A DNA stretch of 40,622 bases, taken from assembly GCA_001725415.1 (NCBI GenBank), contig MEGH01000003.1:63547-104168 (forward strand), given 5' to 3'. The notes under the pieces are model-generated. The model was given only the letters and a program-made list of their open reading frames with translations, was not told where the DNA came from and did no database searches. Positions 1 to 40,622 of this stretch are shown in pieces; position 1 is the stretch's first letter; every line of letters starts with the position of its first letter. A program made the position numbers and the translations under genes. Source of the DNA: Pseudonocardia sp. SCN 73-27. Its GTDB lineage: Bacteria; Actinomycetota; Actinomycetes; Mycobacteriales; Pseudonocardiaceae.

Positions 1-47
1 CCGCCGATCCGCGCGTCACCGGCGCGCGGGCCTCGCAGCGCGCCTGA
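1..47 (+). CDS. Possible 3' end of a plus-strand gene cut by the window edge
   Basis: Frame 3 is open from the window edge to a TGA at 45-47 and would encode a short Ala/Arg-rich tail ending ASQRA. The minus-strand LCP gene ends at 51, so a convergent neighbour finishing here is plausible. Only 14 codons are visible, so no family can be named and the reading could be chance. Confidence 0.25.
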   Translation, partial: ADPRVTGARASQRA

Positions 48-50
48 CGG

Positions 51-1484
51 TCAGTTCACGCAGGGCACGCCGTCGGCGGTCAACGGCTGCGCCGGAGCCG
101 AGGTCGGCGCAGGCGGGGGTGGCGTCGCGCCGGTCGGGCCGGTGTAGTCGCGGCCCAGTACGACCTCGACGTGCCCGGCCGGCAGGGCGTCGTCGTCGAC
201 GTGCGGCAGCCCGCCGAGGTCTGACGCGACCTGCGCGGCCGCGGCGTCGGTGCCGGGGCCTGCCTTCACGATCGAGCGGGTCGTCGCGACGGTGGTGCCC
301 GCCGGGCCGACGGTCGTCCCCGACGCGGCGAGCGCCCGGGTGACGGCCGCGCCGAGGCCGCTGCGCGAGGTGCCGTTCTCGACCTCGACGGTCGCGCCGG
401 CGTCGGCGAGCGGGTTCGCCGTCGACGCCGAGGACGTGGGCGGCGCGGACACCCCGGCGACGAAGGCGCGCACCGCGGCCGGGTCGACCTGGACGGCGTC
501 ACCGTCGGCGGGGGTCCTGAGGGCGAGGCTGCCCGTCGGGATCGTGCGGAAGCCGATGTCGCCGCCGGCGCGGCCCTGCATCCCGGAGGCGAAGGACAGC
601 AGGTCCCAGCCCGGGTCGATGACGATGTAGCGGTCGAGGGCGTCGATCAGCGCGGTGAGCTTCGACGGGTCGGCCAGGGTTCCGGCGGAGAGCACCTGAT
701 GGGTCAGCGAGGCGAGGAACGCCTGCTGGCGGACGATGCGGTCGAGGTCGCCGCGCGGCAGCCCGTGGCGCTGACGGACGAACGCGAGCGCCTGCGGGCC
801 CTCGATGGTCTGCGCTCCTGCGGGGAGGTCGACGCCCGAGTAGGTGTCGTGCGCGGGTGCGTTCAGGCACACCTGGACGCCGCCGACGGCCTGGGTCATG
901 TCGGCGAACCCGACGAGGTTCAGCTCGGCGTAGTGGTCGACCGACGCGCCGGTGAGCTGCTCGACGGTCCGGATCAGCTCCTTGCGCCCGGCCTGCGCCT
1001 CCTGCGTCGCGAGCGCCGCCCCGGCGAGGCCGGTGGCGGCGAGCTGGTCGTGCGCGGTGGCGACCGCCCGCGCGTACGCAGAGTTGATCTTGTGGGTGCC
1101 GTGGCCGGGGATGTCGACGTAGGAGTCGCGCGGGATCGAGATCGCCGTGACCGGCGCCGACGTGCTCGCCGGGATGCGGACCAGGATCAACGTGTCGGTG
1201 TTGACCGTGCCCGTGTCCGGCCCGGCGTCGAGGGCGTTCAGCTCGGCCTGCGGCAACGGGTCGCCGTGCGCGTCGGTGCGGCTGTCGATGCCGACGAGCA
1301 GGATGTCGGTCGCGCCGTCGGCCGCGCGGTCGCCGCTGAGGACGTCGCTGGTCGCGATGCCGCCGTCGAGCCGGTCGTAGGCCGACCAGGCGTAGCCGGT
1401 GGTGGCCACGACCGTCGCCGACAACAGCGCGACGACGACCCGCACCGCCGCCGATCCCCGCCTCACGGAATACGATTCTGGCAC
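51..1484 (-). CDS. LytR-CpsA-Psr (LCP) family protein with LytR_C domain
   Basis: LCP proteins are membrane-anchored phosphotransferases. They move undecaprenyl-linked glycopolymers (arabinogalactan or teichoic-acid-like chains) onto peptidoglycan outside the membrane. From a GTG at 1484 the 477-residue product has a short basic N-terminus and one transmembrane helix (about 13-33). The LCP core follows, with GIDSRTD near residue 65, SIPRDSY near 116-122, HKINSAY near 131 and a RQR motif further on; these are the pyrophosphate- and metal-binding elements of the family. A LytR_C domain follows a Ser/Thr/Ala-rich linker, then a Pro-rich tail. The frame stays open upstream to 1571, but that extension is basic and not LCP-like. 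It is divergent from the CtaG gene. Function is firm, substrate unknown. Confidence 0.9.
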   Translation of the reverse strand: MPESYSVRRGSAAVRVVVALLSATVVATTGYAWSAYDRLDGGIATSDVLSGDRAADGATDILLVGIDSRTDAHGDPLPQAELNALDAGPDTGTVNTDTLILVRIPASTSAPVTAISIPRDSYVDIPGHGTHKINSAYARAVATAHDQLAATGLAGAALATQEAQAGRKELIRTVEQLTGASVDHYAELNLVGFADMTQAVGGVQVCLNAPAHDTYSGVDLPAGAQTIEGPQALAFVRQRHGLPRGDLDRIVRQQAFLASLTHQVLSAGTLADPSKLTALIDALDRYIVIDPGWDLLSFASGMQGRAGGDIGFRTIPTGSLALRTPADGDAVQVDPAAVRAFVAGVSAPPTSSASTANPLADAGATVEVENGTSRSGLGAAVTRALAASGTTVGPAGTTVATTRSIVKAGPGTDAAAAQVASDLGGLPHVDDDALPAGHVEVVLGRDYTGPTGATPPPPAPTSAPAQPLTADGVPCVN

Positions 1485-1633
1485 GCGATCCGCACCCCCC
1501 ACCGGCGGCCGCCGGGAAATACGAATTCTTGACCGAAGAATTGCATCCCGGTGATCGACGTAGGCTCTCATCAGCGGAGATGGTCACGGTCGACATCGCC
1601 GCATTTCACGCGAACCACGATTCAGGACAATTG

Positions 1634-2587
1634 ATGACGATCGCCGCCGCAGCCCTTCCCCCGTTGACGCTCGCCCGCGCCGTGACGGCGTGGCGCGCCG
1701 ATCCGGGGACCCTCGCGGCCACCGCCCTGCTCGTCGGCGGCTACCTCGCGGCCCGGGCCCGGCGCGCCGGCCCGGTGTGGCCGCGGGCGCGCACCGTCTG
1801 CTTCGCGCTCGGGGCGGCGAGCATCGCGCTCGTCGGCTGCTCGTTCCTCGGCGTCTACGACGACACCCTCTTCTGGACGCGCGCCACCCAGAACGTGGTG
1901 CTGCTGATGGTCACGCCGCTGCTGCTGGCGATGGGGTCGCCGGTGCGGCTCGCTGCCGACCTCCTGCCACCGGGCCGGCGTGCGCGTTGGTCGCGACGGC
2001 TGCACTCGGCGCCGTTGCGCGCGTTGACCTTCCCGCTGGTCGTGACGGTCGTGCTCGTCCTGCCCCTGCTGGTGCTGTACCTGAGCCCGCTCTACCCGCT
2101 GACGCTGCGCTCGACGCTCGCGAGCGCCCTGGCCGGGACGGTGCTCGTCGCCGCGGGGTGGATCTACTTCTGGACGCGGCTGCGCATCGACCCCACCCCG
2201 CGAGCCGACTCGTACCTGGTGACGCTGTGGATCACGATCGTCGAGGTCGTCGGCGACGCCGTGCTCGGGCTCGTGCTGTGGCTCGGCCCGCTCGTCGCCG
2301 CCGACCACTACCTCGCGCTGCACCGCGACTGGGGCCCGAGCGTGCGCGTCGACCAGGTGCTGGGCGCTGGTGTGCTGTGGGCGGGTGGCGACGTCGTCGG
2401 GCTGCCGTTCATCGGTATCGTCGTCGCCCGGATGACGCGGGAGGACGAGCAGCGCGCCGAGGTGATCGACGCCGAGCTCGACGCCCTGGAGGAGCCGGGA
2501 CCCGACGACGAGGGCGCGACGTCGTCGGGGCTGTGGTGGGAGGACGACCCCCAGCTCGCCGACCGCTTCCGCCGCCGCCCCCGGTGA
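1634..2587 (+). CDS. Cytochrome c oxidase assembly protein, CtaG/Caa3_CtaG family
   Basis: CtaG-type membrane proteins (Caa3_CtaG family) assist copper-centre assembly of heme-copper oxidases. The 317-residue product has about seven hydrophobic helices (roughly 27-43, 54-72, 85-100, 130-150, 158-178, 200-220 and 240-262) and an acidic C-terminal tail. The segment with WTRATQNVVLLM and the TPLLLAMGSP motif is typical of the family. The frame is open back to 1529, but the ATG at 1634 follows an AGGAC Shine-Dalgarno-like sequence and begins just before the first hydrophobic stretch. No CopD-like domain is fused, unlike many actinobacterial homologues. A palindrome starts 8 nt after the stop. Confidence 0.82.
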   Translation: MTIAAAALPPLTLARAVTAWRADPGTLAATALLVGGYLAARARRAGPVWPRARTVCFALGAASIALVGCSFLGVYDDTLFWTRATQNVVLLMVTPLLLAMGSPVRLAADLLPPGRRARWSRRLHSAPLRALTFPLVVTVVLVLPLLVLYLSPLYPLTLRSTLASALAGTVLVAAGWIYFWTRLRIDPTPRADSYLVTLWITIVEVVGDAVLGLVLWLGPLVAADHYLALHRDWGPSVRVDQVLGAGVLWAGGDVVGLPFIGIVVARMTREDEQRAEVIDAELDALEEPGPDDEGATSSGLWWEDDPQLADRFRRRPR

Positions 2588-2594
2588 CGGACGA

Positions 2595-2653
2595 CCGCGC
2601 GCAACCTCATGGTTGTGCTGACCGCCGCGCGACGGCAATGAGGGTGCGCGCGG
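2595..2653. repeat. Inverted repeat with GCGCAACCTCAT arms (family 2, copy 1)
   Basis: The left arm 2595-2610 (CCGCGCGCAACCTCAT) pairs with 2638-2653 with one mismatch around a 27-nt loop. It lies 8 nt beyond the CtaG stop and 8 nt before the end of the convergent PrpD gene, so it can act as a bidirectional terminator. The same arm sequence recurs at 32343-32398. Confidence 0.75.
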
Positions 2654-2660
2654 GGAGTCG

Positions 2661-4097
2661 TCAGATCGAGGGGGGCAGGGCCGCGAGTGGCGGGAGGGCG
2701 GCCAGGTCGGGAGTCTCCCCGCCGAGCAGGCCCCGGACCAGAGCCCGGGCCTTGTCGGGGTCGGCACCGGCGCGGTCGCAGTTGTCCCGGAACTTCGCGA
2801 CGACCCGCTCCTCGTCCCACGGGCGCCCGGCGTTGCCGTCGACGTCGCCGATCCGCACCGTCCGGGTCGTGCCGTCGGTGAGCTCGGCGACGACCTCCGC
2901 CGGGAAGACGGCCGGGTAGCCGGACTCCTCCCAGCGCTCCTGCTCGACCCGCTCGGCGACGGCGACGACCTCGGGATCGGGGTCGCCGACGAAGTCGTCG
3001 AGGGTCACCGCGCCGCGCACGGCCTGCAGCGCGACGACGTAGGGCAGGCTCCAGCGCGCCTCACCGGCGGTCGCCGGCGACTGCTTGGCCTCCCACGGCA
3101 CCGCGATGACCTCCTCCTGGCCCGCGGGGATGCGGCACAAGAGGCGGGCGATCCGGTCGGCGGGCACGTCGAGCCCGGCGACGGCCTCCGCGAACGGGTG
3201 CAGGAAGTGGCAGCAGGGCAGGCCCTTGAACGCGGCGTCGGCGAGGTGCCAGCGCGTGCCGAGGTCGCCGGCGAGGTCGGCGAGGCGCCCGGCGGCGGAG
3301 GCGTCGTGGGCGTACAGGCCGAAGAAGCCGCGGTCGCCCTCGAAGACCGAGCGGCCGCCGGTGATCCCGCCGCGTACGAGCGCGACGGCCGACACCGCAC
3401 CCTGTGCAGCGATGCCCGCCTGCGCGGCCTTGCTGGTGGCACCGCGAGACAGGAACGTGAAGTTGCCGGCGGAGAAGCTCGCGGCCACGCCGACGGCGTC
3501 GAGCAGGGCGTCGCGGTCGAGGCCGTGGACGAGCCCGACCGCGATGGCACCCGCCACCGTCCCGGCGACGGAGGTGCCCTGGAACCCGACGCGCTGGAAC
3601 CCGCTCGGGGTGGCGAGCCCGATCCGGACGAGCACCTCCCACCCGACGGCGAACGCGCGGACGACGACGTCGCCGGGCGCGCCGGTCTCCTCGGCGGCGG
3701 CCAGGACGGCCGGGGCGAGGGCGGCGCTGCCGTGCATGACCGAGCCGGTGTGGGTGTCGTCGTACTCGAGGGAGTGGATGAGGGTGCCGTTGACCAGCGC
3801 GGCGTCGGTGGGGCCTACGCCCCCGCCGGCTCCGAGGACGGTGCAGGGCCCGGTCGCGCGGGGCACTCCACCGATCCTCCGGGCCGGCCCCACCCGCGAG
3901 GCCGCGAGCCCGACACCGATGGCGTCGAGCAGGTGCCGGCGGGCGAGGACGTCGACCTCGGCAGGGAGCGTCGCGGGCAGGCCGAGGATCCCGTCGACGA
4001 GCGCTTCGGCGGCAGTTCCTCCGCCGGGCTCGACACCAGACTGATCCCGAGCGCCGCCGCACCGGTCCGACGTCGAACTCGGCGAGAGGGCGGTCAT
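2661..4097 (-). CDS. MmgE/PrpD family protein (second in operon A)
   Basis: The MmgE/PrpD family includes 2-methylcitrate dehydratase, cis-aconitate decarboxylase and iminodisuccinate epimerase, all acting on di- or tricarboxylates. The 478-residue product begins with about 25 low-complexity residues. The fold then shows the conserved NGTLIHSLEYDDTH stretch, the HGSAALAPAVLAAAE helix and a GCC-like region with LPCCHFLHPFAEA. The ATG at 4097 overlaps the stop of the upstream PrpD paralogue by 4 nt (ATGA), so the two are translationally coupled. It is the last gene of operon A. The reaction cannot be fixed from sequence; dehydratase, epimerase or decarboxylase are all possible. Confidence 0.88.
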   Translation of the reverse strand: MTALSPSSTSDRCGGARDQSGVEPGGGTAAEALVDGILGLPATLPAEVDVLARRHLLDAIGVGLAASRVGPARRIGGVPRATGPCTVLGAGGGVGPTDAALVNGTLIHSLEYDDTHTGSVMHGSAALAPAVLAAAEETGAPGDVVVRAFAVGWEVLVRIGLATPSGFQRVGFQGTSVAGTVAGAIAVGLVHGLDRDALLDAVGVAASFSAGNFTFLSRGATSKAAQAGIAAQGAVSAVALVRGGITGGRSVFEGDRGFFGLYAHDASAAGRLADLAGDLGTRWHLADAAFKGLPCCHFLHPFAEAVAGLDVPADRIARLLCRIPAGQEEVIAVPWEAKQSPATAGEARWSLPYVVALQAVRGAVTLDDFVGDPDPEVVAVAERVEQERWEESGYPAVFPAEVVAELTDGTTRTVRIGDVDGNAGRPWDEERVVAKFRDNCDRAGADPDKARALVRGLLGGETPDLAALPPLAALPPSI

Positions 4098-5434
4098 CGG
4101 CTGTCCCCCAGCAGGTCGTCGAGGACGTCGCGCAGCGGGGCGGCGAGGTCGAGGGGGCCGCGGGGGTCGGTGAGGTCGCGGACCCGGGCGGCGAACCCGG
4201 GACGCAGCTCACCGGTGAGCGTCTCGTACTTTGCGAGCAGCGCGGGACGCTCCAGCGGCCGGTCGGGACCGCCCACGGCCGACAGCACCGTCTCCTCCAG
4301 CACCTGCCCGTCGCGCAACGTGACCCGCACGGTCGAGGGCCGGTCGTGCGGTGCGGGAGGGGTGTCGGCCCACTTCTCGATGCGGACGCGCCCGCGCAGC
4401 GCGGCGGTCGCCTCGTCGCGAAGGTGCGCGCCCGAGAACACGGCGGCGTCGGTGCTGCGGTGGTGCAGCACCGTCGAGACGGCGTGCGGCAGGGAGAACC
4501 GGCCGGCCAGCGTGGTGGCGGGGTCGGCCTCGGTGAGCGCGGCGCCCAGCGGGTGGGTACGGACGTCGACCGAGGCGATCGCATCGACGTCGTCGGGCAG
4601 AGAACCGACGAGCGACGCCGCGGCCTCGACGCTCGCGTGCAGGTACTGGCAGCACGCGTAGGGCTTCTGGTAACCGTCCTCGACGCCCCAGCGCTCCCCC
4701 AGGCCGGTGGTGAGCTCCTCGGGCGTGATGACCGTGGCGGCGAAGACCTCGTCGAGGACGGTCGGGCTCGCGGTGAGCCCGGCCGCGGCGACGTCGACTG
4801 CGACGAACCCCAGCTGCGCGCCCGCGCCCGCCCACGCGTTGCGGATCGTCGCGCCGCTGGTGGCGTGGGAGAACGGGCCGGTCAGCGACAGCGACGCGGC
4901 GCCGAGCACGGCGGCGGCGAAGGTGTCGGCGTCGAGCCGGCGGGCCGCGGCGAGGGCGGCGGCGGCTCCGATCGGCGAGAGCGTCGCGTGCGGGTGCAGG
5001 GCGAGCGGCACCGGCGGCCGGTAGGCCCGGGCGACGCGGGTGACGACCTCGTAGCCCAGGACGTGGGCGCGCAGCAGGTCGCCGAGCGTGCCGCCGCTGG
5101 CCTCGACCTCGGCCAGCGCGGCCGGCAGCGAGTAGAGCGAGCCGTGGCAGGTCGCGGGCCGGTAGCCACCGTCGAGCTCGGTCCAGTTGGCGGCGACGGC
5201 GTTGGCCAGCGCCGCGGACCGCCGGTCGGAGCGCCGGCCGGGCGAACCGACGACGGTGGACTCCGGCGGCCCGCCGGTCGCCTGCGCGGTGACGGCGCGG
5301 ACCTCGTCCTCGGTGTGGGCGACGACCATCGCGGCGAGGTCGTCGCACATGATGACGAGCGCGGTGCGCAGGACGTGCTCGGGGATGTCACCGTCGGCGG
5401 CGCGGGCCGCCGCCCAGGTGAGCAGCTCAGACAA
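4094..5434 (-). CDS. MmgE/PrpD family protein (first in operon A)
   Basis: This is a 446-residue member of the same family as the downstream gene but clearly divergent from it. Family landmarks are NAVAANWTELDGGY near residue 78 and LHPHATLSPIGAAAALAAA near 146, corresponding to the usual H-x-T-G-x-x-GAAxA motif. A conserved YACCQYLHA stretch lies in the C-terminal half. The start is a TTG at 5434, supported by a strong AAGGAGG at 5444-5450, nine bases upstream and inside the end of the MFS gene, which it overlaps by 8 nt. Two adjacent coupled PrpD paralogues suggest a heteromer or two consecutive steps on a carboxylate intermediate; this is inference. Confidence 0.88.
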   Translation of the reverse strand: MSELLTWAAARAADGDIPEHVLRTALVIMCDDLAAMVVAHTEDEVRAVTAQATGGPPESTVVGSPGRRSDRRSAALANAVAANWTELDGGYRPATCHGSLYSLPAALAEVEASGGTLGDLLRAHVLGYEVVTRVARAYRPPVPLALHPHATLSPIGAAAALAAARRLDADTFAAAVLGAASLSLTGPFSHATSGATIRNAWAGAGAQLGFVAVDVAAAGLTASPTVLDEVFAATVITPEELTTGLGERWGVEDGYQKPYACCQYLHASVEAAASLVGSLPDDVDAIASVDVRTHPLGAALTEADPATTLAGRFSLPHAVSTVLHHRSTDAAVFSGAHLRDEATAALRGRVRIEKWADTPPAPHDRPSTVRVTLRDGQVLEETVLSAVGGPDRPLERPALLAKYETLTGELRPGFAARVRDLTDPRGPLDLAAPLRDVLDDLLGDSR

Positions 5435-6743
5435 CGGACGCCGCCTCCTTCTTCACTCCGGCCGTGTGCCGGCGGTGGGCCAGCGCCGCACAGCCGGCCG
5501 CGAGCAGCGACAGCGCCACGACGTACCAGGCCATCGCGGTGTTGCTGCCGGTCTCGGCGTACAACCACGTCGCGATGAACGGTGCCGTGCCGCCGACGAC
5601 GGTCGTCGGCAGCGCGTAGGCCAGCGACGCGCCGGTGTAGCGGGTGCGGGCCGGGAACAGCTCGCTGTAGACCGCGGGCTGCGGCGCGTACGCGGCGGAC
5701 TGGATGACGGCGAGCCCGATGATCATGCCCAGCAGGATGATCCAGGACTCCCCCGTCTCGATCATGGAGAAGTAGGGGAAGACGAACGCGGCCGCACACA
5801 GGGCCGCGACCACGACCTGGCGGCGCAGTCCGACCTTGTCGGACAACCACCCGAAGATCGGGATCGAGATCAGGTAGCAGACCGACACGATCGTCAGGTG
5901 GTTGATCGTCTCGCCCTTGGCGACGCCGAGGGTTCCGGTCACGTAGGCCAGCGTGTAGGTGGCGACGGTGTAGTACAGCGCGTTGTTGGCCGCACCGAGG
6001 CCGGCACCGATCAGGACCGAACGCCAGTCGTCGCGCAGGACCTGCTTGATCGGCAGCGCGGCGGGGGCCTTCTCGGCGTTCTCGGTGAAGTCGGACGACT
6101 CGGCGAGGCCGCGGCGGATGGCCAGTCCCACGACGACGATCACGATGCTGGCGATGAACGGGATGCGCCAGCCCCACTCGTTGAACGCGTCGCCGCTGAT
6201 GGCCGAGGCACCGGCGATGACCAGGCTCGCGAGCAGCAGCCCGGCGGGCGAGCCGACCTGCGTCGACGAGCCGAACAGGCCGCGCTTGCGGGCCGGCGCG
6301 TTCTCCACCGACAGCAGGGCGGCGCCGCCCCACTCGCCGCCGAGGGCGACGCCCTGGGCGATGCGGCACAGGGTGAGCAGGACCGGCGCCCAGACCCCGA
6401 TCGACGCGTACGACGGAATGAGTCCGATGAGGACGGTTGCGGCACCCATGATCAGCAGTGTCGCCATGAGGACGTTGCGGCGGCCGATGCGGTCACCGAA
6501 GTGTCCGAACAGGATGCTGCCGAAGGGTCGGGCGATGAACCCGACGGCGAACGTCGCGAACGCGGCGAGGGTGCCGAGGACACCCTCCTGCGTCGGGAAG
6601 AAGACCTGCCCGAACACCAGTGCGGCGGTGGTGCCGTAGATGAAGAAGTCGTACCACTCCAGGGTGGTGCCGACGAAGCTGCCGATGGCGGCACGACGGG
6701 ACTGCCGCCGGGTGTTCGGCGCGGGGACGGGCTGGTCGGACAC
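5427..6743 (-). CDS. MFS transporter, metabolite:H+ symporter (MHS) family
   Basis: The 438-residue, 12-helix permease belongs to the MHS family (relatives of ProP, ShiA, KgtP and citrate/tricarballylate symporters), which imports small carboxylates or zwitterions with protons. The start region shows the MHS signature TTLEWYDFFIYG. RPFGSILFGHFGDRIGRR follows as the loop 2-3 motif, then the RIAQGVALGGEWGGA helix and a second GWLSDKVGLRR motif in loop 8-9. The GTG at 6743 was chosen because GAGGAA lies just upstream and the MHS homology begins a few residues later; an open extension to 7472 is antisense shadow. It sits between the FAD dehydrogenase and the PrpD pair. Confidence 0.92.
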   Translation of the reverse strand: MSDQPVPAPNTRRQSRRAAIGSFVGTTLEWYDFFIYGTTAALVFGQVFFPTQEGVLGTLAAFATFAVGFIARPFGSILFGHFGDRIGRRNVLMATLLIMGAATVLIGLIPSYASIGVWAPVLLTLCRIAQGVALGGEWGGAALLSVENAPARKRGLFGSSTQVGSPAGLLLASLVIAGASAISGDAFNEWGWRIPFIASIVIVVVGLAIRRGLAESSDFTENAEKAPAALPIKQVLRDDWRSVLIGAGLGAANNALYYTVATYTLAYVTGTLGVAKGETINHLTIVSVCYLISIPIFGWLSDKVGLRRQVVVAALCAAAFVFPYFSMIETGESWIILLGMIIGLAVIQSAAYAPQPAVYSELFPARTRYTGASLAYALPTTVVGGTAPFIATWLYAETGSNTAMAWYVVALSLLAAGCAALAHRRHTAGVKKEAASVV

Positions 6744-6787
6744 GGGGTTCCTCGGCTGGTTCGTCGGGGAGCGGGGATGGACGGGTG

Positions 6788-8164
6788 TCAGGACTGCGAG
6801 GCGGCGTGCCGGCCGGCGATCATGCCGAGGCCGAGCGCGGTGAGCAGGCCGTTGCCCGACGAGTAGCCGGCACCGCCCGCCCGTCCGCTCACACCGGCGG
6901 CGACACCGCCGGTGGCGTACACGCCGGGGATCGGGCCGTTCGGTCCGACGACGCGGGCGTGCGCGTCGATCTGCACACCGCCCTGGGTGTGGAACAGGGC
7001 GGGCACGGCGCGGACGGCGACGTAGGGCCGCTGCAGCGGGCCCCGGCCCCACGCGGTGCGCCCCGCCGGGTCCGGGGCGTCGCCGGCGGCGGCCGCGGCG
7101 GCCTCGTCGAGCGTGCGGGCGAGGACGGCCGGGTCGGCGCCGATGGCGGCGGCGAGCGACGCGGCGTCGGGCGCCTCCTTCGTGCCGTTGGCGGCGACGA
7201 GCTCGGCGAACTCCTCCTCGTGCGCGGCGACGGAGTCGCGGATCGGGGCGTCGAAGATGACGTGCACGGGCCCGGCCGCACGCGACACGTTGGCGGCGAA
7301 GCCGGAGTAGCCGGTGGACTCGTCGCCGATCCGCTCGCCCTTCGCGTCGACGACGATGCCGCCGTGCTCGACGGTCGTCCACGACGTGATGGAGCCGTGC
7401 GGGCTGGCGACGGCCGCGTAGCCCTGGAACGCCGAGGCGTTGCCCATGGTCGCGCCGAGGTCGAGCAGCCAACCGACGGCCTCACCCGTGCTGCCGTGCG
7501 CGCCCAGGTACTCCAGGCCCGACGCCTCGGGCGCGAACCGCGACACCATGGCTGGGTCGGCGCCGAAACCGTTGGCCGCGAGCACGACGGCCCTGCAGCG
7601 CAACGTGTACGTGCCCGAGCGGGCGCCGGAGACGACGACGCCCCGAACGACGCCGTCCTCGACGACGAGCGAGTCGACGGGCGAGTGCGTGAGCACCTCG
7701 ACGTCGGCGGCCTTCGCGGCGCGCAGCATGTCGGCGATCAGGGCGTGGCCCTTGCGCGAGGGCGGCGCGTGCAGCCGCGGCACGCTGTGCCCGACGTGCT
7801 TGTAGTCGGTGATCAGGCGCAGGTCGATGTCGTGGCTGTCGACGAGCCACTCGACGAGCCCGGCACTCGCCGCGGCGAGGACCTCGACGGTCTCCTCGGC
7901 GTCGTGCGGGCCGGACTGGCGCAGCAGGTCGGCGGCCAGCCGGGCCGGCGAGTCGTCGATGCCCGCCTCGGCCTGCCAGCGCGTCCCGGCGCCGGGGACC
8001 GAACCGGTGGACAGCGCCGAGTTGCCGCCCGCGCGCTCCTCCTTCTCCAGGACGACGGCGCTCGCGCCGGCGTCGACCGCGGCGAGCGCGGCGGCGAGCC
8101 CGCCACCGCCCGCTCCGACCACGACGACGTCGACGTCCACCTCTGCGGGCCGGCTTTCTGACAC
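6788..8164 (-). CDS. FAD-dependent oxidoreductase, fumarate-reductase/KstD-like flavoprotein
   Basis: The 458-residue flavoprotein belongs to the FAD_binding_2 superfamily that includes fumarate reductase, 3-ketosteroid dehydrogenase and tricarballylate dehydrogenase TcuA. It starts with a Rossmann dinucleotide motif (VVVVGAGGGGLAAALAA, about 13-29) with the acidic residue E40 ending strand 2, then GGNSALSTG. The C-terminal FAD motif HTQGGVQID and GGAGYSSGNGLL are typical of the family. The GTG at 8164 has GAGAGGA six bases upstream. Position between two carboxylate-type symporters and beside PrpD genes suggests desaturation or reduction of a carboxylate; that is inference. No signal peptide is seen, so it is probably cytoplasmic. 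Confidence 0.88.
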   Translation of the reverse strand: MSESRPAEVDVDVVVVGAGGGGLAAALAAVDAGASAVVLEKEERAGGNSALSTGSVPGAGTRWQAEAGIDDSPARLAADLLRQSGPHDAEETVEVLAAASAGLVEWLVDSHDIDLRLITDYKHVGHSVPRLHAPPSRKGHALIADMLRAAKAADVEVLTHSPVDSLVVEDGVVRGVVVSGARSGTYTLRCRAVVLAANGFGADPAMVSRFAPEASGLEYLGAHGSTGEAVGWLLDLGATMGNASAFQGYAAVASPHGSITSWTTVEHGGIVVDAKGERIGDESTGYSGFAANVSRAAGPVHVIFDAPIRDSVAAHEEEFAELVAANGTKEAPDAASLAAAIGADPAVLARTLDEAAAAAAGDAPDPAGRTAWGRGPLQRPYVAVRAVPALFHTQGGVQIDAHARVVGPNGPIPGVYATGGVAAGVSGRAGGAGYSSGNGLLTALGLGMIAGRHAASQS

Positions 8165-8184
8165 GGGAGTCCTCTCGGGGGAAG

Positions 8185-9507
8185 TCACACGGTCCGCAGC
8201 ACGGAGCCGCGGGTCTCGGTGAGGGTGAGTGCCGTCGCCACGGTGACCAGCGCGGCGGCGACGAGGAACCAGGCGGGGGCGAGCGGGTTGCCGGTGATGC
8301 GCAGCAGCCACAGGCAGATCAGCGGCGCGGTGCCGCCGACGGCCATGCTCGCGAGGTTGAAGCCCAGCGCGATGCCGGTGTAGCGCACGCGCGACGGGAA
8401 CATCTCGGCGAACGTGGCGAACACGACGCCCATCAGCGCCGACTCGGGCAGGCCGAGCACGACCTGCGCCAGCATCGCCAGCGGCAGCGAGTGGGCGTTC
8501 ATCAGCGCGAAGCAGGGAACGGCGAGCACACCGAACGCGACGGCCGCCCACAGCAGCATCGGCTTGCGGCCGACGCGGTCGGACATCCGGCCGAAGAACG
8601 GCATGGCCAGGCACGACACGACGAGGGTGATCGTCGTCGACCAGAACGCGGCTCGGGCGTCGAAACCGCCGGTGCGCTGCAGGTGCGTCGACGCGTACAC
8701 GTAGACGACGTAGTAGCCGGCGAACAGCAGCGTCGACAGGCCCAGTGTGCGCAGCAGGCCGGGCAGGTGGGCGCGGAACAGCTCGACGACCGGCGCGGAC
8801 GCGACACCTTCGGCGGCCAGCTCCTCCTCGCGGACGGAGTCGTCGAGCCGGAAGCGGATCCACAGCCCGACCAGGCCGAGCGGGAGGCTCAGCAGGAACG
8901 GCAGCCGCCAGCCCCACGCGGCCAGCTGGTCGGCGGAGAGCACGGAGCTCACGATCGAGACGACGATCGACGCGAGCAGCGCACCGGACAGGGCGCCGAG
9001 CTGCACCGTCGAGCACAGGAAGCCGCGGCGCGCGGGCGGGGACTTCTCCGCGACGTAGGCCGCGGCCCCGCCGACCTCGCCCCCGGACGCGATGCCCTGC
9101 ACGCACCGGGCGGCGACCAGCAGGAACGCGGCGCCGACGCCGATCGCGGCGTAGCTGGGCAGGACACCGATGAGCACGGTCGCCGCGCACATCGCGAGGA
9201 TCGTGGCGGCCAGGATGCGGGAGCGGCCGAAACGGTCGCCGAGGTGGCCGAAGATCAGCCCACCGAGCGGGCGGAGCACGAACGCGGCGGCGAACGTCGC
9301 GAAGGTGGCCAGCAGCGCCGTGGTCGGGTCGGCGCCCTCGGCGAAGAAGACGACGGACAGGACCGTGGCCAGGTAGCCGTAGATGCCGAAGTCGTAGTAC
9401 TCGACGACGGACCCGACGAGCCCTGCCGAGACGACCTTGCGGTCGATGGTCTCGGGAACCGCGCCGGTGGCGGTCCCCGCCTGCGCGGGCCGATCACCTG
9501 CCTGCAT
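8185..9507 (-). CDS. MFS transporter, MHS family (first gene of operon A)
   Basis: The 440-residue permease is a second MHS-type proton symporter. Landmarks are GSVVEYYDFGIYGYLA near the start, RPLGGLIFGHLGDRFGRSR as the loop 2-3 motif, RCVQGIASGGEVGGAAAY, and GRMSDRVGRKP in loop 8-9. The ATG at 9507 follows GAGGAGG with a 7-nt gap. It is the promoter-proximal gene of operon A. The operator at 9610-9623 and a TTGACA-18-CAGCGT promoter candidate lie about 80-110 nt upstream. The FAD dehydrogenase gene follows after 20 nt. Two different MHS permeases in one operon imply two related substrates or import plus efflux of an intermediate; this is inference. Confidence 0.92.
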   Translation of the reverse strand: MQAGDRPAQAGTATGAVPETIDRKVVSAGLVGSVVEYYDFGIYGYLATVLSVVFFAEGADPTTALLATFATFAAAFVLRPLGGLIFGHLGDRFGRSRILAATILAMCAATVLIGVLPSYAAIGVGAAFLLVAARCVQGIASGGEVGGAAAYVAEKSPPARRGFLCSTVQLGALSGALLASIVVSIVSSVLSADQLAAWGWRLPFLLSLPLGLVGLWIRFRLDDSVREEELAAEGVASAPVVELFRAHLPGLLRTLGLSTLLFAGYYVVYVYASTHLQRTGGFDARAAFWSTTITLVVSCLAMPFFGRMSDRVGRKPMLLWAAVAFGVLAVPCFALMNAHSLPLAMLAQVVLGLPESALMGVVFATFAEMFPSRVRYTGIALGFNLASMAVGGTAPLICLWLLRITGNPLAPAWFLVAAALVTVATALTLTETRGSVLRTV

Positions 9508-9609
9508 CGTCGGGCCTCCTCGTCCTGTCCCCGCGTCGTTCCCGCGGCGCGGCGTTGCTCCGGTCGGCGTACCGGGGTCGGTCGCCCTACGCTGCGCCAC
9601 GCTACTGAC

Positions 9610-9623
9610 AACTGTCAACAGTT
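9610..9623. promoter_or_regulatory. Predicted GntR operator, site A1
   Basis: AACTGTCAACAGTT is a palindrome apart from its two central bases. It lies 103 nt upstream of the first gene of operon A and contains TTGACA when read on the minus strand. The identical 14-mer recurs at 13690-13703 and with one change at 24160-24173. The GT-N2-AC core agrees with the general FCD-type GntR operator pattern. Confidence 0.75.
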
Positions 9624-9675
9624 TGGCGTAGATTGACCGGTAACCAAGTCGACACGGCAGCTCAGTAGCGTTTCC

Positions 9676-9689
9676 ACTTGTCGACAGTT
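9676..9689. promoter_or_regulatory. Predicted GntR operator, site A2 (variant)
   Basis: ACTTGTCGACAGTT keeps the perfect 8-bp core TGTCGACA and the right half-site ACAGTT of the other sites. Its left arm is degenerate. Its centre is 66 bp from site A1, and it lies between that site and the regulator gene, as expected for autoregulation or cooperative binding. Confidence 0.55.
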
Positions 9690-9835
9690 TGTAATCGACG
9701 ACGGTCCGCCGGGCGTTCGACGCTCCGATCGGATCGGCGACCGAGGGAGGTCGCGCGTACGTGCGAAAGAGTGTCCGTGAGGCCACGTGGCACCATGACG
9801 GAGCGGGTCGCAGCCACCCGAGGCGAGGAGAACCC

Positions 9836-10513
9836 GTGAGCGAGCAGACCCGACCGCCGAAGCTGGGCCGAGTCGCGACCTATGCGGGCCAGAGCCTCGA
9901 GGTGCTGCGGGGCATGATCCTCGACGGCACGCTCGCCCCCGCGGAGCGCATCAACGAGGTACACCTGTCGCAGGCGCTCGGCATCAGCCGCGGCCCCCTG
10001 CGCGAGGCGATCCAGCGCCTCGCCAGCGAAGGGCTCGTCGAGGCCGTCCCGCACCGCGGCGTCTACGTCCGGTCGTTCTCCGCGCGCGAGCTCTCGGATC
10101 TCTACGAGCTGCGCGTCGCGCTCGAGACCCACGCCGTGCGCCTCGCCGCCCGCTACGCGCCCCAGCAGCGCATCGACGAGCTGGGCAGCATGCTCGACGA
10201 GACCGAGTCCAGCATGGGCTCGGCCAGCGGCGCCTACCCCGAGGACCCCGACTTCCACGCCCGGCTCGCCCGGCTCGCGGCCAACCCGCCGCTGGTCGAG
10301 GCGCTGACCGACGTCGGCCGCAAGATCCGGCTCGCCCGCGCCCGCTCGGCCCACCAGCCCCGCCGCGCCCGCACCGCTCTCGACGAGCACCGCGAGATCC
10401 TCGCCGCGCTCGTCGCCCGCGACGGTGAGGGTGCCGCCGCGAAGCTGGAGGCGCACCTGACCAGCTCGCTCAACAACGCCCTCGCGGTCCTGCGCGCGGC
10501 CGAACCGGACTGA
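9836..10513 (+). CDS. GntR family transcriptional regulator, FCD (FadR-type) subfamily
   Basis: The 225-residue regulator has an N-terminal winged helix-turn-helix (about 15-80; RINEVHLSQALGISRGPLRE forms the recognition region and GLVEAVPHRGVYV the wing). An all-helical FCD ligand domain follows (about 88-215) with candidate metal or ligand residues D139, H141, H185 and H207. FCD regulators usually bind small carboxylates and act as repressors released by effector. The GTG at 9836 follows GCGAGGAG with a 6-nt gap; a longer frame from 9761 lacks such a site and adds unconserved residues. It is the only regulator in the island and the natural candidate for the AACTGT-NN-ACAGTT sites. Confidence 0.92.
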   Translation: MSEQTRPPKLGRVATYAGQSLEVLRGMILDGTLAPAERINEVHLSQALGISRGPLREAIQRLASEGLVEAVPHRGVYVRSFSARELSDLYELRVALETHAVRLAARYAPQQRIDELGSMLDETESSMGSASGAYPEDPDFHARLARLAANPPLVEALTDVGRKIRLARARSAHQPRRARTALDEHREILAALVARDGEGAAAKLEAHLTSSLNNALAVLRAAEPD

Positions 10514-10562
10514 GCGCACCCCGTCACCGAACGAACGGCAATCCCGCCCGGAGCACGCGAAC

Positions 10563-10611
10563 ACACGACGGCCCTTTCCCGCGGTCCAGTTGCCGGAAAG
10601 GGCCGTTCGTG
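10563..10611. terminator. Bidirectional hairpin terminator
   Basis: ACGGCCCTTTCC at 10568-10579 pairs perfectly with 10595-10606 around a 15-nt loop, and the stem extends outward with one bulge. It sits between the converging ends of the GntR gene (10513) and operon B (10630). Confidence 0.75.
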
Positions 10612-10629
10612 CAATTCGGGGAGCGGCGG

Positions 10630-11337
10630 TCAGCCCGCCTTCGCGGGGACGTCCGCCAGCTTGGCGAGCAGCGCGTCGGTCGTCATGACGTCGGCGTACT
10701 TCTGCGCCATGTCGAACAGGTTGGCCTCGTGCACGACCGGGCTGCGGTCGTAGACGGCGTCGGCCGGCACGCTGACGCGGAAGTTGTACGAGAACGCGTC
10801 GGCCACGCTGGAGCGCACGCAGCCCGAGGTCGTGCAGCCGGTGACGACGAGCGAGTCGGCACCCGTCTCCACCAGGTAGCTCGCCAGCGGGGTGCCGAAG
10901 AAGGCGCTGGGGTGCCGCTTGGGGACGAGCACGTCGCCCTCGACCGGCGCGACGTCGGCGACGAACTCGTAGCCCTTGGCCGGGATGCCCATGATCGCGG
11001 GGACCTTGGCGCCGAGGCGTCCGGTGTCGTAGGACTGCTTGGGCGCGACGTGCGGGTAGACGATCGGCCAGCCCTTCTCGCGGAAGACCGCGACGAGCCG
11101 GGCGATGTGCGCGACGGCGTCCCAGCCGACGTCACCACAGCTGGTCGGATACTCCTGGACGGCCTCGTCGAACGGCATCGGCGTGGTGCCGACGGTGCGG
11201 TACTGCACATCGATGATCAGCAGCGCGGGCCGCGAGCCCATGCCGACGGGCCTGCCGAAGCCGGCCTTGTCGTAGCGCGCGATCGTCGCGTCGTCGATGA
11301 CCCCGGCGCCGCCGAGGGCCCAGATCGGGTCGGTCAC
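10630..11337 (-). CDS. Isochorismatase-like cysteine hydrolase (carbamoyl/half-amide amidase candidate)
   Basis: The 235-residue protein carries the cysteine-hydrolase triad of the isochorismatase-like superfamily: D43 in LLIIDVQ, K140 in VPKRHPSAF and C173 in TTSGCVRSS. A cis-peptide-type VTG turn precedes the nucleophile. Relatives include N-carbamoylsarcosine amidase, maleamate amidohydrolase, ureidoacrylate amidohydrolase and biuret hydrolase, all of which release ammonia from open-chain amides or carbamoyl groups. The GTG at 11337 overlaps the stop of the upstream hydantoinase-like gene (GTGA). A ring-opening amidohydrolase coupled to this enzyme is the classical two-step order for cyclic amides, imides or hydantoins. 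The exact substrate is not readable. Confidence 0.88.
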   Translation of the reverse strand: MTDPIWALGGAGVIDDATIARYDKAGFGRPVGMGSRPALLIIDVQYRTVGTTPMPFDEAVQEYPTSCGDVGWDAVAHIARLVAVFREKGWPIVYPHVAPKQSYDTGRLGAKVPAIMGIPAKGYEFVADVAPVEGDVLVPKRHPSAFFGTPLASYLVETGADSLVVTGCTTSGCVRSSVADAFSYNFRVSVPADAVYDRSPVVHEANLFDMAQKYADVMTTDALLAKLADVPAKAG

Positions 11338-12740
11338 ACGAGCTCCTTCTGGGAGGCGAGCGCCGCGGCGCCGCCGTTGGTGCGGGACAGGTAGGTGCCC
11401 GTCGGGGAGTCGGCGAGCTGCCCGTCGCGGACGGCGAACTTCCCGCGGACGATCGTGTGCACGACGGAGCACGGCAGCTCGGTACCCTCCCACGGCGAGT
11501 ACTCGGCGACGGAGTGCTGGGTCTCGGCGCGCACCGTCATCGGCGTGTCGAGGTCGAGGACGGCGAGGTCGGCGTCGGAGCCGACGCGGATCGTCCCCTT
11601 GCGCGGGAAGAGCCCGAACAGCTGGGCGGCCCGGGTGCTGGTGGCCTCGACGAGACGCTCCAGGTCGATGCCGCGCTTCAGGCCGAGGCCGATGGTGGTC
11701 GGCAGGATGAGGCCGGTGCCGGGGAAGCCCGCGGACGCCGTCCAGATGTCCTTCTCCTTCGCCGTGCGGTGGCGGGAGTTGTGGTCGGACCCGACGGTGT
11801 CGACCTTGCCCGTGCGCAGGCCCTCCCAGAGCGCCTCGACGTCCTCGGTGTGCCGGATGGGCGGGTTGACCTTGCCGTAGGTGCCGCAGTCGGCGTCCGT
11901 GGTCAGGGTCAGGTACTGGGTGCAGGTCTCGGTGAACAGGTTGGGGTAGGCGGTCTGCTGCATGGCCATCGCGTCGAGCGCGGCCTTGCTGGAGGTGTGC
12001 ACCGCGTACACCGAGGCACCGGTCTGGCTGGCGAAGTAGGCGACGCGCTGCACGGCCTCGGCCTCGACGACCGGCGGGCGGCTGCGGTACCAGGCCTCCA
12101 GCGGCGGCAGTGTCTCGTCGCGGGGCTGCTCGCGCAGCTTCCAGACGAGCTCGATGTTCTCCGGGTGCGGGCAGACGAGCGCGCCGGCGTCGGCGGCCTT
12201 GCCGAGCAGGTTGTACATGTAGGCGTCGTCGTTGCCGGGCAGGCCGAGGTACTTGCCCTCCTCGCCGCGGAAGTTCATGAAGAACTTGAAGCTGGGGACG
12301 CCCAGCTCGCGGACGTAGTCCGGGATGGACTCGACCTGGTCGTCGGTGCCGAGGACGAAGTGGAAGCCGTAGTCGGTGTGGGAGTTGCCGGCCATGGCGG
12401 CGTCGGACTCCGCGAACACCTTCTCGTAGGGGTCGGCGCTCATCAGGTAGACGAGCATCGACGTGACGCCACCGGCGACGGCCGAGGCGGTCTCGCGCTC
12501 GCCGTCCTCGGGGTCGCGCGGGACGCGGATGTCCTTGCCCAGGTGCACGTGCGGGTCGATGCCGCCGGGCAGGACGACCTTGCCGGTGATGTCCACCTCG
12601 GACGCCGCGGCGACGGTCGCGCCGCGCGCCACCAGGCCCGAGACGACGCCGTCGGTGACCAGGATGTCGAGGTCCTGCAGGCCGGCGCCGTGCTGGAAGA
12701 CGCGCCCGCCGACCAGCCTCAGATCGTGTACCTCGCTCAT
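11334..12740 (-). CDS. Dihydropyrimidinase/hydantoinase-like cyclic amidohydrolase
   Basis: The 468-residue amidohydrolase has the full binuclear-metal set of the dihydropyrimidinase/allantoinase group. H64 and H66 lie in DPHVH, the carboxylated-lysine candidate is K152 in PSFKFFMN, then H192, H248 in VHTSSKAAL, and D319 in GSDHNS. Such enzymes open cyclic amides (dihydropyrimidines, hydantoins, imides, allantoin). The substrate loop after D319 (RHRTAKEKDIW) differs from the usual dihydropyrimidinase wording, so specificity may differ. ATG at 12740 overlaps the stop of the upstream lyase gene (ATGA). In operon B it is placed between a C-C lyase and an amidase. Confidence 0.9.
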   Translation of the reverse strand: MSEVHDLRLVGGRVFQHGAGLQDLDILVTDGVVSGLVARGATVAAASEVDITGKVVLPGGIDPHVHLGKDIRVPRDPEDGERETASAVAGGVTSMLVYLMSADPYEKVFAESDAAMAGNSHTDYGFHFVLGTDDQVESIPDYVRELGVPSFKFFMNFRGEEGKYLGLPGNDDAYMYNLLGKAADAGALVCPHPENIELVWKLREQPRDETLPPLEAWYRSRPPVVEAEAVQRVAYFASQTGASVYAVHTSSKAALDAMAMQQTAYPNLFTETCTQYLTLTTDADCGTYGKVNPPIRHTEDVEALWEGLRTGKVDTVGSDHNSRHRTAKEKDIWTASAGFPGTGLILPTTIGLGLKRGIDLERLVEATSTRAAQLFGLFPRKGTIRVGSDADLAVLDLDTPMTVRAETQHSVAEYSPWEGTELPCSVVHTIVRGKFAVRDGQLADSPTGTYLSRTNGGAAALASQKELV

Positions 12741-13630
12741 CGCGCGCGCCTCCGTTCCGCGGTCGCTGCGTACCGCTCCTCCAGCTCGTCGAACTCGGGC
12801 TTGCGCACGAGCGACTGCCGGTCCTCCCAGCTGATCATCAGGCGGCCCGCCTCGAGCGTGTCGCCGTGCTTGTCCAGGTGGGCGAGCACCTCGCGCATCC
12901 CGACCACCGCGCCGCGCATCGTCGCGTTCGCGTAGAGCGCCACGGCGAAGCCCAGCTCCTGCAGTGTGCGCCGCGGCAGCACCGGGGTGCGACCGCCCTC
13001 CACCATGTTGGCGACGTGCAGGCCGGGGACGTTCTCGGTGATGTAGCGCATCTCGTCGAGGTTCTCGGGGGCCTCGACGAACAGGACGTCGGCGCCGGCC
13101 TCGCTGTAGGCCTGCATCCGTTCGCAGGCGGCCTCGAGGCCTTCGGTGGCGCGGGCATCGGTGCGGGCGACGATGACGAGGTCGTCGTCGCGGCGGGCGT
13201 CGACGGCGGCGCGGACCTTGCCGACCATCTCGCCGACCGAGATGACGTCCTTGCCCGCGAAGTGACCGCACTTCTTGGGGCTGACCTGGTCCTCGAGCTG
13301 GATGCCGGAGGCTCCGGCCCGCTCGAGGCGGCGGACGGTGCGCTGCACGTTGAGGGCGTTGCCGAAGCCGGTGTCGGCGTCGACGACGACGGGGATGCCG
13401 ACGACGTCGCACATCGCCTCGACGTGCCCGCAGAGCTCGTCGAGGGTGAGGATGCCGTGGTCGGGCATGCCGAGGTAGGTGTTGGTGACGCCCGCGCCGG
13501 TCACGTAGACGGCGCCGAAGCCTGCCTCCTCCACGACGCGCGCCGTGAGTGCGTTGGCGGCACCGGGCAGCATCAGCGGCCGGTCCTGCGCCCCGAGGAG
13601 GGTGCGCAGGGTTCGTGCCGGGCTGGTCAT
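12737..13630 (-). CDS. Isocitrate lyase/PEP mutase family lyase
   Basis: The 297-residue TIM-barrel protein belongs to the ICL/PEPM superfamily (methylisocitrate lyase PrpB, 2,3-dimethylmalate lyase, oxaloacetate decarboxylase, carboxyphosphonoenolpyruvate mutase). Metal-binding acidic residues are visible at D84 and D86 (VVVDADTGFG) and E113. The lyase loop signature KKCGH is at 119-123, with the catalytic Cys that marks C-C lyases rather than phosphonomutases. It is the first gene of operon B; GGAGG lies five bases before the ATG and operator B lies 60 nt upstream. It probably cleaves a 2-hydroxy- or 2-alkyl-dicarboxylate, giving pyruvate or glyoxylate; the product is inferred. Confidence 0.9.
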   Translation of the reverse strand: MTSPARTLRTLLGAQDRPLMLPGAANALTARVVEEAGFGAVYVTGAGVTNTYLGMPDHGILTLDELCGHVEAMCDVVGIPVVVDADTGFGNALNVQRTVRRLERAGASGIQLEDQVSPKKCGHFAGKDVISVGEMVGKVRAAVDARRDDDLVIVARTDARATEGLEAACERMQAYSEAGADVLFVEAPENLDEMRYITENVPGLHVANMVEGGRTPVLPRRTLQELGFAVALYANATMRGAVVGMREVLAHLDKHGDTLEAGRLMISWEDRQSLVRKPEFDELEERYAATAERRRAR

Positions 13631-13689
13631 CGAACCTCCAGGAGGTCGTTAGGTCGTGCAACTGCATTCATCGTGAAACGCAAACTGCC

Positions 13690-13703
13690 AACTGTCAACA
13701 GTT
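13690..13703. promoter_or_regulatory. Predicted GntR operator, site B
   Basis: This is the same 14-mer as site A1 (AACTGTCAACAGTT), here inside a 20-bp near-perfect palindrome, 13687-13706 (outer arms GCC/GGC). It lies 60 nt upstream of the lyase gene that opens operon B. On the minus strand it contains TTGACA at 13698-13693. A weak -10 candidate CACGAT follows after 17 nt. Confidence 0.78.
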
Positions 13704-13727
13704 GGCGGTTGAGCGACGCCATCCTGG

Positions 13728-14492
13728 TCAACTCGGCACCCGCGCGAGCAGGCCGCCGTCGACGAGGATCGACGTCCCCGTGACGAACGACGCCTCCGCC
13801 GAGCACAGGAACGCGACCGCACCGGCGACGTCGGCCGGGGTCCCCATGCGCCCCAACGGCGCCGCCGACGCCGCACCCGCCGAGGCGGCGTCCGGGTCGG
13901 GCTGGGCGTCGAAGAAGCCCTGCAGGTTCGGCGTCAGGATGAAGCCAGGGCACACCGCGTTGACCCGGATGCCGACGGGCGCGCCGTCGAGCGCCATCGC
14001 CTTGGTCATCGCGAGCACCGCGCCCTTCGACGCGACGTACGCGGCGTCGGCCGGGAAGCCCGCGAAGGACGCCGTCGAGCCGACGAGCACGACCGATCCC
14101 CCGCCGGCGGCGACCATCGCGGGCCAGAGGTGCCGGTTGAGGCTGTAGATGCTGGTGAGGTTGACATCGATCTGCTGGTGCCACTGCGCGGGCGTCAGCT
14201 GGTCGAGCGCTCCGACGACGGTCATGCCCGCGGCGTGCACCACGACGTCGGGCTGTCCGGTCCGTTCGATCAGGCCCGGCAGGGCGGCGTCGACGGCGTC
14301 GGCGTCGGCCGCGTCGAACGCCGCGGTCACGGCGTTCGGGCCGCACTCCTCGGCGGCCTCGGCAAGGCGCTTCTCGTCACGGCCCAGCAGGACGACGGTG
14401 GCACCGCCGGCGGCGAGCCGGACGGCGGCACCGCGGCCGATGCCGGAGCTCGCCCCGGACACGTAGGCGATCCGGGTATCAGCGGGGGTCAT
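13728..14492 (-). CDS. Short-chain dehydrogenase/reductase (last gene of operon C)
   Basis: The 254-residue classical SDR has a cofactor motif SGASSGIG at 12-19 (Ser in place of the usual Thr), an NAG-equivalent HAAG near 86-89, and the catalytic triad S139, Y152 and K156 (YVASK). The residue after strand 2 is R38 (LLGRD), which favours NADP(H). The tail ends with a VDGG motif. ATG at 14492 overlaps the stop of the upstream SDR (ATGA). It probably interconverts a ketone and a secondary alcohol within the catabolic route. The substrate is unknown. Confidence 0.9.
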   Translation of the reverse strand: MTPADTRIAYVSGASSGIGRGAAVRLAAGGATVVLLGRDEKRLAEAAEECGPNAVTAAFDAADADAVDAALPGLIERTGQPDVVVHAAGMTVVGALDQLTPAQWHQQIDVNLTSIYSLNRHLWPAMVAAGGGSVVLVGSTASFAGFPADAAYVASKGAVLAMTKAMALDGAPVGIRVNAVCPGFILTPNLQGFFDAQPDPDAASAGAASAAPLGRMGTPADVAGAVAFLCSAEASFVTGTSILVDGGLLARVPS

Positions 14493-15226
14493 GACGGCGC
14501 TCCCATGGGCAGGGCGGGCTCGCCGGCGGTCCAGCCGCCGTCGACGGGCATGACGACCCCGGTGACTGCCGAGGCGGCCGACGAGGCGAGGAACGCGATG
14601 ACCGAGCCGATCTCCTCGGGCTCGAACATGCGGCCCATCGGGACCCGTCGCGAGACGGCGGCGTCGAGCTCGGGGGTCATCTGCTGCTTGGCCATCGGGG
14701 TGAGCGTGAAGCCGGGGCAGACCGCGTTGACGCGGACGCCGGCGGCCGCCCAGTCGATCGCCATCGAGCGGGTCAGCGCCGCGACGGCACCCTTGGACGC
14801 CGAGTAGGCGGACTGATGCGGCAGGCACACCAGCGCGGCCTGCGAGGCGACGTTGACGACCGCGCCCTTCGAGGAGACGAGCGCGCCGTGCAGCGCCTGC
14901 GACGCGTTCACGATCCCGCCGACGTTGACCTCGTAGGTGCGCAGGAAGTCGGCCGGGGAGGTCTCCTCCATCGGCAGGTTCTCGGTGATGATCCCGGCGC
15001 AGTTGACCAGGGCGTCGACGCGGCCGTGCTCGGCGACGACCGCCTCGGCCGCGGCCTTGGTCGCGGCGGGGTCGGTGAGGTCGAGCGGGCCGGCCTCCTT
15101 GGTCCCGGACAGGTCCCAGCCGACGACGGTGGCGCCCTGGGCGCGGAACACCTCGACGGTGGACGCACCGATGCCGGAGGCGGCGCCGGTCACGACGACG
15201 ACGCGGCCGTCGAACGGGGTGCTCAT
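14489..15226 (-). CDS. Short-chain dehydrogenase/reductase
   Basis: The 245-residue classical SDR carries TGAASGIG at 13-20, NCAG near 75, and the catalytic S128, Y141 and K145 (YSASK). D38 at the end of strand 2 favours NAD(H), so it is probably an oxidising dehydrogenase, in contrast with the downstream NADP-type SDR. The ATG at 15226 overlaps the end of the OYE gene (ATGA). Paired SDRs with different apparent cofactor preference can serve two hydroxyl or keto positions or epimerise one; that is inference. Confidence 0.9.
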   Translation of the reverse strand: MSTPFDGRVVVVTGAASGIGASTVEVFRAQGATVVGWDLSGTKEAGPLDLTDPAATKAAAEAVVAEHGRVDALVNCAGIITENLPMEETSPADFLRTYEVNVGGIVNASQALHGALVSSKGAVVNVASQAALVCLPHQSAYSASKGAVAALTRSMAIDWAAAGVRVNAVCPGFTLTPMAKQQMTPELDAAVSRRVPMGRMFEPEEIGSVIAFLASSAASAVTGVVMPVDGGWTAGEPALPMGAPS

Positions 15227-16335
15227 GAGCTGCTCCTCGGGGTGGGCTCGGGATGGGTGTGTGCGGGGTAGTCGACGTAGCCGCGCTCGCCCGCGGTGAA
15301 GAACGTCGACTCGTCCCACTCCGCGCGGGGCAGGCCGTGGCGCCAGCGCGCGACGAGGTCGGGGTTGGAGATGAACAGCCGGCCGACGCTGACGAGGTCG
15401 GCGTGCCCCTCGGCGACCAGCGGGGCGACGTCGTCGAGCTCGCTGGCGCCCATGAACCCGGTGTTGAGGACATAGGTCGTCGGCCAGAGCGCGCGCAGCT
15501 GCTCGTGCAGCGGCGACGAGCGACGCCGCAGCGTGTGCAGGTAGGCGGGCCGCAGCGGCGCGACGGCCTCGACGAGCGCGACGTAGGTGTCGTCGTTGCC
15601 CTTGTCGGACATGTCGTTGAACTGGCCGCCGGGCGAGATGCGGATGCCGACCCGATCGGCGCCGATCGCGTCCGCGACCGCGGTCGTCACCTCGGCGACG
15701 AACCGCGCCCGGTTCTGCGGGCTCCCGCCCCACCTGTCGGTGCGGCGGTTCGTGCCCGGCGAGAGGAACTGGTGCAGCAGGTAGCCGTTGGCGGCGTGCA
15801 GCTCGACCCCGTCGAGCCCGGCCCGGACGGCGCGGGTGGCGGCGCTCGCGAAGTCCTCGACGATCCGGGCGATGCCGGCGTCGTCGAGCTCGACCGGGAC
15901 CGGCGCGGGCACCATGGTCCGGTCGGCGGTCTCCACCTCGATGTCCGCCGCCACCGCGCTGGGGGCGACGACGCGCGCGTCGGCGGGGATGTGGCTCTGG
16001 TGGCCGATCCGGCCGGTGTGCATGAGCTGGCAGAAGATGCGTCCGCCTGCGGCGTGGACGGCGTCGGCGACCCGCGCCCAGGCCGCCTCCTGCGCATCGC
16101 TGTGGATGCCGGGGGTGCCCGGGTAGCCCTTGCCCGCGGCGCTGGGCTGGGTGCCCTCGGTGACGATCAGCCCTGCCCCGGCACGCTGCGCGTAGTAGGT
16201 CGCGGCGTAGTCGGGCAGGACGCCGTCGTCGTCGGCGCGGTTGCGGGTCATGGGGGCCATGACGACGCGGTTGGCCAGCTCGCAGCGACCCAGCTTCCAG
16301 GGGTCGAAGACGGCGGCGGGCTCAGGCGCTGACAT
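15223..16335 (-). CDS. NADH:flavin oxidoreductase, Old Yellow Enzyme family
   Basis: The 370-residue FMN TIM-barrel ene-reductase has the classical OYE segment from H180 and N183 (substrate-carbonyl binding pair) with the proton donor Y185 in HAANGYLLHQFL. It continues to the NRRTDRWGGS motif. MAPMTRNRA near residue 26 is the FMN-side threonine region, and SVGRLFISNP near the end completes the phosphate site. OYEs reduce activated C=C bonds of enones, maleimides, nitro compounds and some N-heterocycles. Its 5' end overlaps the ALDH stop by 14 nt, so it is co-translated within operon C. It probably saturates a conjugated intermediate before ring opening; that step is inferred. Confidence 0.93.
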   Translation of the reverse strand: MSAPEPAAVFDPWKLGRCELANRVVMAPMTRNRADDDGVLPDYAATYYAQRAGAGLIVTEGTQPSAAGKGYPGTPGIHSDAQEAAWARVADAVHAAGGRIFCQLMHTGRIGHQSHIPADARVVAPSAVAADIEVETADRTMVPAPVPVELDDAGIARIVEDFASAATRAVRAGLDGVELHAANGYLLHQFLSPGTNRRTDRWGGSPQNRARFVAEVTTAVADAIGADRVGIRISPGGQFNDMSDKGNDDTYVALVEAVAPLRPAYLHTLRRRSSPLHEQLRALWPTTYVLNTGFMGASELDDVAPLVAEGHADLVSVGRLFISNPDLVARWRHGLPRAEWDESTFFTAGERGYVDYPAHTHPEPTPRSSS

Positions 16336-17809
16336 CGACGCAGACCGTCTTGACGTCGGTGTAGTCGTGCAGCACCTCGTGGCCCATCTCGCGGCCCCAG
16401 CCCGACTCCTTCATGCCGCCGAACGGCATGCTGGGGTCGAAGACGCCGTAGGTGTTGACCCACACCGTCCCGGCCTGCAACCGTGCCGCGACGCGGTGCG
16501 CGCGGCCGACGTCGCGGGTCCAGATGCCGGCCGACAGCCCGTAGCGGGTGTCGTTGGCGGCGCGGACGACCTCGGCCTCGTCGGTGAAGCGGTGCGCGAC
16601 GACGACCGGCCCGAAGATCTCCTCCGTGGTGACACGGGAGTCGGGCGCGGTGTCGGCGATGACCGTCGGCTCCACGAAGTAGCCACGGTCGCCGACCCTG
16701 CCACCGCCGGTGAGGACGGTGCCCTCGGTGGCGCCGACGGCGAGGTAGTTGCTGACACGGTCGAAGTGTTCACGGCTGGCGAGCGGACCGATCTGGCTGG
16801 CGGGGTCGAACCCGTCGCCGACCACGATGGCGCGCGCCTTCTCGACCAGGCCGGCGACGAACTCGTCGTAGACGCTGTCGTGGACGTAGAGCCGCGAACC
16901 CGCCGCGCACGCCTGACCGGCGTTGAAGAAGATCGCGTCGGACGAGCCGCCGATCGCCTTGTCGAGGTCGGCGTCGCCGAACACGACGTTGGCGGACTTG
17001 CCGCCCAGCTCGAGGGTGACGCGCTTGAGGTTGCCGCCGGCGGCGTCGAGGATCCGCCGCCCCGTGGCGGTGGAGCCGGTGAACGACACCTTGTCGACGC
17101 CCGGGTGCGCCGACAGCGCAGCGCCGACCGTCGAGCCGTAGCCGTTGACGACGTTGAGCACGCCCGGCGGGATGCCCGCCTCCAGCGCGAGGTGCGCGAG
17201 CCGCAGCGCCGACAGCGGGGTGGCCTCGGCCGGCTTGAGGACGACGGTGTTGCCCGCGGCGAGCGCCGGCGCGACCTTCCACGACGTGATGACCAGCGGG
17301 AAGTTCCACGGCACGATCAGCCCGACGACGCCGAGCGGCTCGCGCCGGGTGTAGGTGAGGAACTCCCCCGGCGCCGAGATCGGGATGGTCTCGCCCTCGA
17401 TCTTCGTGGCGTGGCCGGACATGTAGTGGAACAGCCCGGCCGCCGAGGGGACGTCCGCGGCCTGCGCGATCGCGTACGGCTTGCCCTGGTCGAGGGTCTC
17501 GACGCGGCCCATCTCGGCGGCGTCGGCCAGGATCAGGTCACCGAGGCGCCACAGCGCGGCGGCCCGTTCGCGCGGGGTCATCCGCGGCCACGGGCCTTCC
17601 TCGAAGGCCTTCCGCGCGGCGGCGACGGCGCGGTCGACGTCGGCGGCCTCGCCGAGCGCCACCCGCGCGAACACCTCACCGGTCGCGGGGTTGACGGTGT
17701 CGAGCTCACCGCCGCCCAGGGCGTCCACCCACTCGCCCCCGACGTGGAGACGGGTGTGCTCGACCGGCCGGGAGGCGAGAGCGGCCGGGTTCTCGGTCAC
17801 TGCAGTCAT
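16322..17809 (-). CDS. Aldehyde dehydrogenase (NAD(P)+-dependent)
   Basis: The 495-residue ALDH has a complete active site: N169 in PWNF, E267 in LELGGKS and the nucleophile C301 in [13 protein letters not shown] near 243 is the cofactor loop, and [15 protein letters not shown] lies near the C-terminus. The ATG at 17809 follows GAGAAGGA. It lies 13 nt after the NDMA-type alcohol dehydrogenase, so the pair should convert a primary alcohol through an aldehyde to a carboxylate. Sequence style is close to betaine/phenylacetaldehyde-type ALDHs, but substrate cannot be read directly. Confidence 0.94.
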
Positions 17810-17822
17810 GGATCCTTCTCGA

Positions 17823-18935
17823 TCAGTGCTGGTGGACCAGGACGCCGCGGATGTTGCGGCCGGCGTGCATGTCGGCGACGGCCTCGTTGATCTGGTCGAG
17901 CGGGTAGCGCCGGGTGACGAGCTCGTCGAGGCGCAGGACACCGCTGCGGTACAGCTCCAGCAGGCCCGGGATGTCGGCGGTGGGGTTGCAGTCGCCGTAC
18001 ATCACGCCCTTGAGCGACTTCGCGAAGTTGGTGAGGTCCTGCGGGCTGATCGCGATGTGGCGGTCGGACGCGCCGACCGACACGAGAACGCAGCGCCCGG
18101 CCTTGCCAACGGCGGCGAAGACGTCGCCGATGATGTCGCCGTCGACGCGGCCGACGGTCACGATGCCGACGTTGACGCCCTGGCCGTTGGTGAGCTGGTC
18201 GATCAGCGGCCGGGCCTCGGCGATGGTGCCGAACGCGGCGGTGGCGCCGAAGTCCTCGGCCCGCTCCTGCTTGTACGGCACGGGGTCGACGACGATGACG
18301 TGCGCGGCACCGGCGATCCGGGCGCCCTGCACGGCGTTGGCACCGACGCCGCCGAGACCCGCGACGAGCACGACGTCACCGGGACGGACGGGGCCCGCGT
18401 TGACCGCGGCACCGAAGCCGGTGGCCACGCCGCACGAGACGAGGCAGGCCAGCTCGAACGGGATGTCGTCGGGGACCTTGACGGCCTGGTTCTCGTGGCA
18501 GACGAGCCGGTCGGCGAACGTGCCGAGCCGGGTCACGCCGCCCACGTCGGAACCGTCGGCGGCGTGGAAGCGGGCGGTGCCGTCCATCGCGCGACCGTGC
18601 TCCATGCCGGCGCCGTTGTCGCAGATGTACTGCTGGCCGCGGGCGCAGTAGCGGCACTTGCCGCAGGCCGGGATGAACAGCGTCGCGACGTGGTCACCCA
18701 CGGCCACCTTGGTGACGCCGGGGCCGACGGCCTCGACGATGCCGGCGCCCTCGTGCCCGCCGACCATCGGCAGCGTGACCGCGAGGTCACCGGTCACGAA
18801 GTGATCGTCGGAGTGGCACAGCCCCGAGGCCATCACCTTGACGCGGATCTCGTGGTCGCGCGGCTCGTCGAGCTCGAGGTCCTCGACCTCCCACTGACCG
18901 CCGACCGTGTGGATGACGGCTCCACGTACCTTCAT
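17823..18935 (-). CDS. NDMA-dependent (mycofactocin-associated) zinc alcohol dehydrogenase
   Basis: The 370-residue MDR alcohol dehydrogenase has catalytic zinc ligands C40, H61 and C168. The structural zinc cluster is C91, C94, C97 and C105 (C-x2-C-x2-C-x7-C), and a GLGGVG Rossmann motif is at 193-198. Overall sequence, with GQQYICDNGAGMEHGRAMDGT, matches the actinobacterial nicotinoprotein alcohol dehydrogenases. In these, NAD stays bound and electrons leave through an external acceptor, in vivo the redox peptide mycofactocin, in vitro N,N-dimethyl-4-nitrosoaniline. It is the first step of the alcohol-aldehyde-acid pair with the ALDH. GGAG lies eight bases before the ATG. Confidence 0.92.
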   Translation of the reverse strand: MKVRGAVIHTVGGQWEVEDLELDEPRDHEIRVKVMASGLCHSDDHFVTGDLAVTLPMVGGHEGAGIVEAVGPGVTKVAVGDHVATLFIPACGKCRYCARGQQYICDNGAGMEHGRAMDGTARFHAADGSDVGGVTRLGTFADRLVCHENQAVKVPDDIPFELACLVSCGVATGFGAAVNAGPVRPGDVVLVAGLGGVGANAVQGARIAGAAHVIVVDPVPYKQERAEDFGATAAFGTIAEARPLIDQLTNGQGVNVGIVTVGRVDGDIIGDVFAAVGKAGRCVLVSVGASDRHIAISPQDLTNFAKSLKGVMYGDCNPTADIPGLLELYRSGVLRLDELVTRRYPLDQINEAVADMHAGRNIRGVLVHQH

Positions 18936-18971
18936 GCGTTCTGCTCCTGTTCGGGCTGCGACGGCGACACG

Positions 18972-20036
18972 TCAGGCCGGGTCGGCGGCCTCGGCCCGCC
19001 GCTTGCGCTCGCCGCGGTTGCGGACGAGCTTGGAGAGGATCACGGCGATGACCAGCGCGCCGCCGTAGAACAACTGCTGGACGTACTGCTCGGCACCGAG
19101 CAGCTGCAGGCCGGTGATGCCGGTGACCAGGAAGTACACCGCGATCAACGTGCCCCACGGGTTGAACCGGCCGATGCGCAGCACGGTCGAGCCGAGGAAG
19201 CACGCCGCGAACGCGGGCAGCAGGAACGCCGCGCCCGAGACGGGGTCGGCGCTCGCGGTGGTGCCGGCGTAGACGACGCCGGCGAGACCGGCGAAGCCCG
19301 CGGAGATGATGAGCGCGCGCCAGCGCAACGCGGGGACGTTGACACCGTTGAGCCGGGCGACGTCGTGGCTCTGCCCGATGAACAGCAGGCGCTGGCCGAA
19401 CGCGGTCTTGTCGAAGACGTACCAGGCGACCGCGACGAGCACGATCGCGTAGTAGAAGCCGACCGGGATGCCCAGGAAGGGCCGGGTGAGCACCGCCGAC
19501 GACAGCGCCCGGTCGATGCCGCTGATCGTCGACGTGTTGGACAGCAGGTAGACCAGGCCCTGCACGACCGTGCCCATGCCCAGGGTCACGATGAACGGGT
19601 TGATGTCGAAGACCGTGACGACGAAGCCGTTGACCACCCCGACCAGCAGGCTGGCGACGATCGCGACGAGCACCGTGAGCCAGATGTTCCAGCCGTGCTG
19701 CACATTGAGGATGGCGACGACGACCGTCGACAGGTTCAGCGTGGACGCGACCGACAGGTCGTAGTCGCCGGCCCGCAGCGGGTAGAGCAGGCCGATCGCC
19801 AGGATCAGCAGCACGACCTGCGACGACAGCATGTTGGAGACGTTCGCCGCGGTGGGGAACGTCTGCGGCACGATCAGGCTGAACGCGACGATCAGCACCG
19901 CCCAGACGCCGATGAGCGCGAACCGCTCCGGCTCGGCGGATGCCTTGCGCTTCTTCCCGCCGGTCGAGGTGCCGCCGCCCGGTGTGGGTGTCATGGGGTC
20001 GGCCTTCGTCCCGGCTTCGGAGTGGGTGGTGTTCAC
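18972..20036 (-). CDS. CUT2-type sugar ABC transporter permease (RbsC-like)
   Basis: The 354-residue permease has an N-terminal cytoplasmic stretch of about 45 residues and then eight to ten hydrophobic helices of the BPD_transp_2 fold. GDYDLSVASTLNLST and NPFIVTLGMGTVVQGL are characteristic of RbsC/XylH-like subunits. The GTG at 20036 overlaps the ATPase stop (GTGA); a later ATG at 19994 is possible, but the coupled start is preferred. It forms the membrane channel of the importer with the ATPase and the lipoprotein encoded just upstream. A Lys/Arg-rich tail ends the protein. Confidence 0.9.
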   Translation of the reverse strand: MNTTHSEAGTKADPMTPTPGGGTSTGGKKRKASAEPERFALIGVWAVLIVAFSLIVPQTFPTAANVSNMLSSQVVLLILAIGLLYPLRAGDYDLSVASTLNLSTVVVAILNVQHGWNIWLTVLVAIVASLLVGVVNGFVVTVFDINPFIVTLGMGTVVQGLVYLLSNTSTISGIDRALSSAVLTRPFLGIPVGFYYAIVLVAVAWYVFDKTAFGQRLLFIGQSHDVARLNGVNVPALRWRALIISAGFAGLAGVVYAGTTASADPVSGAAFLLPAFAACFLGSTVLRIGRFNPWGTLIAVYFLVTGITGLQLLGAEQYVQQLFYGGALVIAVILSKLVRNRGERKRRAEAADPA

Positions 20037-21571
20037 GACGCTTCCTCCGCGTAGACGGCGGACGCCAGTACGTCCTTGGTGATGTCCGATCCGGTGACCT
20101 CGGCGCTGATCCGGCCACCGTCGAGCACGACGACCCGGTCGGCCATCTCGACGAGCTGCTCGTAGTCCGAGGTCGCGCACAGCACGGCCATGCCGTGGGC
20201 GACGGCGGAGCGGATGAGCGTGAAGATCTCGCGGCGGGCGCCGATGTCGACGCCCTGGGTGGGCTCTGCCAGCAGCATGACCTGCGGGTTCGTGTCCATC
20301 CACTTGCCCAGCAGCGCCTTCTGCTGGTTCCCGCCGGACAGGTGCCCGAACAGGGCGTGCGGGTTGGCCGGGATCACGTTGAGCCGTTCGCAGGTGTCCT
20401 GCGCGCGGCGGTCCAGGCTCTTCCAGTCGACGAGCAGGCCACCGGCCCGCTCGGTCAGGAACGGCAGGGACACGTTCTCCAGGACCGACAGGCCCAACGC
20501 CCCGCCCTGGCCCTTGCGGTCGGCGGGGATCAGCACGACGCCGGCGTCCATCGACCGGGCCGGCGTCGGCTTGGCGACGACCGTGCCGCCGTGCTCGATC
20601 CGCCCGGCGGTGGCGTGCCGGGCCCCGAAGAGCAGGTCGGGCAGCTCCTCGAAGCCCGAGCCGGCCAGCCCGGTGACGCCGACGACCTCGCCCGCGTGCA
20701 GGTCCAGGTCGAGGTCGCGGACCCGGGTCCCGGACAGCCCGCGCGCGCTGAGCAGCGCGGGCCGGTCCGAGCGCACCGTGGCGGCACCCTTGGCGACGTG
20801 CTCGTCGTGGGCACCGAGGATCAGCTGCACGAGGTCGTCGCGGGTGGAACCCTGCGTGGCGCGGGTGCCGGCGGTGCGCCCGTTGCGGAACACCGTGACC
20901 CGGTCGGTGACCTCGAGGATCTCGTCGAGGTCGTGCGAGACGAGCAGCACGGCGTCGCCCCGCTCCCGCAGCCGCCGGAGCAGCGCGAACAGCAGGCCCA
21001 CCTCGTGCCGCGGCAGGAACACCGTCGGCTCGTCGAGGATGAGGATCTGCCCGCCGGTCGCGCTGCCCGAGGTGAGCTCCTGGGAGCCCACCGCGCGGAC
21101 GACCGCCACCATCGCGCGCTGCACGGGCGAGAGGGTGTCGATCGTGACGTCCGGGTCGACGTCGATCTCGAAGCGGTCGAGCAGCTCGGTCACCCGGGCC
21201 CGCTCGGCCTTCCACCTGATCCGGCGACGCCCGGGGGCATCGCCGTTCGAGTCCAGTGCCATGTGTTCGAGCACGGTGGACGTGCCGGCCAGGCCCAGGT
21301 CCTGGTGGACGAACCCGAGGCCGTGGTCGCGCAGACCACGGGCCCCGAACGGGCCGGCCACCGTGGTCCCGCCGACGGTGACGGTGCCGCCGTCGGCGTC
21401 ATGGAACCCGGCCAGGATCTTGATCAGTGTGGACTTGCCGGAGCCGTTGGCCCCGAGGAGCCCGTGGACCTCGCCGGGCAGGACGTCGAGGTCGACCCCG
21501 CGCAGCGCAGGGACGCCGTTGAACGCCTTGGCGAGCCCGGTCACGGCCAGCAGCGGCGCGGGGGCGGTCAT
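20033..21571 (-). CDS. CUT2-type sugar ABC transporter ATP-binding protein (RbsA-like, two NBDs)
   Basis: The 512-residue protein carries two ABC domains in tandem. The first has Walker A GANGSGKST near 36-44 and Walker B ILDEPT near 175. The second is degenerate at Walker A (GLAGSG, lacking the GKST) but keeps the signature LSGGNQQKALLGKW, followed by LLAEPTQGVDIG. This pattern is normal for RbsA-like ATPases, where one site is catalytically weak. It overlaps the stop of the binding-protein gene by one base (TGATG). It powers uptake of a sugar-like or polyol-like solute. Confidence 0.92.
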   Translation of the reverse strand: MTAPAPLLAVTGLAKAFNGVPALRGVDLDVLPGEVHGLLGANGSGKSTLIKILAGFHDADGGTVTVGGTTVAGPFGARGLRDHGLGFVHQDLGLAGTSTVLEHMALDSNGDAPGRRRIRWKAERARVTELLDRFEIDVDPDVTIDTLSPVQRAMVAVVRAVGSQELTSGSATGGQILILDEPTVFLPRHEVGLLFALLRRLRERGDAVLLVSHDLDEILEVTDRVTVFRNGRTAGTRATQGSTRDDLVQLILGAHDEHVAKGAATVRSDRPALLSARGLSGTRVRDLDLDLHAGEVVGVTGLAGSGFEELPDLLFGARHATAGRIEHGGTVVAKPTPARSMDAGVVLIPADRKGQGGALGLSVLENVSLPFLTERAGGLLVDWKSLDRRAQDTCERLNVIPANPHALFGHLSGGNQQKALLGKWMDTNPQVMLLAEPTQGVDIGARREIFTLIRSAVAHGMAVLCATSDYEQLVEMADRVVVLDGGRISAEVTGSDITKDVLASAVYAEEAS

Positions 21572-22722
21572 CAGCCCAGGCCCCAGAGCTTCATGAACGC
21601 GCCGGCGTAGGTGTCACCGAAGCCCTTGCCGCTCTGCGGCGGGTTGCCGGTCTCCGCGACGTTGGACTTGTCGATGACGCGCACCGGGCCCGACTCCGCC
21701 GGGACGGGCGGGGCGCCCAGCATCGCGCGGAACGCGACGTCGATGTTGACGTACGCGACCCAGTCCGGGTTCTCCGCGACGTCCATCGCGACGGTGCCGT
21801 CCTGGACCATCTTCAGGATCGAGGGCGTGCCGTTGAACGTGTAGATCGGGACCTCACGGCCACCGGCGGCCTGCTGGATGCCGGGCGCGGCGTAGAGGGC
21901 CATCGAGTCGTAGATCGGCAGGACGGCGTTGATGTTCGGGTTCTTCAGCAGCGCCGACTGGACCTGGCTCTGGATCTGCTGCGACCACTGCGGCACCGCG
22001 ACGTTGATGACGGTGGCGTCCGAACCCGCGGGGCCCTCGTCGGCCAGCGCCTTCTGGATGGTGTCGACCATGCCCTTGGACGGGCCGGTCTCCGACGCCT
22101 GGATGACCAGGGCGTGGATCGGGGTGCCCTTGGCTGCGCCGATCGCGTTCAGCGTCATCAGGTGCGCGGCCTCGTTGAACGGCGCGAACGCCTCGTACTT
22201 GAGGCCGGTGTTCGGCGGGGTGTCCTTGTCCGACAGGTGCAGCGGGATGACCGGGACGCCGGCCTTCGTCGCGTCGTCGATCTGCGGGCCCAGCGTCGAG
22301 GGCAGCGGGCCGTTGAGCAGGATCGCGCCGGCCTTCGCGTTGATGGCCTGGGCGATGCCCTGCTGGTAGGAGGTCTGGGTGCCGTCGGACGGGAACGTCA
22401 CGAAGCCGACGCCGGCCTTCTCCGCGACGATCTTCATCGCGGCCTCGCCCGCCTGGTAGAACTCGGCCTTGCTGTCGATCGGGATGCTGTAGATCGTCTT
22501 GCCCTTGAGGGAGCTGACGTCGATCGCGGGGCCCAGGTCCTCGGTGCCGGGGATGGCCTTGGCGGCGTCGACCTTCTGCTGGGCCGCCTGGGCCTTCTGG
22601 GTGTCGGCGGCCGAGGCGCTGGAGCTACCGCTGTCGGTCCCGCCGCTGCCACCGCCACAGCCGGCCAACAGGCCGAGTGATGTCGCGGCGACCACCGCGA
22701 CGACGATCTTCGAGATGCGCAT
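21571..22722 (-). CDS. Sugar-type ABC transporter substrate-binding lipoprotein
   Basis: The 383-residue protein begins with a lipoprotein signal peptide (basic MRISK, hydrophobic core, lipobox LLAGC). A Gly/Ser-rich tether follows and then a periplasmic-binding-protein type 1 fold of the CUT2 group (Peripla_BP_4). YSIPIDSKAEFYQ and the GAILLNGPL region mark the fold. The ATG at 22722 follows GGAGAG with a 6-nt gap; upstream in-frame codons to 22824 do not encode a signal peptide. It is the extracytoplasmic receptor of the importer. A large hairpin separates it from the upstream MBL gene. Confidence 0.92.
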   Translation of the reverse strand: MRISKIVVAVVAATSLGLLAGCGGGSGGTDSGSSSASAADTQKAQAAQQKVDAAKAIPGTEDLGPAIDVSSLKGKTIYSIPIDSKAEFYQAGEAAMKIVAEKAGVGFVTFPSDGTQTSYQQGIAQAINAKAGAILLNGPLPSTLGPQIDDATKAGVPVIPLHLSDKDTPPNTGLKYEAFAPFNEAAHLMTLNAIGAAKGTPIHALVIQASETGPSKGMVDTIQKALADEGPAGSDATVINVAVPQWSQQIQSQVQSALLKNPNINAVLPIYDSMALYAAPGIQQAAGGREVPIYTFNGTPSILKMVQDGTVAMDVAENPDWVAYVNIDVAFRAMLGAPPVPAESGPVRVIDKSNVAETGNPPQSGKGFGDTYAGAFMKLWGLG

Positions 22723-22771
22723 GGATGACTCTCCGAGAGGGGATGCCGGCGTACCGGGGGTGAACTGGGCG

Positions 22772-22820
22772 GGAGGGTGCTGAAGGGGGCCGGCCGGGCC
22801 CGCCCCCTTCAGCTCCCTCC
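22772..22820. terminator. Long intercistronic hairpin inside operon C
   Basis: GCTGAAGGGGGC (22779-22790) pairs perfectly with 22802-22813. After one T-T mismatch, six more pairs continue (22772-22777 with 22815-22820). The 11-nt loop is GC-rich and no T-run follows on the minus strand. It begins directly after the MBL stop and may act as a partial terminator or an mRNA processing/stability barrier before the binding-protein gene. Confidence 0.6.
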
Positions 22821-23684
22821 TCAACGCGTGGCGAGATCGGGCCGCTCGACGAGGTCGTCGTAGATGCGGGCGACCGACCGTCGCTGGAACATCTCGATGA
22901 GGTCGTCGGGGTAGCCGACGTAGTCCTCGGTGTCGACGTGGATGTTGTCCGCGAACCGGATCTCCGCGGCTGCCTGCTCGCTGTCCTCACCGCGGCCGAT
23001 CGCCGCGGCCACCTGGCCGACCACCTCGCGCCCCCACTCGCGATAGCGGTCCAGGACCGCACGGTCGGCCACCTCGCCGTGCCCGGGGACGAGCACGGAG
23101 AAGTCGTACGACGAGACCTTCTCGATCGCGTCGAACCAGTCCCACAACCGCGAGTCCTGGAACGACGGGAGCCCCGCCTCGCAGACGATGTCGCCGGTGA
23201 AGACGACCCCGTCCTCGGGGAGGTAGGCGATCAGGCTGTTGGCCGTGTGCCCCGGCTGGAAGGTCAGTTCGAGGTGCGCGTCGCCCAGGTGCAGGTCGAG
23301 CCGGTCGGAGAAGACGACCTCGGGGACGCGCACCCGGTACCCGGCCAGCAGCGGGACCGCCTCGGGATCGATGCGGTCGAACAGCCGGGCCAGGTAGTCG
23401 TGGTCGGGCGCCTCGTTGAGGAGGCGTTCCCGGGTGCCGCGATGGGAGACGACCTCGCCGCCCATCCAGAAGTTGCCGATCGTGTGGTCGGGGTGGTGGT
23501 CGGTGTTGATCACGAACCGGGTGCGGCCGAAGCCGTCGACCACCGTGCGCCACGCGATGGCGTCGGTCGGTTTGTGCGGTGTGTCCACCAGCGCCACGCC
23601 GTCGGCGCCTGCGATGATCGAGTTGTTGCTGCCGAGGTGCGCGGTCTCGACGTGGACGTGCGCGCTGACCTGCTGCAGCGTCAC
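22821..23684 (-). CDS. MBL-fold metallo-hydrolase with altered metal motif
   Basis: The 287-residue hydrolase has the metallo-beta-lactamase fold. The metal motif reads D62-H63-H64-P65-D66-H67, so the first His of the usual HxHxDH is replaced by Asp. The remaining ligands are present: H146 in QPGHTANS, D165 in FTGDIVCE and H202 in VPGHGE. The family includes lactonases, glyoxalase II-like thioesterases and cyclases. ATG at 23684 overlaps the cupin stop (ATGA). Its place at the head of operon C suggests hydrolysis of a lactone or thioester intermediate; this is inference. Confidence 0.88.
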   Translation of the reverse strand: MTLQQVSAHVHVETAHLGSNNSIIAGADGVALVDTPHKPTDAIAWRTVVDGFGRTRFVINTDHHPDHTIGNFWMGGEVVSHRGTRERLLNEAPDHDYLARLFDRIDPEAVPLLAGYRVRVPEVVFSDRLDLHLGDAHLELTFQPGHTANSLIAYLPEDGVVFTGDIVCEAGLPSFQDSRLWDWFDAIEKVSSYDFSVLVPGHGEVADRAVLDRYREWGREVVGQVAAAIGRGEDSEQAAAEIRFADNIHVDTEDYVGYPDDLIEMFQRRSVARIYDDLVERPDLATR

Positions 23685-24070
23685 CGGTTCTCCTCGGTTC
23701 CCGCGGGGTCGGGCATCGACGCGCCGCCGAGGAAGCCCAGGAGGTTCTCGATGCGGGTCGGGGCGAAGATCTCCACGAAGGTGGCCTCGCCCTCGATGCT
23801 GTGGCCGGAGTGCACCACGTCACGCGGGATGACGCAGACGTCGCCCTCGGAGAGCACCGTCTCCTCGCCGCCGACGGTGAACGCGATGCGGCCGCTGGTG
23901 ACGACCATCGTCTGTTCCGCGTCGGGATGGGTGTGCGCCGGCAGCGTGGTGGGGTGGACCCACCGGATGCGGTTGACGCCCATCTCCTTGCCGGTCACGG
24001 CGGTGCGGAAGTTCCCGGGCAGGACCTCCCGTTCCGGCAGGTCCGACCAGCTGGCCCAGTAACCGGGCAT
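23681..24070 (-). CDS. Small cupin-domain protein (first gene of operon C)
   Basis: The 129-residue single-domain cupin has motif 1 with H46, H48 and E52 (HTHPDAEQ) and motif 2 ending in H87 (IPRDVVHSGH). This gives the 3-His/1-Glu metal site. Cupins of this size are isomerases, dioxygenases or carboxylate-binding proteins, and the sequence does not decide which. The ATG at 24070 has GAAGGGGA upstream. The promoter candidate TTGACA-18-TAGCGT and operator C lie about 70-105 nt upstream. Confidence 0.85.
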   Translation of the reverse strand: MPGYWASWSDLPEREVLPGNFRTAVTGKEMGVNRIRWVHPTTLPAHTHPDAEQTMVVTSGRIAFTVGGEETVLSEGDVCVIPRDVVHSGHSIEGEATFVEIFAPTRIENLLGFLGGASMPDPAGTEENR

Positions 24071-24138
24071 GCCGCGTCACCGTCCCCTTCGACTGTCGTG
24101 AATGCACCGGTCGGCGGGCGATCCGGGCTTGGCGAGAG

Positions 24139-24173
24139 ACGCTAGAGGCCCCCGCTGAAAACTGTCAACAGTC
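24139..24173 (-). promoter_or_regulatory. Operon C promoter with GntR operator, site C (24160-24173)
   Basis: The operator reads AACTGTCAACAGTC on the plus strand, one base different from sites A1 and B. On the minus strand it supplies a perfect TTGACA -35 box (24168-24163). An 18-nt spacer separates this from TAGCGT (24144-24139). Transcription would start near 24132, about 60 nt before the cupin ATG. A bound repressor would block the -35 element directly. Confidence 0.7.
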
Positions 24174-24303
24174 TTCAGTTGTCGGTTTGCAGTAGAGCGC
24201 CGTTCACGTGACGGTCGTGTTACGAGCGCGCACGGAGGGTGTTCACAGCGCGCCCACAGCGCCGCCACCGACCCGGCACAGCACCACGCACGAGCGTGTC
24301 GTC

Positions 24304-26007
24304 GTGACCACGACCGTGCCCGCGCTCCCCGCGGCCGACCCCGCCCCACCCCCGCTCCCCCGCACGCCTCGCCGAGGGGACAGGGTCGCCCTCGCGCTGC
24401 TGCTCGCGGGCACCGCCGCGCTGTACCTGTGGGACCTCGGCGCCTCGGGATGGCCAACGCCTTCTACTCCGCTGCCGCGCAGGCCGGGTCCGTGAGCTGG
24501 AAGGCCTGGCTCTTCGACGACCCGCGCCGTCGAGGACGGCCACACCCGCTGGATCGTGCTCGCCGGCGCCCTCGTCGGGACCGGGTTCCTCGCCAAGATG
24601 CTGCAGACATTCCTCGTCGTCCCCGCCTTCGCCGGCGTGTGGCTGCTCGCCGCGCCCGTCTCCCTCGGCCGCCGCATCCGCGACCTGGTCCTCGCCGGGG
24701 CCGCGCTCGCCGTCACCGCAGGCTGGTGGGTGCTCGTCGTCGCGCTCTGGCCTGCCGCCGACCGCCCCTACATCGGCGGCTCCCAGACCGACAGCGTCCT
24801 CGAGCTGACCCTGGGTTACAACGGGTTCGGCCGGCTCACCGGCGACGAGACCGGCAGCGTCGGCGGCGGACCCGGCGACGGCTGGGGCGAGACCGGCATC
24901 GGACGGCTCCTCGGCTCCGAGATGGGGGCCGAGGCGTCCTGGCTGATCCCGGCGGCGCTGCTGCTGCTCGTCGTGCTGCTGCGGCTCTCCCGTCGAGAAC
25001 CACGCACCGGTCCGCTGCGCGCCGCCGCGCTGCTGTGGCTCGTGGTCACCGGGGCGGTGTTCAGCTTCGCCGCCGGGATCATCCACCCCTACTACACCGT
25101 CGCCCTCGCCCCGGCGATCGGCGCGCTCGTCGGCATCGGCGCGGTGGAGCTGTGGCGGCGGCGTTCCGACGTCCGCGCCCGCGCAACACTCGCTGCCGCG
25201 CTCGCGGTCACCGCCTGCTGGGCAGGAATCCTGCTGGGGCGCACCGACTGGCAGCCCTGGCTGACCTGGGCGTTCCCGATCGTCGGGGTCCTCGCCGCGG
25301 TGGCGCTGCTCGGCCTGCACCGGCTTCCGCGGCTCGTCGTCCCGGCCGTGGTGGTCGCGGCGCTGCTCGGCGGCGTCGGCGGGCCGGTGGCGTACTCGCT
25401 CGCGACGGCGACGACCCCGCACACCGGGGCGATCCCGTCGTCGGGACCCGAGAACGCGGGCCGGGGCTTCGGCGGCGGTGGCCGTGGGCCCGGCCAGTCC
25501 ACCGGTCAGGGCGCGCCACCGAACGGCACCTTCGACGGGACGCGGCGCGGCAGCTTCGGCGGTGGCGGTGGCGGAGGCGGGCGTGGCGGCGGCGCGGGTG
25601 GGCTTCTCGGGGCACCGACGCCCAGCGCCTCGCTGACCGCACTGCTGTCCCGCGACGGCTCCTCTTACACCTGGGCCGCGGCGGCCGTCGGCTCCAACAA
25701 TGCCGCCGGCTATCAGCTCGCGACGCAGCTGCCGGTCATGGCCGTCGGCGGCTTCAACGGCACCGACCCCGCCCCCACCCTCGAACAGTTCAAGGACCTC
25801 GTGGCGCAGAAGCAGATCCACTGGTTCGTGTCGGGCAGCGGCGGCTTCGGCGGTGGCCTCGGCGGCCGCACGACCGGCACCGACACCGGCGGCAGCGACG
25901 TGTCCGAACGCATCACCGCCTGGGTCGAGGCGACCTTCACCCCGACCACCGTCGACGGCACCACCGTCTACGACCTGACCGCCTCGGCGTCCGCGGTGAC
26001 CTCGTGA
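24304..26007 (+). pseudogene. Decayed GT39/PMT_2-type glycosyltransferase (paralogue of 27476-29536)
   Basis: The N-terminal part (YLWDLGASGW) aligns with the intact paralogue downstream. At 24451-24455 one G is missing from the expected TGG-GCC, shifting into another frame (ANAFYSAAAQAG), and the first frame stops at 24493-24495. Near 24520 about 98 codons are absent compared with the paralogue. The lost block includes the first extracytoplasmic loop, whose DPGNAITVDKPP holds the catalytic-type Asp. The remaining 3' part, open from 24556, encodes the later helices, the Gly-rich segment and the soluble C-terminal domain (VMAVGGFNGTDPAPTLEQF). The remainder might still be translated, but catalysis is unlikely. 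Confidence 0.82.
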
Positions 26008-26015
26008 CCAACCCT

Positions 26016-26055
26016 GTGCGCGGTAATAGTCGCTATAGCGACTATTACCGCGCAC
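26016..26055. repeat. 40-bp perfect palindrome, 18-4-18 (family 1, copy 1)
   Basis: The left arm GTGCGCGGTAATAGTCGC pairs perfectly with the right arm across a TATA centre; because TATA is self-complementary, the whole 40-mer is symmetric. It begins 8 nt after the pseudogene stop. The inner part (AAT-R-GTCGC / GCGACTATT) is shared with the copy at 34654-34693. A downstream 137-nt stretch to the GT2 gene shows no gene. Confidence 0.85.
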
Positions 26056-26192
26056 AAGGGCTCTCGGCAGGCCGTTCTGCTGCGATTCCGCGCACTCTCG
26101 ACGGCGCCGCCGCCCCGGGCCGCGACGCGCTCACAGCCGCCGCACAGGGCGACCACAAGGCGGCGACATCCGTCGGCGACATCGTCGTTCCC

Positions 26193-27479
26193 ATGAGCCT
26201 CGACACCGCCGAGCCGGACGTGCTCGCGCCGCGTCCCCCGGGTCCCACCGGGCACCCTGTCCTCGACGTCGTCGTCCCCGTCTTCGACGAGGAGCGCGAC
26301 CTCGAACCGTCGGTGCGGCGGCTGTACGCCCACCTGCGGGCCTGGTTCCCCTACGCGTTCCGGATCACGATCGCCGACAACGCCAGCACCGACGCCACAC
26401 CCCGGATCGCCACCGCGCTCGCTGCCGAGATCACGGAGGTCGAGGCGGTCCGGCTGGAGCAGAAGGGCCGCGGCCGGGCGCTGCGGACAGTCTGGGGCGC
26501 ATCGGATGCGCAGGTCCTCGCCTACTGCGACGTCGACCTCTCCACCGATCTCGCCGCGCTGTTGCCGCTGGTCGCCCCGCTGCTCTCGGGCCACTCCGAT
26601 CTCGCCATCGGTACCCGGCTCGGCCGCGGCTCGCGGGTGGTCCGCGGCGCGAAGCGCGAGATCATCTCCCGCTGCTACAACCTGCTGCTGCGCGGCACGC
26701 TCGCGGCCGGGTTCTCCGACGCCCAGTGCGGGTTCAAGGCCATCCGCGCCGACGTCGCCGCCCGGCTGCTACCGCTCGTCGAGGACACCGGCTGGTTCTT
26801 CGACACCGAGCTGCTGGTGCTCGCCGAGCGGGCCGGGCTGCGCATCCACGAGGTCCCCGTCGACTGGGTCGACGACCCCGACTCCCGCGTCGACATCGTC
26901 GCGACCGCGAAGGCCGACCTGCGCGGCATCTGGCGTGTCGGCCGGGCCCTGGCCGCGGGCCGGCTGCCCGTCAGCGAGCTGCGCGCGAGCCTCGGCCGCG
27001 CGCCCCTGGAGGTGCCCGGCGTGCCCACGGGGATGACGGGCCAGCTGGCCCGGTTCGCGGCGATCGGCGTCGCCAGCACCGTCGCCCACCTGCTGTTGTT
27101 CGTGCTCCTGCGCGGGGCGATGGGCGCGATCGGGGCGAACCTCGTCGCGCTGCTGCTGACGACGGTCGCCAACACCGCCGCCAACCGACGGCTCACCTTC
27201 GGCGTCCGGGGCCGCGACGGCGCGGCGCGCCACCAGTTCCAGGGGCTCGTCGTCTTCGGGATCGGTCTCGGGCTGACCACCGGGGCGCTCGCCCTGCTCG
27301 ACGTGCTCGTCCCCGGCGCGGGCCGGATCACCGAGCTGGTGGCGCTGGTCGTCGCCAACGCGCTCGCGACCGCGCTGCGGTTCGTCCTGTTCCGGACGTG
27401 GGTGTTCCGCAGCCCGCGACCTGCTGTTGCGTCCCCCGAAGCTGCTCCCGTCGATCGCGCCCCGGAGAACCACGCATGA
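26193..27479 (+). CDS. GT2 polyprenyl-phosphate glycosyltransferase fused to a GtrA domain
   Basis: The 428-residue protein has an N-terminal GT-A domain (about 22-260) like dolichol-phosphate-mannose synthases. VVVPVFDEERD lies near 27-37, DNAST near 62 and the metal-binding DVD at 113-115. A C-terminal four-helix GtrA-like membrane domain (about 278-410, RFAAIGVASTVAHLLLF) follows. It should load a sugar from a nucleotide donor onto a lipid phosphate at the inner membrane face, and the GtrA part may flip it. The start ATG at 26193 lies in a frame that is open far upstream, but homology begins only here. Its TGA overlaps the ATG of the GT39 gene, which would use the lipid-linked sugar. Confidence 0.9.
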   Translation: MSLDTAEPDVLAPRPPGPTGHPVLDVVVPVFDEERDLEPSVRRLYAHLRAWFPYAFRITIADNASTDATPRIATALAAEITEVEAVRLEQKGRGRALRTVWGASDAQVLAYCDVDLSTDLAALLPLVAPLLSGHSDLAIGTRLGRGSRVVRGAKREIISRCYNLLLRGTLAAGFSDAQCGFKAIRADVAARLLPLVEDTGWFFDTELLVLAERAGLRIHEVPVDWVDDPDSRVDIVATAKADLRGIWRVGRALAAGRLPVSELRASLGRAPLEVPGVPTGMTGQLARFAAIGVASTVAHLLLFVLLRGAMGAIGANLVALLLTTVANTAANRRLTFGVRGRDGAARHQFQGLVVFGIGLGLTTGALALLDVLVPGAGRITELVALVVANALATALRFVLFRTWVFRSPRPAVASPEAAPVDRAPENHA

Positions 27480-29536
27480 CCACCACACTCGACCCGGGGG
27501 CGCCTGCCACCGCGCCGGTCCCCGGACCTCCCCCGCCGCCGCGGCCCCGCCCCCGCTGGGAGCTGCCGGCACTGGCCGGGCTGCTCGTCGCCACGGCTGT
27601 GCTCTATCTGTGGGACATCACCGCGAGCGGCTGGGCCAACTCCTTCTACGCCGCCGCGGTGCAGGCCGGCACGCAGGACTGGAAGGCGTTCTTCTTCGGC
27701 TCGCTCGACCCCGGGAACGCGATCACCGTCGACAAGCCGCCCGCGTCGCTGTGGGTCATGGCGTTGTCGGGACGCATCTTCGGGTTCTCCTCGGCGAGCC
27801 TGCTGATCCCGCAGGCGCTCATGGCGGTCGGGACCGTCGCGCTGCTGTGGGCGACGGTGCGCCGCGTCGCCGGACCCACTGCCGGGCTCGTCGCGGGTGC
27901 GGTCTTCGCGCTCATGCCGGTCGCGGTCCTCATGTTCAGGTTCGACAACCCCGACGCACTGCTCGTGCTGCTGATGGTCGGCGCCGCCTACGCGACGACC
28001 CGCGCCATCGAGAAGGCCGGCACGCGCTGGCTGCTGCTCGCGGGCGTGCTGATCGGGTTCGCGTTCCTGACCAAGATGCTGCAGGGCTTCCTCGTGCTGC
28101 CCGCGTTCGTGCTGGCCTACCTGTGGGCCGCGCCGACGGGCATCTGGCGACGCATCCGGCAGGTGCTGGCGGCAGGTGTCGCGGTCGTGGTGTCGGCGGG
28201 CTGGTGGATCCTCGCCGTCGCGCTGTGGCCGGCAGCCGACCGTCCCTACATCGGCGGGTCGACCGACAACAGCGCGCTGGAGCTGGCCTTCGGCTACAAC
28301 GGCCTCGGCCGCATCTTCGGCGGTTCGGGCAACGGCGGCGGAGGTCGGGCCTTCCCGAGCGCCGCCTCGGAAGGCGCCTTCCCCGGTGGTGGCCCCGGCG
28401 GGGGTGGCGGTGGCTTCGGTGGGGAGACCGGGCTCGGGCGGTTGTTCAGCGCCGAGATCGGCGGCCAGATCAGCTGGCTGCTGCCCGCGGCACTGCTGCT
28501 GCTCGTCGCCGGGCTGTGGTTCACCCGCCGCGCGCCGCGCATCGACCGCACCCGGGCGGCGCTGCTGCTGTGGGGCGGCTGGACCGTCGTCACGATGGCA
28601 GTGTTCTCCCTGATGGAGGGCACCTTCCACCCGTACTACACGGTCGCGCTCGCCCCGGGGATCGCGGCGCTGGTGGCGATCGGCGGCCGCGAGGCGTGGC
28701 GGGTCCGCGACACCTGGACCGGCCGCGGGACGCTCGCCGCCGCGACCGCGCTGACCGCGGTGTGGTCGTTCGTGCTGCTGGGCCGCTCGCCGGAGTTCCT
28801 GCCGTGGCTGCGGTGGGTCGTGCTCGTCGCCGGGGTCGTCGTGGCCGCGGTGCTGCTCGTGCCGGCCGGCAGGCCCCGATGGCTCGCAGCCCTGGCCGCC
28901 GCGGCCGCGCTGGTCGGGGTGGCCGGGCCGGCCGCGTACGCCGTCGACACCACGGCGACCGCGCACCAGGGGTCGATCCCGTCGGCAGGTCCGTCCGTCG
29001 AAGGCACACGAGGCGGGTTCGGGGGCGGCTTCGGCGGGCCGGCCGGGTTCGGCGACCGCAATGGGACGACCGGCCGCGCGGGGAGCGACGGCCGGGGCGG
29101 CGCCGGTGCCCCCCTGGGGAGGGAGGGCACCGGCGCAGGAACCGGCATGCCCGGCGGCATCGGCGGCGGTCCCGGTGAGGAGACCACCGACTCCGCGCTC
29201 GTCACGCTGGTGAAGGGCGCCTCCGGGACCCGGTGGGCGGCGGCGACGCTCGGCTCCCAGAGCGCGGCGTCGCTGCAGCTGGCGACGGGTGCGTCGGTCA
29301 TGGCGATCGGCGGGTTCACCGGCAGCGACCCGGCGCCGACGCTGGAGCAGTTCCAGGCGTGGGTGGCTGCGGGCGACGTGCGGTTCTTCGTCTCCGGAAG
29401 CATGGGTGGCGGACCCGGCGGCGGTCGTGAGGGCCGCGGCACGGGTGCGCAGATCCAGGAATGGGTGGAACAGCACTTCACCGTGTCGACGGTCGGTGGG
29501 CGCACGGTCTACGACCTGAGCTCGCCGACCGGCTGA
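27476..29536 (+). CDS. GT39/PMT_2 family membrane glycosyltransferase (intact copy)
   Basis: The 686-residue protein is an ArnT/PMT-like GT-C enzyme with about eleven transmembrane helices. The first outer loop (DPGNAITVDKPP, about 78-89) carries the acidic residues usually needed for catalysis, and LTKMLQGF and LWPAADRPYIGGS are well conserved with the decayed copy upstream. A Gly-rich insert interrupts the middle (about 285-315), and a second Gly-rich linker leads to a small soluble C-terminal domain (about 575-686). Translation is coupled to the GT2-GtrA gene (ATGA). It resembles the YkcB/YkcC pairing seen in Gram-positives, where a lipid-linked sugar made by the GT2 is transferred outside the membrane. 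Confidence 0.9.
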   Translation: MTTTLDPGAPATAPVPGPPPPPRPRPRWELPALAGLLVATAVLYLWDITASGWANSFYAAAVQAGTQDWKAFFFGSLDPGNAITVDKPPASLWVMALSGRIFGFSSASLLIPQALMAVGTVALLWATVRRVAGPTAGLVAGAVFALMPVAVLMFRFDNPDALLVLLMVGAAYATTRAIEKAGTRWLLLAGVLIGFAFLTKMLQGFLVLPAFVLAYLWAAPTGIWRRIRQVLAAGVAVVVSAGWWILAVALWPAADRPYIGGSTDNSALELAFGYNGLGRIFGGSGNGGGGRAFPSAASEGAFPGGGPGGGGGGFGGETGLGRLFSAEIGGQISWLLPAALLLLVAGLWFTRRAPRIDRTRAALLLWGGWTVVTMAVFSLMEGTFHPYYTVALAPGIAALVAIGGREAWRVRDTWTGRGTLAAATALTAVWSFVLLGRSPEFLPWLRWVVLVAGVVVAAVLLVPAGRPRWLAALAAAAALVGVAGPAAYAVDTTATAHQGSIPSAGPSVEGTRGGFGGGFGGPAGFGDRNGTTGRAGSDGRGGAGAPLGREGTGAGTGMPGGIGGGPGEETTDSALVTLVKGASGTRWAAATLGSQSAASLQLATGASVMAIGGFTGSDPAPTLEQFQAWVAAGDVRFFVSGSMGGGPGGGREGRGTGAQIQEWVEQHFTVSTVGGRTVYDLSSPTG

Positions 29537-29547
29537 CGCGGTCGCGG

Positions 29548-29585
29548 CGGCGACGCGGCGGGGACCGGGGCCCGCCGCGCCGCCG
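29548..29585. terminator. Strong GC hairpin between converging genes
   Basis: CGCGGCGGG (29554-29562) pairs with 29571-29579. After one A-C mismatch, five more pairs extend outward. It lies between the GT39 stop (29536) and the TetR stop (29592) and can terminate from both sides. No T-run is present, as is common in GC-rich actinobacteria. Confidence 0.65.
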
Positions 29586-29591
29586 ACCCCC

Positions 29592-30161
29592 TCACGGGGC
29601 GAAAGCGTTGTCCCACAACGACACGAACCGCTCGAATGCCGCGTCGACGGCGGCACGCTCGCCGGTGGCGAGCAGGTCGAGCAACAGCCCGCGGACGACA
29701 GCGACGCCGAGCCGGACGTCGGTGCGGGCCTGGTCGAGCGGCAGGCCGAAGTGCTCGCGCGCGGTCTGCGCCGACGGCTCGACCCAGCGCGCGATGTCGC
29801 CGTCGAGCAGCCGGGCCGCAGGCTCCTCGCCTGCCAGGCCGCGGGCGTAGAGGCTGAAGAACAGCCGGACGTTGGGCGCCAGGGCCGGCTGCGAGACCTG
29901 CGTCCACAGGGCGCGCATCTGGTCGGGTGCGGACATCCCGGTGTCGGCGGCCAGCGCCGCGGCCAGCTCCTGCTGCCCGCTCTCGACGGCCTGCACCACG
30001 GCCAGCACCAGCCCGTCGCGGGAGCCGAAGTGGTAGCTGAGCATCCGATGGCTGGTGCCGACGGCCTCGGCGACGGCGCGCAGCGACAGGTCGGTTGCGC
30101 CGGTGGCCGTCAGGTGTTCGAGGACCGCGGCGAGCAGTTCGTCGCGACGGTTCGCGTTCAT
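29592..30161 (-). CDS. TetR family transcriptional regulator
   Basis: The 189-residue regulator has the TetR DNA-binding domain at about 8-52, with LSLRAVAEAVGTSHRMLSYHFGSRDGLV forming helix-turn-helix and the YHF helix start. A variable all-helical ligand domain follows. It is divergent from the SRPBCC gene, and the 39-nt gap between the two start codons is almost filled by a composite palindrome. This predicts autoregulation and control of the SRPBCC gene. The ATG at 30161 leaves almost no leader, and no good Shine-Dalgarno sequence is seen. Confidence 0.9.
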   Translation of the reverse strand: MNANRRDELLAAVLEHLTATGATDLSLRAVAEAVGTSHRMLSYHFGSRDGLVLAVVQAVESGQQELAAALAADTGMSAPDQMRALWTQVSQPALAPNVRLFFSLYARGLAGEEPAARLLDGDIARWVEPSAQTAREHFGLPLDQARTDVRLGVAVVRGLLLDLLATGERAAVDAAFERFVSLWDNAFAP

Positions 30162-30170
30162 CCCTGGACC

Positions 30171-30200
30171 GTACCAAGTGGTACATGTACCGTCTGGTAC
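30171..30200. promoter_or_regulatory. Tandem palindromic TetR operator
   Basis: Two 14-bp inverted repeats of the form GTACC-N4-GGTAC occupy 30171-30184 and 30187-30200. Their centres are 16 bp apart and the pair itself is symmetric around 30185/30186. The right edge touches the SRPBCC start codon and the left edge is 9 nt from the TetR start. The layout fits two stacked TetR dimers controlling both promoters. Confidence 0.78.
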
Positions 30201-30641
30201 ATGCGTACCGGGAGGATCGACGTCCACGCCGTCAGCGACGCACCGCCCTCGGCGGTCTTCGCCCTGCTGCACGACGTCAGCACCTGGCCCGACTGGGCCG
30301 ACTTCGCCACTGCGCGCCTCGAACGCGAGGGCTCGCCCGACCCCGACGGCGTCGGCGCCATCCGGGCCTTCACGGGGCAGGCCAACACCCGTGAGGAGGT
30401 GGTCGCCGTCGAGCAGGACAGACATTTCGCATACGTCCTGCTCTCGGGCATTCCGATCCGCGACTACCGCGCCGACGTCCGCCTCACCCCCACCGCCTCG
30501 GGCGGCACGGAGATCTCGTGGCAGTCGTCGTTCACCGCGAAGGTCCCGGGGACGACGCGGCTGATCGAGAAGCGCCTCGGCGCATTCATCGACGACACCG
30601 CGCGCCGCCTCGCCAGCGCCGCAGCCCACGTGCCCTCGTGA
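30201..30641 (+). CDS. SRPBCC (polyketide cyclase/START-like) protein
   Basis: The 146-residue protein has the SRPBCC helix-grip architecture: an N-terminal strand (GRIDVHAVSDAPPSAVFALLHDVSTWPDWADF), central strands, and a long C-terminal amphipathic helix (TTRLIEKRLGAFIDDTARRLASAA). Such proteins bind hydrophobic ligands, and no catalytic residues are evident. The ATG directly follows the TetR operator, so the transcript is probably leaderless or has a very short leader. A 40-bp palindrome overlaps its stop codon. Likely role is binding or detoxification of the ligand sensed by the TetR; that is inferred. Confidence 0.85.
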   Translation: MRTGRIDVHAVSDAPPSAVFALLHDVSTWPDWADFATARLEREGSPDPDGVGAIRAFTGQANTREEVVAVEQDRHFAYVLLSGIPIRDYRADVRLTPTASGGTEISWQSSFTAKVPGTTRLIEKRLGAFIDDTARRLASAAAHVPS

Positions 30642-30677
30642 GTGGCGATCATGGCTATGGCCATGATCGCCACTCAC
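30638..30677. repeat. 40-bp palindrome, 18-4-18 (family 1, copy 2)
   Basis: The left arm GTGAGTGGCGATCATGGC pairs perfectly with 30660-30677 around the loop TATG. It overlaps the SRPBCC stop codon and ends 40 nt before the acyl-CoA synthetase start. The outer GTGAGTGG arm is identical to that of the copy at 34654. Confidence 0.85.
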
Positions 30678-30717
30678 GGCCCGTGCGGCGCCGTTCCCCG
30701 TCCGCAAGACTGGCCGT

Positions 30718-32337
30718 GTGATCGACGTTCTGCTCTCCAGGATCGGGTCGGTGACCGGGACGGCGCGGGCGGTCGGCGCGCTCACCCGGTCCGGGGTCGT
30801 GCGGCCGGTCCGCCCGGACCGCCTGGCGGGCATGGCCTGCGGGCTCGTCCGCTACGGCATCGGCGTCGCCGCCGGCTACACCGCCGGCGCGGCGCGCCAT
30901 CCCGGGCGCACCGCGATCGTCGACGACGCCGGCGCGCTGTCCTACGGCGAGGTGCACTGGCGCAGCGACCGCCTCGCCCGCGCCCTGCTCGCCCGCGGCA
31001 CCGGCCCCGACGAACCGATCGCCCTGCTCTGCCGCAACTCGCGCCACCCCGTCGAGGCCGCGGCCGCCGCCGAGAAGGTCGGTGCCGACGTCGTGCTGCT
31101 CAACAACGGCATGGCCCCGACGCAGATCGCCGAGGTGCTCGCCGACCTGGGCGTGCACACCGTCGTCGTCGACGCCGACCTGCACGGCCGGCTCGCCGAC
31201 GTCGCCGAGGAGGTCGGGATCGTCGTCGCCCGCGGCCATCTCGACGGGCATCCGACCTGCGAGGACCTCATCGCGTCCGCGCCTGCCGACGGGCGGCTGC
31301 CGGTGCGTCCCGAGCGCAGCCGCACGGTCGTCCTCACCTCCGGGACGACCGGTGTGCCGAAGGGCGCCCGCCGCCCCCACCCGTCGACGCTCGCGCCCGC
31401 CGCGTCGATCCTCTCCGAGATCCCGTTGCGCGCCGGGGTCCCCGTGCACATCGCCGCCCCGCTCTTCCACACCTGGGGCAACGCCGGGCTGCTGCTCGCC
31501 GTCCTGCACGGCTCGACCGTCGTGCTCCGGTCGCGGTTCGACCCCGCCGACCTCCTCGACACCGTCGCCGCCCACCGCTGCGACACCGTCTTCGCCGTGC
31601 CGGTGATGGTGCAGCGCGTCGTCGAGTCCGGCGCGCCGGGCTGGCGTGCGGGATCGTCGCCGCGGATCGTCGCCGTCAGCGGCTCGGCGTTGCCCGCCGG
31701 GCTCGCCGCCGAGTTCATGGACCGCTTCGGCGACGTCCTCTACAACCTCTACGGCTCCACCGAGGTCTCCTGGGTGTCGATCGCAGGGCCCGCCGACCTG
31801 CGCGCCGCGCCCGGAACCGCCGGCCGCGCCCCCGTCGGCACCACGCTGCGCATCCTCGACGACGACGGCCACCCCGTGCCGCCGGGCGTCGAGGGCCGGG
31901 TGTTCGTCGGCAACGACATGCCGTTCGAGGGCTACACCCGCGGCGACGCCGTCGAGATGCACGGCGGGCTGCTCGGCACCGGCGACATCGGCATCCTCGA
32001 CGAGAACGGCCTGCTGCACCTCACCGGCCGCGCCGACGACATGATCGTCTCCGGCGGGGAGAACGTGCACCCGGGGCCGGTCGAGGACCTGATCGCGGCG
32101 CGCGACGAGGTGCGCGACGTCGCCGTCGTCGGGGTACCCGACGACGAGTTCGGCCAGCGACTCGCGGCCTACGTCGTCGCGGCGCCGGGGGCGAGCATCG
32201 ACGCCGACGCCCTGCGCGACGCCGTCCGCAGCTCGCTGTCGCGGTTCGCCGTGCCGCGTGACGTCGTCGTCCTCGACGCATTGCCGCGCAACCAGATGGG
32301 CAAGGTCGCCCGTCGCGACCTGCCCCCGCCGACGTGA
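30718..32337 (+). CDS. Acyl-CoA synthetase (AMP-binding, long-chain type)
   Basis: The 539-residue ANL-superfamily enzyme activates a carboxylic acid to its adenylate and then the CoA thioester. The phosphate-binding loop TSGTTGVPKG is at 207-216, YGSTE of the A5 region near 345, TGDIG near 421, and a GRADDMIVSGGENVHP hinge near 436-451. The C-terminal catalytic lysine lies in NQMGKVARRDL. About 50 residues precede the first conserved block, as in fatty-acyl-CoA ligases of mycobacteria. Start is a GTG at 30718. An acyl-CoA dehydrogenase-like gene follows after a palindromic spacer, suggesting a small lipid-oxidation unit. Confidence 0.9.
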   Translation: MIDVLLSRIGSVTGTARAVGALTRSGVVRPVRPDRLAGMACGLVRYGIGVAAGYTAGAARHPGRTAIVDDAGALSYGEVHWRSDRLARALLARGTGPDEPIALLCRNSRHPVEAAAAAEKVGADVVLLNNGMAPTQIAEVLADLGVHTVVVDADLHGRLADVAEEVGIVVARGHLDGHPTCEDLIASAPADGRLPVRPERSRTVVLTSGTTGVPKGARRPHPSTLAPAASILSEIPLRAGVPVHIAAPLFHTWGNAGLLLAVLHGSTVVLRSRFDPADLLDTVAAHRCDTVFAVPVMVQRVVESGAPGWRAGSSPRIVAVSGSALPAGLAAEFMDRFGDVLYNLYGSTEVSWVSIAGPADLRAAPGTAGRAPVGTTLRILDDDGHPVPPGVEGRVFVGNDMPFEGYTRGDAVEMHGGLLGTGDIGILDENGLLHLTGRADDMIVSGGENVHPGPVEDLIAARDEVRDVAVVGVPDDEFGQRLAAYVVAAPGASIDADALRDAVRSSLSRFAVPRDVVVLDALPRNQMGKVARRDLPPPT

Positions 32338-32342
32338 CAGCC

Positions 32343-32398
32343 GCGCGCAACCTCATTGCTGTGTTTCGTGCCCCTGAACGACCCGTGAGGTTGCGCGC
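32343..32398. repeat. Inverted repeat with GCGCAACCTCA arms (family 2, copy 2)
   Basis: GCGCGCAACCTCA (32343-32355) pairs perfectly with 32386-32398 around a 30-nt loop. It begins 6 nt after the synthetase stop. The left flank and loop start (CATTGCTGTG) resemble copy 1 at 2595 (CATGGTTGTG), so the two share ancestry beyond the stem. Confidence 0.78.
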
Positions 32399-32435
32399 CG
32401 TCGGTCACGCGGGGGTACTGACGTAGCGTCGGGAC

Positions 32436-33566
32436 GTGCCGACCGTCGAGGAGCTGTTCGCGCCGCCGCCCGAGGTCGCGGCCCATCCCGCCGTCATCGA
32501 GACGAACCGGTTGTGCGACGAGGTGGTCGGCCCGCACGCCCCGGCTGCCGACGATCCCGCCCACGGCGTCGACCCCGCGCACCCGCGAGCGCTGGCCGCA
32601 GCGGGGCTGCTGTCGGTGCGCGTCCCCGTCGCCGAGGGCGGACTGGGTGCGGCCCGACGCGTCGACGTCGAGACCGTCGAGCTGCTGGCGGGCACGTGCG
32701 GGGCGACGTGGTTCGTCGTGACCCAGCACCGCAACCCGCAGGCCGACTCGACGTCGCCGATCAAGGGCCTCGCCCCCGAGGACTACCGCCACGGTCCCGC
32801 CGCCGCGACGCATCGCCCCGGCCTCGCCACGGGCGCCACGCTCGCCGGGATCGCCGTCGCCCACATCCGCCGCCCAGGGGCCCCGGCCGTGCGCGCCGAA
32901 CCCGCGCCCGGTGGCGGCTGGCGCTTCTCCGGCACCGCCGCCTGGTGCACCGGCTGGGGCATCACCGACCTCACGATGGTCGCGGCCACCACCGCGGCCG
33001 GCCGGTTCGTGTTCGCGCTGGTCCCGACGGCACCGCGCCCCGGGCTGCGCGTCGGCGCACCGGCGCCGCTGGCCGTCATGGGCGGCACCCGCACGGTCGG
33101 TCTGGAGCTCGACGACATGGCCGTCGCCCCCGACGAGGTGCTGCTCGACGTCGACGCCGGCGCGTGGCTCGCCGCCGACGCCCTGCGCACCGCCGACACC
33201 CGCCCCGCGACCCTCGGTCTGCTGCGCCGCGTCCTCGTCGAACTGGAACGGATCGGCCGGCGTCGCCCGGAGGCGGCCGACGTCGCCGGGACGCTCGGCG
33301 AACGTGGAGCGGCGCTGCGCGACGAGGCGCACGCGTTGCTGATCGACGTCCCCGCCGGCGAACGGACCGACGACCGGATCCGGCTGCGCGGCGAGATCGC
33401 GGAGCTGACCGTCCGCTCCGCGAACGCACTGGTGGCGGCCCGGTCGGGCAGCGCCACCCTGCTCACCTCGCCGGAGCAGCGCTGGGCCCGCGAGGCGATG
33501 TTCCATCTGGTGCAGGGCCAGACCGACGTCGTGCGCCGCGCGCAGCTGGCGGCGTTCTCGCGCTGA
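32436..33566 (+). CDS. Acyl-CoA dehydrogenase family protein
   Basis: The 376-residue protein follows the acyl-CoA dehydrogenase plan. It has an N-terminal helical domain with GLLSVRVPVAEGGLG (about 57-71), a central beta domain (WRFSGTAAWCTGWGITDLTMVAA), and a C-terminal helical domain ending VQGQTDVVRRAQL, the usual FAD-adenine contact region. It is more divergent than typical FadE proteins and I could not place the catalytic Glu, so it may be a flavin-dependent relative with another activity. It lies about 100 nt after the acyl-CoA synthetase. Confidence 0.8.
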   Translation: MPTVEELFAPPPEVAAHPAVIETNRLCDEVVGPHAPAADDPAHGVDPAHPRALAAAGLLSVRVPVAEGGLGAARRVDVETVELLAGTCGATWFVVTQHRNPQADSTSPIKGLAPEDYRHGPAAATHRPGLATGATLAGIAVAHIRRPGAPAVRAEPAPGGGWRFSGTAAWCTGWGITDLTMVAATTAAGRFVFALVPTAPRPGLRVGAPAPLAVMGGTRTVGLELDDMAVAPDEVLLDVDAGAWLAADALRTADTRPATLGLLRRVLVELERIGRRRPEAADVAGTLGERGAALRDEAHALLIDVPAGERTDDRIRLRGEIAELTVRSANALVAARSGSATLLTSPEQRWAREAMFHLVQGQTDVVRRAQLAAFSR

Positions 33567-33634
33567 CGAATGTCACCCTTCGGCGGGGACGGTCGAACCA
33601 CACGGGGGGCGGACAGTCCGGGCACAGTGGGACC

Positions 33635-34135
33635 ATGACCGCCGCCGTCGCGCTCCCCCTGCGCCCGCCCGCGCACCGCGTCGATCCCCGTGCAGTGCAG
33701 TGGTGGCGGCTGCAGGGGCTGGCCGCGCTCGTGGCGCTGGCCGGGCCGCAGCTCGTCGTGTGGCTCGTGCTCGGCACGGCGCCGTCATGGCTCTTGGTGA
33801 CGACGATCGTCACCGCCGCCCTCGCCGTCGCCTACACGCTGGTGGTGCCGCCGATCCGGTACCGCATCCACCGGTGGGAGATCACCGACGAGGCCGTCTA
33901 CACGCTGTCCGGGCTCCTGGTGCGGGAGTGGCGGATCGCACCGATCTCGCGGGTGCAGACGGTCGACACCGAGCACGGGCCGCTGCAGCAGTGGCTGAAG
34001 CTGGCGAGTGTCACGGTGACGACGGCGTCCGCGCGCGGCCCGGTCACGATCCACGGCCTCGCCGCGCCCGACGCCGCCGAGCTCGCCCGCGTCCTGACCG
34101 AGACGACGCAGGCCACCCCCGGGGACGCGACGTGA
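33635..34135 (+). CDS. Membrane protein with bacterial PH domain (YdbS-like)
   Basis: The 166-residue protein has two transmembrane helices (about 28-46 and 52-70) followed by a bPH2 domain with the family core YRIHRWEITDEAVYTLSGLLVREWRIAPISRVQTVDTEHGPL split over 74-115. This matches YdbS-type proteins, whose partner YdbT is the next gene; in Bacillus the pair protects against certain bacteriocins. ATG at 33635. Its TGA overlaps the next GTG (GTGA), so the two subunits are probably made together. Confidence 0.85.
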   Translation: MTAAVALPLRPPAHRVDPRAVQWWRLQGLAALVALAGPQLVVWLVLGTAPSWLLVTTIVTAALAVAYTLVVPPIRYRIHRWEITDEAVYTLSGLLVREWRIAPISRVQTVDTEHGPLQQWLKLASVTVTTASARGPVTIHGLAAPDAAELARVLTETTQATPGDAT

Positions 34136-35760
34136 CCACTCCTGCAGAGGTTCCCTGGCGGCGGCTCGACGGGAAGATGTTGGTCGTCGCCCCGCTGCAA
34201 CACGTCGTCAGGCTCCTGCCGGTGCTGGTGATCCTGCTGTTCACCGGCCGCGGCGACCCCGTGCGGCTGTGGATCACGCTCGGCATCACGGTGATCCTGA
34301 TCGTGCTCGGCGTGGTCCGCTGGAAGACGACGCGCTACCGGATCACCGACGACCGCGTCGAGCTGCACAGCGGCTGGGTCCGGCGCCAGCGCCGGTCGGT
34401 GCCGCGCGATCGGCTGCGGACCGTCGACGTCACCTCGACGCTGCTGCACCGCGTGTTCGGGCTGGGCGTCCTGCACGTGCGCGGGGCGTCGAGTGCGTCG
34501 GCCGACCATCACGGCCTGAAACTGGACGCGGTGAGCGCGACCGAGGCGGCCCGGCTGCGGACCGAGCTCCTGCAGGCCGGCCCGGCACCCGTGCGCATCG
34601 GCGGCCGCGCCGTCGGCGGCGTCCCGACAGCCGAGCCCGGGCTGCCAGAGGTCGTGAGTGGGAATGGTCGCCACAGCGACTATTCCCACTCACAGGTTCT
34701 GTCGGTGCTGCGGTGGCCCTGGATCCGGTTCGCGCCGTTGACCGTGTCGGCGCTGGCCGGGACGGGGGTGCTCGTCGCGGCGGTGTGGAACGTCGTCAGC
34801 GAGCTGGGGCTGCGGCCGCGGGACCTGCCGTTCGCCGCCGACGTCGAGGAACGCATCCGCGGCGCCGCGATCTGGCTGACCGTCGGCGTGTTCGCGCTCG
34901 CGCTGCTCGTCGTCGCGATCCTCGGGTCGCTGCTGATGTTCACCGAACGCTGGTGGGGCTACCGGCTCACCCGCGACGACGACGGCACCCTGCGCGTGCA
35001 CCGCGGCCTCCTGACGAAACGCTCGCTCTCGGTGGCCGGCACCCGGCAGCGGGGCGCCGCCGTCAACGAGCCACTGCTGCTGCGGGCCGGGCGCGGCGCC
35101 CAGACCCGCGTCCTCGCCACCGGCCTGGGCCGCGGCAGCCAGCACGGGACGTTGCAGCCTCCCGCGACGCGCCGCGAGACCCATCTGCTGGCGGCCGCCG
35201 TCGCCGGCGAACCGCCCGAACGGGCGACGCTCGCGCCCGTCCTGCAGCATCCCCGCAGGGCGTTGTGGCGCAGGCTGACCCGGGCCGTCGTCCCGATGGC
35301 GGTGCTGTGCGCGGCGGGCTGGGTCGTCGCGGCGACCGTCCCGGGCTGGTACTGGCTCGGCCCGCTGGCCACGGTCCTGCTCGTCCTCGCGGTGCCGGTC
35401 GGGTTCGACCGCTACCGCAACCTCGGGCACCTGCTCACCGCCCGGCACCTCGTGACGCGCTGGGGGTCGCTGCACCGGCGCACCGTCGTCCTGGAACGCG
35501 ACGGCGTGATCGGCTGGCGGATCCGGCAGAGCATCTTCCAGCGCCGCGCCGGCCTGGTGACGCTCGAGGCCGTCACCGCGGCCGGCGAGGGCGGCTACCC
35601 GGTGACCGACGTGACCGCCGCCGACGGCGTCGCACTCGCCGCGGCGGTCACCCCGAATGTGTTCGAGGCGCTAGCGCCGCTTCGTGCCGAAGAGGCCGCG
35701 GGTGATCTCGCGGCCCAGGGCGCTGGCCGCGGACCGCAGGAACGACTTCACCACCGGTGA
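34132..35760 (+). CDS. Membrane protein with multiple bacterial PH domains (YdbT-like)
   Basis: The 542-residue protein contains repeated units of paired transmembrane helices and bPH2 domains. The first unit shows YRITDDRVELHSGWVRRQ and RLRTVDV. The second covers about 185-375 (YRLTRDDDGTLRVHRGLL). The third covers about 385-510 (GHLLTARHLVTRWGSL). A 40-bp palindromic element lies in frame at about residues 175-187, in the linker after the first PH domain. The last 90 nt overlap the end of the convergent DUF853 gene and give an Ala/Arg-rich tail. It presumably forms a membrane complex with the YdbS-like product. Confidence 0.85.
   Translation: MTTPAEVPWRRLDGKMLVVAPLQHVVRLLPVLVILLFTGRGDPVRLWITLGITVILIVLGVVRWKTTRYRITDDRVELHSGWVRRQRRSVPRDRLRTVDVTSTLLHRVFGLGVLHVRGASSASADHHGLKLDAVSATEAARLRTELLQAGPAPVRIGGRAVGGVPTAEPGLPEVVSGNGRHSDYSHSQVLSVLRWPWIRFAPLTVSALAGTGVLVAAVWNVVSELGLRPRDLPFAADVEERIRGAAIWLTVGVFALALLVVAILGSLLMFTERWWGYRLTRDDDGTLRVHRGLLTKRSLSVAGTRQRGAAVNEPLLLRAGRGAQTRVLATGLGRGSQHGTLQPPATRRETHLLAAAVAGEPPERATLAPVLQHPRRALWRRLTRAVVPMAVLCAAGWVVAATVPGWYWLGPLATVLLVLAVPVGFDRYRNLGHLLTARHLVTRWGSLHRRTVVLERDGVIGWRIRQSIFQRRAGLVTLEAVTAAGEGGYPVTDVTAADGVALAAAVTPNVFEALAPLRAEEAAGDLAAQGAGRGPQERLHHR
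34654..34693. repeat. 40-bp palindrome, 18-4-18, inside a coding sequence (family 1, copy 3)
   Basis: GTGAGTGGGAATGGTCGC pairs with 34676-34693 around CACA with a single G-T wobble. The outer arm equals that of copy 2 and the inner arm that of copy 1, so it links the two. It is read in frame within the YdbT-like gene and adds about 13 Ser/Gly/His-rich residues to a linker. Confidence 0.85.
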
Positions 35761-37233
35761 GCCCAGCACCTCCGCGACCATCCCCGGCTCCTCCTTCTCC
35801 CGGCGGCGCGGGGCCTCGGGCGGCGGGGGCGGGGCGTCGGCGGGCGCGGCCTCCGGGGCCGGCGGCGCGGCGATCTTCGCGGTGAGCTTCTCGTAGGCCG
35901 ACTCGCGGTCGATCGTCTCGCCGTACTTCGCGTACAGGGGCGACGTCTTCGCGGCCTCGGTGACGGCCTGCTCGCCGATGGCGTCCATCAGCGACCGCGG
36001 CGCCCGCATCCGCGCCCACGCCACCGGGGTCGGCGCGCCGCGCTCGGAGAGCACCGTCACGATCGCCTCGCCGGTGCCCAGCGAGGTCAGCGCCTCCTCG
36101 AGGTCGTAGACCTTCGACACCGGGTAGGTCTTGACCGTCCGCGACAGGGCCTTCTGGTCCTCGGGGGTGAAGGCGCGCAACGCGTGCTGGATCCGGGCAC
36201 CCAGCTGCGACAGGACGGCGTTGGGGACGTCGGTGGGCAGCTGCGTGCAGAAGAACACGCCGACGCCCTTGGACCGGATGAGCTTCACGGTCTGCTCGAT
36301 GCGCTGCAGGAACGCCTTCGACGCGTCGGCGAACAGCAGGTGCGCCTCGTCGAAGAAGAACACGAGCTTGGGCTTGTCGAGGTCGCCCGCCTCGGGCAGG
36401 TCCTCGTACAGCTCCGCGAGCAGCCACATCAGGAATGTCGAGAACAGCATGGGGTTGGCGGCCTGGTCGGCGAGCTCCAGCAGCGTGACGACGCCCTTGC
36501 CGTCGACCTCGCGGATGAGGTCGGAAGGCTCGAACTCCGGCTCCCCGAAGAAGTCCTCGCCGCCCTGCGCCTCGAGGTTGACCAGCGCCCGCAGGATGAC
36601 CCCCGCCGTCGCCGACGAGACGCCGCCGATGCCCTTGAGGTCGGCCTTGCCCTCGTCCGACGTGAGGTGCTGGATGACCGAACGCAGGTCCTTCGTGTCG
36701 AGCAGCGGCAGCTGGTTCTGGTCGGCCCAGTGGAAGATCAGGCCGAGCGTCGACTCCTGCGTGTCGTTGAGCCCCAGGACCTTCGACAGCAGGATCGGCC
36801 CGAACTGCGTGAGCGTCGCCCGGATCGGCACCGCCGACGACGACCCGCCCAGCGACAGGAACTCGCACGGGTAGGCGGTCGGCGTCCAGTCGTCGCCGGT
36901 GTCGGCGGCGCGGGACTGGATCTTCGGCCCGTCGCTACCCGGGCGGGACATGCCCGACAGGTCGCCCTTGACGTCGGCGAGCAGGACCGGGACCCCCGCG
37001 TCGGACAGCTGCCCGGCCAGGCCCTGCAACGTCTTCGTCTTGCCCGTACCGGTCGCGCCTGCCACCAGGCCGTGCCGGTTCAGCGTCGCGAACGGGATAC
37101 GGACCTTCGCCGTCGGATCGACCGCACCGTCGACGAGCACGGTGCCGAGCTCCAGCGCAAGACCCTCGGTGGCGTATCCGGCGGCGATCTGCTGGGCAGC
37201 GGTCACCGGATCGGCGTTCGTGTTCTCCCCCAC
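35671..37233 (-). CDS. HerA-like ATPase, DUF853 (YjgR) family
   Basis: The 520-residue P-loop ATPase has Walker A GATGTGKT at 59-66 and Walker B KLVFFFDEAH at about 289-297, with a downstream FFCTQLP sensor-like motif. It belongs to the HerA/FtsK-like DUF853 family, found widely as a housekeeping gene of unknown role. After about 430 residues comes a Pro/Ala-rich linker and a short conserved tail (SPVVKSFLRSAASALGREITRGLFG). No NurA-like nuclease lies nearby, so a defence role is not supported. The gene is divergent from orn with only 31 nt between starts. Confidence 0.9.
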   Translation of the reverse strand: MGENTNADPVTAAQQIAAGYATEGLALELGTVLVDGAVDPTAKVRIPFATLNRHGLVAGATGTGKTKTLQGLAGQLSDAGVPVLLADVKGDLSGMSRPGSDGPKIQSRAADTGDDWTPTAYPCEFLSLGGSSSAVPIRATLTQFGPILLSKVLGLNDTQESTLGLIFHWADQNQLPLLDTKDLRSVIQHLTSDEGKADLKGIGGVSSATAGVILRALVNLEAQGGEDFFGEPEFEPSDLIREVDGKGVVTLLELADQAANPMLFSTFLMWLLAELYEDLPEAGDLDKPKLVFFFDEAHLLFADASKAFLQRIEQTVKLIRSKGVGVFFCTQLPTDVPNAVLSQLGARIQHALRAFTPEDQKALSRTVKTYPVSKVYDLEEALTSLGTGEAIVTVLSERGAPTPVAWARMRAPRSLMDAIGEQAVTEAAKTSPLYAKYGETIDRESAYEKLTAKIAAPPAPEAAPADAPPPPPEAPRRREKEEPGMVAEVLGSPVVKSFLRSAASALGREITRGLFGTKRR

Positions 37234-37264
37234 GTCGGCGGACTCTAGCGCCTAGGGTGGCGGG

Positions 37265-37891
37265 ATGAACGACCGTCTGGTGTGGATCGACTGCGAGATG
37301 ACGGGTCTCGACCTGCAGCGCGACGCGCTCATCGAGATCGCCGTCCTCGTCACCGACGGGGACCTCAACGTCCTCGGCGAGGGCGTCGACGTCGTCATCC
37401 ATGCCGACGAGTCCGCCCTCGCCGCGATGCCCGACGTCGTGCGCGACATGCACGCGCACTCCGGGCTCACCGAGGAGGTGCGGCGCTCGGAGGTCACCCT
37501 CCGGGAGGCCGAGGAGGCCGTCCTCGCCTACATCCGCGAGCACGTGCCCGACGCCGTCTCCGCGCCGCTGGCGGGCAACTCCATCGCGACCGATCGCGGC
37601 TTCCTCGCTCGCGACATGCCCGAGCTCGACGCGCACCTGCACTACCGCATGGTCGACGTCAGCTCGATCAAGGAGCTGTGCCGGCGGTGGTTCCCGCGGG
37701 TCTTCTACGCCAAGCCGGAGAAGGGCCTCGCACACCGCGCCCTGGCCGACATCCGCGAGTCCATCCGCGAGCTCGCCTACTACCGCGCGACCCTCTTCGT
37801 CGCCCCTCCCGGACCGACGTCCGAGCAGGCCCAGGCCGCTGCCGCCGCGGTGACGGGGTCCGGTGTGGGGGGCGGTCGGGGGGAGGGCTAG
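37265..37891 (+). CDS. orn: Oligoribonuclease
   Basis: The 208-residue DEDDh 3'-5' exonuclease degrades 2- to 5-nt RNAs and pGpG, the last step of RNA decay and of c-di-GMP turnover. All five catalytic residues are visible: D9 and E11 ([10 protein letters not shown]), D110 ([11 protein letters not shown]), H157 and D162 (HRALADI). Compared with about 180 residues in E. coli, it has a C-terminal extension rich in Pro, Ala and Gly. The close orn then tRNA-His order is common in actinobacteria. The short gap to the divergent DUF853 gene implies a short or leaderless transcript. Confidence 0.96.
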
Positions 37892-37894
37892 TAT
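37889..37894 (+). promoter_or_regulatory. -10 element candidate for tRNA-His
   Basis: TAGTAT overlaps the TAG stop codon of orn and lies 33 nt before the mature tRNA end, a suitable place for a promoter. No good -35 box is visible 17 nt upstream, so cotranscription with orn is also possible. Confidence 0.4.
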
Positions 37895-37926
37895 TCTTCC
37901 CGTCGCCGGTTGAGGCCGGTGCACAT

Positions 37927-38000
37927 GGTGGGTGTAGCTCAGCTGGTAGAGCACCTGGTTGTGGTCCAGGGGGCCGCGGGTTCAAGTCCCGTCACTCACC
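37927..38000 (+). tRNA. tRNA-His (anticodon GTG)
   Basis: The acceptor GTGGGTG (37928-37934) pairs with CACTCAC (37993-37999) with one G-U. The encoded G-1 (37927) faces discriminator C (38000), the identity element of tRNA-His. The D arm GCTC/GAGC, anticodon arm CCTGG-TTGTGGT-CCAGG with anticodon GTG, and T arm GCGGG-TTCAAGT-CCCGT are complete. CCA is not encoded. Confidence 0.95.
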
Positions 38001-38108
38001 CGGAGCGCGGTGCCCCCACCGCGAAGGGGCCGGAAAGCGCTGTGATAGCGTTCCGAAGGCGCCGAGCGGTGGGGCGCAGCGGGTCTCGGTAAGACAATTC
38101 AACACAAT

Positions 38109-38184
38109 GCGCCGTTAGCTCAATTGGCAGAGCAGCTGGCTCTTAACCAGCGGGTTCGGGGTTCGAGTCCCTGACGGCGCACCA
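38109..38184 (+). tRNA. tRNA-Lys (anticodon CTT)
   Basis: The acceptor GCGCCGT pairs with ACGGCGC and the discriminator is A. The anticodon loop is CTCTTAA within GCTGG/CCAGC, giving anticodon CTT. The T loop is TTCGAGT. The 3' CCA (38182-38184) is encoded, unlike the tRNA-His upstream. The 108-nt gap between the two tRNAs shows no gene. Confidence 0.96.
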
Positions 38185-38191
38185 TTCACCG

Positions 38192-38227
38192 CGAGGGTGG
38201 GTCTCCATTTCCGGAGACCCACCCTCG
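38192..38227 (+). terminator. Rho-independent-type terminator after tRNA-Lys
   Basis: A perfect 15-bp stem pairs CGAGGGTGGGTCTCC with 38213-38227 around the loop ATTTCC. It is followed by TCGTTTGTG, a weak T-rich stretch. It lies 8 nt after the tRNA CCA end. Confidence 0.85.
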
Positions 38228-38255
38228 TCGTTTGTGCGCATTTCCGCAGACGCCA

Positions 38256-38314
38256 CCGAGTTCGACGTCACACTGGCCTTGCCGGCCGCCGGAACAGCCT
38301 GCCGTCGAACTCGG
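38256..38314. repeat. Inverted repeat CCGAGTTCGACG with 35-nt loop
   Basis: CCGAGTTCGACG (38256-38267) is perfectly complementary to 38303-38314. It lies downstream of the minus-strand gene at 38365-38889 and could terminate it. The dimensions (59 nt, long loop) resemble the family 2 repeats, but the arm sequence is unrelated. Confidence 0.55.
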
Positions 38315-38364
38315 CGCAGGGTTTGTGCTCGCCGAGGCTCGCTGCACCGGGCCTGCTCGATGGG

Positions 38365-38889
38365 TCAGCGGTGGGGCTCGTCGACGGTGCGGGGATCCGC
38401 TTCGCAGACCAGGCAGTCGAGTCCCTCGGCGAGGACGGGGACGGCGAACCGGACGTATCCCGCTTCCGCGGGCACCCCCTCGGGCAACCGCACGACGCGG
38501 CAGGCCGGGCCGTCGGCACCGAAGCGGTAGGCCGCGGGCCCGGCGATCTCGGCCTCGACCGGGAGCAGGGGCAGGGCGGCGCGGAACGCGGCGACCTGCG
38601 CGGCGCGGTTGTCCCGCCGGGCCGCGCAGTCGGCGGGCAGGGGTGCCGCGGCGAGGCCGTAGGCGTCGGCGGCGGCGAGGAGGGCCTGCCGGGCGCCGGG
38701 GACGTCGTCGAGGGCGAGGCGGTCGTCGGCGCGGCGCAGCGCGTCGTCGCCCCGGCCGCGCCAGAACCGCTCCCAGCCGGCCAGGTCCCCGACGCCGATC
38801 CGCGCCCCCGCGGCGACGACCGCGGCGGGGTCGGCGGCGCCGGGATCGCCGAGCAAGCGGTCGAACACCGGGTCCGGGTGCAGGCGCAC
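38365..38889 (-). CDS. Protein resembling the N-terminal cap of FrsA-like alpha/beta hydrolases
   Basis: The 174-residue product matches by eye the helical N-terminal cap region of FrsA/2,6-dihydroxypseudooxynicotine-hydrolase-like esterases. It opens with HPDPVFDRLL, then has a W-x-x-FW helix (GWERFWRGRGDDAL). A DVPGARQALLAAADAYGLA helix pair follows, then an AAFRAALPLL segment leading into short beta strands. The alpha/beta-hydrolase catalytic domain (GxSxG, Asp, His) is absent, and only 137 nt remain before the tRNA terminator. It starts 4 nt after the MBL gene ends, so the two are co-transcribed. It could be a relic or a stand-alone binding domain. The assignment is by recognition only. 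Confidence 0.6.
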   Translation of the reverse strand: MRLHPDPVFDRLLGDPGAADPAAVVAAGARIGVGDLAGWERFWRGRGDDALRRADDRLALDDVPGARQALLAAADAYGLAAAPLPADCAARRDNRAAQVAAFRAALPLLPVEAEIAGPAAYRFGADGPACRVVRLPEGVPAEAGYVRFAVPVLAEGLDCLVCEADPRTVDEPHR

Positions 38890-38893
38890 GGCG

Positions 38894-40093
38894 TCAGCGC
38901 AGCCGGAACGTGGGCCGGCCCGCCGCGTCGGTTCCGGTGGGGAAGCCGTGCAGGCGACAGTGGTTGAGCAGGGTCAGTTTGAGGAAGGTCGCGAACACAG
39001 GGAACTGGAGCCCGGCCTGGACGGCGATCACCGAGCGGGGTTCGGCGCCGGTGACCAGGGTGGCGTACAGGTCGTCGATGCACAGGCCGTCGGGATGTGC
39101 GCCGAGGACGGCCGCGACGGCCTCGGTGAACTCGGCGGCGGTGTCGACGATCCCCTGCAGCCGCGCGCGGGCCTCCCCGCCGCGGGCGGGCAGCATCGGG
39201 AAGTGCCCGGCGCAGATGCCGTCGAGCAGGCCGTCGTCGATCAGGGTGATCGCGCGGGCGGCGGTCTCGACGGTGCGCCGCGGGTCGGAGTCGGTCCAGT
39301 AGGGCAGGGCGGAGGTCTCGTCGGCGAGCATCAGGAACCGGGCGCGGGGCAGGTGGAAGACCACCCCGCCCGCCGAGTGCCCGGCCGCCTGCAGGACGTG
39401 GACCTCGGGGGTGCCGGCGTCGTCGGCGAAGGTCCAGCCGGTCCAGCGCGTCGACCCGATCGTGATCTCCGCCGCCGGGCCCAGGTCCTCGTAGTCGACC
39501 ATCGTCGCCACGCTCGGGTGGATCTCCGGGTAGGTGCGCAGCAGGATGTCGACGACCAGCGACGGCACGAACCCGCCCAGCGCCGGTGGGAGCCCGAGCG
39601 CGGCGATCCGCGAGCCGAGGTCGGCGACGTCGTCGGCGGTCAGCGCGGCCGGGGCGCCGAGGGTGCGGAGCATGTCGGCGAGGCGGTCCGGGTCGAGGTC
39701 GAGCCCGGCGAGGTAGTCGAACCAGCCCAGCCCGGAGCGGTACATGGCGGCGAAGAACGCGGCGTGGTCGAGGGCGGGGCGGGCGTCGCGGGGGATGTGG
39801 TGGCGCCGCTTCATCGCGGGGAGCTGGTGGAGGACGTGGTTGTTGCCGAGGTGGTCGACGTGGCCGTGGCTGTTGAGCAGCACGATCTCGTCGACGCCGG
39901 TGTGCCGGGAGGCGACGGCGTGGATCGCGGCCAGCTGCTCGGGTCCCACGCCGGTGTCGAGCAGGTAGAGCCGCGGCCCGCAGCGGTAGACGGCGATCGT
40001 CGGCAGGTCGGGGTCGCCCCACAGCGTGTGCGGGTGGCGGCCTTCGACGAGGACCAGGTCCGGCGTGATCTCGTGCAGCGTTCCGACGGACAT
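38894..40093 (-). CDS. MBL-fold metallo-hydrolase
   Basis: The 399-residue protein has a complete metallo-beta-lactamase metal site: H76-G-H78-V-D80-H81 in NSHGHVDHLGN, then QAAGHSAGG, the LADE strand and CAGHFP. A long insert (about 95-190) between the metal motif and the next strands, and a C-terminal extension of about 110 residues, make it larger than lactonases. The C-terminal part (CIDDLYATLVTG, FATFLKLTLLNHCRLHGF) resembles a small winged-helix-like addition, as in some MBL thioesterases. ATG at 40093 has GAGGAGAGG five bases upstream; in-frame codons up to 40147 lie across a hairpin and are not used here. Confidence 0.85.
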   Translation of the reverse strand: MSVGTLHEITPDLVLVEGRHPHTLWGDPDLPTIAVYRCGPRLYLLDTGVGPEQLAAIHAVASRHTGVDEIVLLNSHGHVDHLGNNHVLHQLPAMKRRHHIPRDARPALDHAAFFAAMYRSGLGWFDYLAGLDLDPDRLADMLRTLGAPAALTADDVADLGSRIAALGLPPALGGFVPSLVVDILLRTYPEIHPSVATMVDYEDLGPAAEITIGSTRWTGWTFADDAGTPEVHVLQAAGHSAGGVVFHLPRARFLMLADETSALPYWTDSDPRRTVETAARAITLIDDGLLDGICAGHFPMLPARGGEARARLQGIVDTAAEFTEAVAAVLGAHPDGLCIDDLYATLVTGAEPRSVIAVQAGLQFPVFATFLKLTLLNHCRLHGFPTGTDAAGRPTFRLR

Positions 40094-40121
40094 GCCGGCC
40101 TCTCCTCGTCGCGGTGAAGGA

Positions 40122-40146
40122 GTGGGCCCCTCCCTCCAGGGGCCCA
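40122..40146. promoter_or_regulatory. Leader hairpin before the MBL gene
   Basis: GTGGGCCCCT (40122-40131) pairs perfectly with 40138-40146/40147 region AGGGGCCCAC around CCCTCC. It lies about 30 nt upstream of the MBL ATG and just beyond its Shine-Dalgarno sequence. It may influence translation or be a transcription-pausing site. Confidence 0.45.
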
Positions 40147-40263
40147 CCGGGTCCCAGGCTCGCCCGCGGCGCTCTCACGGCGGTCTCACGAGCCGGTGCG
40201 ACGTGAACTGCCCGTTCACGATCGGGTCTCCGAAGCGGACGAACCCACCGCGCTCGGCATACC

Positions 40264-40622
40264 GTGCGGCTCGTGCAGTTTCGCGATCTCGGGCCACTGC
40301 TGGTCGACGACGGGGTGGCCCGTCCGCCGGGTGGGGCGCGGCTGTCCACGGTGCTCGCGGTGCTGCTCTCGCGGGTCGGGGAGCCGGTCGGCACGGCGAC
40401 GCTGGCCGAGGCGGTGTGGGGTGCCGAGCCGCCCGCCCGGGCAGGCAAGGTCCTGGAGTCGCACGTCTGGCGCCTGCGGAAGGTGCTGGAGCCCGACCGG
40501 GGTCCGCGCGCGCTGCCGACCGTCCTGCAGACCGATCCCCTCGGCTACCGGCTCGTCGTCGCCCCCGACCGGCTCGACTCGCACCGGCTGGCCACGGCGG
40601 CCGACGCGGCCCGCGCGTCGCT
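40264..40622 (+). CDS. AfsR/SARP-type transcriptional regulator, 5' part (runs off the window)
   Basis: From a GTG at 40264 (or the in-frame GTG at 40273) the frame is open to the window end, giving about 119 residues. The start reads VQFRDLGPLLVDDG, and a LSTVLAVLLSRVGEPVGTATLAEAVWG helix-turn-helix region follows. A SHVWRLRKVLEPD recognition helix and GYRLVVAPDRLDSHRL complete the N-terminal OmpR-like DNA-binding part and the beginning of the bacterial transcriptional activator domain of SARP regulators. Whether ATPase or TPR domains follow is not visible. It is divergent from the MBL gene across about 170 nt. Confidence 0.85.
   Translation, partial: MRLVQFRDLGPLLVDDGVARPPGGARLSTVLAVLLSRVGEPVGTATLAEAVWGAEPPARAGKVLESHVWRLRKVLEPDRGPRALPTVLQTDPLGYRLVVAPDRLDSHRLATAADAARAS

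Follow-up and report, generated by a model that had tools for sequence, protein, structure and literature searches.

GntR regulators of the FadR subfamily have the same domain pair as the GntR protein studied here, and the sections of PMC4494728 consulted for comparison describe their operators as GT and AC boxes set 2–3 nt apart, with the consensus TKGT/ACMA. The operator found in the window (the whole 40,622-nt stretch of Pseudonocardia sp. SCN 73-27 DNA that was analysed) is likewise a palindrome in which two bases separate GT from AC: in CTGT-TG-ACAG, the box spacing is 2 nt, three of the four box positions on each side fit the consensus, and the half-site CTGT differs from TKGT by one base. 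According to the same sections, an extra half-site 7–12 nt from the centre, as in the window operator, has been reported for 13 groups of the subfamily, and the two window sites in a divergent gap resemble its double-site divergons. Unlike in the operators described there, operator and -35 box are fused at three operons in the window, and no enzyme set such as the one predicted to be regulated here appears in those sections.

The 2-methylcitrate cycle offers the other likeness. Its PrpD and PrpB, along with the tricarballylate dehydrogenase TcuA, belong to the same families as enzymes encoded in the island around gntR, although all of the island enzymes score under the curated cut-offs for the true proteins (PrpB-like lyase, 289 vs. 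354.4 bits; PrpD relatives, 32.1 vs. 950 bits; flavoprotein, 137.9 vs. 369 bits for TcuA). The solved structure nearest to the window GntR is PDB entry 7xp0 (113.9 bits), which we take to be PmiR of Pseudomonas aeruginosa. Going by the title of a 2022 report from Cui et al., PmiR reportedly senses 2-methylisocitrate, which is the compound on which the enzyme family represented in operon B acts. In contrast to the PmiR system, the island genes scanned include no citrate-synthase-type gene, and amide-hydrolysing enzymes stand in its place; true prpB, prpC and prpD, whose joint control would mark a 2-methylcitrate-cycle regulon, were not found under control here.

The regulator and the three operons

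The gntR gene (9836–10513, plus strand) encodes a 225-aa GntR regulator with an FCD effector domain, in which both PF00392 (E-value, 3.4e-15) and PF07729 (E-value, 2.5e-23) exceed the curated cut-off. In the 10 actinobacterial GntR sequences aligned, the helix-turn-helix motif SQALGISRGPLREAI is identical, and His141, His185 and His207 are invariant; placed by position, with the description of HypR as a guide, these three residues are likely to form the FCD metal site. A Pfam scan of the genes from 2661 to 24070 revealed no second regulator, which bears out the original prediction that an FCD-type GntR is the only one in the island.

Operon A (2661–9507, minus strand) consists of five genes, coding for an MFS transporter of the metabolite/H+ symporter type (8185–9507), an FAD_binding_2 flavoprotein (6788 to about 8140, start approximate), a second MFS transporter (5427 to about 6770, start approximate) and two MmgE/PrpD proteins (4094–5434 and 2661–4097). 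The three genes of operon B (10630–13630, minus strand) encode a PrpB-like lyase of the PEP-mutase/ICL family (12737–13630) with a KKCGH motif at residue 119, a cyclic amidohydrolase of the hydantoinase type (11334–12740) and an isochorismatase-fold amidohydrolase (10630 to about 11250). The cyclic amidohydrolase scores 270.7 bits on the dihydropyrimidinase/D-hydantoinase model (cut-off, 393.25), and none of the six enzymes of the module formed by operons A and B reached a specific curated model in the NCBIfam scan. Operon C (13728–24070, minus strand) has ten genes, for a cupin (23681–24070), a metallo-beta-lactamase fold protein (22821–23684), a sugar-type ABC importer (21571–22824, 20033–21571 and 18972 to about 20030), an NDMA-type alcohol dehydrogenase (17823–18935), an aldehyde dehydrogenase (16322 to about 17764), an Old Yellow Enzyme (15223–16335) and two SDRs (14489–15226 and 13728 to about 14480).

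The island had been proposed to be one catabolic system. This is firm for operons A and B, since their six enzymes have remained linked even in Methylobacterium. Operon C is an accessory block: it is absent beside gntR in two of 11 actinobacterial loci (Prauserella L034, and G449), where operon A, gntR, operon B and their sites remain.

Operator sites and promoter geometry

The palindrome AACTGTCAACAGTT occurs perfectly at 9610–9623 and 13690–13703, and with one change at 24160–24173; a weaker, putative site, the TGTCGACA core variant (ACTTGTCGACAGTT), lies at 9676–9689 on the plus strand. All four positions agree with the original prediction, as do the distances to the minus-strand operons, predicted as 60–103 nt and measured as 102, 59 and 89 nt to the start codons at 9507, 13630 and 24070. 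With both strands and overlapping registers included, the window contains 11 matches at up to three mismatches, compared with a mean of 0.27 and a maximum of 2 in 100 dinucleotide shuffles.

Judged by its conserved letters, the operator extends past the 14-mer to ACTGTTGACAGTT-NN-CAG. Each of the 26 distinct sites has the same 12 core bases, which is partly so by construction because the core was used to pick the sites; the three letters of the downstream CAG, which played no part in the picking, are kept in 25, 26 and 25 of the 26. With this CAG arm, site 1 in the operon A promoter spans 9605–9623, site 2 in the operon B promoter 13685–13703, and site 3 in the operon C promoter 24155–24173, all on the minus strand. 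A register of site 3 shifted by 7 nt, which also aligns to site 2, was dropped because the TTGACA-centred register is common to all relatives.

Each of these sites contains the -35 hexamer TTGACA: at 9613–9618 in site 1, 18 bp from a -10-like CAGCGT (9589–9594); at 13693–13698 in site 2, 17 bp from a -10-like CACGAT (13670–13675); and at 24163–24168 in site 3, 18 bp from the -10 box TAGCGT (24139–24144). The hexamer lies on the coding strand of the operon, and points at it, in 29 of 29 sites, which comprise the 26 distinct sites and three from Methylobacterium; L032 and L065 duplicate L031 and L064 and were excluded from alignment A2 and the -10 count (26 of 29 rows are distinct). In 21 of the 29, a -10-like YAnnnT follows at a spacing of 17 or 18 bp, compared with at most one site for any other spacing between 8 and 69; it is absent at five of nine site-2 sequences and at all three Methylobacterium promoters. 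The operator is built on the promoter, its palindromic centre including the -35 box.

The two sites in the gap between operon A and gntR (9508–9835) are not equivalent: that at 9610 occupies the -35 region of operon A, and that at 9676 is weaker. In an alignment of gntR leaders, the latter begins 4 nt past the -10-like TAGCGT of gntR (9666–9671), at the presumed transcription start, and it is presumed to be an autorepression site.

Recurrence of the operator in the genome, in relatives and in other phyla

Exact ACTGTNNACAGT was found at three places in the 6.95-Mb genome, all within the window (reversed-pattern control, two per strand), and both exact copies of AACTGTCAACAGTT genome-wide are in the window as well. 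With one change allowed, there are two further matches: that at 24160 in the window and another, on contig C34, within an open frame of 627 codons that resembles an amidohydrolase when read by eye. At up to three mismatches, the genome gives 32 matches to the forward and 30 to the reversed pattern, which is noise; the 9676 site, with three mismatches, is thus not callable from the genome scan alone, and its candidacy is argued solely from position and relatives. A profile of the sites returned only the three promoters at E < 1e-5, and no wider regulon, among the 150 of 383 first-look candidates scored, a coverage at which a weak site could be missed.

All nine relatives with the gntR gene (78–96% amino acid identity; lowest identity among the encoded proteins, 67%) have site 1, exact, before operon A and site 2 before operon B (one with one change), and site 3 stands before operon C in 8 of the 8 that have its start gene. 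The equivalent of the 9676 site is within two mismatches of AACTGTNNACAGTT in L031–L034 and G449, and is more degenerate in the window, Amycolatopsis and Nocardia. In loci L040–L044, no comparable ACTGT-NN-ACAGT palindrome was found before the gntR match, and these loci were then set aside; the BLAST comparison of loci covered matches above 35% identity and held no gene rows for L039–L044. Among 62 genomes of the genus (up to 47 candidates scored per genome), the 14-mer was found in eight, including all six with a gntR ortholog; among 397 genomes of the order (up to seven candidates per genome), the extended motif was found in eight, including all four with gntR. In the remaining two genomes of the genus and four of the order, the motif is present once and gntR is missing. 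These counts include related genomes that are not independent of one another: L031 equals L032 over the whole 20.7 kb and several of the G genomes are apparently the same records as named loci.

Outside the Actinomycetota, Methylobacterium plasmids carry a GntR with 44% identity, the six core enzymes and, in three of three loci, the exact 14-mer before the orthologous operon (Markov control, 1.68 Mb: no exact match). In an Acidobacteria MAG that encodes a GntR with 38% identity, a perfect TACTGTATACAGTA ends at a candidate ATG, and beside a Mesorhizobium GntR (43.5%), where the pathway is absent, no such operator site was found. The 14-mer was absent, at up to two mismatches, from all four loci that have part of the enzyme set and no GntR match at 1e-5: two from Variovorax, with both PrpD relatives and the flavoprotein and no PrpB match, and one each from Hydrogenophaga and Novosphingobium, with the amidohydrolase, PrpB-like lyase and isochorismatase only. 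Of these four, Variovorax PBL-E5 (L110) and Novosphingobium (L111) were scanned over widened stretches. An IclR gene adjoins two of the GntR-lacking loci, and a LysR gene one.

The genome scan with its reversed-pattern control, the profile scan and the order-wide scan rule out chance recurrence of the 14-mer, and the claim that it is limited to these promoter gaps stands. The many unrelated genome-wide matches that might have spoken against the original prediction are absent, and the comparison of orthologous promoters has the sites recurring before the same operons across genera and phyla. Both lines support one motif linking the three operons and gntR.

Predicted regulation and the substrate of the pathway

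We consider it highly probable that the window encodes a self-repressing, metabolite-released FCD-GntR repressor of a three-operon regulon, with operons A and B as the core pathway and operon C as an accessory. Operator binding by the window GntR is strongly suggested by the sequences, and we infer that GntR represses and does not activate, to which inducer it responds, and in what order the reactions proceed. A GntR dimer would bind ACTGTTGACAGTT-NN-CAG at each operon promoter and, because the palindromic centre contains the -35 box, would keep RNA polymerase from reaching that box and the first part of the spacer; the weaker copy just downstream of the -10-like box of gntR would allow mild autorepression. 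The inducer would be a carboxylate formed along the pathway, probably of the 2-methylisocitrate type (a substituted malate or succinate); once it occupied the FCD pocket, GntR would leave the operator, so that import and breakdown genes would be induced together. The core pathway would comprise the cyclic amidohydrolase, a half-amide hydrolase, the flavoprotein dehydrogenase, two PrpD-family enzymes and the PrpB-like lyase, and operon C would act as an accessory feeding block.

The two sites flanking gntR do not in themselves prove occupancy by GntR, and in Pseudonocardia records L031–L033 operon C includes another GntR homolog (about 36% identical), so that another regulator, encoded elsewhere, might bind the palindrome, with gntR merely one of its targets. 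This is very improbable: the motif goes with gntR from genome to genome and phylum to phylum, pathway loci without GntR lack it, the window genes scanned include no second GntR, and GT-N2-AC spacing is known in the FadR subfamily from the sections of PMC4494728 cited above. Some FCD regulators activate, and CitO, in the relevant part of PMC6608401, binds upstream of the -35 box. That GntR activates the present promoters, or both activates and represses them, is nevertheless very improbable: the operator contains the -35 hexamer and extends into the spacer, where a bound protein should block RNA polymerase, and the site at gntR is near the presumed transcription start.

A further alternative concerns the substrate only and is compatible with the regulon. 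Operons A and B might degrade a cyclic ureide (hydantoin or dihydropyrimidine) via an N-carbamoyl intermediate, and not a cyclic imide via a half-amide; this is possible, though we rather doubt it. In its favour, D-hydantoinases come closest to the cyclic amidohydrolase, and the isochorismatase-fold enzyme has a match to N-carbamoylsarcosine amidohydrolase (91.9 bits), but this enzyme fits 3ot4/3uao better (115.8 bits), of which 3uao is the maleamate amidohydrolase NicF according to the portion of PMC5806882 consulted. Moreover, the enzymes of the PrpD, PrpB and tricarballylate dehydrogenase types encoded alongside, which are kept in Methylobacterium, point to di- and tricarboxylate chemistry. 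A specific and, as it stands, unlikely proposal is that the two operons encode a pathway, as yet undescribed, that degrades the cyclic imides of substituted succinates or maleates. In it, the hydantoinase-type imidase would open the ring, the NicF-like enzyme would remove ammonia, the TcuA-like flavoprotein would dehydrogenate the product, the PrpD relatives would hydrate or isomerise it, and the PrpB-like lyase would cut a 2-methylisocitrate-like acid, which the regulator would sense. Hematinic acid is the maleimide left by oxidative breakdown of heme and chlorophyll; when opened and hydrated it is a one-carbon homologue of 2-methylisocitrate, which would make it a fitting substrate. Among the literature matches listed, judged by title and opening lines of the abstract, none describes such a cluster, and neither 14-mer is in print among the best-ranked string matches listed from open-licence PMC. 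The operator letters are shared by Actinomycetota and Alphaproteobacteria.

The preferred reading, a GntR-repressed regulon, provides a sharply defined operator, a candidate regulator and a ready means of assaying induction for a six-enzyme catabolic module common to Actinomycetota and Alphaproteobacteria. The regulator would be a direct route to the substrate of the pathway, because it should respond to a pathway intermediate. The sites would also serve as a clear case in nature of fusion between an operator and a -35 box, in which the letters have stayed the same in two phyla even though the regulator has drifted to 44% identity.

Operator sites and gene layout

Pattern scanning of the window located the operator palindrome at 9610–9623 (site 1), 13690–13703 (site 2) and 24160–24173 (site 3), and its variant TGTCGACA (site 1b) at 9676–9689, in front of gntR (9836–10513, plus strand). 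Site 1 precedes operon A (minus strand, start 9507), which codes for an MFS symporter, an FAD_binding_2 flavoprotein, a second MFS protein and two MmgE/PrpD proteins. Operon B (minus strand, start 13630), preceded by site 2, codes for a PrpB-like lyase, a hydantoinase-type amidohydrolase and an isochorismatase-fold amidohydrolase, while operon C (minus strand, start 24070), preceded by site 3, codes for a cupin, a metallo-beta-lactamase fold protein, a sugar-type ABC importer, an NDMA-type alcohol dehydrogenase, an aldehyde dehydrogenase, an Old Yellow Enzyme and two SDRs. Adjacent genes within each operon overlap or are closely spaced, and from this spacing alone they are predicted to be co-transcribed; gene starts are approximate where a long frame opens far upstream. 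Past site 3, the opposite strand (24429–29536, plus) carries a block of its own, made up of glycosyltransferase-type genes with matches to GT2/GtrA, PMT and YkcB_C.

Within the 6.95 Mb genome, ACTGTNNACAGT occurs at three places, each of them a window site, in agreement with the original observation that the 14-mer recurs only in the promoter gaps of the island. Matches to AACTGTCAACAGTT are informative at 0–1 change only, because with up to three mismatches the genome yielded 32 forward matches versus 30 for the reversed-pattern control. At 0–1 change there are four, three in the window and the fourth within a 627-codon open frame. A profile of 26 sites, with 150 of 383 first-look candidates scored, recovered the three promoters (E-values, 4.7e-8, 2.5e-7 and 2.5e-6) and, beyond them, just the reverse face of site 3 (E-value, 0.18). 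A local FCD-GntR regulon is a well-known kind of system; among the matches listed in the literature searches, none showed these operator letters or this enzyme set.

Recurrence of the operator in other bacteria

The gntR gene has the same neighbours in nine named relatives (five Pseudonocardia, Prauserella, Amycolatopsis and two Nocardia), with 78–96% identity. Two of the nine, L031 (NZ_JNYD01000002.1) and L032 (NZ_BSFQ01000002.1), are identical over all 20,678 bases compared, despite being recorded as Pseudonocardia autotrophica and P. halophobica; they may be the same strain, or one species name may be wrong. Site 1 is exact in all nine relatives, site 2 in eight, with one change in the remaining relative, and site 3 is found in 8/8 relatives with a close cupin ortholog (three exact and five with one change relative to AACTGTNNACAGTT). 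In Prauserella, the operon C cupin was not found anywhere in the genome, nor were other operon C genes found within 10 kb beyond gntR, among the matches listed. A further actinobacterial locus, G449, keeps A, gntR and B without operon C; its site 1 carries one change and its site 1b two, and its site 2 is exact. Since both do without it, operon C is separable, and A, gntR and B form the core; the claim of one catabolic system is firm for operons A and B, operon C being an accessory block. In three Pseudonocardia records, a second GntR homolog (~36% identical to the main GntR) follows the Old Yellow Enzyme gene inside operon C (16408–17043 in L031 and L032; 16406–17023 in L033); an aldehyde dehydrogenase match at this place is present in L033 and missing in L031 and L032.

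Of the 62 genomes in a genus scan, eight have the 14-mer and six the gntR ortholog, all six being among the eight; the two without the ortholog show one stray match each. Similarly, an order-wide draw of 397 genomes revealed the extended motif (the 14-mer plus the downstream CAG arm) in eight and gntR in four, all with the motif, the four motif genomes without gntR showing a single match each. Several genomes in these scans are apparently the records of named loci, so the tests overlap.

A tblastn search of plasmids with the amidohydrolase gave six records, three of them from Methylobacterium. Here, a divergent GntR (44–45% identical) adjoins a single pathway operon (identities: lyase 54–56%, isochorismatase 70–71%, two PrpD 41–50%, flavoprotein 53–54%, amidohydrolase 44–45%), which also has a branched-chain-type ABC importer. 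The gntR-operon gap contains an exact AACTGTTGACAGTT in all three loci, extending by its letters into palindrome CAAACTGTTGACAGTTTG, and a partial copy, TTGACAGTTTGC, faces gntR in each; a Markov control of these loci gave 0 exact matches in 1.68 Mb. The comparison of orthologous promoters finds the sites before the same operons in nine relatives and before the Methylobacterium operon. The original observation of a recurrent operator is right, and its reading as one regulon is supported and extended.

Four loci have pathway genes but no GntR match at 1e-5: two from Variovorax, with an IclR gene, one from Hydrogenophaga, with a LysR gene, and an unannotated one from Novosphingobium. They carry part of the enzyme set only, and over 21–41 kb each no motif with up to two mismatches was found in them. 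The motif is not tied to every GntR of ~43.5% identity, since a Mesorhizobium locus with such a GntR (43.5%), and without the pathway, has no such motif. An Acidobacteria MAG locus (L038) with a 38% identical GntR has a perfect palindrome, TACTGTATACAGTA, ending at the candidate ATG of that gntR, whose neighbours are mostly different genes, an amidohydrolase among them. A Gemmatimonadetes MAG locus (L039) has, by eye, the similar TATTGTATGCAGTA, also ending at a candidate ATG. In both, a PF00144 beta-lactamase-family gene follows the distant GntR, with an amidohydrolase nearby (L038, 9923–12460; L039, 3566–6064), and perhaps this regulator clade has another, distinct regulon at these two loci.

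Operator shape and promoter geometry

The 12 bases of ACTGTTGACAGT are invariant in 26 distinct sites, partly by construction; free of that bias is the CAG arm, four positions past the core, the bases of which are kept in 25, 26 and 25 of the 26 sites. PMC4494728 records a weaker extra half-site 7–12 nt from the centre for many GntR groups, and the CAG arm is thus an already known kind of feature. Site 3 of Nocardia carnea is, by eye, a near-perfect palindrome of ~30 bp.

The operator centre, CTGT-TG-ACAG, is asymmetric, with TTGACA on one strand only, and this is the operon coding strand in 29/29 operon sites. Downstream of TTGACA, YAnnnT is found in 21 of the 29, with a spacing of 17 bp in 13 sites and of 18 bp in eight; any other spacing from 8 to 69 fits 0 or 1 site each. 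By group, the 17–18 bp fit is 9/9 for site 1, 8/8 for site 3, 4/9 for site 2 and 0/3 for Methylobacterium. The strand and spacing indicate that the operator overlies a probable −35 box and reaches into the spacer, a position that, judged from the sequence, is likely to be the place of a repressor. In the window, the weaker TGTCGACA-type site of the gntR leader begins 4 nt after TAGCGT, so site 1b would cover the gntR transcription start; leaders of the relatives have a similar TAnnnT-like box ahead of the site, as read from the alignment without statistics.

Regulator protein and pathway enzymes

The gntR product contains GntR and FCD domains, and its nearest solved structure is 7xp0, which we take to be PmiR; going by a paper title, PmiR reportedly senses 2-methylisocitrate. 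Ten aligned actinobacterial GntR sequences share one helix-turn-helix segment, SQALGISRGPLREAI, without a difference. Histidines 141, 185 and 207 do not vary across the actinobacterial set; by position, they would correspond to the metal site of the FCD domain that PMC6608401 describes for HypR.

The operon B lyase has the KKCGH motif; its closest matches are petal death protein, at 204.9 bits, and the 2-methylisocitrate lyases, which reach 200, and 2,3-dimethylmalate lyase scores 170.6 bits. The isochorismatase-fold enzyme is nearest to 3ot4/3uao, the latter being identified as NicF maleamate amidohydrolase in PMC5806882. Its Variovorax plasmid relatives (~59%) share their operons with genes of the xanthine-dehydrogenase type and for FAD monooxygenase (L107, 4176–10618; L108, 4159–10618). 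These operons look like an N-heterocycle degradation pathway, a context in which a half-amide hydrolase would fit. An order of cyclic imide ring opening, ammonia loss, dehydrogenation, hydration and carbon-carbon cleavage is coherent, though unproven; the chief alternative to this imide route is one through a ureide. In a phylum-wide draw, the amidohydrolase was present at E ≤ 1e-110 in 3 of 396 genomes, indicating that the pathway, with its six core enzymes of operons A and B, is rare.
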